A program made the position numbers and the translations under genes. A stretch of DNA of 64,000 bases from positions 1,178,001 to 1,242,000 of the forward strand of contig NZ_JACTGR010000001.1 in NCBI RefSeq assembly GCF_014489075.1, in the 5' to 3' direction. This DNA comes from Sphingomonas sp. JC676 (lineage in GTDB: Bacteria; Pseudomonadota; Alphaproteobacteria; Sphingomonadales; Sphingomonadaceae). Numbering within the stretch: position 1 is the first letter of the stretch; every line of letters begins with the position of its first letter. A model generated the notes under the pieces. The model saw nothing but the letters and a program-made list of their open reading frames with translations, was not told the origin of the DNA and did no database searches. This document shows, piece by piece, positions 1 to 64,000 of this stretch.

Positions 1-287
1 TGCCCGGGCCGGCCGGCGCCTGGTGTCTGTTGGCGGTGGGCCTGTTCAACTCCGTGATGTTTCCGACGATCTTTACGCTCACTCTGGAACGGTCCGACGC
101 GCCGCCGGCGACGGTCTCAGGCCTGTTGTGCCTCGCCATCGGCGCCGGCGCGGTGGTGCCTCTGCTCGCCGGCCAGGTTGCCGACCATATCGGGCTGGCC
201 TGGGCATTCGTCGTGCCGATGTTTGGCTATGCAGCCATCCTGGCCTTCGCGGCGGCGCTTTTCCGGCGCCGGATCGTCACAGGATGA
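1..287 (+). CDS. FucP-type sugar MFS permease, C-terminal part (5' end outside window)
   Basis: An open frame enters from the left edge (codons in phase with base 3) and stops at TGA 285-287. About 95 residues are visible. The segment GLFNSVMFPTIFTLTLE, then a Gly/Ala-rich helix and a second helix, matches the last transmembrane helices of the fucose/glucose/galactose permease (FucP/GluP) branch of the major facilitator superfamily. These are inner-membrane proton-sugar symporters. Substrate cannot be told from the tail. The last 11 bases overlap, tail to tail, with the stop of the NRAMP-like gene on the other strand. Given the locus to the right, a sugar freed from pectin is plausible, but that is inference. 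Confidence 0.8.
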   Translation, partial: PGPAGAWCLLAVGLFNSVMFPTIFTLTLERSDAPPATVSGLLCLAIGAGAVVPLLAGQVADHIGLAWAFVVPMFGYAAILAFAAALFRRRIVTG

Positions 288-1539
288 CCATCGCCACCGC
301 GGCCGCCGCCATCACCGTGGTGGCTGCCCAGCCGAACAGCAGCAGTGGCACCGGTGCGGTGAACTCGCCCATGATCGCCTTGCGCGAGACGACCACCATC
401 ATCACCGCCATGATCGGCACCGCGACAACGCCGTTGATCACCGCGCTCCAGAACAATGCCTTGATCGGATCAATCGGCGACCAGTCGATCGCGATTCCCA
501 GCAGCATCGCCGTGCCGATCACCGCATAGAAGGCGGGCGCGTCGGTCGGCTTCTTCTCCAGCCCGATCCGCCATCCCTGCGCCTCGCCGGTGGCATAGGC
601 GGCGGAACCGGCAAGCACGGGAACCGCCAGCAGTCCGGTTCCGACAATGCCGAGCGCGAAGAGCAGGAAGGCGAATTGCCCAGCCACCGGTTTCAGCGCT
701 TCGGCGGCATCTGCCGCGGTGGCGATATCGGTCTTGCCCGCGGCATTCAGCGTCGCGGCGGTGCCGATCATGATCGTCAGCGCGACGATGTTCGAAACCG
801 CCATCCCGACAAAGGTGTCGATGCGAATACGGCCCAGCTCGCGGGGCGCCTGTTCGGGCGCCTCTTCCAGGGCATGTTCCTCATCATGGCCGTCGATCTC
901 CTCCACTTCCTGGCTGCTCTGCCAGAAGAAGAGATAGGGGCTGATCGTGGTGCCGAAGATCGCGACGATCGTGGTGACGGCCCCCGCCCCCGCGATTGTC
1001 GGCACGACCATGCCCTTTGTGGCGGCCGCCCAGTCGACATGTACCAGCAGCACCAGCGCGACATAAGCGAGCAGCACCAAAGTCAGCCATTTGAGGATCG
1101 AGGCGTAGCGGTGATACGGAAGGAAAAGCTGCAGGAGCAGCGATCCCACCGCGAAGACAATGGTGAAGATGTGTCCGCCGCCGCCCGCCACGAGTTCGGC
1201 CGCGTCGCCCATCGCCGCGAGGTCCGCGCCGATATTGATCGTGTTTGCGACGAACAGCAGCATGACGAGCGAGCTCAGGATCCACCGCGGCAGGATCTGG
1301 CGCATGTTCGCCGCGAGCCCGCGCCCCGTCACCCGCCCGATCCGCGCGCTCACCAATTGCACCGCGGTCATCAGCGGATAGGTGAGGATCATCGTCCACA
1401 GCAGCTGGAAGCCGAACTGGGCCCCTGCCTGGGAATAGGTGGCGATGCCGCTGGGATCGTCGTCGGCGGCGCCGGTGATCAGCCCGGGGCCGAGTTGCTT
1501 GGTGAGCGAGGGCCTATGACCAGTGCGTTCGGTGTCCAT
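277..1539 (-). CDS. NRAMP-like metal transporter with altered metal-site motifs
   Basis: 420-residue integral membrane protein with about 11 hydrophobic helices, an NRAMP-fold (SLC11-like) transporter. The first helix carries DDDPSGIATYSQAGAQFG, where classical NRAMPs have Asp-Pro-Gly-Asn. The helix equivalent to the Met-Pro-His helix reads GTTISPYLFFWQ, so the metal-binding Met is replaced. It is followed by a loop rich in Glu, Asp and His (QEVEEIDGHDEEHALEE). In classical NRAMPs these Asp, Asn and Met residues bind Mn2+ or Fe2+. Here the selectivity is probably different, and Mg2+ or another ion cannot be excluded. It starts at ATG 1539, divergent from the hemerythrin gene. Family call is firm; substrate is unknown. 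Confidence 0.85.
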   Translation of the reverse strand: MDTERTGHRPSLTKQLGPGLITGAADDDPSGIATYSQAGAQFGFQLLWTMILTYPLMTAVQLVSARIGRVTGRGLAANMRQILPRWILSSLVMLLFVANTINIGADLAAMGDAAELVAGGGGHIFTIVFAVGSLLLQLFLPYHRYASILKWLTLVLLAYVALVLLVHVDWAAATKGMVVPTIAGAGAVTTIVAIFGTTISPYLFFWQSSQEVEEIDGHDEEHALEEAPEQAPRELGRIRIDTFVGMAVSNIVALTIMIGTAATLNAAGKTDIATAADAAEALKPVAGQFAFLLFALGIVGTGLLAVPVLAGSAAYATGEAQGWRIGLEKKPTDAPAFYAVIGTAMLLGIAIDWSPIDPIKALFWSAVINGVVAVPIMAVMMVVVSRKAIMGEFTAPVPLLLFGWAATTVMAAAAVAMVIL

Positions 1540-1647
1540 CGTCGCTCCTGATTGCCCAGCAATTCAATATTCGCGTTGACCCATGTTAGCCCGAGGAACT
1601 TTGGTTGCCACTCATGCTTTAGCGGAGGGCAATCAGGGAGAATTTCC

Positions 1648-2160
1648 ATGGCCGAACAAAGCTATACCGACGCGATTGCCCTGTTGAAGGCGGATCATCG
1701 CAAAGTCGAGGATTTGTTCGAGCAGTTCGAGGGGGCGCGCAGTTCGGCATCGAAACAGAAGATCGCCAACCAGATCTGCACAGAGCTCAAGATCCACACG
1801 ATGATCGAGGAAGAAATCTTCTACCCGGCGTTTCGCGGCCTGATCGAGGACGATCTCATGGACGAGGCCTATGTCGAGCATGACGGCGCCAAGGTGCTAA
1901 TCAACGACATCGTCGCGGGGCAGCCCGAGGATGATTTCTACGATGCCAAGGTCACAGTGCTCTCCGAAGAGATCAAGCACCACGTCCATGAGGAGGAAAT
2001 GCCGAGCGAGGGCATGTTCGCCCAGTGCCGCAAGACCGATGTCGACCTGGTCGCGCTGCGTGACGCGATGCTGGCGCGGAAGCAGGAACTGACGGCGCAG
2101 GCGCAAAGCGGCGGGTTGCCCCCGGCGAAACCAACTGCGGTCAATCTGCAGCCCGCCTGA
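1648..2160 (+). CDS. hemerythrin HHE domain protein
   Basis: 170-residue soluble protein. I chose ATG 1648 because AGGGAG lies just upstream (about 1636-1641) and the hemerythrin fold begins right after it; the frame is open further upstream but without homology. Histidine/acid motifs of a four-helix hemerythrin are present: ADHRKVEDLF, HTMIEEEIFYPAF, EHDGAKVLIND and KHHVHEEEMP. Such domains bind a di-iron centre and sense or carry O2, NO or iron. The C-terminus is a disordered Ala/Pro/Gln tail. It is divergent from the NRAMP-like transporter, which would fit a metal-linked role (inference). Confidence 0.88.
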   Translation: MAEQSYTDAIALLKADHRKVEDLFEQFEGARSSASKQKIANQICTELKIHTMIEEEIFYPAFRGLIEDDLMDEAYVEHDGAKVLINDIVAGQPEDDFYDAKVTVLSEEIKHHVHEEEMPSEGMFAQCRKTDVDLVALRDAMLARKQELTAQAQSGGLPPAKPTAVNLQPA

Positions 2161-2174
2161 CCAGAGGCGGCGGC

Positions 2175-3758
2175 CTAGAAATTCCCGGTAACGGGACCGT
2201 CCAGCCGCAGATCCTTGATGCCGAGGCTTCCGGAGTTGCGGAAGCCTATGACCCGATCGAGCGCGAAGGCATTGGCACCCTTCGGCACGCGGACACGCGC
2301 GAAATCGGCATCCTCCACATCCTCGAGCCGGAATGCCGGACGCGGATCGGGTACCGCCACCGCGATCTCGACATTGCTCATCTCGAGCCCGCGGGCATGC
2401 CTGACGAAGAAGCCGGTCGCGGGCAGATCGCCGAACATCGTCGCCTCGGGATAGCCGAGCTCGTTTTCGGGTGGGCGCAGCGCGGCCATCGCGACGGGCG
2501 CGCCGCCGACATGGTGGAGATACACATCTGAGATGCGCACATCCTCGATCGGATGATCGACCAGGCCCGCGATCACCGATGGCAGCAAGGTCGCGTTCGA
2601 GCTGACCACGTTCTGGATCAGGATGCGTTTCATCGTCCCGATCGGCCGGCCCGCGGGACCTCGCATCCGCTTGCCGAGCCGCAGAAACAGCGGCGCGTCG
2701 ACGATCCCGCGCATCGTGAGGTTGCTGACCGTCACATCCTCGATTATCGCGCCGTCGACCGTCTCAAACGCCAGCCCGCGGCTATCCTCGAAGATGCAGT
2801 TGGTGATGGTGATGTTGCGGAAGCCGCCATTGGTCTCGGTACCGAACTTGATGCGGCCGTGGATCTTCGGCGCGAAGTCCGCCGGCATCTTCTTCCAGGT
2901 GCCGTCGATCACCGATCCGATCTGATAGTTGCCGGTGACGAAGCAATTTGCGATCATCACATTCTCGGTCACCCGCGCCTCGCCCAGCGCATAGCTGCTC
3001 TTGGGGCAGATCGCGTCGTCATAGGGCGAATTGACCGTGCAGTTGGTCACGCGGACATTCTTGCAGCAGTCGATGTCGAAGCCGTCGCGGTTGGTATCGA
3101 CCAGCAGGTTGTCGATCGTCAGATTGTCGACGCCGGTAGCGAGCAAGGCGAACCAGCCGCCTTCCAGGATCTTGAAGTCGCGGAGCGTGACGTTGCGGCA
3201 CCATTTGAGCGCGATCGCCTTGTTGCCGGTGCCGGGACCGTTGGGGTCCTTGAGCCAATTGTCCTTGCCGTCGCCACGGCCCAGCCACTTGCCCCAGATC
3301 AGGCCTTGGCCGGTGATCGCGATGTCGTGGAGTCTCTCACCCCAGATCAGGCTGTTCTGCCAATGGCTATGACCGAAATCCTGGAAGTCCTTGTATGAGG
3401 CATCGATCGGCTCGGCGAGGTCGTAGCCGGTCGTGCCGACGGGCGCTGCCGCCAGGATCACCGCGCCGCTGTCGAGGTGGAGCGTGATGTTGCTCTTCAG
3501 GCGGATCGTATAGCAGGCATAGGTGCCCGCCGGGAAATAGACGGTGCCGCCGCCGCGCGCAGCGGCATGGTCGATAGCGCGATTGATCGCCGGCGTGTCG
3601 ATCGCCTTGCCGTCACCCTTGGCGCCGAAATGGCGGACATTGACCCAGCCGGCACCCTCCGGCGCCACGAGCACCGTGGCGAAGCCGGGGGGGGCAGTGC
3701 CGAGAGCTAGGGCACCGACCGCGCCCCCCAATAAGATCGAGCGGCGATCGAGCATCAT
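2175..3758 (-). CDS. GH28 family glycoside hydrolase (polygalacturonase / rhamnogalacturonan hydrolase type), Tat-exported
   Basis: 527-residue right-handed beta-helix protein. A Tat-like signal (LDRRSILLGGAVGALALG) follows the ATG pair at 3758/3755. A pectate-lyase-type start, VRHFGAKGDGKAIDTPAINRA, begins the helix. GH28 landmarks are NRDGFDID (about residue 220; canonical NTDGxD), DDAICPKS (about 246) and GRIKFGTETNGG (about 300; the RIK motif). The canonical GHG segment is replaced by TGNYQIGS, as in a subset of GH28 proteins, so it is less likely to be a plain endopolygalacturonase. It should cut galacturonic-acid links in pectin or RG-I in the periplasm. It lies 82 bp downstream of a TonB receptor on the same strand, probably co-transcribed. 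Confidence 0.9.
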   Translation of the reverse strand: MMLDRRSILLGGAVGALALGTAPPGFATVLVAPEGAGWVNVRHFGAKGDGKAIDTPAINRAIDHAAARGGGTVYFPAGTYACYTIRLKSNITLHLDSGAVILAAAPVGTTGYDLAEPIDASYKDFQDFGHSHWQNSLIWGERLHDIAITGQGLIWGKWLGRGDGKDNWLKDPNGPGTGNKAIALKWCRNVTLRDFKILEGGWFALLATGVDNLTIDNLLVDTNRDGFDIDCCKNVRVTNCTVNSPYDDAICPKSSYALGEARVTENVMIANCFVTGNYQIGSVIDGTWKKMPADFAPKIHGRIKFGTETNGGFRNITITNCIFEDSRGLAFETVDGAIIEDVTVSNLTMRGIVDAPLFLRLGKRMRGPAGRPIGTMKRILIQNVVSSNATLLPSVIAGLVDHPIEDVRISDVYLHHVGGAPVAMAALRPPENELGYPEATMFGDLPATGFFVRHARGLEMSNVEIAVAVPDPRPAFRLEDVEDADFARVRVPKGANAFALDRVIGFRNSGSLGIKDLRLDGPVTGNF

Positions 3759-3840
3759 GTATGGTCTCGCAATCGGGGGACAGGGCTGGAGCAAGGCGGA
3801 TGCGCACCTTTCGGCCGCGCACCCGCCCCGACACGCCTCT

Positions 3841-6800
3841 TTAGAACTTGAGCGTGGCGCCGAAGAAGAATTCGCTGCCGAGCACGTCGTAGGTCGCGGA
3901 CCACGTATTGGCGTTGGGGCCCTGCGTGGTCACCGGGGGCATCTTGCCGGTGATGTTGTTGACGCCGCCGAACAGCTCGATGCCCTTGGTCATGTCATAG
4001 TTGAACGAGAGGTCGAAATAGTTCTGCGCGGGCAGCTTCGGATAGACGATGTTCGCCAGCGACGGCGTCGAGGCCGAACCCTGCCGCGACGGGACGATGT
4101 AGCGATCGGTCGTCACGCCGCCGAGATAGCGGTGGCGCAGGCTCAGGCTAAGGGTGTCCAGGTTCCAGGTGACGCGGGTCGTGCCGCGCCAGTTCGGGAG
4201 CGGCTGGCCGCAGGTCGGCCCGAACGAACCCGCACAACGGTTCTTGAGGTTCGGCAGCGCCTCGACCGGAGTCGAGGTGAAGTCGTAGAGATAGGTGAAG
4301 TTGCTGCTGAGATCGAACGAGCTGCGCTCCGCCAGGCCCGGGAAACCGAAGCCTACGTCGAAGTGGTACCGGGCCGCGAAATCGACGCCCGAGGTCTGCA
4401 GCGCGCCGGTGTTCGCGTTGAGCACCTTGACGGTATAGGGATCGTTGATCTCGCCGGTGGTCGGGCTGCGCATGACTGCCCGGCAGAACTCGCTGTTCGC
4501 GTCCTGGATGGTGTAATAGCAGAGGTTGAGCGTGTTCTGGACGCCGCCGCCGAGCTGCGCGATCGCGCCGTTCAGCTTGATGTTGAAATAGTCCACGCTG
4601 ACGAAGAGGCGCGGCGCGAAGCGTGGCGTGAAGACCACCCCGGCGGTGTAGGTGTTGGACTTTTCCGCGCCCAGGTTCGGATTGCCGCCCGAGTCAGACG
4701 GGAAGATGCTGTTCGGCTGGACGCCGGCGCCAAACACCTGCGATGCGGGAACGCCGGTGGCAACGCAGACGGCGCGCACCGCCGCCGTCTGCTGCGAGAC
4801 CGGGGCGCGGCTCGAGCAGGGATCGATCGCCGCACCCACGACGCGGGTCGTGCCGCCGAACAGCTCGTTGACGTTCGGCGCGCGGATCGAGCGCTGATAC
4901 TGGGCGCGGAACGCGATGTCCGGGCTCACGCGCCAGTCCAGGCCGCCCAGATAGGTCCACTGGCCGCCGATGCCCTTCAGATTATAGTCCGAATAGCGGA
5001 AGCCGCCATTTGCGACGAGGCTGTCGATGAACGGCGTGTTGTGGATCAGCGGCACGCGCACTTCGCCGAACACTTCCTTCACGGTCGTGCTGCCCTGGGT
5101 CGGCAGGCCCGGGTTGAAGCCCGCGACATCGCCCGAGGCCAGGAACGAGTCCGGCGTGAAGGTTGCGCTGGTCTTGCGCCATTCGGTGCCGAACGAGAAA
5201 CCGACCGGGCCGGCCGGAAGCTTGAACAGGTCGCCAGTGATGCTGGCCTGCGCCACTTGCTGCGTCGCGACCGTCGAGTTGGTCGCGCTGATCGAGATCG
5301 CCTTCACGCAGGCGGCGGAAACGTTTGCGCCGAAGATGTTGCAGACCGGCGGGGAGCCGTTCTGCGACAGCAGCGCCGCTTGCAGGCGGCTGCGCGAGAT
5401 CGCGTTCTGGAGCAGCAGCGTGTCTTCGCTGCGCGAATAAGTGTAGTACGCGTCGAACTTGAGGTTGCTCAGCACGTTATCCGACACACTGCCGATATCG
5501 CCGCGAAGACCCCAGGCGCCGCGGAACACGTTGCGGCGTTCGCTGGCCAGACGCGGACCGACCTCGACATAGCGACGGCCGGCCGTGACGAGCGCCAGGC
5601 CGTCGCCCGGCGCGTTGGTATAGCTCGCGGTGCCGGCGGTAACCGTGGTCGGCGCGGTCTCGGCGAGATCGAGCTGCCGGAACACCTCCTGAAGCTGCGG
5701 CGTCAGATAGGGATTGTTGATGTTGAACAGCGTCGGCGAGCCGACGTTCGTCGGCGCCAGGCGCGCATTCACGGTGTTCCGCGAGAAGTGCAGCTCCATG
5801 TAGCCGGTGATGTTATCGGTAAAGTCGTAATGGCCGAAGCTGTTGATCATCCAGCGTTCCTGCGGCTGGATGAGATAGTTGTCGGGCCCAAGGTTGAAAT
5901 CGTCCTGCGGGGTCAGCGCCGGACGGGCCGCGGTGCCCTGATTGTTGAACGTGAAGCCGCGCGAGCCGAGCGAGCCCAGGCCCGCCGCCGCATAGGCTGC
6001 GTTGAGCGCCGCATTGCTGCCGCCGGCCGACGGAATGCCCGAGAAGCGGCCATTGGGGATGTCGCCGCTGCCGCTGGCGATGAAGCCGAGCTGGCCGCCG
6101 GCCTGGGTGCAGGTCTGGCCCGCTGGAATCGCGAAGGGCGTGCCGGCATGGTTGGAATTGCCCGAGCCGGGTACGATGCACCCGTCGGACAGCGAGTCAT
6201 AGGCGAAGTCGCCGCGCTGGCCGCGCGTGATCGAACCGCGCTTCAGATAGTTGCCCGAGACGACGATGTTGCCGCGGCCCTCCGAGAAGTTGCCGCCCAT
6301 GGTCAGGTCGACATTGTAGACCGGCGTGCCGGTCGGTCGGTCGATATTGACCTGGCCGCGCGCCTCGACGCCTTCGAAATCGTCGCGCATGATGAAGTTG
6401 ACGACGCCGGTGATCGCATCCGAGCCATAGACCGCCGACGAGCCGCCGGTGACGATCTCCGTACGGGCAATCAGCGATGACGGGATGGTGTTGAGATCGA
6501 CGACCTGTTCGGGGCCATAAATGGCGAAGCGGCGGCCATTGACCAGCACGAGATTGCGGTTCGAGCCGAAGCCGCGAAGATTGACGTCGGCGAAGCCGCC
6601 GGGGACGGTGTTCGACGTCGCGGTGCCGAACTGCGACCCGACCGCCTGGGGCAGCTGCGCCAGCGTCTTCTCGATATTGACGTTACCGGAACGCTTGATG
6701 TCGTCCTGGCTAACGACATTCACCGGGGTCGTCGCGTCGAATCCGGTGCGCGCGATACGCGAACCGGTGACGATGATTTCGGGTTCGGCCGCAGCCTGGT

Positions 6801-6957
6801 CCGTCGCATCGGCTGCAGGGGCGTCCTGAGGCGCTGCTGCTGCGGGGGCCGCCTGCGGGGCGGTCTGCGCATGCGCCACCTGCGAAGCGAGACCCAGTGC
6901 CAAGAGCGTGGTTCCGCACAGGAAGCGCGCACGCCGGCCCGTCATGAAGTTCGCCAT
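3841..6957 (-). CDS. TonB-dependent outer-membrane receptor, pectin locus copy 1
   Basis: 1038 residues. ATG 6957 is preceded by GGGAGAGG; a TTG one codon upstream is less likely. A signal peptide (TTLLALGLASQVAHAQ) is followed by an Ala/Gln/Pro-rich linker and the TonB-box region EIIVTGSRIARTGF. The plug domain follows (NVVSQDDIKRSGNVNIEKTL, LRGFGSNRNLVLVNGRR, IVTGGSSAVYGSDAITGVVN), then a long beta-barrel ending in the aromatic FFFGATLKF. Such receptors import large ligands across the outer membrane with energy from TonB-ExbBD. Position next to GH28, and divergent from rhaT and glycosidases, suggests a pectin or RG-I oligosaccharide. The promoter region holds a LacI-type palindrome (7042-7065) and a TTCCA-N5-TGGAA site (7077-7091). 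Confidence 0.95.
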   Translation of the reverse strand: MANFMTGRRARFLCGTTLLALGLASQVAHAQTAPQAAPAAAAPQDAPAADATDQAAAEPEIIVTGSRIARTGFDATTPVNVVSQDDIKRSGNVNIEKTLAQLPQAVGSQFGTATSNTVPGGFADVNLRGFGSNRNLVLVNGRRFAIYGPEQVVDLNTIPSSLIARTEIVTGGSSAVYGSDAITGVVNFIMRDDFEGVEARGQVNIDRPTGTPVYNVDLTMGGNFSEGRGNIVVSGNYLKRGSITRGQRGDFAYDSLSDGCIVPGSGNSNHAGTPFAIPAGQTCTQAGGQLGFIASGSGDIPNGRFSGIPSAGGSNAALNAAYAAAGLGSLGSRGFTFNNQGTAARPALTPQDDFNLGPDNYLIQPQERWMINSFGHYDFTDNITGYMELHFSRNTVNARLAPTNVGSPTLFNINNPYLTPQLQEVFRQLDLAETAPTTVTAGTASYTNAPGDGLALVTAGRRYVEVGPRLASERRNVFRGAWGLRGDIGSVSDNVLSNLKFDAYYTYSRSEDTLLLQNAISRSRLQAALLSQNGSPPVCNIFGANVSAACVKAISISATNSTVATQQVAQASITGDLFKLPAGPVGFSFGTEWRKTSATFTPDSFLASGDVAGFNPGLPTQGSTTVKEVFGEVRVPLIHNTPFIDSLVANGGFRYSDYNLKGIGGQWTYLGGLDWRVSPDIAFRAQYQRSIRAPNVNELFGGTTRVVGAAIDPCSSRAPVSQQTAAVRAVCVATGVPASQVFGAGVQPNSIFPSDSGGNPNLGAEKSNTYTAGVVFTPRFAPRLFVSVDYFNIKLNGAIAQLGGGVQNTLNLCYYTIQDANSEFCRAVMRSPTTGEINDPYTVKVLNANTGALQTSGVDFAARYHFDVGFGFPGLAERSSFDLSSNFTYLYDFTSTPVEALPNLKNRCAGSFGPTCGQPLPNWRGTTRVTWNLDTLSLSLRHRYLGGVTTDRYIVPSRQGSASTPSLANIVYPKLPAQNYFDLSFNYDMTKGIELFGGVNNITGKMPPVTTQGPNANTWSATYDVLGSEFFFGATLKF

Positions 6958-7041
6958 CAATCCTCTCCCTTTAGTCGCCGTCTCTACAGCTGCCCCTCGG
7001 GCTCAAGCTGCGATCTGCGGCGTGTGATCACATAAACAGCA

Positions 7042-7065
7042 GGAAATGTTAGCGCTAACATTTCC
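7042..7065. promoter_or_regulatory. perfect 24-bp palindrome, LacI/GalR-type operator
   Basis: Two perfect 12-bp arms (GGAAATGTTAGC and its reverse complement) meet at a central CG. The core TGTTAGCGCTAACA has the layout of LacI-family operators, including those of sugar repressors in alphaproteobacteria. It lies 85 bp upstream of the start of TonB receptor 1. No LacI-family gene is in this window, so the regulator would be encoded elsewhere. Confidence 0.8.
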
Positions 7066-7076
7066 AGACATATAAA

Positions 7077-7091
7077 TTCCACATGCTGGAA
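7077..7091. promoter_or_regulatory. TTCCA-N5-TGGAA inverted repeat (site 1 of a shared set)
   Basis: TTCCACATGCTGGAA: perfect 5-bp arms around a 5-bp spacer. The same layout recurs in other divergent promoter regions of this locus (22827, 26391, and degenerate forms at 32095 and 38925). It lies about 120 bp upstream of TonB receptor 1. Confidence 0.6.
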
Positions 7092-7309
7092 GCAATACAT
7101 AATAAGTGAGAACAGGTGCGTCAATTGCAAATTGCTCCTCTTCCCGCAAAGAGTGATTCTTTGCATTTTCAAAGGTTTATAGAAAGGGCCGAACCTGCTA
7201 GCCGACGCTTGGCCGCGCTGACCTCGAACGTGTTGCCGCGTTAGCGCTCCCATAGCGCTTGACCAGACAATCATCGTTTGAGAAAACAATCTCATCAAAT
7301 ACCATTTAC

Positions 7310-7324
7310 TCCCACAATATGGGA
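7310..7324. promoter_or_regulatory. TCCCA-N5-TGGGA inverted repeat upstream of rhaT
   Basis: TCCCACAATATGGGA: perfect 5-bp arms and 5-bp spacer. It differs from the TTCCA-N5-TGGAA sites by one base per arm. It may be a weaker site for the same regulator, on the rhaT side of the intergenic region. Confidence 0.4.
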
Positions 7325-7370
7325 TTCAACCGATTGCGGCTGAGGATTCGCACCGCCAGATCGCTGAATA

Positions 7371-7384
7371 TGTTACCGGTAGCA
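7371..7384. promoter_or_regulatory. LacI-type operator-like site upstream of rhaT
   Basis: TGTTACCGGTAGCA is a 14-bp dyad centred on CG with one mismatched pair. It resembles sugar-repressor operators of the LacI family and lies about 140 bp upstream of the rhaT start. Confidence 0.45.
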
Positions 7385-7522
7385 GCCGGAGCTGGGAGAG
7401 AAGAGCTTGCCCCAACCGACCTCGAATAAGCATGGCCGGACGCTTGCGGAAAGACCGTCCTGTCCGTGTAACGACAGAACCGCGATAACCGGTCAAACCC
7501 AGCTCTTCGAGGAGACGATGCA

Positions 7523-8671
7523 ATGACCGCCAACCCCCTTCTGGGCGTCGTCTTTCATTGGCTGGGCGGCCTCGCCTCGGCCAGCTTCTATGTCCCCTAT
7601 CGCGGCGTGAAGCGCTGGTCGTGGGAGATCTACTGGCTGACCGGCGGCATCTTCTCCTGGCTGCTGGCGCCATGGTTCTTCGCCTCGATCCAGACCAACG
7701 ACCTGCTCGGCGTGCTTTCCCGCGCGCCGACGCCCACGCTCATATGGCCGGTGATCTTCGGCATGCTCTGGGGCTTTGGCGGGCTCACCTATGGCCTCAC
7801 CATGCGCTATCTCGGCCTGTCGCTCGGCATGGCGGTGGTGCTGGGGCTGTGCACCGTGTTCGGCACGCTGATTCCGCCGATCTTTCAGGGCGATTTCGCC
7901 GCGAAGCTCCTCGACAGCCCCAGCGGCAACATAATCCTGCTCGGCCTGGCGGTAACGCTGGCAGGGATCATCGTCGTAGCGATGGCGGGCGCGCGCAAGG
8001 ACGCTGCGCTATCGGCGGAGCAGAAGGCTGCGGCGATCAGCGAGTTCAACTTCAGGAAGGGCGTCGCCGTAGCCGTCTTCTCGGGCATCATGTCGTCCTG
8101 CTTCGCTTTCGGCCTCGCTGCGGGCGAACCGATCAAGGCGATCTCCGCCGCCGCGGGCACCGGCCCCTTGTGGTCCGGCCTACCCATCCTCTGCCTCGTC
8201 ATGTTCGGTGGGCTGATCACCAACGCGGTATGGTGCACCTGGCTGATCGCCAGGAATGGCAGCGCGGGCGAGTGGTTCGGCCGCGCTGCGGCAGGTGCGA
8301 CCGCGCCGGCGAGCGAAAGCACCGGCGCCGGTGCGGCCGCGGCATTCGAGCCCGGCCATATCGGCAGCGAACCGGTACGCGCCGGCCGGCCGCCGATGCT
8401 GGCCAACTATCTGCTCTGCGCGATCGCCGGCACGCTCTGGTACTTCCAGTTCTTCTTCTACACGATGGGCGAAAGCCAAATGGGGCGCTTCGGTTTCTCA
8501 TCCTGGACCCTCCACATGGCCTCGATCATCATCTTCGGCACGCTCTGGGGCTTCGCCTTCCTCGAATGGAAGGGCGCCGCAACGCGGGTGCGCGCGATGG
8601 TATGGGCGGGCGTGGGCCTGCTCGTCTTCGCCACCGTGATCATCGGCTATGGCAACATGCTTGCGGCATGA
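7523..8671 (+). CDS. rhaT: L-rhamnose/proton symporter RhaT
   Basis: 382-residue inner-membrane protein with about ten hydrophobic helices. The opening LLGVVFHWLGGLASASFYVP and the segments SWEIYWLTGGIFSW, GMLWGFGGLTYGLTMRYLG and FQFFFYTMGESQMG are characteristic of RhaT of the drug/metabolite-transporter superfamily. It imports L-rhamnose freed from RG-I or rhamnosides. ATG 7523 has GGAG at 7511-7514; an ATG at 7518 is out of frame. The stop overlaps the start of the GH43 gene (ATGATGA-type junction), so the two are translationally coupled. A central 40-residue Ala/Gly-rich cytoplasmic loop is longer than I would expect. Confidence 0.93.
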   Translation: MTANPLLGVVFHWLGGLASASFYVPYRGVKRWSWEIYWLTGGIFSWLLAPWFFASIQTNDLLGVLSRAPTPTLIWPVIFGMLWGFGGLTYGLTMRYLGLSLGMAVVLGLCTVFGTLIPPIFQGDFAAKLLDSPSGNIILLGLAVTLAGIIVVAMAGARKDAALSAEQKAAAISEFNFRKGVAVAVFSGIMSSCFAFGLAAGEPIKAISAAAGTGPLWSGLPILCLVMFGGLITNAVWCTWLIARNGSAGEWFGRAAAGATAPASESTGAGAAAAFEPGHIGSEPVRAGRPPMLANYLLCAIAGTLWYFQFFFYTMGESQMGRFGFSSWTLHMASIIIFGTLWGFAFLEWKGAATRVRAMVWAGVGLLVFATVIIGYGNMLAA

Positions 8672-10257
8672 TGCGCGGCGCTTTCCTTCTTGCAGCCGCC
8701 CTGTCGTTCGCCGCTCCGGCCGCGGCGCAGCAGACCTATAGCAACCCGATCCTGTACGCCGATTATTCGGACCCCGACATCATCCGCGTCGGCAAGGACT
8801 ATTACCTCGTGTCGTCAAGCTTCCACTTCTCGCCGGGCATTCCGGTGCTCCACTCGCGCGACCTGGTGCATTGGAGCATCGTCGGCCATGTCCTGCCAAG
8901 GCTGCCCTTCGCCCCCGAATATGACATGCCGGGGCCGCACACGCTGGACGACACCATCTCCAAGCCGATCGGCGGCACCAAATATGCCAGCGGCGTCTGG
9001 GCGCCGAGCATCCGCTTCCATGACGGGCTGTTCTACGTCTATTTCCCGACGCCCGACGAAGGCATCTTCGTCGCCACCGCCGAGCGCCCGGAGGGCCCGT
9101 GGAGCGCGCCGGTCCAGCTGATCGGCGGTCCCGGGCTCGAGGATCCCTGCCCTTTCTGGGACGAGGACGGCACCGCCTGGCTCGTCCACTCGAAGCTCGG
9201 CGCCGGCCCGCTGATCCTCCATCGCATGTCGGCGGACGGCATGAAGGTCCTCGACGAGGGCAAGCTGATCGCCGAGGACAAGATCAACCTGCCGGTGCTG
9301 GAAGGGCCGAAGCTCTACAAGCGCAACGGTTGGTACTACATCTTCGCCCCGATCGGCGGCGTCGAGCGCGGCAGCCAGGCGGTGGGCCGTGCGCGGAAAA
9401 TCACCGGGCCCTATGAATGGCGTACCGTGCTTGAGCCCGGCACCACGCCGATCCAGGGGCCGCACCAGGGCGGCTGGGTCGAAACCCCGTCGGGTCAGGG
9501 TTGGTTCGCGCATTTCAACTCGACCGGCGCGTTCGGCCGCATCGTCCATCTCCAGCCGGTGAAATGGGTGGACGATTGGCCGATCATGGGTCGCCAGATG
9601 CCGGACCGCTTCGCGGGGCAGCCGGTGCTCACCTATCCCGTTCCCGATACGGGCAGCCCGCCGACGACCGAACGGCTGCAGGATTCGGACGAGTTCGCCG
9701 ACGCGCAGCTTGGCCTGCAATGGTCGTGGAACCATAATCCGGACGACAGCGCCTGGAGCCTGACCGCGCGCGCCGGATGGATGCGGCTCAACGCCCTGCC
9801 CGCCGAGCACCTCGTCAATGCGCGCAACACGCTGACCCAGATCCTGCAGGGGCCGTATGCGCGCTTCACCACGCGGATCGACGCAAGCCGTATGGCCGAT
9901 GGCCAGCGCGCAGGGCTCACCCTGTTCGGCGTGCGCCCGAGCTGGATCGGGCTGGTACGGGTTAAGGGCAAGACCCGCGTCACCTTCGCATCTGAGGGAG
10001 TCGAGACCCCCGGCCCCGAGCTGGCCGGCGCCATGGTCGACCTGCGCGCCGATGTCGGCGAGGACCAAACCGTGCGCTACGCCTATAGCCTCGACGACGG
10101 CCGCAGCTTCAAGCCGCTCGGCGAGCCGACCTGGCTGGCGCGCTTCTCGTGGTGGAAGGGTTCGCGCCCCGGCCTCTTCTCCTTCAATCGCGGCGGACAA
10201 GGCGGATCGATCGATGTCGACTGGTTCCATGTCGACCGTTCGGGAAGCAGCAACTGA
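8668..10257 (+). CDS. GH43 family beta-xylosidase / alpha-L-arabinofuranosidase, exported
   Basis: 529 residues. A Sec signal peptide (MRGAFLLAAALSFAAPAAAQQ) is followed by a five-bladed GH43 propeller. Catalytic acids are visible: Asp in YSDPDIIR (about residue 33), Asp in LEDPCPFWDEDG (about 157) and Glu in LEGPKLY (about 211). From about residue 335 a concanavalin-like C-terminal domain (GH43_C2 type) begins, containing GLQWSWNHNPDD. It probably removes arabinose or xylose from pectin side chains. The start is ATG 8668 or 8671, overlapping rhaT. Its TGA overlaps the next ATG, so rhaT, GH43 and the following glycosidase form one tight operon. Confidence 0.9.
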   Translation: MMRGAFLLAAALSFAAPAAAQQTYSNPILYADYSDPDIIRVGKDYYLVSSSFHFSPGIPVLHSRDLVHWSIVGHVLPRLPFAPEYDMPGPHTLDDTISKPIGGTKYASGVWAPSIRFHDGLFYVYFPTPDEGIFVATAERPEGPWSAPVQLIGGPGLEDPCPFWDEDGTAWLVHSKLGAGPLILHRMSADGMKVLDEGKLIAEDKINLPVLEGPKLYKRNGWYYIFAPIGGVERGSQAVGRARKITGPYEWRTVLEPGTTPIQGPHQGGWVETPSGQGWFAHFNSTGAFGRIVHLQPVKWVDDWPIMGRQMPDRFAGQPVLTYPVPDTGSPPTTERLQDSDEFADAQLGLQWSWNHNPDDSAWSLTARAGWMRLNALPAEHLVNARNTLTQILQGPYARFTTRIDASRMADGQRAGLTLFGVRPSWIGLVRVKGKTRVTFASEGVETPGPELAGAMVDLRADVGEDQTVRYAYSLDDGRSFKPLGEPTWLARFSWWKGSRPGLFSFNRGGQGGSIDVDWFHVDRSGSSN

Positions 10258-11831
10258 TGGATCGCCGTACGTTTCTCGTGAGCACCGCCGCGACGCTCGC
10301 CACCCTGCCCTACGCCCAACGCGCGATGGCCGAGGATGCCATCGGCAACGCGCCCGTCTTCGTCACCGGCAACGCACGGTGGCAGGCAGCCTATGACAAG
10401 GCATTGGCGGTGCTCGCCGCCAACGTCCAGGTCATGCCCTATGTCAGCAAGCCGGTGCTGATCGAGGGATCGGTCTACAAGGGTATCTGGCAGGAATGCG
10501 GTCCGCACGAGTCACTCGTCTACCGCAAGTTCCGCCCGGACGTGGCGCGCAACAGCCACCTGACCTTTTTCGAGCTGCAGCGCGCTGATGGGCAGCTGCC
10601 GGCCAACAACAAGGTGGCCGAGACCAGCTTCGGCCAGATTCAGATGGTGGTGCCGATCGCCGCCACCGCCTGGGAGCTTGCCCGCGCGACCGGCGACTCC
10701 GAACTGCTCGAGGCCGCGTACCGCGCCTGCTCGGCCTGGGACGGCTGGCTGATGCGCTATCGCAATACACGTGGCACCGGGCTGATCGAGGGTTTCTGCA
10801 CCTACGACACGGGCCACGACAATTCGCCGCGCTGGGCGGGCATGCCGAACCAGTGCCCCAACAAGGATGCGCGCACGCATCACCCGATCGCGTCGCTGCC
10901 GCGGCTCTGCCCCGATCTTTCGGCGACCACCTACGGCGCCCGTCGCGCGCTGGCAGAGATGGCGCGGGCGTTGGGCAAGCGCGCCGAGGCGGATCGCTGG
11001 AGCGAAAGCGCGGACAGGATTCGCGCGCTCATCCTGTCGAAACTCTATGTTCCCGAAGACGGTGCTTTCTACGATCTCGACGCGCAGGATCAATTCGTCC
11101 GCATCCGCTGCGACATCATCTCGCGCGTCTGCGGAGAGCATGTCGTCGACCAGTCGACCTTCGACCATGTCTGGCGGCGCCAGCTCCATAATCCGAAGGC
11201 GTTCTGGGCGCCCTTCCCGCTTCCCTCGGTCGCACTCGACGATCCGCTGTTCGTCGCTGAAATTCCCGCAAACAGCTGGGGCGGCGCAACCCAGGGGCTG
11301 ACGGCACTACGCGCGGGGCGCTGGTTCGATCATTATGGCCGGTCGGCGGAATTCTCGATCCTGATGAACCAGTGGTGCGAGGGCATTCAGCGCGACATGA
11401 CCTTCCGCCCGGAAATGAACCCGCGCACCGGCGTGTTCACGCATGGCGAGGATCATCCCGACTATTCGCCGACCGCGCTGGTGATGGTGGACTATACCTG
11501 GCGGCTGATGGGCATATGCGAGGAAGCGGAGGCGCTCCACTGGAACGCGCGGCCGCGCCATTCCGCTGCTGCGGGTGCCCGGTTCGAAACGCGCACCGAT
11601 GACGGCGTCAGCGCGGCGATGATCTATTCCGGCACCGGCGTCGACCTCCAACTCGCAGGCAAGCCGCTTGGACGGATCGAGGGCGGCGCGGCCCGGCTGG
11701 TCACCGACAAGGCGGGCAAGCCGGCCTATCTGGTAGGCATCGAGCCGGCGGGTCAGCGGGTCACGCTGACCCTCCCCGACCGCAAGCCGCGCAAGCTGAC
11801 CCTTTCGGCCAACCAGCGCGTCCTGGTCTGA
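10257..11831 (+). CDS. (alpha/alpha)6-barrel glycoside hydrolase, GH63/GH37-like, Tat-exported
   Basis: 524 residues. The Tat signal MDRRTFLVSTAATLATLPYA is followed by a helical toroid of the MGH1/trehalase-like type. Landmarks are GIWQECGPHESLVY, TGLIEGFCTYDTGHDNSPRW (probable active-site loop with Asp residues), EIPANSWGGATQGLTALRAGRWF and THGEDHPDYSPTALVMVDYTW. A small beta-rich domain ends the protein. I cannot assign a CAZy family or substrate. Its place with rhaT and GH43 suggests it frees rhamnose or another terminal sugar from RG-I side chains. Translation is coupled to GH43 by a TGATG overlap. Confidence 0.75.
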   Translation: MDRRTFLVSTAATLATLPYAQRAMAEDAIGNAPVFVTGNARWQAAYDKALAVLAANVQVMPYVSKPVLIEGSVYKGIWQECGPHESLVYRKFRPDVARNSHLTFFELQRADGQLPANNKVAETSFGQIQMVVPIAATAWELARATGDSELLEAAYRACSAWDGWLMRYRNTRGTGLIEGFCTYDTGHDNSPRWAGMPNQCPNKDARTHHPIASLPRLCPDLSATTYGARRALAEMARALGKRAEADRWSESADRIRALILSKLYVPEDGAFYDLDAQDQFVRIRCDIISRVCGEHVVDQSTFDHVWRRQLHNPKAFWAPFPLPSVALDDPLFVAEIPANSWGGATQGLTALRAGRWFDHYGRSAEFSILMNQWCEGIQRDMTFRPEMNPRTGVFTHGEDHPDYSPTALVMVDYTWRLMGICEEAEALHWNARPRHSAAAGARFETRTDDGVSAAMIYSGTGVDLQLAGKPLGRIEGGAARLVTDKAGKPAYLVGIEPAGQRVTLTLPDRKPRKLTLSANQRVLV

Positions 11832-12944
11832 TCAGCGAAGCAACACGTTTGCGGTCACCGAAAGCCCGGCACGCAGGCGCTGGGCGAGCGGCTGGCCCGG
11901 ATCGATGCGGATGCGCACGCCCATGCGCTGAACGATCTTGGTGAAGTTGCCCGATCCCGGCTCGAACGGCAGGAGCGCGAATTCGGCGCCCGATGCCGGC
12001 GCGAAGCTCTCGACATGGCCCTTGAGCGTCTCGCCGCCCAGCGCGTCGACATACACCGTCGCCGCCTGGCCGGGAAGCATTCTGCGCGTCTGCGTCTCCT
12101 TGAAATTGGCGACGACATAGAGGCCGGTCGCGGGCACCAGGGTCAGCAGCCGCGAGCCCGGTTGGACATAGTCGCCCATCTGCACCTGGCGATTGCCGAC
12201 GATTCCGTCGATCGGCGCAAGGACCACGGCGTGGTCGCGATCCTGCCGCGCAAGGTCGAGCGAGGCGCGGGCGCGCGCTTCGGCGGCCTGCGCCTTGGCA
12301 AGCTGCGCCTCGAGCACCGGGCGGCGGGCCAGCGTCACTTCGACCTGGCGGGTCGCGGTATCGCGATCGGCGCGCGAGCGATCGAGCGCGGAGGCGGCAC
12401 CCACCGCGGTCGCGCGCATCCGCTCGACATCGCGGCGCGTGGCGAAGCCTTGCGCGGAGAGCGCCTCGTAGCGCGCACGATCGGCGTCGGCGCGCACATA
12501 TTCGGCATCGGCCGAGCCGATATTGGTCTGCACTGCACGCACACCCGCGATCGCTAGCTGCCGGTCGGCGCCCAGTGCGGCGAGCGCAGCGCGCGCATCC
12601 GCGACGCCGGCGACAGCATCGGCCAGATCGGCCTCGGCGGCGGCAACGCGCGCGTTGAAATCGCGCATATCGATCCGCACCAGCGGCTGGCCCGCGTGCA
12701 CGAGCTGATTGTCCTGCACCAGCACATCGGTCACCAGCCCGCCAACCTTGGGCGCGACCGTACTGCTGTCGGCCTTCACATAGGCGTTGTCGGTCGACTC
12801 GCTGGAGCGCGGCGACAGCAGCCAGGCAACACCGGCAAGCGCGATCAGCACCGCGACGATGCCCGCGATCAGCGGGTTGCGCGAGATGCGGAGGCGCCGC
12901 TTCGGAGTGGTCGTCTCGGCGTGGATCATGGCGGGAGCGTTCAT
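11832..12944 (-). CDS. HlyD/EmrA-family membrane fusion protein of a multidrug efflux pump
   Basis: 370 residues. A single N-terminal membrane helix (NPLIAGIVAVLIALAGVAWLL) precedes the biotinyl-lipoyl half motif STDNAYVKADSSTVAPKVGG, an alpha-helical hairpin rich in Ala/Arg (about 85-200), the second lipoyl half (VLAPIDGIVGNRQVQMGDYVQPG) and a beta-barrel domain. It links an inner-membrane MFS pump to an outer-membrane channel. ATG 12944 overlaps the thioesterase stop (ATGA). The pump it should serve, an EmrB type, is encoded divergently at 14033. No TolC-like partner is in the window. Confidence 0.9.
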   Translation of the reverse strand: MNAPAMIHAETTTPKRRLRISRNPLIAGIVAVLIALAGVAWLLSPRSSESTDNAYVKADSSTVAPKVGGLVTDVLVQDNQLVHAGQPLVRIDMRDFNARVAAAEADLADAVAGVADARAALAALGADRQLAIAGVRAVQTNIGSADAEYVRADADRARYEALSAQGFATRRDVERMRATAVGAASALDRSRADRDTATRQVEVTLARRPVLEAQLAKAQAAEARARASLDLARQDRDHAVVLAPIDGIVGNRQVQMGDYVQPGSRLLTLVPATGLYVVANFKETQTRRMLPGQAATVYVDALGGETLKGHVESFAPASGAEFALLPFEPGSGNFTKIVQRMGVRIRIDPGQPLAQRLRAGLSVTANVLLR

Positions 12945-13381
12945 TGGGAGATCACCAGCAGGGTTGAAGTCGCGGACGCGATCAGGCGCCCTTTGGAATC
13001 GGTGAGCTTGGCCTCGGCAAAGGCGACGCGGCGGCCGAAGGACAGGACGGTGCCAACCGCGCGGACCTTGCCCGTCGCGGGCGTCATCGCGCGGTGATAG
13101 GCGATCTTGAGCTCGAGCGTGGTATAGGTCTGCCCCGCCGCCAGCCGCGAATGGGTGGCGATACCGCAGGCGGAATCGAGCAGGGTCGCGGTGTAGCCGC
13201 CATGGATCGTATCCATTGGATTGAGGCTGCGCGCATCGGGATCGCCTTCGAACACGGCGCGCCCCTCCTCGACCTCGACCAACGAGATGCCGAGCGTGCG
13301 CCCGATCGGCGGCTGCGCGTCGGTCGCCACCATGTGGCGGACCTGCTCGATCCCGCTGAGCGGTGCTTCGCGGTCGCTCAT
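12941..13381 (-). CDS. PaaI/hotdog-fold thioesterase
   Basis: 146 residues with a single hotdog domain. The motif MDTIHGGYTATLLDSACGIAT is the helix with the catalytic Asp/His-Gly region of PaaI-type acyl-CoA thioesterases, and LELKIAYHRAMTPATGKV forms the beta sheet. Substrate is unknown. The gene sits between the TetR regulator and the EmrA-like gene with 3-4-bp overlaps at both ends, so it belongs to the efflux operon. The physiological reason is not evident; detoxification of an aromatic or fatty acyl thioester is one possibility. Confidence 0.85.
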   Translation of the reverse strand: MSDREAPLSGIEQVRHMVATDAQPPIGRTLGISLVEVEEGRAVFEGDPDARSLNPMDTIHGGYTATLLDSACGIATHSRLAAGQTYTTLELKIAYHRAMTPATGKVRAVGTVLSFGRRVAFAEAKLTDSKGRLIASATSTLLVISQ

Positions 13382-13971
13382 GCCATGTCTCCCAAGCCGA
13401 AGCGCGCCACGATGGACGCATGCGCGCTCGCCAGGATCGCGTCCGACTGATCGATATCGGCGACCGCACGGGCGAGCGCGACAGCGCCAACCAATTCCGC
13501 GATCAGCGAAGCGGCACTGCGCTCGGGATCGGCATGGCCGATCAGCCGCAGCTTCTCCGCGACGCGACCATTGAGCCCGGCCAGGCCTTGACCGAACCGG
13601 GCGCGCGCACCGGCATCGCCGCGCGCGAGGTCGCCCGAGAGCGACGGCAGCGCGCAACCGCGGTCGCGCGCATCGCGATGCAGCGTCGACAAATAGAAAT
13701 CGACATAGGAGCGCAGCGCCGTGCGAGGGTTCGCATCCGATGCCCGCTGCTCGAACCGCGCCTGCGCATCGTCGAACATCGTGTCGAGCGCGGCGGCGAC
13801 TAGCGCATCCTTCGATTTGAAATGGGCATAGAATCCGCCATGCGTAAGGCCCGCGCGCGCCATGATCGCCGCCACCCCGATCCCGTCGGGACCCTTGGCG
13901 CGGATCTCGCGCGCGGCTTCCTTCAGAACCCGCGCCCGCGTCTGCTCCTTGTGGTCCTCGCCATAGCGCAT
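13378..13971 (-). CDS. TetR-family transcriptional regulator of the efflux module
   Basis: 197 residues. I chose ATG 13971 (MRYGEDHKEQTR), which places the helix-turn-helix at the usual distance; the frame is open further upstream but runs into the divergent promoter and gene. The DNA-binding segment is RARVLKEAAREIRAKGPDGI ... VAAIMARAGLTHGGFYAHFKSK, typical TetR, close to the AcrR/YxaF-like group. The C-terminal domain has two Cys and binds an unknown ligand. It probably represses both its own operon and the divergent MFS pump through the dyad at 13988-14011. Confidence 0.9.
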   Translation of the reverse strand: MRYGEDHKEQTRARVLKEAAREIRAKGPDGIGVAAIMARAGLTHGGFYAHFKSKDALVAAALDTMFDDAQARFEQRASDANPRTALRSYVDFYLSTLHRDARDRGCALPSLSGDLARGDAGARARFGQGLAGLNGRVAEKLRLIGHADPERSAASLIAELVGAVALARAVADIDQSDAILASAHASIVARFGLGDMA

Positions 13972-13987
13972 GGGCTTGTAGACTCCG

Positions 13988-14011
13988 TTTATATGACACA
14001 CATAATATAAA
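13988..14011. promoter_or_regulatory. divergent promoter dyad, probable TetR operator
   Basis: TTTATAT (13988-13994) and its complement ATATAAA (14005-14011) flank TGACACACATA-like sequence. A wider pair, GACTCC (13981) and GGAGTC (14020), encloses it. The 61-bp gap between the TetR gene and the MFS pump is otherwise too short for independent regulation. Confidence 0.55.
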
Positions 14012-14032
14012 GAACGATGGAGTCGAATTTCA

Positions 14033-15619
14033 ATGGTTGAATCCGCGGCTCCTGCGCCGATCGATCCGATGGCACTGCCCGACCGGACGAAGTTCCTGAT
14101 CTTCGGGATCATGGCGTTCGGCCAGTTCATGGCGCTGATCGACATCCAGATCGTCGCCGCATCGCTCAACGAAGTGCAGGCGGGACTCTCGGCCGGACCC
14201 GACGAGATCTCCTGGGTGCAGACCGCCTATCTGATGGCGGAGCTGGTGATGATCCCGTTCGCGGCCTTCCTGGCGCAGGCGCTGTCGACCCGCTGGCTGT
14301 TCGCGCTGTCCGCAGGCCTTTTCACGCTATCGAGCGCGCTGTGCGGCCTCGCCTGGAGCATCGAATCGATGATCCTTTTCCGCGCGATCCAGGGCTTTGT
14401 CGGCGGCGCGATGGTGCCCACCGTGTTCGCGACCGGCTACGCGATGTTCTCGGGCAAACAGCGCGCGATGATCCCCGCGATCCTGGGCATGGTCTCGGTA
14501 CTGGCACCCACTCTGGGGCCAACCGTCGGTGGCTGGATCACCGATGCCTGGACCTGGCGCTGGGTCTTCTACGTCAACGTTGTGCCGGGCACCGCCGTGA
14601 CTTTGCTCGCAATCTTCGTCATCCGCGTCGACCGGCCCAATCTGGCGATGCTCAAGCGGATCGACTGGGTCCATCTGGGATCGATGGCGGTGTTCCTGGG
14701 CGGGCTCGAATATGTGCTGGAGGAAGGCCCGAAGAACGACTGGTTCAGCGACAGCGGCATCGCGATCGGCGCCTGGTTGTCCATGGTCGCGTTCCTGCTG
14801 TTCCTCGAGCGCTCGTTCCGGTCGTCCTCGCCGATCGTCCGCCTCTCGCCCTTCGCCAAGCCGACCTTTGCCTTTGCCTGCATCTTCAACCTGGTGATCG
14901 GCTTCGGCCTCTATGCCGGAACCTATCTCGTCCCGCTCTTCCTCGGCCGGGTGCGTGGCTATAATGCCAGCGAGATCGGCACGACCGTTTTCATTGGCGG
15001 CATTTCGCAGCTGATCAGTGTGCCGATCGCCGCCGCCCTCTCGCAACGCATCGACCAGCGCATCGTCATCACCGTCGGCCTGGCGCTGTTCGCGTTCGGC
15101 CTCTGGCTTTTCTCGGCGATGACGCCCGAATGGGGCTTCCAGGCCTTGCTCTGGCCGCAGCTGGTACGCAGCTTCGCGATCATGCTGTGCATCGTGCCGA
15201 GCGTCGGGCTCGCGCTGGGCATCTTTGCCGGACCCGAGCTGCGTTACGCTTCGGGCCTGTTCAACCTGATGCGAAACCTGGGCGGTGCGATCGGCATCGC
15301 CGTCACCACCACCTGGCTGCAGGACATGAGCCGCCTGCATACGCTCCGCCTCGCCGAGGCGCTGGGCAACGCGCCACGCGCCGCGGCCGACACGATGGCC
15401 GGCCTCGTCCATCACGTCGGAGAGATGACGCCCGATCCGGCCCGCGCGCTGCTGACTGCGCAGGCGATGATGGGGCGGGTCGTGGGGCGCGAGGCGCTCA
15501 CGCTCGCCTTTGACGACGTGTTCCGGCTGATGGCCTGGCTGTTCGTCGCCGCGCTGGTGCTGGTACCTTTGTGCCGCCCGCCGAAACAGGCGCCTTCAGC
15601 GCCGATCGAGGCGCACTAG
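14033..15619 (+). CDS. DHA2-family multidrug MFS pump, EmrB-like
   Basis: 528 residues, about 14 transmembrane helices. MFS motifs are visible: FLIFGIMAFGQFMALIDIQI in helix 1, ISWVQTAYLMAELVMIPF in helix 2, FRAIQGFVGGAMVPTVFA in helix 4, and LGPTVGGWITDAWTWRWVFY (motif C and the following loop) in helices 5-6. It is a proton antiporter exporting toxic compounds and should work with the EmrA-like adaptor encoded divergently at 11832-12944. Having adaptor and pump on opposite strands with the TetR gene between is less common than an emrAB operon. Confidence 0.92.
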   Translation: MVESAAPAPIDPMALPDRTKFLIFGIMAFGQFMALIDIQIVAASLNEVQAGLSAGPDEISWVQTAYLMAELVMIPFAAFLAQALSTRWLFALSAGLFTLSSALCGLAWSIESMILFRAIQGFVGGAMVPTVFATGYAMFSGKQRAMIPAILGMVSVLAPTLGPTVGGWITDAWTWRWVFYVNVVPGTAVTLLAIFVIRVDRPNLAMLKRIDWVHLGSMAVFLGGLEYVLEEGPKNDWFSDSGIAIGAWLSMVAFLLFLERSFRSSSPIVRLSPFAKPTFAFACIFNLVIGFGLYAGTYLVPLFLGRVRGYNASEIGTTVFIGGISQLISVPIAAALSQRIDQRIVITVGLALFAFGLWLFSAMTPEWGFQALLWPQLVRSFAIMLCIVPSVGLALGIFAGPELRYASGLFNLMRNLGGAIGIAVTTTWLQDMSRLHTLRLAEALGNAPRAAADTMAGLVHHVGEMTPDPARALLTAQAMMGRVVGREALTLAFDDVFRLMAWLFVAALVLVPLCRPPKQAPSAPIEAH

Positions 15620-15625
15620 GAGCGC

Positions 15626-18298
15626 TCAATCGGGCGCGTAATCGCCCACCAGTGCGAGCAGCTCGACGAAGTTAAGCGACCATTGCGCGGTGTTGTTGGT
15701 GGTGAGCCCTGGGATCTCGCGCCGCGCCTCCAGCGCGGTGGGACCCGCAACTTCGCGTTGCTTGGCGAACAGCGGCTCGGTCATTGTCCCGCCCCGGCCG
15801 TGCAGCAGCTCGGTCCAGGCGCGCCGGGCGAGCGACGGATCCTGCTTCTTCCAGGCGGCATAGGCGGTCATCCGCGCGTACCAGACCGTGGTGTAGAGCT
15901 TGTCCGCGCCGAACAGCGGGTTGAGCGCCCCCGTCCCCAATGCCTTCACCCGCTCAGGCTCGGGCAGGTTATAGTTTTCGCCGAAGCGGACCAAAGCCGC
16001 ATCCCATTCGGGCACGTCCAGCAACGTATCGAGCTCGAACAGCACCTGCGCGCCGCCGAACAGCATGGTCAGGAGGTAATAGACCTTGAAGTGATAGCCG
16101 ATGTCAAAGAGCTGGCCGGTCGCCGGATCATAGCCCATCGGCGGGCCGGAGAAGAGCCCGTCCGGCATGTTGGCGAGCGCCTTCAGTCCTTTCAGGATGC
16201 GGTCGCGCCACTTGATGTCGCCGGTCCGCTCCCACTCGGTCATCCAGTTGCCGGCAAAGGCAAACCAGTCCGGGCCGCTGCGCGCGATCGCGGGGTAGCG
16301 CGACGGCTCCATGATCTTCCGCACCGGGCTGATCTTCGCGATCACCTGATCGGAATCGACCACGAAGCGCATCAGGTCGCCGGTGCGCTCGTCCGCCGTC
16401 AGATAATGGAGGAACCGCCGCAGCGGCGCCATGCTGATCCGCGGCTCCTTGGCGCTGTCGCCCCAGTGGCGCACGCCGTGGCGCGTGCCGAGCTTGGCGT
16501 ACGGCCCCAGATGATAGAAATCGACTTCGCTGGTGTGGCGCGTCATCGCCTCCGCCATGCGGAAGCGTTTCGCATCGCCCGAGCGCAGGAACGCGGTCCA
16601 GAGCCAGAGATCCGACCCCATCTCGCTATTGTCCCACGCATAGCCGCCGACATCGTAGCGCCAGGCATGACGATCGTCGTCATAGCTGTGCATGATGTCG
16701 CCATAGTCCCAGAAGCCGTACCAGTCGCGCTGCTCGACCTCGTGCTGGTAGAAGCCCAGCAGCCGGTCATACCGATCCTCGAGCTTCGCCTTTCCCGGCG
16801 TGGAGCGATCGGGCAGGCTCCAGATGCCGAACACGCCGGTGGCATGGAGGTGCTCGGGCGATGCTGCCAGCAGCGGCGGCTCGCGGAGCATTTGCGCGAC
16901 CTTTATCAGCTCCGCGCGGGTTGGCGTCGCGTCTTGCAACCAGAGGAATATTTCAGTGGTCCGCCCGATGCCCGTCGCGGTGGCAAAAGCGGGCTCGTAA
17001 TCCTCATACTGGATGTCGAGTCCGTGCGCCGTGTCGCTATAGTGACGCAAATCCATCGCGCCGCCGTCGGGCGACCAGAACCACAGGGTCACCGTCGCAG
17101 CATAGCCATCTGCGCCGTTGATCTCGACAGCGCCAGGGCTGCGCTGCCAGAAGTCGCGCGCGCCGAGCGCCACGCCGCCGGAGATGCCGCCGACATAGGC
17201 AAGCCCGCTCGCGCGACCGCCATGATCGGCCTTGATCCAGGCGAGCCCGGGCTTGCGTCGCTTGGTGATCGCGAACTGGCGCGATCCGCCCTGGAACAGC
17301 TTGAAATCGCCGAAGCTCGGGACGGTGAGCAGTTGTTCGCGCGTCTTGGCATCCATCGCGCCGAGCGCGGGAACGGGCTTGCCGTCGAGCTGGTCCTTGA
17401 ACCGATCCGCGAGCGCGAACAGCCCCGGCTGCCAGCCCGGCAGGTTGCGCACCGCCTCTCCGAACACCCCCTCGCCTTCCCCGACGAAGCGGACATGGCG
17501 ATTGTGGAGATCGTCGCGCATCGGCACGTCGAAGCGGATGCCGAGCCCGGAAATGAAGTCCTTGGTGCCGTCGCCATCGAACGCGAAGCTGTGGACCATG
17601 CGCAGCATCCGGCCGTCGCCATGCACGGCGAGGCGCAGTGTGAAAGGCAGCCAATCCCGGCCCTCCCCGCGATGCACGCCGTCGATCCGCACCACCGCGC
17701 GCACCGGCCCGCGCTGCTCGATCGCCACCGACTGCACGAGGCTCTCGAAGTTTTGTACTCGCGTGCTCGTAGCTTCCGGCGCATCCTGACGCAGCGCCAC
17801 CAGCCGGCCGTTGCGCAGCGTCTCGCGCCCCGCCAGCGTTGCGCTGGCGATCACTGCGGGGCCGCTTCTGGGGATCACATATTCTGCCGCACCGGAGCGA
17901 ATCACGACCACATCGGCGCGTTCGCGTATCGAAACCGATGCAGCGGGAAGCGCAGGTTTGCCGGGAGCTATGCGCAGGCCCTCGGCGGGGAGGCGCCCCG
18001 ATGCCGCGTGGCCGGTCCATTTGACCGATCCGTCCGGCCAATAGGCCAATGTCCAGCTCTGCAACGGCACGGTGCCGGCGGCGAGCGCCGTCCCTTGACT
18101 TAATGTCCCGCGCGGCCAGGAGACGCCCCAGGTCAGCGCGAAATCGGCCTCCGGCGCATCGCCGCCCAGCCAGCGGACAGCAATCGGCTCGGCGCGGCCA
18201 GCGGTGGATGCCACGGAAGGCGACGCGCCGGCTGCGAGCAGCCCGCCCGCCGTCAACTTGACCGCGTCGCGGCGTGTGAATGCGATTTCGTCGGACAT
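15626..18298 (-). CDS. PL26-like exo-rhamnogalacturonan lyase, Tat-exported, copy 1
   Basis: 890 residues. GAGGAGG precedes ATG 18298. The Tat signal FTRRDAVKLTAGGLLAAGA is followed by a beta-rich N-terminal domain (WGVSWPRGTLSQG, SWTLAYWPDGSVKWTGHA), a super-beta-sandwich domain, and a large helical toroid with DWYGFWDYGDIMHSYDDD, WRYDVGGYAWDNSE, DLWLWTAFLRSG and MTRHTSEVDFYHLGPYA. This matches the PcRGLX architecture (PL26), often annotated only as a Tat signal domain protein. The family releases unsaturated GalA-rhamnose disaccharide from the ends of RG-I. It is last in an operon with TonB receptor 2 and a PL22-like lyase. Activity is inferred from family; a paralogue lies at 22882. Confidence 0.82.
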   Translation of the reverse strand: MSDEIAFTRRDAVKLTAGGLLAAGASPSVASTAGRAEPIAVRWLGGDAPEADFALTWGVSWPRGTLSQGTALAAGTVPLQSWTLAYWPDGSVKWTGHAASGRLPAEGLRIAPGKPALPAASVSIRERADVVVIRSGAAEYVIPRSGPAVIASATLAGRETLRNGRLVALRQDAPEATSTRVQNFESLVQSVAIEQRGPVRAVVRIDGVHRGEGRDWLPFTLRLAVHGDGRMLRMVHSFAFDGDGTKDFISGLGIRFDVPMRDDLHNRHVRFVGEGEGVFGEAVRNLPGWQPGLFALADRFKDQLDGKPVPALGAMDAKTREQLLTVPSFGDFKLFQGGSRQFAITKRRKPGLAWIKADHGGRASGLAYVGGISGGVALGARDFWQRSPGAVEINGADGYAATVTLWFWSPDGGAMDLRHYSDTAHGLDIQYEDYEPAFATATGIGRTTEIFLWLQDATPTRAELIKVAQMLREPPLLAASPEHLHATGVFGIWSLPDRSTPGKAKLEDRYDRLLGFYQHEVEQRDWYGFWDYGDIMHSYDDDRHAWRYDVGGYAWDNSEMGSDLWLWTAFLRSGDAKRFRMAEAMTRHTSEVDFYHLGPYAKLGTRHGVRHWGDSAKEPRISMAPLRRFLHYLTADERTGDLMRFVVDSDQVIAKISPVRKIMEPSRYPAIARSGPDWFAFAGNWMTEWERTGDIKWRDRILKGLKALANMPDGLFSGPPMGYDPATGQLFDIGYHFKVYYLLTMLFGGAQVLFELDTLLDVPEWDAALVRFGENYNLPEPERVKALGTGALNPLFGADKLYTTVWYARMTAYAAWKKQDPSLARRAWTELLHGRGGTMTEPLFAKQREVAGPTALEARREIPGLTTNNTAQWSLNFVELLALVGDYAPD

Positions 18299-18321
18299 CT
18301 GACCTCCTCGAAAAAGGACAG

Positions 18322-18362
18322 CCGGGGCACGCCATCTAACCCGAGAAGTGGGGTGTCCCCGG
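18322..18362. other. hairpin between PL22-like copy 1 and PL26-like copy 1
   Basis: CCGGGGCACGCC (18322-18333) can pair imperfectly with GGGGTGTCCCCGG (18350-18362). There is no T-run, so it is not a clear terminator; it could be an RNA-processing or stability element within the operon. Confidence 0.3.
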
Positions 18363-18380
18363 CCAAGGGGGGAGGTTCGG

Positions 18381-19676
18381 TTACAGATCCCGGTCGTCGG
18401 GCACCGGCGCGATCACGAGCGACAATGTCTTGCCGTCGGTCATCATGCCGGACTGGAGCAAAACGCGTGTTCCATCCGGGCTGAAGCTGGGATGGGCATG
18501 ATCGGGGCGCATGCGGTGGCCCGCGGTGAGCAAGGTGCGCTTGCCGGTACGGCGGTTGATCAGATGGACATTGCCGTCGAAATCGTCGCCCGCGGCCCAA
18601 TGCCCGTCATAAGTGACGCCGTTGTGCCAATATCCACCGGTGTTGCTGGCGTCCTGCGGGATGTTGACGCTGTTGAAGTATTTCAGCTCGCTGCGAGTGA
18701 CCGTCGTGCTGTCGGTCTGGCCGAGATTCTCGATGCGGCCGTCGCGCAACGACACCACCATGATCCCCGACGGCCGCTGGCGCAGCTTCATCGTGTGGCC
18801 CATCAGGTTGAAGATGACATGGTCGGCATCAGCGAACTGCTCATGCGTCACCCAATCGTCCGGCCCCTCGACATAGACCGGGCGGTTGCCGGTGCCGTCG
18901 CCATTGACCAGCCACATGCGCTGGTCGGCATCGCCGCCGGTCTCGTGGCAATACATGATCTCGCCGGGCTTGAGCGGATTGGCCTGGAGATGACCGATCA
19001 GCCAGGGCGTCTTCAGGATCACCTTGGTCGCGCCGGTGGCGATGTTCACCGAGCGGATGCCGCTCGGCACCTGCGGCGCCAGCGCGCCGGGCGCGCGCGG
19101 CGGCTCCTTGCGCTGGGTGAAGCTGACATAGGCAGTCTTTTCGTCGGCATCGAGGCCGAAGCCCTGCGTGACCGATCCATCCTTCGGCATGGTCGCGACG
19201 ATCCGCTCATAGCCGCCGGCGCGCATCTGGCCCTTCAGCGAGTCCTCGAGCAGTGGCCCAAGATCGATCTCGACCAGCTCGGCGCCGACACCCTCGCCCG
19301 GTTGGCGCGTGTAATAAACCTTGTTCGAAAGCTTGGCGACGTTGAGCCCGCTGGTGTTGACGCCCACGCTGTCGGTGATCTGGACGATGTCACCGGTGAT
19401 CTCGTTGACCACGAACGCTTGCGGCGTGGCCGATGCGGCGCGGTTGGACGAGCGGAAGACGATCCAGTTGCCGTCCATCGTCCATTGCCGGTGCGTCGGG
19501 TAGATCTTGGAATCGCTGGAGACGCCCGAGGTCAGGATCTTGAGCGGACGGCCGGTGACACGATCGACGACGGTACGCATCTCGGGCGCGAAACGCTTGC
19601 CGACGTCACTGGCTTGCGCAGGCACAACCCAGACAATGGCGGCGACCATCGCGCCGCCAATCAGGCGATTCAGCAT
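18381..19676 (-). CDS. PL22-like oligogalacturonate lyase, exported, copy 1
   Basis: 431 residues. GGAGAGAG precedes ATG 19676. A signal peptide (LIGGAMVAAIVWVVPAQA) is followed by a seven-bladed beta-propeller with PD40-like blades. Family landmarks: IMYCHETGGDADQRMWLVNG (about residue 240), THEQFADADHVIFN (about 277) and RPDHAHPSFSPDG (about 390). The last matches the His-x-His metal-ligand segment of PL22. The segment that usually reads CHEGPWH is here CHETGGD. PL22 enzymes cut digalacturonates to 4-deoxy-5-keto-uronates and are usually cytoplasmic; this one should act in the periplasm. It lies 80 bp downstream of TonB receptor 2. Confidence 0.8.
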   Translation of the reverse strand: MLNRLIGGAMVAAIVWVVPAQASDVGKRFAPEMRTVVDRVTGRPLKILTSGVSSDSKIYPTHRQWTMDGNWIVFRSSNRAASATPQAFVVNEITGDIVQITDSVGVNTSGLNVAKLSNKVYYTRQPGEGVGAELVEIDLGPLLEDSLKGQMRAGGYERIVATMPKDGSVTQGFGLDADEKTAYVSFTQRKEPPRAPGALAPQVPSGIRSVNIATGATKVILKTPWLIGHLQANPLKPGEIMYCHETGGDADQRMWLVNGDGTGNRPVYVEGPDDWVTHEQFADADHVIFNLMGHTMKLRQRPSGIMVVSLRDGRIENLGQTDSTTVTRSELKYFNSVNIPQDASNTGGYWHNGVTYDGHWAAGDDFDGNVHLINRRTGKRTLLTAGHRMRPDHAHPSFSPDGTRVLLQSGMMTDGKTLSLVIAPVPDDRDL

Positions 19677-19756
19677 GTCTCTCTCCTATTGTCTCAATAG
19701 GCTTCCCGGCTAGGTCAAAGCCCTTGCCCGGCCGGGAAACTCTATGAGCTTAGATC

Positions 19757-22711
19757 TCAGAACTTGAAGCGCGCGCCGACGAAGAACTGGCGGCCGGTCT
19801 TGCTGTAGACCTGCTGGTCACGGATCGTCTTGCCGTCCCAGAAATCGGTCGCCTGGTTGGTCAGGTTCAGCATGTCGATGCTGATGCCGATATTCTTGGT
19901 GACGTCGTACGAGATCGAGGCATCGAGGTTGAAGTTTGAATAGCTTCCCGTCGCATCGGCAAGGCCGGCGCGTAGCGGCACCGTGCGCAGATATTCGCTG
20001 CGATAAGCGCCCGAAAGGCGTGCCGACAGGCCGCCGCCGTCGTAATAGAGCGTCGCGTTGAACGAGTTCGGTGACACGTTGGTCAGCTGGTCGGTCAGCT
20101 TCGGACCGCCCGAATTCGCGGTCAGGAAGTAGGTGATCTTCGAGTCGATGTGCGTGTAGTTGAGCAGCGCGCCGAAATTCTTGAGGAAGCCCGGCAGGAA
20201 GGTGAAGGGCTGCTGATAGTTGATTTCCAGGCCCTTGATCGTGCCGCCCGCCGTTGTCTGGAAATTGGTGATGTTGATCGGCGCATTGGGATCCGTGCCT
20301 GCCGGGAAGGCTGAGATCGGGATGCCGCTGTTGGCGATCGTGGTCTGGGTCAGCAGCTGCTGGGCGAAGGTCTGAAGCCGCTTCTGGAAGACCGCCACCG
20401 ACAGCACGGCGCCACGCTGGAAATACCATTCGGCGCTCGCGTCGAGATTGGTCGCACGAAACGGCTCGAGTTCCGGGTTGCCGACCGTCGACGAATAGTT
20501 GCTGCCCGTCACGGTGACCGCACCGCCCGGGGTCAGGTTGCCGAGCGCGGGGCGCGACAGCACCTTGGCCGCGGCGAAGCGGAAGATCAACTTGTCGCCG
20601 ACTTCCAGGCCCAGATTCGCGGCGGGCAGGAAGTCCGAATATTTCCTTCGCGCCTCGACCGCCGGCAGCGCCGCCGAGATGAAGCCGGTCGAAAATTGGC
20701 TGGTCCAGGCGTAGCGCGCACCGACATTGCCGCGCAGGCGCAGATTGTCGTTCAGCGGCAGGTTGAAATCCATCTGGGCATAGGGGCTGTTGTCTGTCTC
20801 GCGCACGAACCGGTTGTTGCCCAGCGCCGCGCTCGTGCTGATACGGAAGTCGCCGAGCGCATTCACGCAGTTACAGTTGAAGTCATAGACTTTCTCGAAC
20901 GCATCGATGTTCGGCACGATGAACTTCGTGGTTGAGCCGTCCGGCAGGTTCAGCTGCCGGCCGAAGTCGTTGATGGGCTGGCTCAGGCTCGCGAGCGTAG
21001 TCCCCGCGGGGATGTTCCCGTTCACGATCGTCGACGCGGTGCGCGACAGGCTGATCGTCTGGAACGTGAACTGCTTGTACGCATAACCGATCTTGCCGGT
21101 GATCGCGTCGCTGAACTCCCACTGGAAGTCGACCTTGCCGTTCTTGAACTTGTTGTCGACGCGCTGGCGCTGGACGCGGATGTCCGAATAGCCGTTGATG
21201 AAGCCCCAGTTGGCGGGGTCCGACGCATCGAAACCGAAGTTCAGGAGGCCGCGACGCTTGTCCGCGCGGGTGTCGTAGATGAAGCCGTCGCTGTCGAGCC
21301 GGTCGAACGAGATCAGCGTGAATTCTGGGATCTCGAACAGCGAACGCGACTGGCCGTAGAGGACGTTGAGCTTGCCGTGCTCGCCGATGTCCTGCTTCAG
21401 ATTGGCCGACAGCTGCCAGAAGGTCGTCTTCGAACGCTCGCGCGCGTTGGTCATGCGGAAATCGACATCGTCGAACACGCCGTAGCGCAGCAGTCCAGTG
21501 TCATCGACTTCGGCGTCGCGGATCTTCATGTTCGGACGGCCGGTCGCCTGCGCAGCGGTGAGGCTGCCTGCGGCGGTGCCGTTACCGCGATTGAAGCTGA
21601 TCGGGTTGGTCGCTAGGTCGTTCTTGTCCTGGTTGTACCGCGAATAGGCCGCGTCGACCGTCAGCAGCGTCGAGGCGCTCGGCTGCCACTGGAGCGCGCC
21701 GGTGAGGCCCAGGCGCTCCTGGCGGTTGATGAACCGGCCATAGCCCGGAAGCCGCGGGATGAAGACGCCGGCCTTGGCGATCTTGTTATAGGCGTCGGGA
21801 GTCGATCCCGGATTGGCGCCCGGCGCGGGCGTGCAGTTCGGGGTGAACGGTGCGGTGGTGACCAGCGTGTTGATCGGCGTGACCGAGGTGCCGGGGACGA
21901 CGGGGCAGAAGCCGTTGAGCTGCTCCCAATAGTCCGACAGCGCGGTGTTGGAATAGGCCTCTTCCTCGACGGTGCGCTTCGAATAGGCGGCGGAGAAGAG
22001 CAGGCCGATCGTGTCACCGGCAAAGGTGTCGCTGATCAGGCCGGCGACGCGCGGCTGAACATGCTCTCCCATCTCGTAATAGGCGCCCTGCACGCTCACC
22101 GCGCCGCGCAGGCCCTTCTTGTCGAACGGGCGGGCGGTGGTGAGATCGACGGTGGCGCCGAGCGAACCCTCGTCCACCTCGGCCGATTGCGACTTGCGCA
22201 CCACGATCGAGTTGAACAGGTCCGACGCGAACAGGCTGAAGTCGAAGCCGCGGCCGCGATTGACGGTGGAGCCCAAGGTCGAGCCGGTGGTGGCGGCGAT
22301 CGCTTCCAGGCCGTTGAGGCGGACGCGCGAGAAGTCGCCGCCCAGGCCGCGAACGGTGATGTTGCGGCCCTCGCCGGCGTCGCGCTCGATCGAGATGCCG
22401 GGAATGCGCTGCAGCGATTCCGCGACGTTCGCATCCGGGAAGTCCGCCATGTCCTGCGCGTTGATGACGTCAACGATGTCGTTCGACTGGCGCTTGACGT
22501 TGAGCGCGCTCTCCAGCGAGCCGCGCAGGCCGGTGACGACGATCTCGTTGCCGGTTTGGACCTGGTCGTCCGCCTGCGCCTGCTCGGCGGCAGGCTGCTC
22601 GGTGGTCTGGGCGGCCGCGTTGCTCGCCCAGCACGCCGCAGTCGCGATCGCGAACATCGAGACGCAGGTTTGGACTCGAATTCGTCCCCGATGACCGATG
22701 AAAATCTTCAT
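19757..22711 (-). CDS. TonB-dependent outer-membrane receptor (Xanthomonas-Caulobacter type), pectin locus copy 2
   Basis: 984 residues from ATG 22711, chosen because GGGAGAG precedes it; the 27 upstream in-frame codons have no signal character. The signal peptide VSMFAIATAACWASNAAAQ is followed by an acidic Gln-rich linker, the TonB-box region EIVVTGLRGSLESALNVKRQ, and plug motifs VINAQDMADFPDANVAESLQ, IPGISIERDAGEGRNITVRG and VRLNGLEAIA. The barrel ends in QFFVGARFKF. It is the first gene of an operon with PL22-like and PL26-like lyases, which points to RG-I or homogalacturonan fragments as ligand. It is divergent from PL26-like copy 2 across a 170-bp promoter region. Confidence 0.95.
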   Translation of the reverse strand: MKIFIGHRGRIRVQTCVSMFAIATAACWASNAAAQTTEQPAAEQAQADDQVQTGNEIVVTGLRGSLESALNVKRQSNDIVDVINAQDMADFPDANVAESLQRIPGISIERDAGEGRNITVRGLGGDFSRVRLNGLEAIAATTGSTLGSTVNRGRGFDFSLFASDLFNSIVVRKSQSAEVDEGSLGATVDLTTARPFDKKGLRGAVSVQGAYYEMGEHVQPRVAGLISDTFAGDTIGLLFSAAYSKRTVEEEAYSNTALSDYWEQLNGFCPVVPGTSVTPINTLVTTAPFTPNCTPAPGANPGSTPDAYNKIAKAGVFIPRLPGYGRFINRQERLGLTGALQWQPSASTLLTVDAAYSRYNQDKNDLATNPISFNRGNGTAAGSLTAAQATGRPNMKIRDAEVDDTGLLRYGVFDDVDFRMTNARERSKTTFWQLSANLKQDIGEHGKLNVLYGQSRSLFEIPEFTLISFDRLDSDGFIYDTRADKRRGLLNFGFDASDPANWGFINGYSDIRVQRQRVDNKFKNGKVDFQWEFSDAITGKIGYAYKQFTFQTISLSRTASTIVNGNIPAGTTLASLSQPINDFGRQLNLPDGSTTKFIVPNIDAFEKVYDFNCNCVNALGDFRISTSAALGNNRFVRETDNSPYAQMDFNLPLNDNLRLRGNVGARYAWTSQFSTGFISAALPAVEARRKYSDFLPAANLGLEVGDKLIFRFAAAKVLSRPALGNLTPGGAVTVTGSNYSSTVGNPELEPFRATNLDASAEWYFQRGAVLSVAVFQKRLQTFAQQLLTQTTIANSGIPISAFPAGTDPNAPINITNFQTTAGGTIKGLEINYQQPFTFLPGFLKNFGALLNYTHIDSKITYFLTANSGGPKLTDQLTNVSPNSFNATLYYDGGGLSARLSGAYRSEYLRTVPLRAGLADATGSYSNFNLDASISYDVTKNIGISIDMLNLTNQATDFWDGKTIRDQQVYSKTGRQFFVGARFKF

Positions 22712-22826
22712 TACGCTCTCCCATCTGAACGTGCGTCTCTGCGCACTTTGGCAACGCGACGCTGGTGCCGCTTGATCGAGCACAACATGCAACCGAATCC
22801 GACATTAGTCAAATATTGGTAGACCG

Positions 22827-22841
22827 TTCCATATGGTGGAA
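22827..22841. promoter_or_regulatory. TTCCA-N5-TGGAA inverted repeat (site 2)
   Basis: TTCCATATGGTGGAA: perfect 5-bp arms, between TonB receptor 2 and PL26-like copy 2, 41 bp upstream of the latter's ATG. The arms and spacing are the same as at 7077-7091. Confidence 0.6.
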
Positions 22842-22881
22842 TTATACCGTGCCCCAGATAACAGAGCGAGGAGAGGGCTGG

Positions 22882-25647
22882 ATGACCGAGATTCCCGTGA
22901 GTCGGCGTGACTTCATCAAGCAGGCGGCGCTAGCCGGAGCAGCGGTGCCCATGGTGACCGATGCGGCCGTCGCCGCGACGACTCAGACCCAGAAGCCGTC
23001 TCCGGACGCGGACATCGCCTGGCTCGACGGTGCCCCACCCGCGACTCACGAAGGGCAGAGCTGGGGCATGCCCTGGCCGCGCGGCACCGTCCCCGCTCGC
23101 GCCCAGTTCCGGGCCGCGACGAGCACCGGCAAGTCCGTGCCGGTGCAGAGCTGGACCACCGCCTGGTGGCCCGACGGTTCGATCAAATGGACCGCGCACG
23201 CGATTCCTGCGGGCGAAGCGCTGGCGGATGGTCTGCGAGTCGCGCCGGGTAAATCCCCCGCCCCTGCCCAGCCGGTCCGCGTCACGGCCGGCGGCGACTC
23301 GATCGAGGTGAGCACAGGCGCCGTCACCTGGCGTATCGGCAAAAGCGGCGACGCGATCCTGCGCTCGGCCACGAATGGCGGCCGCGAGTCGCTGCGCGAC
23401 GTACGCCTGGTCGCCACGGCACAGAACGGCCCGGACAGTGACGACGGGGCGCACGCCGCGATCGAGCGCTACACCAGCGACATCACCTCCACGACGATCG
23501 AGCAGAACGGCCCCGTCCGTGCCGTGATCCGGGTGGAGGGCACACACAAGGCCGGCGCGCGCGGCTGGCTGCCCTTCACGCTCCGCCTCTATTTCCACGC
23601 CGGCTCGCAAGCGGTGCGGATCGTCCACAGCTTCATCTTCGACGGTGATCCGGACAAGGACTTCATCCGCGGCCTGGGCCTTAGCGGCGCGGTGCCGATG
23701 CGCGATCAGCCGCATGACCGTCATGTCCGATTCGCCGGCCAGGACGGCGGGCTATGGGGGGAGGCAGTCCGCCCGCTCACCGGTCTGCGGCGCGACTCGG
23801 GCAAGCAGTTCCGCGATACGCAGGTTGCGGGCATCGCCACGCCTTCCGCCGCCGAACTGCCAAAGCCGGTGCGGGAGACGCTTCAATACATCCCGGCCTG
23901 GGGCGATTTCACCCTCGCCCAGCCCAATGCCGACGGCTTCGCGATCACCAAACGCACCAAACCCGGTCATGGCTGGATCGATGTAGATACCGCCGGCCGC
24001 GCGCCGGGGCTCGGCCTTATCGGCGGCCCTTCCGGCGGCGTCGCCTTCGGGATGAAGGATTTCTGGCAGCGCTGCCCGGTACGGCTCGACGTCCGCGACG
24101 CCGCCACCGATCTCGCCCATTTCACGATCTGGCACCACGCGCCCGATGCCGCGGCGATGGATCTGCGCATGTATCATGACGGTCTCGGCATGAACGACCA
24201 TGTCGCCGAGAATCAGGGCCTCGACATCACCTACGAGGACTATGAGAAAGGCTGGGGCACCGCCCACGGCATCGCGCGCACCACCGAGTTCACGCTCTGG
24301 GCGCTGCCCGCCACCCCGCCGCGCGCACGGCTCGTCGAAATGGCGCATGAAGTCTCGCGCCAGCCCCGCCTGACTTGCGCGCCCGCCCGCATCAATGCCG
24401 CCGGCGTGTTCGGAGATTGGAGCCTGGTCGATCGCTCGACCGCCGCGCGCAAGGCGATCGAGGACCAGAACGACGCATTGCTCGATTATTATGTCGGCCA
24501 GGTCGACCAGCGCCGCTGGTACGGCTTCTGGAACTATGGCGACGTGATGCACAGCTACGATACCGATCGCCATGTCTGGCGCTACGATATCGGCGGCTAT
24601 GCCTGGGACAATAGCGAGCTCTCGACCGACCTCTGGCTCTGGTATTCCTATCTGCGCAGCGGCCGCGCCGACGTCTTCCGCATGGCCGAGGCGATGACGC
24701 GCCACACCGGTGAGGTCGATGTCTATCATATCGGCCCCTATCGCGGCTTCGGCACCCGCCACGGCGTGCAGCACTGGAGCGACAGCTCGAAGCAGCCGCG
24801 TGTCTCCAACGCCGCCTATCGCCGCATCTATTATTTCCTCACCGCCGACGAGCGCTGCGGCGACCTGATGCACGCGCTGATCGACAGCGACTATACGCTC
24901 CAGCGCGTCGAGATCGGCCGCAAGGTGGATGAGCGCGCGCCGGGTTCAGCGCCGCCGGGCGGCAACAGCGCGGTCAAGGCCGCGGGAGCGCTGCCCGATG
25001 GTCAGGTGTTCGTCCAGTTCGGCACGACCTGGGGCTCGCTGATCTCCGCCTGGCTCACCGAATGGGAGCGCACGCGCGACACCAAGTGGCGCGACCGGAT
25101 CGTGACCGGCATGCGCTCGATCGCCACCCTGAAGCAGGGCTGGTTCGCCGGCGGCGCGCCGTTCGAGCTCAAAACCGGGCGGTTCCTCGGCCCCGGCGAC
25201 AAGGTGAGCGTCAGCCATCTCAACGGCGTGTTCGGCGTGTTCGAGATGCATGCGGAGCTGCTCGAACTACTCGACGAGGCCGCCTATCGCGAAGTCTGGC
25301 TCGACTATTGCGCCTTCTACAATGCGAGCGACGCGGAGTTCCGCGCCAAGACCGGCCAGCCCGGCCGCGGCCGGGGCCTTCGCGCCGCGCATTCGCGTTT
25401 CACTGCCTATGCCGCCGTCCAGCGGAAGGACGCTGCGCTCGCCAAACGCGCCTGGGGCGAATTCCTGGGATCGGACGATGGGCACGATACTGCCGCTCTC
25501 GGCAGGGTCCGCCGCATCTCAGGCCCCGATGTGCTGAAGCCCATCGACGAGATGGCGGGCGTCTCTACCAACGGCACCGCGCAATGGGGCCTGGCCGCGG
25601 TCGCCAATCTCGCGTTGATCGGCGACGCGCTCGAGTCCGGCCGATGA
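22882..25647 (+). CDS. PL26-like exo-rhamnogalacturonan lyase, Tat-exported, copy 2
   Basis: 921 residues from ATG 22882 (GAGGAGAGG upstream); the frame is open to 22765 but that part lies in the promoter region. The Tat signal is VSRRDFIKQAALAGAAVPMV. Domain order matches copy 1: SWGMPWPRGTVPA and SWTTAWWPDGSIKWTAHA near the N-terminus, then a beta-sandwich, then a helical toroid with RWYGFWNYGDVMHSYDTD, WRYDIGGYAWDNSELSTD and MTRHTGEVDVYHIGPYRG. The closely similar toroid blocks show the two are paralogues. Copy 2 is 31 residues longer, with an extra segment (PGSAPPGGNSAVKAAGALP) in the C-terminal third. Predicted periplasmic exo-acting RG-I lyase. Confidence 0.82.
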   Translation: MTEIPVSRRDFIKQAALAGAAVPMVTDAAVAATTQTQKPSPDADIAWLDGAPPATHEGQSWGMPWPRGTVPARAQFRAATSTGKSVPVQSWTTAWWPDGSIKWTAHAIPAGEALADGLRVAPGKSPAPAQPVRVTAGGDSIEVSTGAVTWRIGKSGDAILRSATNGGRESLRDVRLVATAQNGPDSDDGAHAAIERYTSDITSTTIEQNGPVRAVIRVEGTHKAGARGWLPFTLRLYFHAGSQAVRIVHSFIFDGDPDKDFIRGLGLSGAVPMRDQPHDRHVRFAGQDGGLWGEAVRPLTGLRRDSGKQFRDTQVAGIATPSAAELPKPVRETLQYIPAWGDFTLAQPNADGFAITKRTKPGHGWIDVDTAGRAPGLGLIGGPSGGVAFGMKDFWQRCPVRLDVRDAATDLAHFTIWHHAPDAAAMDLRMYHDGLGMNDHVAENQGLDITYEDYEKGWGTAHGIARTTEFTLWALPATPPRARLVEMAHEVSRQPRLTCAPARINAAGVFGDWSLVDRSTAARKAIEDQNDALLDYYVGQVDQRRWYGFWNYGDVMHSYDTDRHVWRYDIGGYAWDNSELSTDLWLWYSYLRSGRADVFRMAEAMTRHTGEVDVYHIGPYRGFGTRHGVQHWSDSSKQPRVSNAAYRRIYYFLTADERCGDLMHALIDSDYTLQRVEIGRKVDERAPGSAPPGGNSAVKAAGALPDGQVFVQFGTTWGSLISAWLTEWERTRDTKWRDRIVTGMRSIATLKQGWFAGGAPFELKTGRFLGPGDKVSVSHLNGVFGVFEMHAELLELLDEAAYREVWLDYCAFYNASDAEFRAKTGQPGRGRGLRAAHSRFTAYAAVQRKDAALAKRAWGEFLGSDDGHDTAALGRVRRISGPDVLKPIDEMAGVSTNGTAQWGLAAVANLALIGDALESGR

Positions 25648-25652
25648 TCCGC

Positions 25653-26348
25653 TCAGCCTTCCGTCACCCGGAAGTTGCGCACGCGCAGATGCGACCTTGT
25701 GGTGCGCAGCCCGAAATGGCCATGCGTGTAAGGCTCGGGATCGTCGTACCGGAACAGCGGCACACCGTCGCGCTCGACCGTCGCGCCATGCGCATCGGCA
25801 TTGAGCCGCAGGTGCATCCAGCGATTGGGCACAAGCAACGCGGCGGCGTCGCTGCGGTCATGCTCGGGCAGGATCGGGCGGTTGCCGGCAGCCCCAATAT
25901 AGCGGCGCATCCGCGTCGTGGTGTTCCGGTTGCCGCCGATGCCGGTGTAATAGGTGCGGATCAGGTCATAGTCGGCAAAGGTGCCACTGCGCCGGCGCGC
26001 GAGCACCGATCCACCGGGCGCGGCTGGATCGGTCGCCATCCAGAAGGCGTTGACGTCGCTCACCGCGTCGTGGGGGCCGCCCTCGGAAACGGCGAGCACG
26101 TCATATTCGATTGTCACCGGCGCGACGAGCGGCTCACGGAACCAGAGCGTGATGCCCTCGGCGCTGTCGATGTCGAGTATGCCGCCCTGTGCCGTCACCG
26201 TCGTTTGGGCCTGCGCCTCAACCACCCATTGCCCAAGACCATGCTGAAAATCGTCGCTGAACATTTTGCGCCGCGAATCTCTAGCCAAGGCGCAGCCGGC
26301 AAACGGCACCGCGCCCGCGAGCATCAGGAAATCGCGCCGTTTCAGCAT
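25653..26348 (-). CDS. YesU-like (DUF6250-type) Tat lipoprotein, concanavalin fold
   Basis: 231 residues. The start MLKRRDFLMLAGAVPFAGCA combines a twin-arginine motif with a lipobox (FAGC), so the mature protein should be a Tat-exported lipoprotein. The rest is a beta-jelly-roll: FSDDFQHGLGQWVVE, ITLWFREPLVAPVTIEYDV, DVNAFWMATDP and YTHGHFGLRTTRSHLRVRNF. The pattern resembles YesU, encoded in the RG-I operon of Bacillus subtilis, and DUF6250 proteins. No catalytic function is established; glycan binding or hydrolysis are both possible. It converges on PL26-like copy 2 (5-bp gap) and diverges from rhaM. Confidence 0.68.
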   Translation of the reverse strand: MLKRRDFLMLAGAVPFAGCALARDSRRKMFSDDFQHGLGQWVVEAQAQTTVTAQGGILDIDSAEGITLWFREPLVAPVTIEYDVLAVSEGGPHDAVSDVNAFWMATDPAAPGGSVLARRRSGTFADYDLIRTYYTGIGGNRNTTTRMRRYIGAAGNRPILPEHDRSDAAALLVPNRWMHLRLNADAHGATVERDGVPLFRYDDPEPYTHGHFGLRTTRSHLRVRNFRVTEG

Positions 26349-26389
26349 TACCGCTCCTCTAATAGTTTGACGCGGCGGCCCGCCTCAAC

Positions 26390-26406
26390 TATCCATATTA
26401 TGGATA
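26390..26406. promoter_or_regulatory. perfect 17-bp dyad with TCCA-N5-TGGA core (site 3)
   Basis: TATCCATATTATGGATA: 8-bp arms around a central T. The core ATCCA-TATTA-TGGAT matches the TTCCA-N5-TGGAA sites at 7077 and 22827 except for the outermost base. It lies 33 bp upstream of rhaM and 41 bp from the YesU-like start. Confidence 0.6.
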
Positions 26407-26438
26407 TCGGTACCATATAATAAACAGGGGAGGGAAGC

Positions 26439-26753
26439 ATGTCCGCACACGCCTTCCGCATGCAGTTGAAGCCGGGCACGGTCGAGGAATATCGCCGCCG
26501 TCACGACGAAATCTGGCCGGAGCTCGCTGAGCTGCTGAGTGCCGCCGGCATCTACGACTATTCGATCTTCCTCGACGAGGAGACGCTGGCGCTGTTCGCC
26601 GTGCTCAAACTGCGCGACGAAAATAACCGCGACGCGCTCCCCGAGCATCCGATCATGAAGCGCTGGTGGGATTACATGGCGCCGCTGATGGAAGTCGAGC
26701 CCGGCAACCGGCCCAGGGAGTGGCCGCTCGTCCCGCTTTTCCATCTCGACTAG
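26439..26753 (+). CDS. rhaM: L-rhamnose mutarotase
   Basis: 104 residues, the usual RhaM length. FRMQLKPGTVEEYRRRHDEI carries the conserved His, IYDYSIFLDEETLALFAVLK forms the dimeric ferredoxin-like core, and RWWDYMAPLMEVEP carries the conserved Trp pair. It interconverts alpha and beta L-rhamnopyranose, feeding the anomer used by the L-rhamnose dehydrogenase. AGGGGAGGGA precedes the ATG. It is followed 22 bp later by the GH105 gene. Confidence 0.93.
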   Translation: MSAHAFRMQLKPGTVEEYRRRHDEIWPELAELLSAAGIYDYSIFLDEETLALFAVLKLRDENNRDALPEHPIMKRWWDYMAPLMEVEPGNRPREWPLVPLFHLD

Positions 26754-26775
26754 ATATTTGACCAGGAGACATTCT

Positions 26776-27888
26776 TTGGCCGCCCTCACCCATGACGTCC
26801 CGCGCAGCGAAGTTCGCGCGGCGATCGACAAGCTGATCGACAATCTCGTCAATCTGAAGGACGAGACGGGCGAGTTCCTGCTGCGCCTCGACGACGGCCG
26901 GGTGATCGACACCAAGGGCTGGAACGACTGGGAATGGACTCACGGCATCGGTCTGTTCGGCATGTACCGTTATTTCGAGCAGACCAATGACCAGCGCGCG
27001 CTCGATGTGATGCTCGCCTGGTTCCGCGACCGGTTCGCGGCCGGCACGCCGACCAAGAACATCAACACCATGTCGCCGTTCCTGACCCTCGCCTATCTGT
27101 TCGAGGATACCGGCGACCAGAGCTACCTGCCCTATCTCGACAGCTGGGCCGAATGGCTGATGGATGCCGACGGCCTGCCCAAGACCGAGGAAGGCGGCTT
27201 CCAGCACATCGTCTTCAACGACGAGAATCCCGGCGAGTTGTGGGACGACACGCTGATGATGTCGGTGCTGCCGCTCGCCAAGATCGGGCTGCTGCTCGAT
27301 CGGCCGCATTATGTCGAGGAAGCCAAGCGCCAGTTCCTCGTCCACATCAAATATCTCTTCGATCGCCAGACCGGGCTCTGGTACCATGGCTGGACCTTCG
27401 AGGGCCGCCACAATTTCGCGGGTGCGCTGTGGGCGCGCGGCAATTGCTGGGTGACGATCGCGATCCCCGAGATCCTCGACATGCTCGATCTCGAGCCCGG
27501 CGACGCGTTCCGCACCTTCCTGATCGATACGCTCGAAGCGCAGGTGAAGACGCTTGCCGAACACCAGCATGAGAGCGGGCTGTGGCACACGCTGATTGTC
27601 GACCCGACCAGCTATCTGGAAGCCTCCGCCACCGCCGGCTTCGCCTATGGCATCCTGAAGGCGGTGCGGAAGCGCTACATCTCCGCCGAATATGAGGTGG
27701 TGGCGTTCAAGGCGATCCGGGCGGTGCTCGCCAATATCGACGAGACCGGCGAACTCAAGCAGGTCAGCTTCGGCACCGCGATGGGCGACACGATGCAGTT
27801 CTACAAGGACATCCCGCTCACCTCGATGCCCTATGGCCAGAGCCTGGCGATCGTCGCGCTGGCGGAGTTCCTTCGGACGTATATCTAA
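26776..27888 (+). CDS. GH105 unsaturated rhamnogalacturonyl hydrolase (YteR-like), cytoplasmic
   Basis: 370 residues. I chose TTG 26776 because AGGAGA lies six bases upstream; TTG 26758 has no Shine-Dalgarno. (alpha/alpha)6 fold. The GH105 signature is GWNDWEWTHGIGLFGMYRYF, then NPGELWDDTLMMSVLPLAK with the probable catalytic Asp (about residue 157), HGWTFEGRHNFAGALWARGNCW and YLEASATAGFAYG. The enzyme hydrates the unsaturated GalA end of the lyase product to release rhamnose and a keto-uronate. No signal peptide is visible, so the disaccharide must first be imported, possibly by the GPH transporter at 32213. Confidence 0.92.
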   Translation: MAALTHDVPRSEVRAAIDKLIDNLVNLKDETGEFLLRLDDGRVIDTKGWNDWEWTHGIGLFGMYRYFEQTNDQRALDVMLAWFRDRFAAGTPTKNINTMSPFLTLAYLFEDTGDQSYLPYLDSWAEWLMDADGLPKTEEGGFQHIVFNDENPGELWDDTLMMSVLPLAKIGLLLDRPHYVEEAKRQFLVHIKYLFDRQTGLWYHGWTFEGRHNFAGALWARGNCWVTIAIPEILDMLDLEPGDAFRTFLIDTLEAQVKTLAEHQHESGLWHTLIVDPTSYLEASATAGFAYGILKAVRKRYISAEYEVVAFKAIRAVLANIDETGELKQVSFGTAMGDTMQFYKDIPLTSMPYGQSLAIVALAEFLRTYI

Positions 27889-27897
27889 GACTCTCTT

Positions 27898-28005
27898 CGT
27901 CACCCCGGACTTGTTCCGGGGGCCACCGCGAGGCAATCGACGGACAAGAGCCTAAAGGCAAAACAGCGCGGCATCGTGGACCCCGGCACTGCGGCCGGGG
28001 TGACG
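27898..28005. repeat. palindromic intergenic repeat element (CGTCACCCCGG...CCGGGGTGACG)
   Basis: The ends are perfect inverted 11-mers: CGTCACCCCGG (27898-27908) and CCGGGGTGACG (27995-28005). Each end is also a hairpin: CCCCGGA/TCCGGGG at 27903-27921 and CCCCGGC/GCCGGGG at 27981-28000. Elements of this design (CCCCGGACTTGTTCCGGGG) are familiar repeats in sphingomonad and other alphaproteobacterial genomes. There is no transposase gene; it may be a mobile non-coding element. Confidence 0.75.
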
Positions 28006-28070
28006 GTGAAGATACCGGAGACGCAGACGGTTAGGCCGCCCAAGCCAGCCACCTTGCAATGTAGGATTTG

Positions 28071-28098
28071 AGAGCCGATCGAAGGATCGGCTCTTTCT
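28071..28098 (+). terminator. rho-independent terminator after rhaM-GH105
   Basis: AGAGCCGATC (28071-28080), loop GAAG, GATCGGCTCT (28085-28094): a perfect 10-bp stem followed by TTCTC. It lies about 180 bp after the GH105 stop. It could also serve the convergent GH28 gene, although the A-run on that strand is weak. Confidence 0.7.
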
Positions 28099-28156
28099 CA
28101 TCGTCGAGGTCTCGAAAAACCCATTTTCCGGGAAGGAAGATTTTTCGACATAGCTA

Positions 28157-28174
28157 GTGTCAACCGTGTCAACC
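28157..28174. repeat. tandem 9-bp direct repeat GTGTCAACC x2
   Basis: GTGTCAACC occurs twice without a gap, just downstream of the GH28 copy 2 stop. Function unknown; possibly the edge of another dispersed repeat. Confidence 0.5.
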
Positions 28175-28230
28175 TAACGGCATTGCTCCGCCGCGCCGAA
28201 GAACTGGAAACCGCTGAATTTCTTCGTTTA

Positions 28231-29634
28231 TCACTCGATCCGCACTGCCTGCCCGCCCGAATGCGCGGCCTCGCCGGTGAAGCCGCGATTGACCAGCCCC
28301 GGCGCGTCCTCGGCATGCAGCGCGTGGGTGAAATAATCCGGCCGCTTCTCGCCCCAGCGGATCGTGCAGTTGTTCAGCGTGACACGCTCGGCCTTGCGGA
28401 CGCTGACGCCCGGCGTGCCGTGCTTCTCGATCCCCTCGGTCACGTTGGTCGGGCGATTGTCGAAGACTCCGCCGGGATATTTGCTCCAGCGCTCGAAGGT
28501 CACATCGACATTGTCGAGCGTGATGTCGCTGACATGGCCGCGCGCATGCCCGTCGATCCGGATGCTGTTCTCGGCACGGCCGCGGACATTCTGCACCTTC
28601 ACATTGTGGATCCGGCCCAGCTTGGTCTCGGCATTGCGCGGGATCGCGGTGAACGAGATCGCCTCGCCCCTGCCCCACCACGGCGCCGAGAAATAGCGCG
28701 CGGTGAAGCGGATGTCGCGGAAGGTGATGTTGTAGACGTTACCCTGGTCGCGCAGCTGGATGCACAGGCCGCGGCAGCCCTGGACGATCTCGCAGCGCTC
28801 GAAGAGCACGTCGTGGATGTCCTGCGTCGTCTCAGTGCCGATCTTGAGCCCCGAATCCTGCGTCTCGAGCACACAGTCGCGCACGATGATGTTCCGCGAC
28901 GGACCGTATTGCGGGTAGCGCGCGGTCGCCTTGATCACGATCGCGTCGTCGCCGCAGACGATGTGGCAGTTGCGGATCTCGACGTCCTGGCAATGGTCGG
29001 GGTCAATGCCGTCGCAATTGGGCACGTCCATCTGGTTGCGGATCGTGACATGGTCGATCAACACGCGCTGGCAGCCGACCAGGTGGACGGTCCAGCTCGG
29101 CGCCTGGCGGAGCGTCAGGTCGCGGATGCGCAGGTCCTTGCAATTCTCCAGCACCACCAGCCGCGGGCGGAAGTCCTTGGGCACCCACCATTCGCCCTCG
29201 GCATCATAGCTCGCCATGAACTCGGGCGAGCGGCCGTCGATCGTGCCGGTGCCGCTGATCGTGAGATTGTCGGCGCCCATTGCGTGGAGCACGCCCGCCA
29301 GCGGATCGGGATAGTCCTCGGCCTTGACGCTCACGAGGAGCACCGCGTCCCCTGCGAGATGGAAGTCGATCCCGCCCTTCAGCGTTACCGGTCCGGTCAG
29401 GTATTTCCGCCCCGCGCGCAGCAGTACTCGAGCGCCCTTTCCGACCGCCGCTGCGGCGTCGATCGTGCGCTGGATCGCGGCGGTGTCGGGTGTCGCTCCG
29501 TCGCCCTTCGCGCCATAGTCGTGAACGTCGAACACGCGTGCCTTCTCCGCAGCTGCTGCCGGCGCGGCGAGCGTGCCCGCCGCCCCCGCGGCGATCCAGC
29601 CGATCGTCTGGCGGCGATTGAGTGTGTCGGTCAT
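28231..29634 (-). CDS. GH28 family glycoside hydrolase, exported, copy 2
   Basis: 467 residues from ATG 29634, which overlaps the previous stop as ATGA; upstream codons lie inside the neighbouring gene. The N-terminus (LNRRQTIGWIAAGAAGTLAAPAAA) is a Tat-type signal. Beta-helix landmarks are VHDYGAKGDGATPDTAAIQR, NCDGIDPDHCQDVEIRNC (about residue 205), CGDDAIVIKATARYPQYGPS (about 226) and TQDSGLKIGTETTQDIHD (about 260). The two Asp-containing motifs match GH28 catalytic acids; the GHG segment is missing. It probably cuts GalA links in pectin. It is the third gene of the PL22 - CBM9/PKD - GH28 operon. Confidence 0.9.
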   Translation of the reverse strand: MTDTLNRRQTIGWIAAGAAGTLAAPAAAAEKARVFDVHDYGAKGDGATPDTAAIQRTIDAAAAVGKGARVLLRAGRKYLTGPVTLKGGIDFHLAGDAVLLVSVKAEDYPDPLAGVLHAMGADNLTISGTGTIDGRSPEFMASYDAEGEWWVPKDFRPRLVVLENCKDLRIRDLTLRQAPSWTVHLVGCQRVLIDHVTIRNQMDVPNCDGIDPDHCQDVEIRNCHIVCGDDAIVIKATARYPQYGPSRNIIVRDCVLETQDSGLKIGTETTQDIHDVLFERCEIVQGCRGLCIQLRDQGNVYNITFRDIRFTARYFSAPWWGRGEAISFTAIPRNAETKLGRIHNVKVQNVRGRAENSIRIDGHARGHVSDITLDNVDVTFERWSKYPGGVFDNRPTNVTEGIEKHGTPGVSVRKAERVTLNNCTIRWGEKRPDYFTHALHAEDAPGLVNRGFTGEAAHSGGQAVRIE

Positions 29635-30713
29635 TTCGCCGGGTCCCCCGTGAAAGATACGTCCCAGACTTTGGACAATTTTGCGGTTCCCGCCGGCCCC
29701 GACACTGCGAGCGTCACCACGAACTTGCCCGCATCGGCATAACGATGGACCGGGTGCTGCTCGGTCGAGGTCTGGCCGTCGCCGAAATCCCATTTCCAGC
29801 CGGTGGCGCCGGCGGAATCGTCGTGGAAAGCGACGGTGCGTAGCTTGCGATCGAGGATGCGGAACGACCAGTCGGCGGCGATCGGCTTCCGGAGCGCGGG
29901 CTCCAGCGGCATCAGCCGGAACGGGCAGAGCTGCGAGGCCTGGCCGTACATGGTGTGATGCGGCGACAGGTTCCAGAAGCCGCGCTTACCGCTCGGCCCA
30001 TCGTCGTCGATCACCGCCCAGGCCATCGCGATCAGCTTGTCCTCGCTGAGCTGGGTCTCAACCGACTTGGCGGGACCCTCAGGATCGGCACGGTCGAACG
30101 GGGTGATCCAGAATTCCACCACCAGCTTGCCCGCCTGGCCCGGCTTGAAGCCGTAGCGATAGGCGATGTTGGAATAAGGTAGCTGCTTGATCCACGCCGC
30201 CTGCGGCCCCCAGGCCATCGCCCAGTCCTTGTCCCCGGCGGGTGTGAAGATATGATAGTTCTGCGCGTGGATGTTCTGGAAGTTGAACCAGGCATCTTCG
30301 GGCGCGAGATCGGGCTGGAAGCGGCCGATCAGCGGTCCGCCGGAACGGTCGCCGTCGACCACCAGCTCGAAGATGTCGTTGGTCAGTCCCGGCGCGCCGA
30401 AGTTCCAGTAATCGTCGCGCGCCTCGTAAATGAAATAGAGCCGGTTGAGCCCCTTCACCCAGCCGACGCGGACATTGACATCGAGGCTCTTCGGATCGGG
30501 CCTTCGGCCCGATCCGTCGTCCGCGGCGAGCGCCGCGGTAGTGATCGCATAGTCCTTGCCGACCATATCCCAGTCGCTCGTATCCCCGTCGATGCGCGGG
30601 ATCGCGTCGGCGGGAAACTGGAAGACGCGGAAGGCGGGCGCGCTGCCGCCCGTCCCCGGCGGCGCCCCTGCGCAATTTGCCAGCGCCAGCAGCGCCGCGA
30701 GCGAGCCCGTCAT
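29631..30713 (-). CDS. secreted CBM9-like / PKD-domain protein, probable polysaccharide-binding
   Basis: 360 residues. A short hydrophobic N-terminus (MTGSLAALLALANCAG) is a signal peptide with an imperfect lipobox (LANC). Residues about 25-230 have a DOMON/CBM9-like opening, AIPRIDGDTSDWDMVGKDYA, followed by LYFIYEARDDYWNFGAPG and DIFELVVDGDRSGG. The last 80 residues are a PKD domain with the typical WKWDFGDGQTSTEQHPVHRY. No catalytic motif is seen. It probably binds glycan and helps the GH28 enzyme encoded after it or the PL22-like lyase before it. Gaps are 12 bp upstream and an overlap downstream. Confidence 0.72.
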   Translation of the reverse strand: MTGSLAALLALANCAGAPPGTGGSAPAFRVFQFPADAIPRIDGDTSDWDMVGKDYAITTAALAADDGSGRRPDPKSLDVNVRVGWVKGLNRLYFIYEARDDYWNFGAPGLTNDIFELVVDGDRSGGPLIGRFQPDLAPEDAWFNFQNIHAQNYHIFTPAGDKDWAMAWGPQAAWIKQLPYSNIAYRYGFKPGQAGKLVVEFWITPFDRADPEGPAKSVETQLSEDKLIAMAWAVIDDDGPSGKRGFWNLSPHHTMYGQASQLCPFRLMPLEPALRKPIAADWSFRILDRKLRTVAFHDDSAGATGWKWDFGDGQTSTEQHPVHRYADAGKFVVTLAVSGPAGTAKLSKVWDVSFTGDPAK

Positions 30714-30725
30714 GCCCCGCGCCTC

Positions 30726-32066
30726 TTACTGCGCCTTGGCGATCTCGACGGCATAGACATGGTTCGCACCTTCCATGTTCGAGCGGAACACGATCCACTT
30801 GTTGTCGGGCGTGAAGGTCATGTTCGGCTCGAGGCGATAGTCATGCTTGCGCATGTCGACCAATTTCTCGGCCGAGAAGAATCCCGGCGAGATCAAATTC
30901 TCGGCGCCGGGCGCGTGGATGCCGGCGACGTCGGGAATGTCGTTCGGCGTGAAGAGATAGAGATATTTCCCGTCGGGCGCGTGCGCGACCATCTCATTGT
31001 CGCCGCCGTCGCCCGAGAAATGCGTCAGGTCGCGCGAGAGGTTATAGTGCACCGACCACTCGTTGCGCTCGAGGTGGAACCACTTGCGCTTGCCGGTCGC
31101 CAGCTCATAGCCCGCCACCCAGAAATCCTGGCCGCGCGGCGTCTGGAGATCGTACCAGATCCACTTGCCGTCGGGCGAGAAGAACTCGTGTCCGGCGATC
31201 TCCATGTTCATGACGCGGTTGTGGATCAGCTTGTTGCCGGTGCCGTCGGTGCGGATCGTCCAGATCCGGTCGATCTTGTGCCACGGGCCTTCGTGGCAAT
31301 ACATGATCTGGTTCGGATCGGTCGGCGAGAACTGGATATGGTTCAACCAGTCCTTGTCGGACGCGATCACCACCTTGCGCGCACCGGTCTTGATGTCGAC
31401 CGTGAAGATCTCCATCGGAATGTGCGATTCCAGCCGGTCGTTCATCCGCACTTCCTTCGCCTCGGCAAAGGTCAGCGGCTTCCCGTCGGGGCCGTTGGCC
31501 TGGTAGTTCGCCTGGCCGAACTGCTGGCGATCCTTGGGCGCGGTGGAGTTGCCCGGCTGAAGCGGCTTGTCGTCCTGCGCCCATTGGCCGAGCAGCAGGG
31601 TTTCGTCGGCGTTGATCGATCCGATCGTGCCGCGCTCGACCTTGGCGATCTGACGGACCTTGCCGGTGTCGATATCGGCGGCGAAGATCGTCGCCCCGCC
31701 GCCGGGTCCGGATCGCTTCGAATAATAGACCGAGCGCGTCTTGCGGCCGGTGAAGAGCAATTGGAGATCCTCGCCCTTGACGATCGTCGCCACCTTCCAG
31801 GTCGCGAGCTCGACGCTCGCCAGACCCTCGGGCACGGAAATCACCATCTTGTCGCCCTGCGGCGTATAGCTGTTCTGGTGGAAATAGAGACTCGAGCTGC
31901 CGGCCTCCTGGCTGATCCGCACCACACGGTGGTGCGTCAGCGGATCGACCCAGCTCTTGGGGCCCAGCGCCGCGGCCGGTGCAACATTCTGCGCCTGGAC
32001 CATGGCAGTCCCCGGAACGAACGAAACCGTGAGCAACAGTGACGCAGCGACTGCCTTGATCTTCAT
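30726..32066 (-). CDS. PL22-like oligogalacturonate lyase family protein, exported, copy 2
   Basis: 446 residues from ATG 32066 (GAGGAGAGGG upstream). A Sec signal (AVAASLLLTVSFVPGTAMVQAQ) precedes a seven-bladed propeller. Landmarks: THHRVVRISQEAGSSSLYFH, HIQFSPTDPNQIMYCHEGPW with HKIDRIWTI (about residue 255), AGHEFFSPDGKWIWYD (about 292) and EPNMTFTPDNKWIVFRSN (about 412). The first three fit PL22 well, but the C-terminal segment lacks the His-x-His-Pro metal ligands that copy 1 retains. So it may be a metal-independent lyase, a related activity, or a binding protein. First gene of an operon, divergent from the GPH symporter. Confidence 0.78.
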   Translation of the reverse strand: MKIKAVAASLLLTVSFVPGTAMVQAQNVAPAAALGPKSWVDPLTHHRVVRISQEAGSSSLYFHQNSYTPQGDKMVISVPEGLASVELATWKVATIVKGEDLQLLFTGRKTRSVYYSKRSGPGGGATIFAADIDTGKVRQIAKVERGTIGSINADETLLLGQWAQDDKPLQPGNSTAPKDRQQFGQANYQANGPDGKPLTFAEAKEVRMNDRLESHIPMEIFTVDIKTGARKVVIASDKDWLNHIQFSPTDPNQIMYCHEGPWHKIDRIWTIRTDGTGNKLIHNRVMNMEIAGHEFFSPDGKWIWYDLQTPRGQDFWVAGYELATGKRKWFHLERNEWSVHYNLSRDLTHFSGDGGDNEMVAHAPDGKYLYLFTPNDIPDVAGIHAPGAENLISPGFFSAEKLVDMRKHDYRLEPNMTFTPDNKWIVFRSNMEGANHVYAVEIAKAQ

Positions 32067-32094
32067 TCGACCCTCTCCTCGGCGCTTGCCGTTA

Positions 32095-32109
32095 TTCCAT
32101 ATATTGCTA
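32095..32109. promoter_or_regulatory. degenerate TTCCA-N5-TGGAA site (site 4) beside a TGGTGCACCA palindrome
   Basis: TTCCATATATTGCTA keeps the left arm and AT-rich spacer of the shared motif; the right arm has two mismatches. Directly next to it, TGGTGCACCA (32110-32119) is a perfect 10-bp palindrome. Both lie between PL22-like copy 2 and the GPH symporter, over their likely promoters. Confidence 0.4.
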
Positions 32110-32212
32110 TGGTGCACCACTATATGAGCCTGTTTGGGAAGAGTGGCAAGCGATTCCGCGCTTGATACCCCAAGGCAGAAACACCAGCGAACCGGCTGGA
32201 AGAGAGGGATTG

Positions 32213-33718
32213 ATGGCGACGAATCCGGCCCGGCCCGTACGGCTGATCAACTATATCGCCTATGGCTCGAACGACGTGCTCGGCGCAGGTTCGATGGCCG
32301 TGGTCTCGGGCTGGGTCCTGGTCTTTTACACGCAGTTCTGCGGGCTCAGCGCAGGCGAGGCAGCACTGATCTTCGCCGTCGCGCGCATCCTCGACGCGAT
32401 CGCCTCGCCGCTGATCGGCTACACTTCCGATAATTTCGGCCACACCTGGCTCGGCAAGCGCTTCGGCCGCCGCCGCTTCTTCATCCTGGCGGCGATCCCG
32501 CTCCTCCCCAGCTTCGCGCTGATGTGGCTGCCGGGCCAGCAATTCTGGTATTACCTCGTCAGCTATGTCGCTTTCGAGCTGGTCTACGCGATGGTGATCA
32601 TCCCGTATGAGACACTCGCCGCCGAAATGTCGAGCGACTACAAGACCAAGGCGAAGTTCGCCGGCGCGCGCATCCTGTGCGGCCAAGTCTCGGCAATCCT
32701 GGCGGGCTTCCTGCCGCTCTGGCTGATCAAGGCGCTCGGCCGCGACAGCGCCGACACCTTCTTCTACATGGGCATCCTCTTTGCGACGCTGTTCATGCTG
32801 ACCGCCGGGTTCCTCTACCTCTTCAGCTGGGAGCGGAACCGGCCCGAGGAAGCCCTGCCCCGCCCGGGCGCGGGCGGCGGCGCGCTGGGCGCGCTCAAGG
32901 CACTCTACCGCAACCTGTTTTCGACGATGAAGATCCGCGCCTTCCGCCTCCATCTCGGCATGTATCTGGGTGGCTATATCAGCCAGGACATCTTCAACGC
33001 TGCCTTCACCTTCTTCGTGATCTTCGCGCTGGCGGGGACGATGGCGACCGCGTCCGGGCTGCTCGGCACGCTCTACATCGTCCAGCTCGTCGCGGTGATG
33101 GCCGCGATCAACCTTGCGCTGCGCTTCTCGCCCGGCCTCGCCTATCGCATCGCCGCGCTCAGCTTCGGGCTGGGCGTGGTGGCATTGCTGACGCTATGGG
33201 GCGGCGGCACCACCGCGACCAGCTGGCTGATCTGGGTGCCGATCATCCTCGCCGGTCTGGGCCGCGGCGCGCTCAACTACATCCCCTGGGCGACCTACAA
33301 CTACATGGCCGATGTCGACGAGATCGTCACCGGCCAGCGCCGCGAAGGCAGCTTCGCCGGGGTGATGACCTTCGTCCGCAAGGCGACCCAGGCCGCGGCA
33401 GTGGCGGGCGTCGGCTTCGTGATGCAGGCGGGCGGGTTCGTCTCGGGCGCGCCGGTACAGACGCCGGGTGCGATCCACACGATCGCCATGCTCCTCGGCA
33501 TCGGCACGATCGGCGTGCTCGCGCTCGGCGTACTCGTGTCGCTGCGCTTCCACCTCAATCCGAAGACCCACGCGATACTGATGCACGAGATCGAACGGCT
33601 GCGGCAGGGCGAGGCCAATCCTTCCAGCCCCGAGGCGCGGAAGGTGGTCGAGGACCTGTCCGGCTGGCGCTACGAGCAGCTCTGGGGCAACAACGACGTC
33701 GCTGTGAAACGCGACTGA
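32213..33718 (+). CDS. GPH-family sugar/cation symporter, probable unsaturated oligo-uronide importer
   Basis: 501 residues from ATG 32213 (AGAGAGGG upstream). Twelve hydrophobic helices. The GPH signatures are visible: LINYIAYGSNDVLGAGSM, FAVARILDAIASPLIGYTSD and HTWLGKRFGRRRFFILAAIP in the first half, and ADVDEIVTGQRREGSFAGVM after the central loop. These transporters co-import glycosides, pentosides or hexuronides with H+ or Na+. Position divergent from PL22-like copy 2 and near GH105 suggests import of unsaturated GalA-rhamnose or di-galacturonate for cytoplasmic cleavage (inference). Confidence 0.9.
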   Translation: MATNPARPVRLINYIAYGSNDVLGAGSMAVVSGWVLVFYTQFCGLSAGEAALIFAVARILDAIASPLIGYTSDNFGHTWLGKRFGRRRFFILAAIPLLPSFALMWLPGQQFWYYLVSYVAFELVYAMVIIPYETLAAEMSSDYKTKAKFAGARILCGQVSAILAGFLPLWLIKALGRDSADTFFYMGILFATLFMLTAGFLYLFSWERNRPEEALPRPGAGGGALGALKALYRNLFSTMKIRAFRLHLGMYLGGYISQDIFNAAFTFFVIFALAGTMATASGLLGTLYIVQLVAVMAAINLALRFSPGLAYRIAALSFGLGVVALLTLWGGGTTATSWLIWVPIILAGLGRGALNYIPWATYNYMADVDEIVTGQRREGSFAGVMTFVRKATQAAAVAGVGFVMQAGGFVSGAPVQTPGAIHTIAMLLGIGTIGVLALGVLVSLRFHLNPKTHAILMHEIERLRQGEANPSSPEARKVVEDLSGWRYEQLWGNNDVAVKRD

Positions 33719-33795
33719 CGCCTTCGGCGGTGCCAACGATGATGGGAAAGTCGGCTGGTGGGCGTTGGCGATCTGGCTGCCTCCGGACTGAAGGC

Positions 33796-34374
33796 TCAAT
33801 GGAGGCGAACGACCCGATCAAGCAATGTCTCAGTGATGGAAACGAAGCGAGCCGGATCGTTAAAGGCACGCGCGGATAACATTGCGCCGTAGATCGCCGA
33901 CATGAAGGCATCGGCCTCGTTCTCCGGCGAACCGACCAGCGCCACGCTTCCTTGGCGAACGCCCAGGGCGAGGAGGTGGGCAAGCCATTCCGACAACTCG
34001 GCGAAGTGCGCCCTGACCGAGCGGGCAACATCCTCCGGCAGGCTCGGCAGTTCGGCAGCAAGCATCGCGGCTACGCAAAACGGCGCACTGTCGTCGGCAA
34101 TGCACCGCTCCCAATACCCGGCATAAGCGCGCAGCTGTTCGACGGCATCGAGCTCGGCATGCGCCAAAAGTTCGACCTGCGCCCGAATGATCGCGCGCGA
34201 CTGCTCGACAACCGCAGTCGCCAGGTCGTTCTTGCCCGCGAAATGGTGGTGGATGCTCGCCTTTCGGATGCCGATTGCCGCAGCGATATCGGCATAGCTG
34301 AAGCCATTATAGCCCCGAGTCATGATCAGTCGTCGGCCTTCGCTGACGATCCGCTCTGCAGTCGATCCTGTCAT
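33796..34374 (-). CDS. TetR-family transcriptional regulator
   Basis: 192 residues. The N-terminal helix-turn-helix is ERIVSEGRRLIMTRGYNGFS ... YADIAAAIGIRKASIHHHFA; the ligand domain contains APFCVAAMLAAELPSLP with a single Cys. That arrangement resembles regulators that sense electrophiles or aldehydes, but the ligand cannot be named. It is divergent from the membrane protein at 34484, and two identical operator dyads lie between them. It does not look related to pectin use. Confidence 0.9.
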   Translation of the reverse strand: MTGSTAERIVSEGRRLIMTRGYNGFSYADIAAAIGIRKASIHHHFAGKNDLATAVVEQSRAIIRAQVELLAHAELDAVEQLRAYAGYWERCIADDSAPFCVAAMLAAELPSLPEDVARSVRAHFAELSEWLAHLLALGVRQGSVALVGSPENEADAFMSAIYGAMLSARAFNDPARFVSITETLLDRVVRLH

Positions 34375-34381
34375 CCTGGCT

Positions 34382-34401
34382 TCTACCTTCCAATAGGTAG
34401 A
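34382..34401. promoter_or_regulatory. TetR operator dyad 1 (TCTACC-N8-GGTAGA)
   Basis: TCTACC (34382-34387) and GGTAGA (34396-34401) are perfect inverted arms with an 8-bp spacer, only 8 bp upstream of the TetR start codon, so binding would repress the regulator's own gene. Confidence 0.8.
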
Positions 34402-34447
34402 TAATCGCTTGCGAAGCGGGTCGCAACACCCTAAAGCACCGAAATTA

Positions 34448-34471
34448 TATCTACCTACTGGATGGTAGATA
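34448..34471. promoter_or_regulatory. TetR operator dyad 2 (TATCTACC-N8-GGTAGATA)
   Basis: The same arms and spacing as dyad 1, extended to 8-bp arms (34448-34455 and 34464-34471). It ends just before the Shine-Dalgarno AAGGAGA of the membrane-protein gene, so binding would block that gene. Confidence 0.82.
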
Positions 34472-34483
34472 AGGAGAATTGCA

Positions 34484-35068
34484 ATGATTTCTCGAGTCGG
34501 CGAACATGACGTGCGGGATCGGAAGACGAGCGCCGCGGTGCCGCGCCCCGCCGGATTGCGGACCTATTATTTCGTCCGGGCTGGCGTTGCGGCGGTTTGG
34601 GTTGCGGCGGCCTTCACCCTCGGAAAGGCCGCGCCTTCAGCGGCAGCGGCGCTTCTGATCGCCTACCCGGCCTGGGACGCGATCGCCAATCTGATCGATG
34701 TGTCGCGGAACGGCGGCATGGCACGCAACCGTCCGCAGGCGCTCAACGTCGCCGTGAGCGGCATCACCGCCGTGGCCGTCGCGATGGTGATCGCGAACAT
34801 GAATGCCGTGCTAGGCGTCTTCGGAGCGTGGGCCATCCTTGCTGGACTTCTCCAGCTTTCCACCGGCGTGCGGCGATGGAAGTCCTTTGGCGCGCAGTGG
34901 GCCATGATCCTGAGCGGGGCGCAGTCCGCGCTGGCCGGTGGCATTTTCATCAAGCAGGCATTCGAAAACACCGTGCCCGGCATCGAAGACGTCGCTCCCT
35001 ATGCGGCATTCGGCGCCTTCTACTTCGCGACCTCGGCGCTTTGGCTGCTCTTCCGCCGCGCAGCGTAG
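34484..35068 (+). CDS. small integral membrane protein, DUF308-like
   Basis: 194 residues with about six hydrophobic helices: YYFVRAGVAAVWVAAAFTLG, AAAALLIAYPAWDAIANLID, ALNVAVSGITAVAVAMVIAN, AVLGVFGAWAILAGLLQLS, a Gly/Ala-rich segment containing QSALAGGIFIKQ, and AAFGAFYFATSALWLLFRR. The pattern resembles DUF308/HdeD-like stress proteins, but similarity is by pattern only. Shine-Dalgarno AAGGAGA is eight bases before the ATG. It is very likely controlled by the divergent TetR protein through the two TCTACC-N8-GGTAGA sites. Confidence 0.75.
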   Translation: MISRVGEHDVRDRKTSAAVPRPAGLRTYYFVRAGVAAVWVAAAFTLGKAAPSAAAALLIAYPAWDAIANLIDVSRNGGMARNRPQALNVAVSGITAVAVAMVIANMNAVLGVFGAWAILAGLLQLSTGVRRWKSFGAQWAMILSGAQSALAGGIFIKQAFENTVPGIEDVAPYAAFGAFYFATSALWLLFRRAA

Positions 35069-35112
35069 CGTATCGGCCGCAACGCCTTGACGGCGGCAAG
35101 AGCGTCGGCCCC

Positions 35113-36021
35113 CTAAAGCGCGATCCCGAGCCGGTAGACGCGGTTGGCGTTGTCGGCGAACAGCGCTCGCTGCTCTTCCGTGGTCATGTCCGATACGATG
35201 GTGCGATAGGTCTGGAGGTGCCTATCGAAGCTGCCGAACAATTTGTCGGTCGGCACGTCGCTCGCGAACATCGCGCGGTGCGTGCCGAAGATATCGATCG
35301 TGTCGCGCACATAGCCGCGCGCCTGCTCGATATCCCATGGCCGATAGGCGAAGCCGATGCCCGAGATCTTGACCGAGACGCTCGGGCACGCCGCCAGCGC
35401 CGTCATCCCCGCGCGCCATTCCCGCCGGCCCTGCGGATCGCTCGGCACCATCATGCCACAGTGATTGAGTATCACCGGGATCCCGGGATGTCGTTCGATC
35501 AGCCTGGCGAGCGCCGCGAACTGCCCCGGATAGGCCTGCAGATCGAAGCTCAGACCATGCTTGGCTAGCAAGGCGAAGCCCTGTTGCCAGGCATCGTCCC
35601 GCGTCACGTCGCGCGGCGTGTAAGTCCGCCGCGGATCGGGGTGCCAGTTGACGATGTGGCGGATGCCGCGGACGTTGCGACGCTGCGCATGCGCCTGGAG
35701 CAGCGTGTCGACGTTCGGGTCGTCGAGCGCGGCGAAGGCGATGATCGCGTTGGGCATGCCCTTCGCATTGGCCATGTCCTGCAGCCAGTCGGTCTCGTCC
35801 AGCGCCGCCTCGGGCACCGCGCCGGCATCGACATGCACGATCCCGCGCACGTCCCACCCTTCCGCATCGGCAAGATAGTCGGGGAGCAGATAGGTGTGCG
35901 CGATCGGCTCGACGCTGCCGTTCGGCCCGTCATCGCTGAAGGGCGGCATCAACCACGGATAGCGGATCCGCTTGAGGTCCCAGAGATGGACATGGGCGTC
36001 GATGAACGGCAGGTCACGCAT
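35113..36021 (-). CDS. amidohydrolase-family lactonase, probable L-rhamnono-1,4-lactonase (LRA2)
   Basis: 302-residue TIM-barrel metal-dependent hydrolase (COG3618 type). Metal and catalytic motifs: DAHVHLWDLKRIRYPWL at the N-terminus, RGIRHIVNWHPDP, IPVILNHCGMM and AMFASDVPTDKL near the C-terminus. Members hydrolyse sugar lactones such as L-fucono- or L-rhamnono-lactone. Last gene of the minus-strand operon with L-rhamnonate dehydratase, so rhamnono-lactone is the likely substrate: it would open the product of L-rhamnose 1-dehydrogenase. A fuconolactonase role cannot be excluded by sequence alone. Confidence 0.85.
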   Translation of the reverse strand: MRDLPFIDAHVHLWDLKRIRYPWLMPPFSDDGPNGSVEPIAHTYLLPDYLADAEGWDVRGIVHVDAGAVPEAALDETDWLQDMANAKGMPNAIIAFAALDDPNVDTLLQAHAQRRNVRGIRHIVNWHPDPRRTYTPRDVTRDDAWQQGFALLAKHGLSFDLQAYPGQFAALARLIERHPGIPVILNHCGMMVPSDPQGRREWRAGMTALAACPSVSVKISGIGFAYRPWDIEQARGYVRDTIDIFGTHRAMFASDVPTDKLFGSFDRHLQTYRTIVSDMTTEEQRALFADNANRVYRLGIAL

Positions 36022-36030
36022 CGCGGGGCC

Positions 36031-36777
36031 TCAATAAGTCGTCCGGCCGCCCGACGTATCGAAGGTCGATGCGGTCGTGAAGCTGCATTCCTCGCTCGCC
36101 ATGAAGCAGACCATCGCGGCGCTTTCATGCACTTCGCCCAGCCGGCCCATCGGGATCTTGGAGCGCATATATTCGACCTGGCTCGGCGGGAGCTGGTCCA
36201 GGATCGGGCTCTCGAACGTGGCGGGGGTCAGCGCATTGGCGATCACGCCCTTGCCCGCGAGCTCCTTGCCGAGCGACTTGGTCAGGCCGAGCACGCCCGC
36301 CTTGGTCGCCGAATAGGCGCTGGCGTTGGGATTGCCTTCCTTCCCCGCGACCGACGAGACGTTGACGATGCGACCATAACCGTTCGCGAGCATCAGCGGC
36401 ACGACCGCGCGATTGCAGTAGAACAGTCCGTTCAGGTTGACGTTGACCACCTTGAGCCAGCCGTCGATCGGGAATTCGTGCACGGGCACCGTAGGGCCGG
36501 TGATCCCGGCCGAGCACACCAGGATGTCGACCTTGCCGAGCGCCTCGGCGCTTGCTGCCGCCGCAGACGCGACGGCATCGGCGTCCGACACGTCGAGCTG
36601 CACGCCATGGACGCCGCCAAGCCGCACGCATGCTGCGGCAAGACTGGAGCCCATGTCCCAAACGGACACGGTGCCGCCTTCCGCCAGGATGCGTTCGGCC
36701 ACGGCATAGCCTAAGCCCGACGCGCCACCGGTGATGATCGCCGCCCGCCCGGCAAACCTTCCGGCATAAATGCTCAT
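36031..36777 (-). CDS. SDR, probable L-2-keto-3-deoxyrhamnonate 4-dehydrogenase (LRA5)
   Basis: 248 residues from ATG 36777, which overlaps the preceding stop (ATGA). Rossmann motifs: AAIITGGASGLGYAVAERIL for NAD(P) binding, LVCSAGITGPTVPV (NAG-like, here SAG), active-site VNVSSVAGKEGNPNASAYSA followed by TK, giving Ser, Tyr and Lys. The C-terminal part reads MASEECSFTTASTFDTSGG. In the Sphingomonas non-phosphorylating pathway an SDR oxidises 2-keto-3-deoxy-L-rhamnonate at C4. That fits its place between dehydratase/hydrolase and lactonase genes. Substrate is inferred from context. Confidence 0.85.
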   Translation of the reverse strand: MSIYAGRFAGRAAIITGGASGLGYAVAERILAEGGTVSVWDMGSSLAAACVRLGGVHGVQLDVSDADAVASAAAASAEALGKVDILVCSAGITGPTVPVHEFPIDGWLKVVNVNLNGLFYCNRAVVPLMLANGYGRIVNVSSVAGKEGNPNASAYSATKAGVLGLTKSLGKELAGKGVIANALTPATFESPILDQLPPSQVEYMRSKIPMGRLGEVHESAAMVCFMASEECSFTTASTFDTSGGRTTY

Positions 36778-37646
36778 CCGAGCACCTCGTCGCCCAGGTT
36801 GCGCCACGCGACGACATTTTGGGTCTGGGTGCCCAGCCTGTCGATGCCGAGCGTCATCGTGTCGCCGGCCTTCAGATAGACGGCTTCGGGCTTCTTGCCC
36901 TCGCCCACGCCCGGGGGCGTGCCGGTGATCAGCAGGTCGCCCGGATAGAGCGTCACATACTGGCTGACATAAGCGATGATCTCAGCGACATTGAAGATCA
37001 TCGTCCTGGTGTTGCCGGTCTGCATCCGCGCGCCGTTGACGTCGAGGAACATGTCAAGCGTCTGCGGATCGCCGATCTCGTCGGCGGTCACCAGCCAAGG
37101 GCCGACCGGGCAGAAGGTGTCGTGGCCCTTGCCCTTGCTCCACTGGCTGCCGCGCTGCTTCTGGTTGAAGCGTTCGGAAACGTCGTTGGCGACCGCATAG
37201 CCGGCGACGTGCGAAAGCGCGTCTGCTTCCTCGACATAGCGCGCGGTCTTGCCGATGAAGACGGCGAGCTCGACTTCCCAGTCGCTATGCGTCGAATCCC
37301 GGGGGATCATCACTTCGTCGTTCGGGCCAGTCAGACTCGAAAGCGCCTTCATGAACATGATCGGCTCGGTCGGGATCGGTAGGCCGGATTCGATCGCATG
37401 GTCCTCATAATTGAGGCCGATCGCGACGATCTTGCCGATGCCCTTCAGCGGCACGCCGTAGCGCGGCTGGCCTTCGACGACCGGCAACGCTGTCGGGTCG
37501 AGCGCCGTCAGCTTGGCCAGGCCATCGGCGCCCAGCGCCGCGGGGGTCAGGTCGGCGATTTCGCCGGAAAGATCGCGAAGGACGCCATCGGCGTCGATGA
37601 GTCCGGGCTTCTCGCTTCCGCGCGAGCCGTAACGGCAAAGCTTCAT
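36774..37646 (-). CDS. fumarylacetoacetase-fold hydrolase, probable 2,4-diketo-3-deoxy-L-rhamnonate hydrolase (LRA6)
   Basis: 290 residues. FAH-fold landmarks: IGLNYEDHAIESGLPIPTEP, FMKALSSLTGPND, HSDWEVELAVFIGKTARYVE (metal-binding Glu residues), YAVANDVSERFNQKQRGSQW and LLITGTPPGVGEGKKPEAVY. The Mg/Mn-binding Glu/Asp set of C-C-bond hydrolases is present. In the alternative rhamnose route the enzyme splits the 2,4-diketo acid to pyruvate and L-lactate. Its pairing with an SDR, and the absence of any KDR aldolase gene, support that route. Co-transcribed 13 bp after the dehydratase. Confidence 0.88.
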   Translation of the reverse strand: MKLCRYGSRGSEKPGLIDADGVLRDLSGEIADLTPAALGADGLAKLTALDPTALPVVEGQPRYGVPLKGIGKIVAIGLNYEDHAIESGLPIPTEPIMFMKALSSLTGPNDEVMIPRDSTHSDWEVELAVFIGKTARYVEEADALSHVAGYAVANDVSERFNQKQRGSQWSKGKGHDTFCPVGPWLVTADEIGDPQTLDMFLDVNGARMQTGNTRTMIFNVAEIIAYVSQYVTLYPGDLLITGTPPGVGEGKKPEAVYLKAGDTMTLGIDRLGTQTQNVVAWRNLGDEVLG

Positions 37647-37659
37647 GGGATGGTCTCGC

Positions 37660-38853
37660 TTAGTGTGTGTAGGGACGATGCATGGAAATGTCGCGGTTCA
37701 GCTCGACGCCGAAGCCCGGCGCATCGAGCGCACTGGCGCGCAGGCGGCCCTTCTCCGGCACCGGCTCGCCGATCAGCTGCGGGTGGAACATCGGCACGAC
37801 CTTGTCCGCCTTGGGCGCCATCATCAGGAATTCGGCGAACGGGCTGTTATGCCGCGTGATGACGAAATGATAGCTATAGACCGAGGAGCCATGCGGCACG
37901 ACCAATTTGCCGCGCGCATCGGCCAGCGCCGAGATCTTGAGCAATTCGGTCACGCCGCCGCACCAGCCCACATCGGGCTGGATGATGTCGCAGCAATCCA
38001 TCTCCATCAACATGCGGAAGCCCCAGCGGGTCGCCTCATGCTCGCCGGTGGTGACCAGCATGCCGCGGGGCACGTTGCGCTTCAGCTCGGCATAGCCCCA
38101 ATAATCGTCGGGACTGATCGCCTCCTCGATCCATTTCAGGCCATGTTCGTGCGCGGCGATCGCAAGGCGCGTGGCATAGTCGACGTCGAGCGCCATCCAG
38201 CAGTCGAGCATCAGCCAGAAATCGGGGCCGACGCGCGAGCGCATCTCGGCCAGCTCGGCGATGTTCTTGCGCAGCCCTTCCACGCCCTCGGCCGGGCCGT
38301 GATGGAGCGGCATCTTGCCGCCGATGAAGCCCATTTCCTGGGCGAGATCGGGCCGCGCGCCGGTGGCGTAGAATTGCAGCTCGTCGCGCACCGCGCCGCC
38401 AAGCATGTGATAGACCGGCTCCTGCCGCAGCCGACCGAGCAGGTCCCACAAAGCAAGGTCGACGCCCGAGATGGCGTTCACCACCAGCCCCTTGCGCCCG
38501 TAATATTGGGTCGAGAAGTACATCTGGTCCCAGATCTTCTCGTAGTCGGCCGGATCGCGCCCCTCGAGGAAGCGGGCCAGATGCCGCTCGACGATGAACG
38601 CTGCGGGCTCGCCGCCCGTGGTCACCGCGAAGCCGATCGTGCCGTCCTCGGCCTCGATCTCGACCACCAACGTGCCGAGCACGTTGATGCCGAAGCTCTG
38701 CCGGCTCTGACGATATTCGGGATAGCGCGCCATCGGCGTGGCGATATGATCGTCGATCCAATGGCCGTCGCCCTGATCGTGATAATCGGCGCCGCCGCCG
38801 CGCACCACGAACGCGCGTACATGCTTGATCTTCGGCAGACCCCGAACCGTCAC
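37660..38853 (-). CDS. rhmD: L-rhamnonate dehydratase (enolase superfamily, LRA3/RhmD)
   Basis: 397 residues. GTG 38853 is preceded by GGGGAG. The N-terminal capping domain contains [20 protein letters not shown] and [19 protein letters not shown], segments I recognise as specific to L-rhamnonate dehydratase. Metal ligands of the barrel are visible: Asp in [12 protein letters not shown], Glu in [13 protein letters not shown] and Glu in [25 protein letters not shown] follows, and the catalytic His is in [14 protein letters not shown]. It converts L-rhamnonate to 2-keto-3-deoxy-L-rhamnonate. First gene of the minus-strand catabolic operon, divergent from the IclR gene. Confidence 0.94.
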
Positions 38854-38924
38854 GCTTCACTCCCCTTTTCCGCTGAGGACATCCAGACATTGCTCCGCGA
38901 CCGGTCAAAATCGCGGACAAATCG

Positions 38925-38939
38925 TTCCAACATGTGATA
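38925..38939. promoter_or_regulatory. degenerate TTCCA-N5-TGGAA site (site 5) in the rhmD/iclR divergent region
   Basis: TTCCAACATGTGATA has a perfect left arm and a right arm with two mismatches. It is 72 bp upstream of rhmD. A weak match alone, recorded because of its location. Confidence 0.3.
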
Positions 38940-38961
38940 CGCCTTCCCTGCCGTCGGGCAA

Positions 38962-38984
38962 TCGGTCACACGCACAGTGGCCGA
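38962..38984. promoter_or_regulatory. 8-bp inverted repeat TCGGTCAC-N7-GTGGCCGA, candidate IclR operator
   Basis: Arms 38962-38969 and 38977-38984 are complementary except for one G-T pair. It lies midway in the 193-bp region between rhmD and the IclR gene, where an autoregulatory IclR site would be expected. Confidence 0.4.
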
Positions 38985-39046
38985 AAGGCTGGCAGCACCA
39001 CTCCTATGGCTTTACTTTCTCACTTTATGGGATAGGATATTATGAG

Positions 39047-39877
39047 ATGAGACAGAATGCGTCAAACGAAGAATCGGAAAATCCGTCGCAGCCGTCTCCG
39101 CCCCCCGTGCAGGGCAGCCAGACTTTGCTGCGCGGGCTCGACATGCTCGACAAGGTGATCGACGGGCCGGTCAAGCTCGCCGAACTTTCGCAGCGCATGG
39201 GGCTCACCCGTTCGACGACGCACCGTCTCGCCAATGCCCTTATCGATCGCGGCTTTCTCACCTTCCTGCCGCGCGTCGGCTATCAATTGGGGCCGAAGCT
39301 GCTCCAGCTCGGTTTCCTCGCCCAGTCGCAGGCCGACATCGTCCAGATCGCCCGGCCGATCATCGAGGAGTTGGCGATGCAGACCGAGGACACGGTGCAT
39401 CTTGGCCGGCTCGACGGTGATCTGGCGCTCTATCTCGACAAGATTCCCGGTCGCCGCCGCGTGGAAATCTCCAGCCGTGTCGGTGATCGTCAACCGCTGA
39501 CCTCGACCGGGCTCGGCAAGGCGCTGTTGCTCGACAGCGATCCGCAGGACTGGCTCCGCCTTTTCGAAACCGATCGCGCCGCGGGTGCGCCCGCCGCCGA
39601 TTACGACCAGTGGCTCGACCGGATGAAGGGCTATGCCGGCGCCGGCTTTGCTTTCGACCTCGAGGAGAATGAGGACCAGATCCGCTGCGTCGCCGCGCCC
39701 GTGCGCGACGCTTCGGGCCGGATCGTGGCCGCAATCAGCATCTCCAGCGCCGCGCAATATATGGACGACGACCGCATGGCCGCGCTTAGCGGCGAGGTGC
39801 GCGAAACCGCGAACAAGATCAGCCACGAGCTGGGCTGGACCGAATCGGTCGCCCCGCCACGCAGGACAAGACGATAA
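39047..39877 (+). CDS. IclR-family transcriptional regulator of the rhamnose catabolic operons
   Basis: 276 residues from ATG 39047 (AGGA at 39034). After a disordered Ser/Pro/Gln start, the winged helix is QTLLRGLDMLDKVIDGPVKL ... SQRMGLTRSTTHRLANALID. The IclR ligand domain follows (ARPIIEELAMQTEDTVHLGR, RRVEISSRVGDRQPLTSTGL with GKALLL, and AAPVRDASGRIVAAISISS). IclR proteins sense small acids; in this place a rhamnose-pathway intermediate such as L-rhamnonate or KDR is the likely effector. It heads the plus-strand operon 39047-45201 and faces rhmD. Confidence 0.9.
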   Translation: MRQNASNEESENPSQPSPPPVQGSQTLLRGLDMLDKVIDGPVKLAELSQRMGLTRSTTHRLANALIDRGFLTFLPRVGYQLGPKLLQLGFLAQSQADIVQIARPIIEELAMQTEDTVHLGRLDGDLALYLDKIPGRRRVEISSRVGDRQPLTSTGLGKALLLDSDPQDWLRLFETDRAAGAPAADYDQWLDRMKGYAGAGFAFDLEENEDQIRCVAAPVRDASGRIVAAISISSAAQYMDDDRMAALSGEVRETANKISHELGWTESVAPPRRTRR

Positions 39878-39896
39878 TCTAGCTTAGGAGGATTGG

Positions 39897-40661
39897 GTGA
39901 AGCTGCTTGAAGGCAAGACCGTGCTCGTGACGGGCGCATCGACGGGAATCGGCGCCGCCGCCGCAATCGGCGCTGCGCAGCATGGCGCCGACGTGGTGAT
40001 CAACTATCACAGCCGCGATAACGATGCGGAAGCGGTGATCACCGCGATCGAAGCGACCGGCCGCCGCGGGCTGGCGGTGAAGGGCGACGTCGCCGATGCC
40101 AGGACCGCGACCGAGTTCGTGGCGAAGGCAGTTGAGGCATTCGGCAAGGTCGACGTGATGGTCTCGAACGCCGGCATCTGCCCGTTCCACAGCTTCCTCG
40201 ACATGCCGGTGGAGACCGTCCAGCGCACGATGCAGGTCAACCTCCTCGGCGGCTATTTCATGGTGCAGGCCGCGGCGAACCAGATGGTCAAGCAGGGCCA
40301 TGGCGGCGCGATCGTCGCGGTCTCGTCGATCTCGGCGCTAGTCGGCGGCGAGTATCAGACGCACTACACCCCCACCAAGGCGGGGCTCCATTCACTGATG
40401 CAGTCGACCGCGATCGCGCTGGGCCGCTACGGCATCCGCTGCAACTCGGTGCTCCCCGGCACGATCCTGACCGAGATCAACAAGGAGGATCTCGCCGACG
40501 AGGCGAAGCGCAAATACATGGAAGGCCGCGTGCCGCTCGGCCGGCTCGGCCAGCCCGAGGACATGATCGGCCCGATCGTGTTCCTGGCATCGGACATGGC
40601 GGAATATGTCACCGGCGCAGCCTTGCTCGTCGATGGCGGCGCCTTCGTGAACCTGCAATAG
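39897..40661 (+). CDS. L-rhamnose 1-dehydrogenase, SDR family (LRA1)
   Basis: 254 residues. GTG 39897 follows AGGAGGA. Rossmann motif VLVTGASTGIGAAAAIGAAQ; NAG motif in MVSNAGICPFHSFLDMP; active-site Ser in IVAVSSISALVGGEYQTHYT; Tyr and Lys in HYTPTKAGLHSLMQS; C-terminus YVTGAALLVDGGAFVNLQ. The blocks NAGICPFHSFLDMP, SSISALVGGxxQTHYTPTKAG and DGGxFVNLQ match my memory of characterised bacterial L-rhamnose 1-dehydrogenases closely. It oxidises L-rhamnose to L-rhamnono-lactone using NAD(P)+, the first step of the non-phosphorylating route. Cytoplasmic. Confidence 0.93.
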   Translation: MKLLEGKTVLVTGASTGIGAAAAIGAAQHGADVVINYHSRDNDAEAVITAIEATGRRGLAVKGDVADARTATEFVAKAVEAFGKVDVMVSNAGICPFHSFLDMPVETVQRTMQVNLLGGYFMVQAAANQMVKQGHGGAIVAVSSISALVGGEYQTHYTPTKAGLHSLMQSTAIALGRYGIRCNSVLPGTILTEINKEDLADEAKRKYMEGRVPLGRLGQPEDMIGPIVFLASDMAEYVTGAALLVDGGAFVNLQ

Positions 40662-40675
40662 CTGGGAGCAGGCGG

Positions 40676-41476
40676 ATGCGTATCCTCGCATGGGCTCTGG
40701 CGCTGGCGGCTCTACCCCAGATTCCGGCCTGGGCGCAGGCCGCATCCGGCCCGACCATCTTCATCGCCAGCGATTCCACCGCGGCCAATTACGGCCCCGA
40801 GCGCTATCCGCAGAGCGGCTGGGGCATGATGCTCAAATGCGGGCTGACGTCGCACGTCCAGGTGGACAACCGCGCGACGGGCGGACGCAGCACCCGCACC
40901 TTCATGTCCGAAGGCCGGCTCGACGCGATTCTTGCGGCCATCAAGCCGGGCGATACCGTGCTGATCCAGTTCGGCCATAACGACGCCAACCGCGCCAAGC
41001 CCGAGCGCTTCGTCGAGCCCGGCACCGGCTATCGCGACAATCTGCTGCACTTCATCGAGGCGATCCGCGGCAAGGGCGGCGTACCGGTGCTGCTCACCCC
41101 TGTCGCCCAGCGCATGTTCGAGGGCGGCCAGGTGAAGGCCAATTTCGCCGAATATTCGGCGGTGGTGCGCACCGTCGCGGCGGAGACCAGGACGCCGCTG
41201 ATCGACCTGGAAACGCTGTCGCGCGCTTGGGTCGCGCAGGCGGGCGAGGAAAACGCGAAGCGCTTCTATCTCCACTACACGGTCGAGGATCATCTCGCGG
41301 CCTTCCCCAAGGGCATCGACGACGACACGCATTTCAGCGAGCTCGGCGCGCGCGGCGTCGCCGATCTCGTCGCGGGTGGGCTGGCGAAGCTGAAGCTGCC
41401 GGTCTCCGCAGAAGTGCTGCCCTACCGACCCGACCTTCACCGCACCACGCCGCTCGGCACGACGGCATGCCGGTGA
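40676..41476 (+). CDS. CE12-type rhamnogalacturonan acetylesterase (SGNH hydrolase), exported
   Basis: 266 residues. A Sec signal (LAWALALAALPQIPAWAQA) leads to an SGNH fold. Block I is IFIASDSTAANYG with the nucleophile Ser, block III QFGHNDANR (about residue 100), and block V GIDDDTHFSELGA with the Asp/His pair (about 216). GWGMMLKCGL and VDNRATGGRSTRTF are typical of RhgT/YesT-like CE12 enzymes. It removes acetyl groups from the GalA residues of RG-I so that lyases can act. It lies between the rhamnose dehydrogenase and a second esterase; its end overlaps the latter by 10 bp. Confidence 0.88.
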   Translation: MRILAWALALAALPQIPAWAQAASGPTIFIASDSTAANYGPERYPQSGWGMMLKCGLTSHVQVDNRATGGRSTRTFMSEGRLDAILAAIKPGDTVLIQFGHNDANRAKPERFVEPGTGYRDNLLHFIEAIRGKGGVPVLLTPVAQRMFEGGQVKANFAEYSAVVRTVAAETRTPLIDLETLSRAWVAQAGEENAKRFYLHYTVEDHLAAFPKGIDDDTHFSELGARGVADLVAGGLAKLKLPVSAEVLPYRPDLHRTTPLGTTACR

Positions 41477-42432
41477 TCGATCGCCGCTCGCTGATCGCGG
41501 TCGGCGCGGCCCTCGGGCTCGCCCCGGCTGCCCGCGCCGTGCCGCAGGAAGTGCCGGCGGATTTCGTCCGCATGCCGCTCTGGCCGGGCAAGCCTCCGGG
41601 AAGCGACGGCGTGACGGCACAGGAGCAGGAATCGCTCCGCACACCCAATTCGCCCAAGGACGACACCGCTTTCGTCCATGTCACCCGCCCCACCCTCACC
41701 ATGCTGCGCGCGCCCAAGCCCAATGGCGCCGCGCTGCTGCTGATCCCGGGCGGCGGCTATCGTCGCGTCGCGATCGGGCATGAGGGCTATGAGATCGCGC
41801 GGCGCTTCGCCGCTGCGGGCTATCATTGCTACATCCTCGCCTATCGCCTGCCCGCCGATGGCTGGACGGCCGGGCCCGATGCACCGCTTCAGGACGCACA
41901 GCGCGCGCTCCGCATCGTGCGCAGCCGCGCTGCGGCCGACGGCTTTGATCCCGTGAAGATCGGCATGATCGGCTTCTCCGCCGGCGGCCACCTCGCGGCG
42001 CGGTTGGCGAGCACCTCGGACAAGCCCGTCTACCTCGCGAAGGACGCGATCGACGCCCTGCCCCTCAGCGCGATGGTCGCCGGGCTCCTCTATCCGGTCG
42101 TGCTGCTCGACGGCCCCAACATCCATACCGGATCGCGCAACGAGATGCTTGGCACAGCGCCCGCACCCGATCGCGCCCGTGCCTATTCGGCGGACAATCG
42201 CATCGCACCCGGCACCCCGCCCAGCTTCCTCGCCCATGCGCTCGACGATCGCAGCGTCCCGCCCGAGAACAGCCTGGCGATGCTCGCTGCGCTCCGCAAC
42301 GCGAAGGTGCCGAGCGAGATGCACCTGTTCGAGACGGGCGGCCACGGCTTCGGCCTCGCGCTGCCCGACGGCACCCCTTCGCCCTGGCCCGAACTGTTCA
42401 TGACCTTCGCGCGCCGGCACGGCATGCCATGA
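41467..42432 (+). CDS. alpha/beta-hydrolase esterase, Tat-exported (acetyl-xylan-esterase-like)
   Basis: 321 residues from ATG 41467. The start MPVIDRRSLIAVGAALGLAP is a Tat-type signal. The alpha/beta-hydrolase core has oxyanion loop LLIPGGGYRRVAIGHEGYEI, nucleophile elbow IGMIGFSAGGHLAARLA (about residue 168), Asp in ALDDRSVPPENS (about 259) and His in TGGHGFGLALPDG (about 291): a complete catalytic triad. Similar proteins are called acetyl xylan esterase or BD-FAE-like. Here it should deacetylate pectin or another polymer; substrate is inferred. It overlaps CE12 upstream and lutA downstream (ATGA). Confidence 0.85.
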   Translation: MPVIDRRSLIAVGAALGLAPAARAVPQEVPADFVRMPLWPGKPPGSDGVTAQEQESLRTPNSPKDDTAFVHVTRPTLTMLRAPKPNGAALLLIPGGGYRRVAIGHEGYEIARRFAAAGYHCYILAYRLPADGWTAGPDAPLQDAQRALRIVRSRAAADGFDPVKIGMIGFSAGGHLAARLASTSDKPVYLAKDAIDALPLSAMVAGLLYPVVLLDGPNIHTGSRNEMLGTAPAPDRARAYSADNRIAPGTPPSFLAHALDDRSVPPENSLAMLAALRNAKVPSEMHLFETGGHGFGLALPDGTPSPWPELFMTFARRHGMP

Positions 42433-43193
42433 GCGAGGACCGCCCCCAAGTAGCGCTGTTCGTCACCTGTCTGGTCGATGTGATGCGGCCGCGGATCGGC
42501 TTCGCCGCGATCCGTGCGCTGGAGGCAGCGGGGTGCGATGTGGTGGTCCCGCCCGACCAGACCTGTTGCGGCCAGCCCGCGCTCAATTCGGGCGACCGCA
42601 AGACCGCGGAAAAGATGGCGCGCACCACGATCGCGATGCTCGAACCCTATGAGGCAGTCATCGTGCCTTCGGGCTCATGCGCTGGAACCATCATCGCACA
42701 CTATCCCGAGATCCTGGCCGACGACCCAGCATGGCACGCGCGCGCCCGCGCCCTCGCCTCGAAGACCAGCGAAATCCTCTCCTATCTCGATCGCGTGCGC
42801 GGCTGGCGCCCAGAGGCGACCGCACTCCATGCCAGCGCCGCTTATCATGACAGCTGCTCGGGCTTGCGCGAGTTAGGCATCAAGGCAGAGCCGCGCCGAT
42901 TGCTGGGCGCCGTCGAGGGCCTGGAGCTCAAGCCGCTGGCGGGCGCCGAGACCTGCTGCGGCTTCGGCGGCACCTTCTGCGTCAAATACCCCGCGATCTC
43001 GAACGCGATCACCGAGGAAAAGGCCGTCCAGATCGAGGCGAGCGGCGCTGACCTGTTGCTCGCCGGCGATCTCGGCTGCCTGATGAACATGGCGGGCAAG
43101 CTCAACCGCCGCAGATCGAAGGTCCGCGCCTTCCACGCGATCGAGCTGGTCGCCGGTATGGGCGACGGCCCCGCGATCGGCGAACCCGAATGA
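42429..43193 (+). CDS. lutA: L-lactate oxidation complex subunit LutA
   Basis: 254 residues with two CCG (heterodisulfide-reductase-like) domains: PPDQTCCGQPALNSGDR (about residue 45) and AETCCGFGGTFCVKYP (about 175), plus VPSGSCAGTI and DLGCLMNMAG. LutA is the Fe-S subunit of the LutABC complex that oxidises L-lactate to pyruvate. All three lut genes are present with 4-bp overlaps. In this operon the lactate is most simply explained as a product of the LRA6-type hydrolase on the opposite strand. Confidence 0.93.
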   Translation: MSEDRPQVALFVTCLVDVMRPRIGFAAIRALEAAGCDVVVPPDQTCCGQPALNSGDRKTAEKMARTTIAMLEPYEAVIVPSGSCAGTIIAHYPEILADDPAWHARARALASKTSEILSYLDRVRGWRPEATALHASAAYHDSCSGLRELGIKAEPRRLLGAVEGLELKPLAGAETCCGFGGTFCVKYPAISNAITEEKAVQIEASGADLLLAGDLGCLMNMAGKLNRRRSKVRAFHAIELVAGMGDGPAIGEPE

Positions 43194-44590
43194 GCGCGGG
43201 CTTCAAACAGCGCGCCGATGCCGCACTCGCCGATCCCATCCTGAAGATCGCGATCGAGCGTACCGCGAGCACCGCCGAGACCAAGCGCGGCGTCGCCGTT
43301 GCAGCCTTTCCGGACTTCGCAGGCGCCCGCAAACGGGCGGCGGCGATCAAGGATCATGTGATCGCCGATCTCGCCGACTATCTCGAGATGTTCGAGGCCA
43401 ATGCCGTCGCCGCCGGCGCCAAGGTGCACTGGGCCGAGACTTCGGAAGAAGCGTGCAGAATCGTCATCGATATCTGCAAGGCGGGCGGCGCTCGAACGGT
43501 AGCGCGCTCCAAATCGATGCTCGGCGAGGAAATCGGACTACCTCATGCACTTGCCGAAGCCGGGATCGAACGGATCGAGACCGATCTCGCCGAGCACATC
43601 ATCCAGCTCGCCAACGATCCACCTTCGCACATCGTCTGGCCGGCGATGCACAAGACGCGCGAGCAGGTCGCCGAACTCTTCCGCACGCATCATCGCGAGC
43701 CGCAAGTCGACGACAGCATCGCCGCACTGGCGGAAAGCGCCCGCCATGAGCTGCGCTCCGGCATGCTCGGCGCCGATGTCGGTATTTCGGGCGCCAATTT
43801 CCTGATCGCCGATAGCGGCCAGATTTGCACCGTCACTAACGAAGGCAATGCCGAACTATCGCTCGTGCCGCCGCGCGTCCATATCGTCACCGCGGGTATC
43901 GAGAAGATCGTGCCGTCGATGCCGCACGCGATCCACATGCTCCGGATGCTCGCCCGCTCGGCGACCGGCGCGGCGCTGACCCAATACACCACCTTCTACG
44001 CCGGCCCGCGCCGACCGGGCGATACCGACGGCCCCGAAGAGATGCACATCGTGCTTGTCGACAATGGCCGCTCGAAAATGCGCACCGACGGGCTCGCCGA
44101 GATGCTCCGCTGCATCCGCTGCGGCGCGTGCATGAACCACTGCGTCGTCTTCCGCCAGATCGGCGGCCATGCCTATGGCGGCACCTATCCCGGCCCGATG
44201 GGAGCGGTGCTCACCCCCGCGCTCGACGGTCTCTCGGCCAATCGCGACCTGGCACACGCCTGCACGATGAACGGCCGCTGCCAGGAAGTCTGCCCGGTCG
44301 AAATCCCGCTTCCCACACTGCTGCGCGGCTGGCGCGAGAAAAGTTGGCGCGAGGGGCTGGAGCCGGCGACCACGCGCTTCGGCCTGGGAATCTGGGCCTG
44401 GGTGGCTGCACGACCCCGCCTCTATCGCTTCGGCACGGCGATGGCGGTGCGCGTCCTAGCGCTGGTCGGCCGCAGACGCTGGATACGAAGCCTGCCGCTC
44501 GCCGGCGGCTGGACCAAATATCGCGACCTTCCAGCACCCAGTGGTCGCAGCTTCATGGGGCAATATGCCGCCCGAAAGCATGGCAAATGA
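43190..44590 (+). CDS. lutB: L-lactate oxidation complex iron-sulfur subunit LutB
   Basis: 466 residues. The N-terminal LUD domain includes VARSKSMLGEEIGLPHALAE and SGMLGADVGISGANFLIADS. Two ferredoxin-type clusters follow: RCIRCGACMNHCVVF (about residue 307) and CTMNGRCQEVCPVEIPLP (about 357). Both [4Fe-4S] sites have four Cys. It passes electrons from lactate toward the respiratory chain. The length and order match LutB/YkgF. Overlaps lutA and lutC at ATGA junctions. Confidence 0.95.
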   Translation: MSAGFKQRADAALADPILKIAIERTASTAETKRGVAVAAFPDFAGARKRAAAIKDHVIADLADYLEMFEANAVAAGAKVHWAETSEEACRIVIDICKAGGARTVARSKSMLGEEIGLPHALAEAGIERIETDLAEHIIQLANDPPSHIVWPAMHKTREQVAELFRTHHREPQVDDSIAALAESARHELRSGMLGADVGISGANFLIADSGQICTVTNEGNAELSLVPPRVHIVTAGIEKIVPSMPHAIHMLRMLARSATGAALTQYTTFYAGPRRPGDTDGPEEMHIVLVDNGRSKMRTDGLAEMLRCIRCGACMNHCVVFRQIGGHAYGGTYPGPMGAVLTPALDGLSANRDLAHACTMNGRCQEVCPVEIPLPTLLRGWREKSWREGLEPATTRFGLGIWAWVAARPRLYRFGTAMAVRVLALVGRRRWIRSLPLAGGWTKYRDLPAPSGRSFMGQYAARKHGK

Positions 44591-45201
44591 GCGCGCGCGA
44601 CGCGATCCTGGCGCGTTTGCGCAACGCGAACCCCTCGTCCGACCGCGAGGGCGAGGCCCGGCGCCTGGTCGAGGCGGTCGAGCGCCCGGTCGTCCAGGGC
44701 GCGACCATCGACATCTTCCTCCGGGCGCTGTCCGGCACAACCGTCTCCGCCACGCACGATCGTATCGCCGCGATCGCCGAGCTGCCCGACGCGGTAGCCC
44801 GCTATCTTGCGAGACAGGCGCTCGCCCGCGCGCTGTTCCTGCCCCCCGATCCTCAACTCGGCCCCTGCGACTGGAGCGGCGGTTTTGCCCTGCACAATCG
44901 CTCGGCCCCCGACGAGCCGGCCGCGCTTGCGGTCGCGCGTTGCGGCGTCGCGGAAACCGGCTCTCTGATCTTCGACACCGGCCCCAGCGCGCCGATGCTC
45001 CCCAATTTCCTCTGCCTCCATCTGATCGTGCTGCTGCGCGCCGAGACGGTCGTGACGCATCTGGAGGATATCCCGCCCTCGGATCCCCTGCCCCGCGCGC
45101 ATTATTGGGTGACCGGCGTCAGCGGGACGACCGATATCGAGGGCCAATATGTTCGTGGCGCGCATGGCCCCCGCTATCTCCACGTCATCCTGCTCAGCTG
45201 A
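44587..45201 (+). CDS. lutC: L-lactate oxidation complex subunit LutC
   Basis: 204 residues. LUD domain: VAVARCGVAETGSLIFDTGP followed by SAPMLPNFLCLHLIVLLRAE, and WVTGVSGTTDIEGQYVRGAH with GPRYLHVILL at the C-terminus, as in LutC/YkgG. The N-terminal helix MSARDAILARLRNANPS is also typical. It is the last gene of the plus-strand rhamnose operon; no clear terminator is seen before the next gene 94 bp on. Confidence 0.93.
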   Translation: MSARDAILARLRNANPSSDREGEARRLVEAVERPVVQGATIDIFLRALSGTTVSATHDRIAAIAELPDAVARYLARQALARALFLPPDPQLGPCDWSGGFALHNRSAPDEPAALAVARCGVAETGSLIFDTGPSAPMLPNFLCLHLIVLLRAETVVTHLEDIPPSDPLPRAHYWVTGVSGTTDIEGQYVRGAHGPRYLHVILLS

Positions 45202-45295
45202 AATCCACTCCGTCCCGCTTTGGATCCAGATCGAGGCTTGAACCTGCACGCTCGTACTGAGATGATCGCGGCTCGTCTTGCAGGGGGTCGTGGGC

Positions 45296-45832
45296 GTGGA
45301 ACTGGCGGGGGGCAGTGACGGCGATCGGATGCTCGCATCCTGCTATGAAGATATGCGTCGTGTCGCGCGCAACATGTTGGCTGGCGATGGCATGCGGCGC
45401 GTTTTCCAGCCGACAGATCTCGCGCACGAAGCCGCGATACGCCTGATCCTCTCCGAAGCTTCCGGCGCCGCCCAATCCCAGGGCCATCTTCTCGCCCTCG
45501 CTGCCCGCACGATGCGCCGCGTGCTGATCGACGAAGCGCGGCGGCTCCGCGCAGCCAAGCGCCACGTCCCGACAATGCTCACCGCCTGGCCCGGCGACCG
45601 GCAAACCCGACTCGTCGACCTTCAGGATCTGGATCAGGCGCTGGACGCGCTCGACAAATTCTCCAGCGACCACGCCACCATCGTCGAGATGCGCTTCTCG
45701 CTGGGCATGACGGTCGAGGAGATCACCAGAATCACCGGGGTTCCCGAGCGCACGGTCAAGCGGCGCTGGCAGGCGGCGCGCGCCTGGCTGCACGATTTCC
45801 TCCGCGCGCCGGCCGATGCAATCGCAAGCTGA
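45296..45832 (+). CDS. ECF-type sigma factor paired with a membrane kinase
   Basis: About 178 residues. I prefer GTG 45296, eight bases after GGGGG; GTG 45290 or TTG 45278 are possible. Region 2 is YEDMRRVARNMLAGDGMRRV ... QPTDLAHEAAIRLILSEA, then LALAARTMRRVLIDEARRLR. Region 4 is ATIVEMRFSLGMTVEEITRI with TGVPERTVKRRWQAARAWL. It fits the Sig-70_X6-like ECF group often encoded with Ser/Thr kinases. No anti-sigma gene is present. Its last 17 bases overlap the kinase start, so the two are coupled; phosphorylation by the kinase is the likely control. Confidence 0.88.
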   Translation: MELAGGSDGDRMLASCYEDMRRVARNMLAGDGMRRVFQPTDLAHEAAIRLILSEASGAAQSQGHLLALAARTMRRVLIDEARRLRAAKRHVPTMLTAWPGDRQTRLVDLQDLDQALDALDKFSSDHATIVEMRFSLGMTVEEITRITGVPERTVKRRWQAARAWLHDFLRAPADAIAS

Positions 45833-48155
45833 CATCGAGCGGCGCGCGCTCGCATTGGTCGAGCGCATCGCCGATCGCCCCAATGATGCGCGGTTCGAGG
45901 CACGTTTGCTCGCTCGGGAAAATGACGTGGTCCGCCGCCGCGTTGCCGCACTCAAGGCGGCCCTGACCGATGCCGCCGGCATCCTCCCCACCGAATTTGC
46001 CGGAGACGCTATCGGCACGGCCCTGCCTCCGCCGGAGCGGTGCGGCCCTTTCCGCCTCGTCCGTCTGATCGGTGAGGGCGGGATGGGCGATGTCTGGCTC
46101 GGCCAGCGCGACGATGGGCTGTACGAACAGCGCGTCGCGGTGAAGCTCATCCGCAACCGGCTGATCCATGTCGCCGGCGCGGCCTTCGCCGCCGAGCGCC
46201 GCATTCTCGCGCGGCTCGAGCATCCCAATATCGCCCGGCTGATCGACGGCGGCATTGCGGCCGACGGCACGCCCTTCCTCGTCATGGAATATGTCGACGG
46301 CCGCCCGATCGACGAGGCTGCCGCCGGCCTGCCGATCGCCGATCGGATCCGGCTATTCGTCAAGGCGGCCGACGCGGTCCAGTTCGCGCATGGCCAGCTC
46401 ATCGTTCATGCCGATCTGAAGCCGTCGAACATGATGGTCGACGCGACGGGCAGGGTAAAACTGCTCGATTTCGGCATCGCCCGGCTGATTAACGACGAGG
46501 GCGAGGCGCCCGCCGTCCGTCCAATGACCCGCGCCTTTGCCAGCCCAGCCCGCCAGGATGGCGGCCATTCGAGCATCGCCGACGACATCTATGCGCTGGG
46601 CGTGACATTGGGGATGATCGTCGGCGCCACGAGCGACCGGGAATTGCAGGCGATCATCGCCAAGGCGAAAGCGCCTGAGGAGAACAGGCGCTATGGCAGC
46701 GTGGCCGCGCTGATTGCCGATCTCGAGCGCTGGCAGGCACATCTGCCGGTGACTGCCGTTCCGGACGATTGGCGCTATCGCGCGCGCAAATTCATCAGCC
46801 GCCACCGCCTTGGCGTGATTGCCACCGCCATCGCCTTGCTTGCGCTCACCGCCATCTCGGTGATCGCCACTGCGAGCTATGTCCGCGCCGAGCGCACCCG
46901 CATTCGCGCCGAGCAACGCTTCACCGAAGTCCGCCAGCTCTCGAACTTCATCCTTTTCGATCTCTATGATGAACTCGCTCGCGTCCCTGGCACCGTCGCC
47001 AAGCGCGCCCAGATCGCGGAGACCGCTTCGCGCTACCTCGAACGGCTCCAACTCGCCGGCGAAACACCCCGCGACCTCAATCTCGAAGTCGCCCGCTCCT
47101 ATCGCCGCCTGGCAGGTATCCAGGGCCTGCCGGGCATTTCCAACGTGGGTCGGCCCGACCAGGCGGGGCGCTCGCTCGACAAGGCCGAGGCGCTGCTCCG
47201 CGCCCTGCTGGCAAAGCAGCCCCAGGATGCAGACGCGCTCGATCAGCTCGGCTGGGTACAGATCGAACAATGGATGCTGCAAGGTTGGAGCAAGCACTCA
47301 GCCCGGCTCGTCGCCGCTGCTCGGCAATCCTTCGCAGCGGCCTCGAAGCTGGCGCCTGCCAATCCCTCGATCCAGCTCGGCGCGATCGCCGCCGAGCGCA
47401 TCGCCGCCTATGAGCTCACCTATAGCGGCGACAAGCCTCGCGAGGCGATCGCGACCGCCCGCGCCGCCCTGCAACATCTCCGCGCCAGGATCTGGCCTCC
47501 TCCCCTCACCGGCGATGCCGCCAAGGTCGAGGTGCTGCTGCTCAACATCCTGGGCGACGCGACCTATTATGCCGACGACATCCCGGGCTCGCTGCCGATC
47601 TACCAGCAGGCCGACCGAGCGATCGACCGGCAATTGGCCCAACGCGGTCCCTTCCCCCATTTGCTCATCGCCAAGGGACAGGAGGCGTTCAACATCAGCG
47701 CAGCGCTTGCCGACATGGGTGGCCATCTGCCCGAAGCACTCGTCGCTGCGGAGCGCGGCGTCACGACGGTCGAGCATCTGCTCGCCTCCGGCCCCGACGG
47801 GGCAGCCGAGAAGACACTTCTGATCCTGTACGGTCAGCAAGCCGCGGTACTCGAGCAGCAGAAACGCTATGCCGAGGCGCTGGTCCCGAACGCACGCAGC
47901 ATCGCCCTGCGCAACGCGCGATTGCGGGCGGCTCCCAATGATCCCGCCCGTATGCGCGACATGGCGATCGCGCTGGCGCCGAGCGCGCGCATATTGGCGC
48001 TCGCCGGCCATGGCGCCGAGGCGTGCGCCGCGGCCCGCAGCGGCGAGGCGATGTGGAAGGCGATCGAGGCCCGGGGCGATCTGGGCGACCGCGACCGGAC
48101 GCACCAGCTTCCGAAGATCCAGGGCCTGATCGCGGGAAACTGTCCGAACCTCTGA
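45816..48155 (+). CDS. membrane Ser/Thr protein kinase with periplasmic TPR-like domain
   Basis: 779 residues. The kinase domain spans about 75-320: glycine loop LIGEGGMGDVWLGQ, Lys in QRVAVKLIRN (about 108), catalytic loop LIVHADLKPSNMMVD (about 197) and DFG in LLDFGIARL (about 219). The HRD Arg is Ala, so it is an RD-less type. One membrane helix, LGVIATAIALLALTAISVIA (about 331-352), follows. The remaining 400 residues are helical, TPR-like repeats such as DADALDQLGWVQIEQWML, outside the cytoplasm. It probably senses an envelope signal and controls the ECF factor encoded just before. Confidence 0.9.
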   Translation: MQSQADIERRALALVERIADRPNDARFEARLLARENDVVRRRVAALKAALTDAAGILPTEFAGDAIGTALPPPERCGPFRLVRLIGEGGMGDVWLGQRDDGLYEQRVAVKLIRNRLIHVAGAAFAAERRILARLEHPNIARLIDGGIAADGTPFLVMEYVDGRPIDEAAAGLPIADRIRLFVKAADAVQFAHGQLIVHADLKPSNMMVDATGRVKLLDFGIARLINDEGEAPAVRPMTRAFASPARQDGGHSSIADDIYALGVTLGMIVGATSDRELQAIIAKAKAPEENRRYGSVAALIADLERWQAHLPVTAVPDDWRYRARKFISRHRLGVIATAIALLALTAISVIATASYVRAERTRIRAEQRFTEVRQLSNFILFDLYDELARVPGTVAKRAQIAETASRYLERLQLAGETPRDLNLEVARSYRRLAGIQGLPGISNVGRPDQAGRSLDKAEALLRALLAKQPQDADALDQLGWVQIEQWMLQGWSKHSARLVAAARQSFAAASKLAPANPSIQLGAIAAERIAAYELTYSGDKPREAIATARAALQHLRARIWPPPLTGDAAKVEVLLLNILGDATYYADDIPGSLPIYQQADRAIDRQLAQRGPFPHLLIAKGQEAFNISAALADMGGHLPEALVAAERGVTTVEHLLASGPDGAAEKTLLILYGQQAAVLEQQKRYAEALVPNARSIALRNARLRAAPNDPARMRDMAIALAPSARILALAGHGAEACAAARSGEAMWKAIEARGDLGDRDRTHQLPKIQGLIAGNCPNL

Positions 48156-48238
48156 GTAAATTTTTTCTGAAAGGCGTGGCCCGCTTTCCGTGGCCGTCAC
48201 GCACTCTCCTCGTCAGCACACTGAAAAGGGGAAAGTTC

Positions 48239-49261
48239 ATGCGATCACTCGGTTTGAAATTCGTGGCCACCCTCGCGCTCATCACGCCCGCGGTCGCCAG
48301 CGCGCAGGGGCATTATGTCGTCTACGGTCCGACGGTCGACGTCTTTGCCGCCGCTAGCGCGCACCAGGGGCCGAACGTCGCCGGCTCGGCCATCCACCAG
48401 GTCAATGGCAACGTCATCGACAGCTGGACTTCGGGCGGCGGCGGCAACGCCCATACGCCGAACGGCACCATCGACGGCAGCGTCTATGCCTACCAGAATG
48501 GCGGCAACGGCAATGTCTCGCTCTATTCCGAAGCGGGCGCATCGGCCAGCCTCGCCCAGGGCAAGCTACACGGCTATGTCGGGGCGACGGGGCCCAACAA
48601 TTTCGGTTCACCGGCCGGCTTCTCCGAAAGCCGAATCGCCGACACCGTCTATTTCAACAACACGACCGGCGGCGACCTCTCGCTTTCGCTGTTCATGAGC
48701 TTCGATGGCCACATCACCGACGTGAACGGCGATGCCAATCCCGGCGGTTCGGTCCGCCTTGCGCTGTCGGGTTGCGGCAGCTGTGGCAACATCCGCTTCG
48801 CCAATAGCGGCACCGGCGTCGGCGACGTCATCAGCGGCCTGTTCGACGAGGCCGGCACCTATATGTTCACAACTCAGGCCACCGGCGCGGTTCCACTCGG
48901 GCAGTCGGACCGCTGGTTCACCGCGCTCGGTGCCGGCGACGGCAATGGCGGTGTCGATGGCTGGATGGGCACCACGCTGCTGATCCCCACTGGCGAATCC
49001 TCGCTCGGCATCGGTTCCTATCTCGGCCTCGACTGCCGCGGCGGCAGCATCTGCGACTTCGGCCATACCAGCCTGTTCCGCTTCGATGCGCTGCCCAACG
49101 GCCTTAGCTGGACGTCGGAATCGGGCGTGTTCCTCACCGATATCGGCGCCGGAAACCCGGGCGGCGTGCCCGAGCCGGCGGCATGGGGAATGATGATCGG
49201 CGGTTTCGCGTTCGCTGGTGGTATGCTCCGGCGCCGGAAAGTCGTGACGGCGCTCGCCTGA
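48239..49261 (+). CDS. exported PEPxxWA-CTERM surface protein
   Basis: 340 residues from ATG 48239 (AGGGGAAAG upstream). The Sec signal LGLKFVATLALITPAVASAQ is followed by a Gly/Asn/Ser-rich beta domain with SWTSGGGGNAHTPNG and two close Cys pairs (SGCGSCGN, DCRGGSICDF). The C-terminus GVPEPAAWGMMIGGFAFAGG then MLRRRK is the sorting signal of the PEP-CTERM type (PEPxxWA form), for processing by an exosortase and release to the surface or matrix. Function unknown. It lies 83 bp after the kinase and may be an output of that sigma/kinase pair. Confidence 0.85.
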   Translation: MRSLGLKFVATLALITPAVASAQGHYVVYGPTVDVFAAASAHQGPNVAGSAIHQVNGNVIDSWTSGGGGNAHTPNGTIDGSVYAYQNGGNGNVSLYSEAGASASLAQGKLHGYVGATGPNNFGSPAGFSESRIADTVYFNNTTGGDLSLSLFMSFDGHITDVNGDANPGGSVRLALSGCGSCGNIRFANSGTGVGDVISGLFDEAGTYMFTTQATGAVPLGQSDRWFTALGAGDGNGGVDGWMGTTLLIPTGESSLGIGSYLGLDCRGGSICDFGHTSLFRFDALPNGLSWTSESGVFLTDIGAGNPGGVPEPAAWGMMIGGFAFAGGMLRRRKVVTALA

Positions 49262-49274
49262 GCGCCGTCACGAC

Positions 49275-49317
49275 GATGCGGGCCCGGAGAATTTGCGACC
49301 CGAGCCGGGCCCGCATC
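49275..49317. terminator. bidirectional hairpin terminator between the CTERM gene and kup
   Basis: GATGCGGGCCCGG (49275-49287) and CCGGGCCCGCATC (49305-49317) form a perfect 13-bp stem with a 17-base loop, between convergent stops. The distal arm overlaps the kup stop codon. There is no long T-run, but stem strength is high. Confidence 0.7.
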
Positions 49318-51196
49318 AAATCTCGAGCTGGCTGCCCAGCTCGACCACGCGATTGGTGGGTAGCTTGAAGAATTCCATCGCGCTTTCGGCGTTACGTACC
49401 ATCCAGGCGAACAGCTTCTCGCGCCAGATCGCCATTCCCGGCCGGCGTGATGCGATCAGCGTCTGCCGCGCGAGGAAATAGCTCGTGTCCATCGTCTTGA
49501 ACGGCGCCCCGGCACTGGTCACCTTGGCCAGCTCGGCGGGGATGTCGATCTCCTCCATGAAGCCGTAGCGCAGCACGATCCGGTAGAAGCCCTGGCCGAG
49601 ATCGGTCACCGTCGCCCGTTCCTTGCTGACATGCGGCACCTGCTCGATCGCCACGGTGAGCACCACCACCCGCTCGTGCAGCACGCGATTGTGCTTGAGG
49701 TTGTGGAGCAGCGACGGCGGGATATCGTCGGTCCTGGAAGCCAGGAACACGGCGGTACCGGACACCCGCTGCACCGATTGTCCGGCCGACTGGATGAACA
49801 TCTCGACCGGTATCGCTCCCTCGTGCAGCCGCTCGCGCACCAGCCGGCGTCCCGTGGCCCAGGTCGTCAGCAGCGTGAAGGCGATCGCCGCCACCAGCAG
49901 CGGAAACCAGCCACCATCGGGGATCTTGGTGACGTTCGAGGCGAAATAGAGCCCGTCGATCAGGAGGAAGGTGCCGGTGACGATCACGGCCACTACCGGC
50001 GGCCATTTCCAGACCGCGAAGGTCAGCACGCCGAGCATGCACGCGGTGATGAACATCGTGCCGGTGACCGCGATGCCGTACGCGGCAGCGAGATTGCCCG
50101 AGTTCTTGAAGCCCAGCGCCAGCAGGATGACGAGCACGAGCAGGCCCCAGTTTACCAGTGGCACATAGATCTGCCCCGCCGCCCGGGCGCTGGTGTGGAG
50201 GATCTTGAGCCGCGGCAGGAAGCCCAGCTGCACCGCCTGCTGCGTCACCGAGAAGGCGCCCGAGATCACCGCCTGGCTGGCGATCACGGTCGCCAGCGTC
50301 GCCAGGATCACCAGCGGAAGCCGCGCCCAGTCTGGCGCCATCAGGAAGAAGGGGTTCTCCACCGCAGCGGGATTGTGGAGCAGTAGCGCCGACTGGCCGA
50401 GATAATTGAGCATCAGGCACGGGAAAGCGGCATAGAGCCACGAGATCGAGATCGCCTTGCGCCCGAAATGGCCCATATCGGCATAGAGCGCCTCCGCGCC
50501 GGTTACTGCGAGCACTACCGATCCGAGCGCCAGGAAGGCCAGCTTCGGGTCGATCAGGAAGAAATCGAGCGCATACCAGGGATTGAGCGCCCACAATATC
50601 TCGGGCGCCCGCGCGATGCCGACCACGCCGAGCACCGCCAGCACCGCGAAATAGACGAGCATCACCGGCCCGAACAACTTGCCAACGCTCGCCGTTCCGC
50701 GCGCCTGGATCGCGAAGAGGCCTATCAGGATCACGATCGCGATCGGCAGCACCAGCGGCGTAAGCCCATCCTGCACGATCGTCAGTCCTTCAACGGCCGA
50801 AAGCACCGATATCGCCGGCGTGATGATCGCATCGCCATAGAAAAGCGCGGTCGCGACTACGCCCAGCAGCGCGATGCCCGCGCTCCAGCGATTCTGTCCC
50901 AGCTTGCGGTTGATCAGCGCGAGCAGCGCCAGACTGCCTCCTTCGCCTTTGTTGTCGGCGCGCAGGATGACGAAGACATATTTGACGGTGACGACCAGCA
51001 TCATCGTCCAGAAAATCAGCGAGAGCACCCCGAAGATATGCGCTCGGTCCACCGAGAGCGGGTGATGCCCGATGAAGCTTTCCTTCAGCGCGTAGAGCGG
51101 GGAGGTTCCGATATCGCCGAACACCACACCGATCGCGCCGACAGCCAAGGTCGGCAGGCTGTCGTGATGGCCGTGCGGCTCTTCTGCGTCATCCAT
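49316..51196 (-). CDS. kup: Kup potassium transporter
   Basis: 626 residues from ATG 51196 (GTG 51205 three codons upstream is an alternative). KUP/HAK signature: [20 protein letters not shown] at the N-terminus, then [72 protein letters not shown], and [17 protein letters not shown]. About 12 transmembrane helices and a 130-residue cytoplasmic C-terminal domain. It takes up K+ with protons. It is divergent from the kdp operon, so high- and low-affinity K+ uptake share a promoter region. Confidence 0.96.
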
Positions 51197-51235
51197 CGCG
51201 CGCACCTATGCACGCAGCGGGCCACCAGCCACAAA

Positions 51236-51255
51236 CTTTACGCCTTCTTTATGCC
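51236..51255. promoter_or_regulatory. direct repeat CTTTAYGCC with 11-bp period, candidate KdpE site
   Basis: CTTTACGCC (51236-51244) and CTTTATGCC (51247-51255) repeat with one mismatch, one helical turn apart. That is the usual layout of OmpR/KdpE-type binding sites. It lies 40 bp from the kup start and 80 bp from the first kdp-operon ORF. Confidence 0.55.
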
Positions 51256-51334
51256 GCGCCTCAACTCTCCCGTGGAACCTTAACCGCCCCAGCGCCCACA
51301 TCGCAGCCGTTAATCCAAGAACGGGAGCGTAACG

Positions 51335-51622
51335 GTGGCCGCAATCTTGCGTCGCCTTGAATCGGACAAGCCTGGCTGGGCGGCGCAGATCGCGGTCCGC
51401 TCGGCGGGCCTTGCGCTGCTCGGCCTGTGCGCCGCGGCGGCCTGGTGGCTGCACCGTTCGGTCCACCAGCTTCCGCATCACAGCGGTACCCTTCTTGAAT
51501 TCACCGCCGCTGCGCTGGCGGTGATCAGCGGTTGTCTGGGCTGGGCGTTGCTCGGCGAAGGCCCGGGCCTGTTCCGCCTGATCCCCGTGCCGGGCCGCTC
51601 CATCCTTCCCTTTTCGAACTGA
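51335..51622 (+). CDS. small membrane protein preceding kdp genes, unknown function
   Basis: 95 residues. GTG 51335 has GGGAG at 51323-51327. Two hydrophobic helices: VRSAGLALLGLCAAAAWWLH and FTAAALAVISGCLGWALLGE. The C-terminus is Pro-rich. I do not recognise a family. It is in the same orientation as kdp with only an 11-bp gap to the next small ORF, so it is probably the first gene of the operon. Confidence 0.6.
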   Translation: MAAILRRLESDKPGWAAQIAVRSAGLALLGLCAAAAWWLHRSVHQLPHHSGTLLEFTAAALAVISGCLGWALLGEGPGLFRLIPVPGRSILPFSN

Positions 51623-51633
51623 GGAATTCAGCA

Positions 51634-51717
51634 ATGTCCGATCTTCTCTGGCTGGGGATACTGGGGGGGCTGTTCCTCCTCACGCTCGCCTATGTCCGCC
51701 TCTGCGACAACGCGTGA
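51634..51717 (+). CDS. 27-residue single-helix peptide upstream of kdpF
   Basis: ATG 51634 is preceded by GAGGAA. The peptide begins MSDLLWLGILGGLFLLTLAY and ends VRLCDNA: one membrane helix followed by a short charged tail with a Cys. It is not KdpF, which follows 10 bp later. Start, spacing and composition support translation. It could be a second small Kdp accessory subunit. Confidence 0.6.
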   Translation: MSDLLWLGILGGLFLLTLAYVRLCDNA

Positions 51718-51727
51718 GGAGGCCCGC

Positions 51728-51817
51728 ATGACACTCCACCTCGCGCTCGCCGGGCTCACCGCGCTCGGTCTCCTCCTCTATCTCGTGGCCGTGCTTCTGC
51801 GGCCCGAGCGCTTCTGA
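51728..51817 (+). CDS. kdpF: KdpF, small subunit of the K+-ATPase
   Basis: 29 residues: one hydrophobic helix ([18 protein letters not shown]) ending in RPERF, the conserved KdpF tail. It stabilises the KdpABC complex in the inner membrane. It ends 11 bp before kdpA. Confidence 0.88.
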
Positions 51818-51828
51818 AGGCTGTCGCC

Positions 51829-53532
51829 ATGACCATTCAAGGCTGGACGCTGATCCTCGTCTTCACCGCCATCCTCATCGCGCTCGCAAAGCCGATGGGG
51901 ATGTGGATGTTCGCGCTTTATGAAGGGCGCGAGACCCCTCTTCACCGCGTACTCGGCCCCGTCGAGCGCGGTTTCTACAAGCTTGCGGGAATCGACCCGA
52001 ACGCCGAGCAGGGCTGGCGCCGCTACGCGGTGCACATGCTGTTCTTCCAGCTCGCGCTTTTGCTCTTCACCTACGCGATCCTGCGCCTGCAGGACGTGCT
52101 GCCGATGAACCCGCGTGCGCTGGCCGCCATCGGCGCCGATGGCGCAATGAACACGGCGGTGAGCTTCACCACCAACACCAACTGGCAATGGTATTCGGGT
52201 GAGGTCGCGATGAGCAATCTCAGCCAGATGCTCGGCCTGACCATCCACAACTTCCTCAGCGCCGCGACCGGCATCGCCATCGCCTTCGCGCTGTTCCGCG
52301 GCTTCGCGCGGCGCCAGGCTTCGGGCATCGGCAATTTCTGGGCCGACTGCACCCGCATCACCCTCTATCTGCTGCTGCCGCTCTGCGTCGTCTATGCGGT
52401 CTTCCTGATCGCGAGCGGTGTACCGCAAACCTTCCTCAGCTCGGTCGACGCGACCACGCTGGAAGGCGCCAAGCAGACGATCGTGGTGGGGCCTGTCGCG
52501 TCGCAGGAAGCGATCAAGATGCTCGGCACCAATGGTGGCGGCTTCTTCAACGCGAATTCGGCGCACCCGTTCGAGAATCCGAGCGCGCTCACCAACCTGG
52601 TGCAGATGCTGTCGATCTTCCTGATCGGCGTCGGCCTCACCTGGACGTTCGGCAAGGCGGTCGGCAACACCCGCCAGGGCTGGGCGATCCTGGCCGCGAT
52701 GCTCACCATGTTCCTCGCCGGCACCGCCGTCGTCTATTGGCAGGAATCCGCAGGTAACCCGATCCTCCATCATCTTGGCGCCCTGGGCGGCAACATGGAG
52801 GGCAAGGAAGTCCGCTTCGGTATCGCCGCATCGTCCCTGTTCTCGGTCGTCACCACGGCGGCATCGTGCGGCGCGGTCAATGCGATGCATGACAGCTTCA
52901 CCGCGCTCGGCGGCATGATCCCGATGATCAACATGCAGCTCGGCGAAATCGTCGTCGGCGGCGTCGGCGCGGGTGTCTATGGCTTTCTCATCTTCGCGAT
53001 CCTCGCGGTGTTCGTCGCCGGTCTGATGGTCGGCCGCACCCCCGAATATGTCGGCAAGAAGATCGAGAGCCGCGAAGTGAAACTGGCGGTGCTCACCATT
53101 GCCATCCTGCCGCTGTCGATCCTCGGCCTGACGATGCTCGCCTCGGTGCTGCCGCAGGGCTTGGCCGGACCGCTCAACAAGGGTCCGCATGGCTTCTCGG
53201 AGATCCTCTACACCTTCACCTCGGGCACTGCGAACAACGGCTCGGCATTTGCCGGCATCACTTCGGGCACGCCCTTCTACAACGGCCTCCTGTCGGTCGC
53301 GATGTGGCTGGGACGCTTCTTCATGATCGTCCCGATCCTGGCGATCGCGGGCAGCCTGGCGTCCAAGAAGTACACGCCGGCCGGCGCGGGCTCGTTCCCG
53401 ACCACCGGACCGCTCTGGGTGGGGCTGCTCGTCGGCATCATCCTGATCGTCGGCGGCCTGACCTTCTTCCCCAGCCTCGCGCTCGGTCCGATCGCCGATC
53501 ATCTCGCGATGATCAACGGCCAGCTCTTCTGA
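51829..53532 (+). CDS. kdpA: KdpA, K+-translocating subunit of the Kdp ATPase
   Basis: 567 residues, about ten helices. K+-filter regions of the KtrB/TrkH-like fold are visible: [56 protein letters not shown] and [20 protein letters not shown]. It forms the selective pore of the high-affinity K+ pump. Order kdpF-A-B-C-D-E is standard, with a short gap to kdpB. Confidence 0.97.
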
Positions 53533-53543
53533 AGGCATCTGAC

Positions 53544-55562
<2,019 letters not shown>

Positions 55563-55572
55563 GGATAGAAAA

Positions 55573-56169
55573 ATGCTCAAGGATTTCACCACCGCACTCC
55601 GCCCGGCGATCGTGCTCACGATCCTGTTCGCGGTCCTGCTCGGCCTGGCCTATCCAGCCGCGCTCACCGGTATCGGCCAGCTGGCCTTCCCGCATCAGGC
55701 CAATGGCAGCCTGATCAGCGAGAACGGCAAGGTCGTCGGCTCCGAGTTGATCGCCCAGCGCTTCGCCTCGCCGCGCTATTTCCACCCCCGCCCCTCTGCT
55801 GCAGGCGCCGGCTACGAAGCGAACAACAGCTACGGTTCCAATTTGGGCCCTACCAGTCAGGCACTTGCCGACCGTGTGAAAACGGACATCGCGGCCCTTC
55901 GCAAATCACCAGCAGATTCGGTCCCCACCGATCTGGTGACTACCTCCGCCTCGGGACTCGATCCTGATATCAGCCCCGAGGCGGCCTTTTTCCAGGTCGA
56001 TCGCGTCGCTGCCGCGCGCGGGCTTGGCAATGAGGCCGTCCGTGCGCTGGTCAAGCAGCATCTGCAGGGTCCGCTGCTCGGCTTCCTGGGTGAACCGCGT
56101 GTGAATGTGCTCGAACTCAATCGCGCGCTCGACAGGATGGGCGGTACGCAGGCACAAGCGAAGGAGTGA
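55573..56169 (+). CDS. kdpC: KdpC, accessory subunit of the Kdp ATPase
   Basis: 198 residues. One N-terminal helix ([20 protein letters not shown]) then the conserved soluble domain: [35 protein letters not shown] and [20 protein letters not shown] followed by [10 protein letters not shown]. Its stop overlaps the kdpD GTG start. Confidence 0.96.
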
Positions 56170-58841
56170 GTTCGAACCCCGATCCCGAGCAGCGCCCGTC
56201 TCCCGAGGCCCTTCTGCGTGAAGCCGCGCAGGAGGGCCGCGGCCGTTTAAAGGTGTTCCTCGGCGCCGCGCCCGGCGTCGGCAAGACCTATGAAATGCTG
56301 AGCGACGGCGCCGCCCGCCGCCGCGCAGGGATCGACACCGTGATCGGCGTGGTCGAGACGCATGGTCGCGCCGAGACCGAAGCGTTGGTCCATGGCTTCG
56401 AGATCGTCCCGCGCCGAGCGGTCGAATATCAGGGTCGCACGCTCGAGGAGATGGACCTCGACGCGGTTCTTGCCCGCCAGCCCAAGCTCGTTCTGGTCGA
56501 CGAGCTTGCCCATACCAACGCGCCCGGCAGCCGCCACGACAAGCGCTACCAGGACGTTGAAGAGCTGCTCGTGGCCGGGATCGACGTCTATTCGACCGTC
56601 AACATCCAGCACATCGAGAGCCTGAACGACGTCGTCGCCTCGTTCACCAAGGTCCGCGTCCGCGAAACCCTGCCCGATCGCGTGCTCGAGAATGCCGAGA
56701 TCGAAGTCGTCGACATCCCGCCCGACGAGCTGATCGAACGGCTGAAGGACGGCAAGGTCTATGTACCCGAGGAAGCGACGCGCGCGCTCGGCCATTTCTT
56801 CTCCAAGTCCAATCTCTCGGCACTGCGCGAGCTCGCGCTGCGCCGCGCCGCACAGGCGGTCGACACGCAGATGCTCGACTATCTGCGGGCGCATGCCCTG
56901 GCCGGAACCTGGGCCGGCGGCGAGCGGATCGTCGTCGCGATCAGCGAGCTTCCTGGCGCCGCCGAATTGGTCCGCACCACCAAGCGCATCGCCGACGCCA
57001 TGCGCGCGCCCTGGACCGCGGTGCACATCGAGACGCCGCGCACCGCGCATCTGAGCGACGCAGAGAACAACCGCCTCGCCGCCACGCTCCACCTGGTCAG
57101 CCAACTCGGCGGCCAGGTCGCCGCCGTCCCTGCGCAATCGGTGCTCGAGGGCCTCAAGCGCTTCACCACCGAAGCACGCGCCACCCAGCTCGTCGTCGGC
57201 AAGTCGGCGCGTTCGCGCTGGTTCGAACTGCGCCATGGATCGGTGGTCGATCGGCTGGTCCGTGAGACGCCGGGGATTGCCATTCATGTCCTGCCGATGA
57301 GCGCGGACAAGGACGAGCGCCCACAGCGCCGGCGCAATCCGGGATCCGGTTGGGGTTCGCCCGGCGCCTATGCCGTCTCGCTTGGCCTCACCGTGCTGAT
57401 CACCGTGCTCGGGGCCAGCCTGTTCTCGTTCGGCAGCATCACCAATATCGGCCTGCTCTATCTGCTGCCGGTGATGTTCGCAGCGACGCGCTACGGCGTG
57501 CGCCCGGGCGTCATCACCGGCCTCGCCTCGTCGCTCGCCTATAATTTCTTCTTCATCCCGCCGACCCACACCTTCACGATCCAGGACCCGCAGAACCTCA
57601 TCACCGTGCTGGTGCTGATGGGCGTCGCGGTGGTCAGCAGCCAGCTCGCCGCGCGCGTCCGCGCTCAGGCCGACCTCGCCCAGAGCAGCGCAGCGCAGAA
57701 TAGTTCGCTCGCCGGCTTCGCGCGACTGCTTACGGGGGTCAGCAAGCGCGACGAGCTCGGCCAGATGCTCTGCGCCGAAATCGCCCGCTTGCTCGACGTC
57801 AACACCGTGCTGCTCCTCCCGGTGAAGGGCCAGCTCACACTCAGCGCCGCCTATCCCGCCGAGGATCGGCTTGAGACGCTCGAGATGGCCGCGGCCCATT
57901 GGGCCTTCGATCACAACCAGCCCGCCGGACGCGGATCGGATACGCTTACCGCATCCGAATGGCTGTTCCACCCGCTCGCCGCCGGCGGCCGAGCGCTTGG
58001 CGTGTTCGGTCTCGCCAATGTCGATGCTGGAGCGCCGATCCGATCGGACCAGCTGCCGCTGCTGCTCAGCCTGCTCGATCAGGCCGCGCTCGCGCTTGAA
58101 CGCATTGCGCTCGAGCGCGAGATGAGCACGATCACCCAGCTCCAGGAACGCGATCGCCTGCGCGCGGCTTTGCTCTCATCGGTAAGCCATGATCTGCGCA
58201 CGCCGCTCACGACGATCCTGGGAATGCTGGCGGAGATGACACCCGCAAATGACGAACAGTCAGGCCAGCTCATCGCCGCTCGCAGCGAGGCCGAACGGCT
58301 TCATCGCTTCGTCGCCAACCTGCTCGACATGGTGCGTATCGAATCCGGTGCGCTCCATCAGTCGATCGAGCCGGTCGACCTCGCTGAAGCCGTCGCCTCA
58401 GCGGTCCACGATCTCCGCCGTGTGCTCGGCGACCGTCCGATCCAGCTCGACGTCTCGCCCGAGCTGCCCCTGGTTTCGGTCGACCCGCAGCTCTTCCACC
58501 ATTGTCTGATCAACCTGATCGAGAATGCCGCCAAATATGGTGATCCAGGCGCCCCGATCACTCTCGCCGCGCGCCGCCAGATAGGCGGGATGACGCTCGC
58601 GGTAATGGATGAAGGTCCCGGCCTCCCCCCTGGCGAGGAAACGCGAATCTTCGGAACCTTCGCGCGCATCGAAGGATCCGACCGCAAGGGCGGTACCGGT
58701 CTGGGCCTCGCCATCGTCAAGGGCTTTGCCGAGGCGATGGGCCTCACCGTCTCCGCCGCCAACCGCGCCGATCGCAGCGGCGCCAGCTTCACGATCCGCT
58801 TCCCCGAAGCCAAGCTGATCAAGGGATCCGCAGCCGAATGA
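56166..58841 (+). CDS. kdpD: KdpD sensor histidine kinase
   Basis: 891 residues; GTG 56166 overlaps the kdpC stop. The N-terminal KdpD domain has Walker [19 protein letters not shown] (about residue 35) and Walker [21 protein letters not shown]; a Usp-like domain spans about 250-370. Four helices in the middle ([20 protein letters not shown] onward), a GAF domain, then the kinase core with [18 protein letters not shown] (phospho-His about 674) and ATP lid [18 protein letters not shown]. It senses K+ limitation and phosphorylates KdpE. Confidence 0.96.
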
Positions 58842-59521
58842 GCAATACCCCCAAGCTGCTGGTGGTCGACGACGAACCCGCGATCCGTCGACTGCTCAAT
58901 ACCGGTCTCACGCGCGCCGGCTACCGCGTCGTTGAGGCCGCGACCGCGCGCGATGCATTGAGCGCGCTCAATATCGACAAGCCCGACGCGGTGCTGCTCG
59001 ATCTTGGCCTGCCCGATCGCGACGGGCTCGAACTCGTGCCCCTCATCAAGGCGGCCGGCCCGGCGCTGCTGGTCATCTCCGCTCGCGATGCTACCGAGCA
59101 GAAGGTCACCGCGCTCGATCTCGGCGCCGATGACTACATCACCAAGCCGTTCGACACCGAAGAGGTGCTCGCCCGGGTCCGTACCGCGCTGCGCCATCGC
59201 CTCTCCGCCGAAAGCGAGGCACCCATCGTCCGCATGGGCGATGTTGAAATCGACCTGTCGAACCGGATGGTGCGCAAGGCCGGCGAGGAGGTGCATCTGA
59301 CCCCCAAGGAGTTCGGTTTCCTTGCCGAACTCGCCAAGCACCCCGGCCGCGTCGTCACGCATCCGCAATTGCTTCGTGCCGTCTGGGGTCCTGGGCACGA
59401 GACCGATGTTGAATATCTCCGCGTCGCCGCCCGCGGCGTCCGCATGAAGCTGGAGGGCAATGCCACCCAGCCCTCCTCGATCCGCAACGAGCCCGGAGTC
59501 GGCTATCGCCTGATGGTCTAG
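58838..59521 (+). CDS. kdpE: KdpE response regulator
   Basis: 227 residues. The receiver domain has the acidic pair LVVDDEPAIRRLLN, phosphorylated Asp in AVLLDLGLPDRDG and Lys in DDYITKPFDTEEVLARVR. The OmpR-type winged helix follows: VHLTPKEFGFLAELAKHPGR, VWGPGHETDVEYLRVAARGV and IRNEPGVGYRLMV. It activates kdp transcription; a candidate site is the 11-bp direct repeat at 51236-51255. ATGA overlap with kdpD. Confidence 0.96.
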   Translation: MSNTPKLLVVDDEPAIRRLLNTGLTRAGYRVVEAATARDALSALNIDKPDAVLLDLGLPDRDGLELVPLIKAAGPALLVISARDATEQKVTALDLGADDYITKPFDTEEVLARVRTALRHRLSAESEAPIVRMGDVEIDLSNRMVRKAGEEVHLTPKEFGFLAELAKHPGRVVTHPQLLRAVWGPGHETDVEYLRVAARGVRMKLEGNATQPSSIRNEPGVGYRLMV

Positions 59522-59546
59522 CCGGTTGCGCCCTTCGGGAAACCGG
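59522..59546 (+). terminator. hairpin after kdpE
   Basis: CCGGTT and AACCGG (59522-59527 and 59541-59546) enclose an inner CCC-TTC-GGG stem. It starts directly after the kdpE stop. There is no T-run, so it may be rho-assisted or act as a 3' stability element. Confidence 0.45.
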
Positions 59547-59594
59547 TTACCATTGCCTCCGAAACAGGGCGTAAAGCCTGGCAGGAGAGGCGAT

Positions 59595-61019
59595 ATGCAG
59601 CGCAGGGATGTGATGAAAGGTCTTGCCGCGGGTGCGGCGGCTGCTTCGATGGTCGATACGGCCAATGCGGCGGCGGGGCGCAAGCGCTATGTCCAGGTCG
59701 GCGTGGGCAGCCGCGCGCGGATGTACCAGCAGGCGCTATGGGGCACGCACAAGCCGCATGGCGATCTGGTCGCTGTCTGCGACATCAATCCCGGCCGGCT
59801 CGACCATCTCGGCAAGCGCGCGATCCAAGCGGGCGCCAAGGCGCCCAAGCCCTATCTCGCCGCCGATTTCGACAAGATGCTCGACGAGCAGAAGCCCGAC
59901 GCGGTGATCGTCACCGTGCCCGATGCTTTCCATGTCGACTATATCGTCAAGGCGCTCGACGCGGGCTGCGACGTCATCACCGAAAAGCCGATGACCACGG
60001 ATGCCGGCAAGGCGCAGCGCATCCTCGACGCGGTCAAGCGCAACAATCGCCACATCCGCGTCACCTTCAACTATCGCTATTCGCCGTTCCGCACCCAGGT
60101 GAAGGAGCTGCTGATGTCGGGCGAAATCGGCGACGTGCTCTCGGTCGATTTCCACTGGCTGCTCAACACCGTCCATGGCGCGGACTATTTCCGCCGCTGG
60201 CATTCGAACAAGGCGATCTCGGGCGGCCTGATGGTCCACAAGGCAACCCACCATTTCGACCTGGTCAATTGGTGGCTGTCGGACATGCCGGTGACCGTCA
60301 ACGCGGTCGGCAAGCGCGATTTCTACACCCCCGCCATGGCCAAGCGCTTCGGGTTGGAAGGAGCGCATCAGCGCTGCCTCACCTGCCCCGAAAAGACCAA
60401 ATGCAGCTTCTATTTCGATCTCGCTGCGGATCCCGGTCTCAAGGCGCTGTATCTCGATAACGAGAAGTATGACGGCTATCACCGCGACCAGTGCGTCTGG
60501 CGTCCCGAGATCAGCATCGAGGACACGATGAACGTGATCGTCGGATACGCCGGCGGCGCCACCCTCAGCTACAGTCTTAACGCCTTTAACGCCTGGGAGG
60601 GCTATACCATCGCCTTCAACGGCACCAAGGGTCGGCTCGAGCATAGCGTCGTCGAGCAGGGCGGAGTCGCCGGTTCCGGCGGCCTGCGCGATCTGGACCG
60701 GATCATCACCCGCATCGTGCCGATGCGAGGCGAACCCCGAACCATCGAGCCCGCGACCGGCGCAGGGGGTCATGGCGGCGGTGACGCGGTGATGCTCGCC
60801 GACATCTTCGATCCCGCCGCACCCAAGGACCCGCTGCTCCGCGCGGCGGACGAACGCGGCGGCGCCGCATCGTGCCTGATCGGCATCGCCGCCGACAAAT
60901 GCTTCGAGACTGGCCAGCCGGTACGGATCGACAGCCTCGTGACCGGCCTCCGCTGGCCCGATCTGCCCAGGATGCCGAGCCACAAGGATCCCGTGCCGAT
61001 GCCCATGCGCGCCGGCTAG
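59595..61019 (+). CDS. Tat-exported Gfo/Idh/MocA oxidoreductase with Cys cluster
   Basis: 474 residues from ATG 59595 (AGGAGAGG upstream). The Tat signal MQRRDVMKGLAAGAAAASMV precedes a Rossmann domain (VQVGVGSRARMYQQALWG, LVAVCDINPGRLDHLGKRA) and the family motif DVITEKPMTTDAGKAQ. The substrate domain has DFHWLLNTVHGADYFRRWHS and GGLMVHKATHHFDLVNWWLS with the catalytic-type Lys/His. A Cys-rich insert, HQRCLTCPEKTKCSFYFD, and a later Cys in HRDQCVW could bind a metal. Such periplasmic enzymes oxidise sugars or act as unusual NAD-dependent glycosidases (GH109 type); the role here is unknown. Confidence 0.82.
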   Translation: MQRRDVMKGLAAGAAAASMVDTANAAAGRKRYVQVGVGSRARMYQQALWGTHKPHGDLVAVCDINPGRLDHLGKRAIQAGAKAPKPYLAADFDKMLDEQKPDAVIVTVPDAFHVDYIVKALDAGCDVITEKPMTTDAGKAQRILDAVKRNNRHIRVTFNYRYSPFRTQVKELLMSGEIGDVLSVDFHWLLNTVHGADYFRRWHSNKAISGGLMVHKATHHFDLVNWWLSDMPVTVNAVGKRDFYTPAMAKRFGLEGAHQRCLTCPEKTKCSFYFDLAADPGLKALYLDNEKYDGYHRDQCVWRPEISIEDTMNVIVGYAGGATLSYSLNAFNAWEGYTIAFNGTKGRLEHSVVEQGGVAGSGGLRDLDRIITRIVPMRGEPRTIEPATGAGGHGGGDAVMLADIFDPAAPKDPLLRAADERGGAASCLIGIAADKCFETGQPVRIDSLVTGLRWPDLPRMPSHKDPVPMPMRAG

Positions 61020-61035
61020 CCCCGATATCTTTTCG

Positions 61036-61064
61036 CAGAGTCTGGGAAAGGCTCCCAAACTCTG
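61036..61064. other. imperfect hairpin upstream of uxaA
   Basis: CAGAGT-C-TGGGA, loop AAGGC, TCCCA-A-ACTCTG: 11 base pairs with one mismatch. It ends 32 bp before the uxaA ATG and has no T-run. It may be a terminator for the oxidoreductase or an operator for uxaA. Confidence 0.4.
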
Positions 61065-61096
61065 TACTCCCCTGGGAAGCACCCTATATCGCACCC

Positions 61097-62557
61097 ATGA
61101 CTCTCGCTCTCTTCCAGATCGATCCGCGTGACGGCGTCGCAACAGCGCTGCGTGATCTTGCCGCCGGCGAGACGGCGCTCGGCATGACCCTCTCCGCGGA
61201 CGTGGCGAAGGGTCACAAGGTCGCGATCCGCGCGATCAGGGCGGGCGAGCCGGTGCTCAAGTTCGGCTTCCCGATCGGCCGCGCGACACACGACATCGCC
61301 CCGGGCGAGCATGTCCACACCCACAATGTCTCGACCGCGCTCGAGACCAGCGGCAGCTATACCTATAGCCCGCATCTCAATGCGGCCGGCCCCGCCGAGG
61401 GCCCGAGCTTCCTCGGCTATCGCCGCGCCGACGGCCGCGTCGGCACGCGCAACGAGATATGGATCATCCCCACGGTGGGGTGCGTCGGCCGTACGGCGCA
61501 GAAGATCGCCGAGCGCGCGGCGAAGCTCTACGAGGGCCGTGTCGACGGCGTCCATGCCTTCGCTCACCCCTTTGGCTGTTCGCAATTGGGCGACGATCTC
61601 AGCGGCACCACCAGGCTGCTCACCGCACTCGCCAACCATCCCAATGCCGGTGGCGTGCTGATCGTCGGGCTAGGCTGCGAATCCAACCAGATGAGTGGGA
61701 TGCTCCCCGGTATCGTCAATCCGAACCTGCGCACGATCGGCGCCCAGCTCGCCGGCGACGAGGTTGAGGAGGGCCTGGCGCTGGTCGGCGACCTGGTCGC
61801 CGAAGCCGAGAAGACCGAACGTGCGCCCGCGCCGTTGTCCGAACTCGTGCTCGGCGTGAAATGCGGCGGATCGGACGGCTTTTCGGGGCTCACCGCCAAT
61901 CCGCTGGTCGGCCGTATGAGCGACGCCGTCACCGCCGCGGGCGGCACCGCGATCCTCACCGAAATCCCCGAGATCTTCGGCGCCGAACAGCTCCTGATGG
62001 AGCGTGCCGGGGACGAACAGGTGTTCGCGGGGATCGTCGACCTGGTCAACGACTTCAAGGCCTATTTCACCCGCCATGGCGAACCCGTCTCAGAGAACCC
62101 GTCTCCCGGCAACATCGCCGGCGGCATCACCACGCTCGAGGAGAAATCGCTGGGTGCGGTGCAGAAGGCGGGCCATGCCACCGTCACCGACGTGCTCCAT
62201 TATGGCGAGCGCGTCCGCAAGCGCGGCCTGACCCTGCTCGAGGCGCCCGGCAACGACGCCGTCTCCTCGACTGCGCTCGCCGCCGCGGGCGCCACCGCGA
62301 TCCTCTTCACCACCGGCCGCGGCACGCCGCTCGGCTTCCCGGTGCCGACGATCAAGATCGCCTCGAACAGCGACCTCGCCGCGCGCAAGCCCGGCTGGAT
62401 CGATTTCAACGCCGGCCAGGTGCTCGAAGAGGGCATGGACGCGGCCGCGGTATCGCTGCTCGGCACGATCGCCGAGATCGCGTCGGGCAAGCAGACCGCT
62501 GCCGAGCGCAATGGCGAGCGCGAGATCGCGATCTGGAAGCGCGGCGTAACCCTTTGA
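61097..62557 (+). CDS. uxaA: altronate dehydratase UxaA
   Basis: 486 residues from ATG 61097; longer frames run back into the preceding gene. The SAF domain (ALGMTLSADVAKGHKVAIRA, ATHDIAPGEHVHTHNVST) is at the N-terminus. The UxaA core has FLGYRRADGRVGTRNEIWII, PTVGCVGRTAQKIAE, AHPFGCSQLGDDL and VGLGCESNQMSGMLPG, then LGVKCGGSDGFSGLTANPLV. It dehydrates D-altronate to 2-keto-3-deoxygluconate in the D-galacturonate pathway, so it uses the other half of RG-I and homogalacturonan. The isomerase and reductase genes are not in the window. Galactarate dehydratase is a less likely alternative. Confidence 0.92.
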   Translation: MTLALFQIDPRDGVATALRDLAAGETALGMTLSADVAKGHKVAIRAIRAGEPVLKFGFPIGRATHDIAPGEHVHTHNVSTALETSGSYTYSPHLNAAGPAEGPSFLGYRRADGRVGTRNEIWIIPTVGCVGRTAQKIAERAAKLYEGRVDGVHAFAHPFGCSQLGDDLSGTTRLLTALANHPNAGGVLIVGLGCESNQMSGMLPGIVNPNLRTIGAQLAGDEVEEGLALVGDLVAEAEKTERAPAPLSELVLGVKCGGSDGFSGLTANPLVGRMSDAVTAAGGTAILTEIPEIFGAEQLLMERAGDEQVFAGIVDLVNDFKAYFTRHGEPVSENPSPGNIAGGITTLEEKSLGAVQKAGHATVTDVLHYGERVRKRGLTLLEAPGNDAVSSTALAAAGATAILFTTGRGTPLGFPVPTIKIASNSDLAARKPGWIDFNAGQVLEEGMDAAAVSLLGTIAEIASGKQTAAERNGEREIAIWKRGVTL

Positions 62558-62660
62558 CGCGATAAAACCATGCTGCAATGCGGCAGTCCGCATTTTCCCG
62601 GCATTGATGCGTTAACCTTGCCAAGCTACCCATGTCTGCGGGGATGACCGGGTGGGTTCG

Positions 62661-62891
62661 ATGACCGAGTTCTTTATTTTCGTTTACGCAATGACCGCGA
62701 TGTTCGTGATCCAGGCGATGCGGCGCAACCAGCGCGAGCAGCGCTCCAATCCGCAGATGGTGACGATGGTCGGCTGGGGCCTGTTCTCGCTTTCCTCGAC
62801 GCTCGCGGTGCTGATGGGCGCGGTCGGCTTGGCGCTGGCGCTGGGCATGCACATGCAGCTCCCCACCGGCTTCGATTCGCCGCTTCTCTGA
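62661..62891 (+). CDS. small membrane protein, unknown function
   Basis: 76 residues from ATG 62661 (GTG 62652 is also possible). Two hydrophobic helices (FFIFVYAMTAMFVIQAM; LFSLSSTLAVLMGAVGLALA) flank a short basic loop RRNQREQRSNP. No family recognised. It ends 7 bp before the gamma-carbonic anhydrase gene and is probably co-transcribed with it. Confidence 0.6.
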   Translation: MTEFFIFVYAMTAMFVIQAMRRNQREQRSNPQMVTMVGWGLFSLSSTLAVLMGAVGLALALGMHMQLPTGFDSPLL

Positions 62892-62898
62892 GACGCTG

Positions 62899-63423
62899 AT
62901 GCCGCTGTACGAAATCGGCGGCCATAAGCCACAAATCGCCGAGACCGCCTGGGTCGCGCCGGGCGCCGACCTGATCGGCGACGTCCATCTCGCCGAACTC
63001 GCCAGCGTCTGGTTCGGCGCCGTGATCCGCGCCGACAACACGCCGATCCTCGTCGGAGCACGCAGCAACATCCAGGACGGGGCGATGCTCCACTCGGATC
63101 CCGGTGCGCCCTGCACCGTCGGCGAGGACGTGACAGTGGGGCACCACGCGATCCTGCACGGCTGCACGATCGGCAACCGCACGCTGATCGGCATGGGCGC
63201 GACCATCCTCAACCGTGCGGTGATCGGCGAGGATTGCCTGGTCGGCGCCGGCGCCCTGGTGACCGAAGGCAGGGAATTCCCCGCCGGCCACCTTATTGTC
63301 GGCTCGCCCGCCAAGGCGATCCGTCCGCTCGACGACATGCAAAAGGCGATGCTCAGGGCATCCGCCGCGATCTACACCGCCAAGCAGCGCGATTATGCGG
63401 CCGGGCTCAAGCTCGCCGACTGA
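62899..63423 (+). CDS. gamma-class carbonic anhydrase family protein
   Basis: 174 residues. Left-handed beta-helix of hexapeptide repeats: ETAWVAPGADLIGDVHLAEL, SVWFGAVIRADNTPILVGA, SNIQDGAMLHSDPGAPCTVG, EDVTVGHHAILHGCTIGNR and TLIGMGATILNRAVIGEDC. The three zinc-ligand His positions are present in LHSD and VGHHAILHG. The helical C-terminus is typical of the YrdA/PaaY group. It converges on, and overlaps by 31 bp, the thioesterase gene. Confidence 0.9.
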   Translation: MPLYEIGGHKPQIAETAWVAPGADLIGDVHLAELASVWFGAVIRADNTPILVGARSNIQDGAMLHSDPGAPCTVGEDVTVGHHAILHGCTIGNRTLIGMGATILNRAVIGEDCLVGAGALVTEGREFPAGHLIVGSPAKAIRPLDDMQKAMLRASAAIYTAKQRDYAAGLKLAD

Positions 63424-63818
63424 TCCTCGAAGAAGCACGCGATCGTGCTGTCGGGCAGCCGCGCCGGCTTCAGCGTCTCGACATCCAGGCAGCACCAGCG
63501 CGACCGCACTTCGGTCAGCGTCTCGCCGCCGCGGCGGATGATCGTCTCATAGAACGCGCTCTCGCGTTTCACCCGCTCGAGCACCACCTCGGCGCGCAGC
63601 TCGTCACCCAGGAACGCCGGTTTGCGATAGGTGATCTCGTGGCGCACCGCGACCCAGCAATGCGCCGCCACCGCGTCCGCAGGCGCCAGATGCTCCCAAT
63701 GGCTGACCACCGCCGCCTGCACCCAGCGCAGGTAACTGGCATTGTTCACATGCCCCATCGCGTCGATGTCGGCCGGGTCGATCGCGATCGAATAATGATG
63801 CTCTATGCTGCGAACCAT
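63393..63818 (-). CDS. acyl-CoA thioesterase, 4-hydroxybenzoyl-CoA thioesterase (YbgC-like) family
   Basis: 141-residue hotdog protein. The motif IDPADIDAMGHVNNASYLRW has the catalytic Asp of this family; VRHEITYRKPAFLGDELRAE and YETIIRRGGETLTEVRSRW complete the fold. Substrate unknown. The 3' ends of this gene and the gamma-carbonic anhydrase gene overlap by 31 bp on opposite strands, both apparently coding. The ATG overlaps the end of a partial upstream frame. Confidence 0.88.
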   Translation of the reverse strand: MVRSIEHHYSIAIDPADIDAMGHVNNASYLRWVQAAVVSHWEHLAPADAVAAHCWVAVRHEITYRKPAFLGDELRAEVVLERVKRESAFYETIIRRGGETLTEVRSRWCCLDVETLKPARLPDSTIACFFEDQSASLSPAA

Positions 63819-64000
63819 TGCGCCCCGCCGAAATCCGTTCTGCCATCCCGCTCGCGCGGACCGCGAGCGCGCGGCACTTGCTTCCGGGCGGCCATGTACA
63901 GCGCGCCCTCTGCAAGCAATTGCCCCGCAAGTGCTTCATAATAGGTGCACGCGTCTGCAATATCTCCGGCGCTGACGATCAACTCGTCCCCGACCGGGAC
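63803..64000 (-). CDS. partial small protein, 5' end outside window, unknown function
   Basis: An open frame enters from the right edge and stops at TAG 63805-63803, giving 65 residues including GDELIVSAGDIADACTYYEA and LAGQLLAEGALYMAARKQVP. It overlaps the thioesterase start by 16 bp, as co-transcribed genes often do. I do not recognise a family. It could also be chance. Confidence 0.45.
   Translation of the reverse strand, partial: VPVGDELIVSAGDIADACTYYEALAGQLLAEGALYMAARKQVPRARGPRERDGRTDFGGAQWFAA

Follow-up and report, generated by a model that had tools for sequence, protein, structure and literature searches.

The 64-kb stretch of Sphingomonas sp. JC676 DNA analysed here (the window) contains a pectin/rhamnose locus organized around divergent promoters, which raises the question of whether these promoters share one operator and, if so, which protein reads it. 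A first-pass annotation had proposed a TTCCA-N5-TGGAA operator and, as its locus-encoded candidate reader, the IclR-family protein encoded at 39047.

Putative operator dyads in five divergent promoter regions

A motif search of the window recovered every site quoted in that annotation at its position, namely TTCCACATGCTGGAA (7077-7091), TTCCATATGGTGGAA (22827-22841), TCCCACAATATGGGA (7310), TTCCATATATTGCTA (32095) and TTCCAACATGTGATA (38925), together with TATCCATATTATGGATA (26390-26406), a 17-bp dyad that is perfect save for its central base, which cannot pair. The operator is indeed shared, but TTCCA-N5-TGGAA is one form of a wider TNYCA-nnATR-TGRNA dyad of 15-17 bp. The second base of the arm can be T, A, C or G and, in several sites, is complementary to its counterpart in the opposite arm. 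The version with a pairing second base, TNCCA-N5-TGGN'A, occurs exactly three times in the window (7077, 7310 and 22827), each time in divergent intergenic DNA.

Matches with at most two mismatches numbered 25 in the window compared to a shuffle mean of 11.4, and none of 100 shuffles reached 25; many of these matches are located in coding DNA. The 4.87-Mb genome contains the perfect pattern five times (10 strand matches), and its reversed control pattern has no match genome-wide. However, three of the five occurrences lie inside mechanically called ORFs, which means that a perfect match does not by itself mark a promoter; both intergenic ones belong to the pectin/rhamnose locus.

The operator unit often consists of two dyads 20 bp apart, a feature that is new relative to the first reading. 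Dyad partners amounted to 59 at offset 20, as compared to a mean of 0.63 at the other offsets between 16 and 65, and each of the five divergent regions contains one exact 20-bp pair, with five of the seven strong sites involved (P<=0.00065 for these five anchors, computed on local Markov flanks). The dyads at 39018/39038, over the iclR start, and at 26411, beside 26391, had been missed in the first-pass annotation, as had three weaker dyads (7290, 22807 and 32115) that each have a stronger partner at a distance of precisely 20 bp.

Between the minus-strand gene of TonB-dependent receptor 1 (TBDT1, 3841..6957) and the plus-strand gene of a RhaT-type rhamnose transporter (7523..8671), both predicted targets, lie the 7077..7091 dyad, without a full partner at +-20 (best score -5.4), and a tandem operator (7290..7324, P=0.00065) made of weak TCTCATCAAATACCA at 7290 and the strong 7310 dyad; a GH43 gene (8701-10257) and an MGH1-like GH gene (to 11831) follow downstream of RhaT. 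The second pair (22807..22841, P=0.0004), AGTCAAATATTGGTA at 22807 with the 22827 dyad, separates a minus-strand TBDT2-PL22a-PL26a operon from plus-strand PL26b, the predicted targets being TBDT2 (19757..22711, start placed at the ATG of MKIFIGHRGR) and the PL26-type rhamnogalacturonan lyase b (22882..25647). The same operon encodes a PL22-type oligogalacturonate lyase a (18381..19676) and, distally, a PcRGLX-domain rhamnogalacturonan lyase a (15626..18298), labelled PL26-type after the first reading.

The third pair, ATCCATATTATGGAT at 26391 and TACCATATAATAAAC at 26411 (26391..26425, P=0.00015), has TATAAT within its second dyad and stands between the genes of a DUF6250 protein (minus strand, 25653..26348) and rhaM-GH105 (plus strand), that is, L-rhamnose mutarotase (26439..26753; presumably COG3254) and a GH88/GH105-family unsaturated glycosyl hydrolase (26758..27888), all predicted targets. 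The fourth, the 32095 dyad with CACCACTATATGAGC at 32115 (32095..32129, P=0.0004), divides the predicted targets PL22-type lyase b (minus-strand operon, 30726..32066) and an MFS/sugar transporter (plus strand, 32213..33718).

The fifth region, between rhmD and iclR, holds a single dyad without full 20-bp partner (site A, 38925..38939) and a putative autoregulatory tandem operator (39018..39052, P=5e-5) composed of TCTCACTTTATGGGA at 39018 and TATTATGAGATGAGA at 39038, with centres at -22 and -2 relative to the iclR ATG. The rhmD gene (minus strand, 37660..38853) encodes L-rhamnonate dehydratase (NF011968, 773 bits; cut-off 393). Like RhmD, both L-rhamnose 1-dehydrogenase Lra1 (plus strand, 39897..40661; NF053807, 454 bits, cut-off 400) and the LRA6-type 2,4-didehydro-3-deoxy-L-rhamnonate (2,4-diketo-3-deoxyrhamnonate) hydrolase (minus strand, 36774..37646; NF053535, 550 bits, cut-off 500; 8gsr) of the diketo-hydrolase L-rhamnose pathway score above their equivalog cut-offs. 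The two other steps of this alternative pathway are assigned by context: an amidohydrolase-2 (minus strand, 35113..36021; fuconolactonase 99 bits, below the cut-off of 400; we take this amidohydrolase family to be COG3618) is the probable rhamnonolactonase, and an SDR (minus strand, 36031..36807) the probable 2-keto-3-deoxy-L-rhamnonate dehydrogenase (LRA5). LutA/LutB-type lactate oxidation proteins (CCG; LUD/LutB_C) are encoded at 42429..44590 on the plus strand.

Conservation of the motif in other genomes

Matrix M2 was built from 27 sites of the 30 closest iclR loci and 21 sites of comparator PULs (13 at rhmD, 12 of these iclR/rhmD), none of them from this genome. Its top seven matches in the 64 kb are the seven strong sites, all within the five divergent promoter regions, with the 22807..22841 operator ranking first and the 7077 dyad fifth; seven window matches scored at least 14, as compared to a simulated mean of 0.22 and maximum of 2 (100 runs). 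However, 200 kb of control DNA also yielded strong matches, one of at least 14 with matrix M1 and two with M2 (16.9 and 18.1). A coding site at 24120, inside PL26b, scored 12.1 with M2.

Matrix M3 was derived from 17 non-iclR sites, all in other genomes' PULs, and its top eight matches in the window again lie within the five divergent regions (~1.7% of the window). In a cross-class test, 36 of 38 loci had an M3 score of at least 12 in the DNA preceding iclR, versus 3 of 780 control windows, 30 of the 38 promoters being from close relatives and therefore not independent. Of the two exceptions, one locus (L053) has no upstream site (1.7) and the other (L056) a weak one only (10.9). Mononucleotide shuffles of the iclR upstream DNA attained a score of 12 in 17 of 760 cases.

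The orthologue consensus TWCCANNATRTGRWA, which site A matches exactly, has three exact matches in 4.87 Mb, all within this locus. The motif is kept in orthologous promoters of iclR/rhmD, rhaM, PL26 and the TonB receptor. Conservation is strongest in the iclR/rhmD divergent region; rhmD, previously listed as "perhaps" regulated, can be considered a core target together with iclR. In addition, nine of ten other PL26 genomes encode, within ~28 kb of PL26, an orthologue of the IclR protein that shares 60% identity or more.

The IclR protein as proposed binder, and its rivals

With the sites, their conservation, pairing and genome-wide locality and the gene content established, we infer that the binder of the shared operator is very probably the IclR-family regulator at 39047..39877 (plus strand). 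This protein carries HTH_IclR (PF09339, 39.7 bits; cut-off 22) and IclR_C (PF01614, 128.1 bits; cut-off 24) domains, and its structure model (mean pLDDT 82.9, pTM 0.65) has the IclR fold, with T. maritima IclR as top match (1mkm, TM 0.68). The recognition helix TRSTTHRLA is kept in most aligned orthologues. The comparative evidence, i.e. conservation at the iclR promoter, PL26 linkage and the out-of-genome matrices, favours the earlier proposal that this protein reads the operator. It is not strictly the sole locus-encoded regulator, as had been claimed, since two TetR-family genes (13378-14169 and 33796-34374, both minus strand) also lie in the window.

Our overall model, to which we assign a probability of roughly 80%, combines IclR operators, paired dyads, repression and release through the rhamnonate pathway. 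The half-sites of a pair alternate every 10 bp along one DNA face, an arrangement that could accommodate a tetramer formed by two dimers. The IclR protein is likely an autorepressor: without inducer, it would sit on its sites, covering the -10/start of iclR and of rhaM, and would also block the remaining divergent promoters. Imported rhamnogalacturonan I fragments would deliver L-rhamnose to the Lra1/lactonase/RhmD/LRA5/LRA6 route, an intermediate of which, most likely 2-keto-3-deoxy-L-rhamnonate, would release IclR and turn on uptake, depolymerisation and catabolism together.

An activating or mixed role of IclR, instead of plain repression, is considerably less probable. Several sites are rather remote for simple occlusion, namely 7077 (~127 bp from TBDT1), 7310 (~206 bp from RhaT) and 22807/22827 (~103 and ~123 bp from where TBDT2 probably starts). 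Together with the centre of site A (79 bp from rhmD), these sites precede the starts by 79-206 bp, and IclR-family activators are known, e.g. PbaR in Sphingobium (title of a reference in PMC8222616). Yet at iclR and rhaM the operators extend over the probable -10/start, and the site centres for DUF6250, PL22b and PL26b are 36-70 bp from the starts, which fits repression better.

We regard it as improbable that these sites are recognized by a paralogous IclR, whether alone or jointly with the locus protein, through a shared sphingomonad code with PUL cross-talk. The genome has six IclR-family genes, two of which (C12:308226 and C32:185435) encode proteins ~41% identical to the locus IclR with a similar recognition helix (LSKTTTHRLA versus LTRSTTHRLA), and such a paralogue may recognize an identical code. 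Sharing of sites, or competition for them, is conceivable among paralogues, because TTCCATATTATGGTT is present in the divergent promoter of the GH115/GH2/TBDT PUL adjoining the C12 paralogue and a paired rhaM site occurs in genome G155 despite an IclR of just 45% identity. Nevertheless, conservation peaks at the promoter of the locus iclR itself, M1 gives no match above 9.5 in the 20 kb surrounding the C32 paralogue, and the nine-of-ten linkage points to the orthologue.

A LacI-, GntR- or TetR-family binder is very unlikely. LacI-type regulators govern rhamnose/rhamnogalacturonide loci in other lineages, according to PMC3870299. The window has, besides the TetR genes, a perfect LacI-type palindrome at 7044-7063; its sequence is different, however, and its 14-bp core TGTTAGCGCTAACA occurs exactly once in the genome rather than at the targets in common. 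The TNYCA-N5-TGRNA form, 20-bp tandem pairing and -22/-2 placement fit the IclR family. Finally, a fortuitous resemblance, or one stemming from AT-rich promoter composition, is a negligible explanation, for despite the many coding two-mismatch matches and the shuffles reaching 12, the out-of-genome matrices, the cross-class test and the pairing assessed on local composition speak against it.

Significance and comparison with known systems

These results provide a testable one-regulator wiring for a whole rhamnogalacturonan-I/rhamnose locus in a sphingomonad, a matrix usable to annotate regulon members in related genomes and a paired-operator architecture with directly testable spacing. Many loci without PL26 above 45% identity (fetched surroundings, up to ~20 kb) nonetheless have the iclR/rhmD site, suggesting that a catabolic regulator could capture polymer-degradation genes. 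In Bacteroidetes, SusR/HTCS act as PUL switches. Rather speculatively, sphingomonads might use dedicated IclR paralogues as general PUL switches sharing a four-half-site, 10-bp-phased operator, a rhamnose regulator having captured rhamnogalacturonan-I genes by paired-operator spread and sister PULs (e.g. C12 GH115/GH2) engaging in cross-talk. Among the matches listed in a limited literature search, neither a description of the operator set as a sphingomonad PUL-wide regulon nor a paper on one-regulator PUL control in a sphingomonad was found.

As for the locus IclR, the IclR-family gene of E. coli YfaX/RhmR, described as rhamnonate catabolism regulator in the text of PMC12445098, adjoins an L-rhamnonate dehydratase gene. 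The two proteins are 28% identical over 242 positions; in E. coli, however, the route is an aldolase one (yfaU), the gene is on the same strand as rhmD rather than divergent, the 13-kb neighbourhood contains no PUL genes, and the TTCCA/CTGGA boxes of the upstream DNA are arranged otherwise. KdgR, a further pectin-related IclR (pectin/oligogalacturonate use, gammaproteobacteria), is the best NCBIfam match of the locus IclR, but at 129.5 bits, far below the equivalog cut-off of 275, this identity was rejected, and its motif RWWGAAACGNCGTTTCAKKA, as tabulated in PMC8222616, is unlike the operator described here. RhaR/RhiR/RhmR (DeoR, LacI and AraC families) likewise control rhamnose and rhamnogalacturonide regulons (Rodionova et al. 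2013, PMC3870299), and "IclR" has no occurrence in that main text. TtgV bound to its operator (2xro) shares the IclR-family fold and matches our structure model with 24% identity in the structural match. Its ligand class differs from that proposed for the locus IclR.

The closest parallel is the IclR group-1 operator, with consensus GKTYCRYW3-4RYGRAMC (Suvorova & Gelfand 2021, PMC8222616). By eye, counts over 48 sites agree with it (third letter T 25, A 14, G 5, C 4), its first letter (G) being loose. According to the text of that study, IclR-family tandem sites have centres 18-22 nt apart, with favoured centres at -22 and -3..+1, and the proteins can bind as tetramers; the dyad type, tandem spacing and -22/-2 iclR placement found here all agree. 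Its main text contains no word beginning with "rhamn". Among frequent associations it names COG3254 and COG3618, and its supplementary tables may therefore already include related regulogs. Different from the group-1 description in that text, arm position 2 is variable here, and TonB receptors and rhamnogalacturonan lyases are among the predicted targets. Overall, IclR operators with tandem sites are a known kind, of which this locus is an added example.

Gene content of the locus and frequency of the motif

As judged from Pfam and NCBIfam matches, the window contains a rhamnogalacturonan-I/rhamnose locus. Its polymer and uptake genes encode two TonB-dependent receptors (TBDT1 and TBDT2), RhaT, GH43, RhaM, GH88/GH105 and an MFS sugar transporter, and its lyase and hydrolase genes encode two PcRGLX-type (PL26), two PL22-type and GH28-type enzymes. 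The alternative L-rhamnose pathway is represented by Lra1, RhmD and 2,4-diketo-3-deoxyrhamnonate hydrolase, all above NCBIfam equivalog cut-offs, the hydrolase also matching structure 8gsr; a lactonase-like amidohydrolase and an SDR are assigned to it by context. An IclR-family gene (39047) is divergent from rhmD. Downstream of lra1, LutA/LutB-type lactate oxidation genes (42429-44590) are compatible with L-lactate from the diketo-hydrolase route, of which it is the product.

The first-pass annotation had proposed a TTCCA-N5-TGGAA operator shared by the divergent promoters of this locus, and all six sites that it named were found where it had placed them. Across the 4.87-Mb genome, the perfect pattern, which that annotation expected to be rare by chance, is present at five places (reversed control pattern, 0). 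Two of them, both in the window, are intergenic; the remaining three lie inside ORFs. With three of five places coding and most real sites deviating from it, the perfect pattern was dropped as motif definition. A variant in which the second base pairs with its counterpart in the opposite arm has three copies in the window, each between divergent genes. Furthermore, TWCCANNATRTGRWA, whose ambiguity letters (W, R) were picked with the window sites known and after viewing the iclR-promoter alignment, is matched exactly three times across the genome, each time within this locus. Allowing one mismatch adds 32095 within the window and, elsewhere in the genome, a further 12 places. Ten of these are inside ORFs, and two were judged intergenic: C1:411092, next to a potassium transporter, and C12:315072, which is overlain by an antisense ORF and where Pfam supports divergent GH2 and TonB-receptor genes.

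The predicted operator in related genomes and in the window

A protein search of genome contigs identified 39 loci encoding relatives of the locus IclR. In the 30 closest loci, motif copies recur in the iclR/rhmD intergenic region, and several loci carry three: one near rhmD, a middle copy with the consensus TACCA-NNATR-TGRTA, and one covering the iclR start that reads TCTCA-CTTTA-TGGGA (a variant exists in Sphingobium). An extra rhmD-side dyad is present in several of L022-L049 and L059, ∼100-200 bp upstream of iclR and 30 bp from the middle copy; it is clearest as CCCAATATGTGGGAA in Sphingobium and is not evident in the window.

A first matrix (M1) was built from 18 distinct middle copies of other genomes, several Sphingobium loci and L044, in which the seed had picked another copy instead of the counterpart of 38925, being excluded by hand. 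Its five best positions in the window were 38925, 22827, 7077, 32095 and 7310. In ∼365 kb of comparator DNA, M1 returned 35 matches scoring at least 11; the 19 reaching at least 13.4 fell at iclR/rhmD (9), rhmD/lra1 (1), rhaM (5) and a TonB receptor (1), three being unassigned.

The second matrix (M2) combined 27 iclR-locus sites with 21 comparator sites, none from the present genome; the latter (12 at iclR/rhmD, one at rhmD/lra1, eight elsewhere) were picked by eye from the 35 M1 matches for lying near mapped genes or scoring highly, and 14 were omitted. The 3.8-kb fragment L058 was left out of this collection, as well as of the iclR-promoter alignments, the pairing count, the count of M2 matches across relatives and the test of the third matrix. 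In the window, the top seven M2 positions (22827, 38925, 7310, 39018, 7077, 32095 and 26411) all lie within the five divergent regions, and seven matches reached at least 14 versus a mean of 0.22 in simulated DNA; the ninth match (24120) is inside PL26b. Two strong matches (16.9 and 18.1) were obtained on 200 kb of control DNA. The clean control comprised ten 20-kb stretches, the 14-kb surroundings of the three coding occurrences of the perfect pattern, which had served in the control on one occasion, being dropped since they had been chosen for holding a match. Across relatives, M2 gave 141 matches of at least 14 in 57 loci (90 at iclR/rhmD, 29 unassigned), some of which had been used to train it.

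A third matrix (M3) was derived from 17 sites in other genomes, none of them at iclR, picked from M2 comparator matches, several without mapped-gene assignment. Its first eight matches in the window all fall in the five divergent regions, which make up ∼1.7% of it (1072 bp with an early TBDT2 start; slightly more with the revised start, the M3 result being unaffected). Upstream of iclR, M3 scored at least 12 in 36 of 38 loci, compared with 3/780 control windows and 17/760 shuffles; the two below were L053 (1.7) and L056 (10.9). Thirty of these loci are close relatives; the other eight are more distant (Caulobacter, Asticcacaulis and others), and six of them reached this score.

Among 199 family genomes, ten besides the present one, three of them from one genus, encode a PL26 relative. 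In nine of these, an IclR orthologue sharing at least 60% identity lies within ∼28 kb of PL26, and the tenth (G155) carries a 45% relative beside PL26. Varying by genome, the motif is found upstream of rhaM, TonB receptors, PL26 and iclR/rhmD, as exemplified by a perfect TTCCACTATGTGGAA ahead of rhaM in G171. In G029, iclR is located elsewhere, yet a site is kept at the divergent rhmD/lra1 promoter.

Tandem dyads and predicted mode of action

With 153 strong sites as anchors, partner dyads scoring at least 7 were counted at each offset. At exactly 20 bp there were 59, the two sides being added together and pairs with both members as anchors counted twice, versus a mean of 0.63 partners at other offsets between 16 and 65, including 20 at offset 30, a peak largely due to two iclR/rhmD copies. 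None of the 21 control anchors, selected at a threshold of 7 versus 13 for test anchors, had a 20-bp partner. Because orthologous promoters inflate this count, pairing in the window was tested separately: five of the seven strong sites, one per divergent region, have a 20-bp partner (local-composition P 5e-5 to 6.5e-4), whereas none was found for 7077 (P 0.04) or 38925 (P 0.26). The 17-bp dyad at 26390-26406, listed as a site by the first-pass annotation, is therefore the partner of 26411.

The rhaM pair is centred at -21 and -41, and the iclR pair at -22 and -2. The iclR operator overlaps TTTACT-16-TAGGAT and the ATG, and the rhaM operator includes TATAAT; these elements were read by eye because a sigma-70 scan (5 promoter-like sites versus a shuffle mean of 2.8) added little. 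Such overlap favours a role of the predicted operators in repression and autorepression. At 39007-39050, TTTACT-16-TAGGAT ends near the iclR ATG, in a stretch that is strongly conserved among the 30 closest loci and has a variant in Sphingobium, and iclR may be leaderless. At RhaT, TBDT1 and TBDT2, the predicted operators are ∼100-206 bp from the gene starts, a distance at which activation or looping would also be possible. The effector of KdgR is 2-keto-3-deoxygluconate; by analogy, 2-keto-3-deoxy-L-rhamnonate is the proposed inducer here.

Candidate regulator and comparison with known systems

The locus IclR, very probably the reader of these operators, has both IclR domains, and its predicted structure matches those of IclR proteins, among them TtgV in complex with its operator. 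Its recognition helix is kept in most aligned orthologues and is similar in two paralogues. Six IclR-family genes are present in the genome, and the paralogue at C12:308226 (41%) lies in a GH115/GH2/GH88/TonB-receptor PUL (L123 8232-18344) with TTCCATATTATGGTT in the divergent promoter; it is therefore possible that IclR paralogues share one operator code. Upstream of TonB receptor 1, AAATGTTAGCGCTAACATTT is a perfect 20-bp LacI-type palindrome (7044-7063), at which a second regulator may act; as it is a different element, whose exact 14-bp core has no further copy in the genome, a common control by LacI was discarded. Membership of the locus IclR in KdgR was likewise rejected.

The main text of the 2013 rhamnose regulon study contains no occurrence of IclR, and among the literature matches listed none was recognised, by title and abstract start, as describing an IclR regulon that covers a rhamnogalacturonan locus in a sphingomonad, subscription papers and supplementary tables being outside this scope. 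An IclR-like regulator beside rhmD is known in E. coli, as described for YfaX/RhmR in PMC12445098, and shares 28% identity with the locus IclR. The DNA upstream of E. coli yfaX (L126 7190-7250) contains TTCCA and CTGGA boxes, arranged differently. For the IclR family, Suvorova & Gelfand 2021 (PMC8222616) give group-1 motifs as GKTYCRYW3-4RYGRAMC. They describe tandem sites with a spacing of 18-22 nt for 94 orthologous groups, and site centres are favoured at -22 and between -3 and +1; compared with these, the iclR pair described here is centred at -22 and -2 with a spacing of 20 bp.
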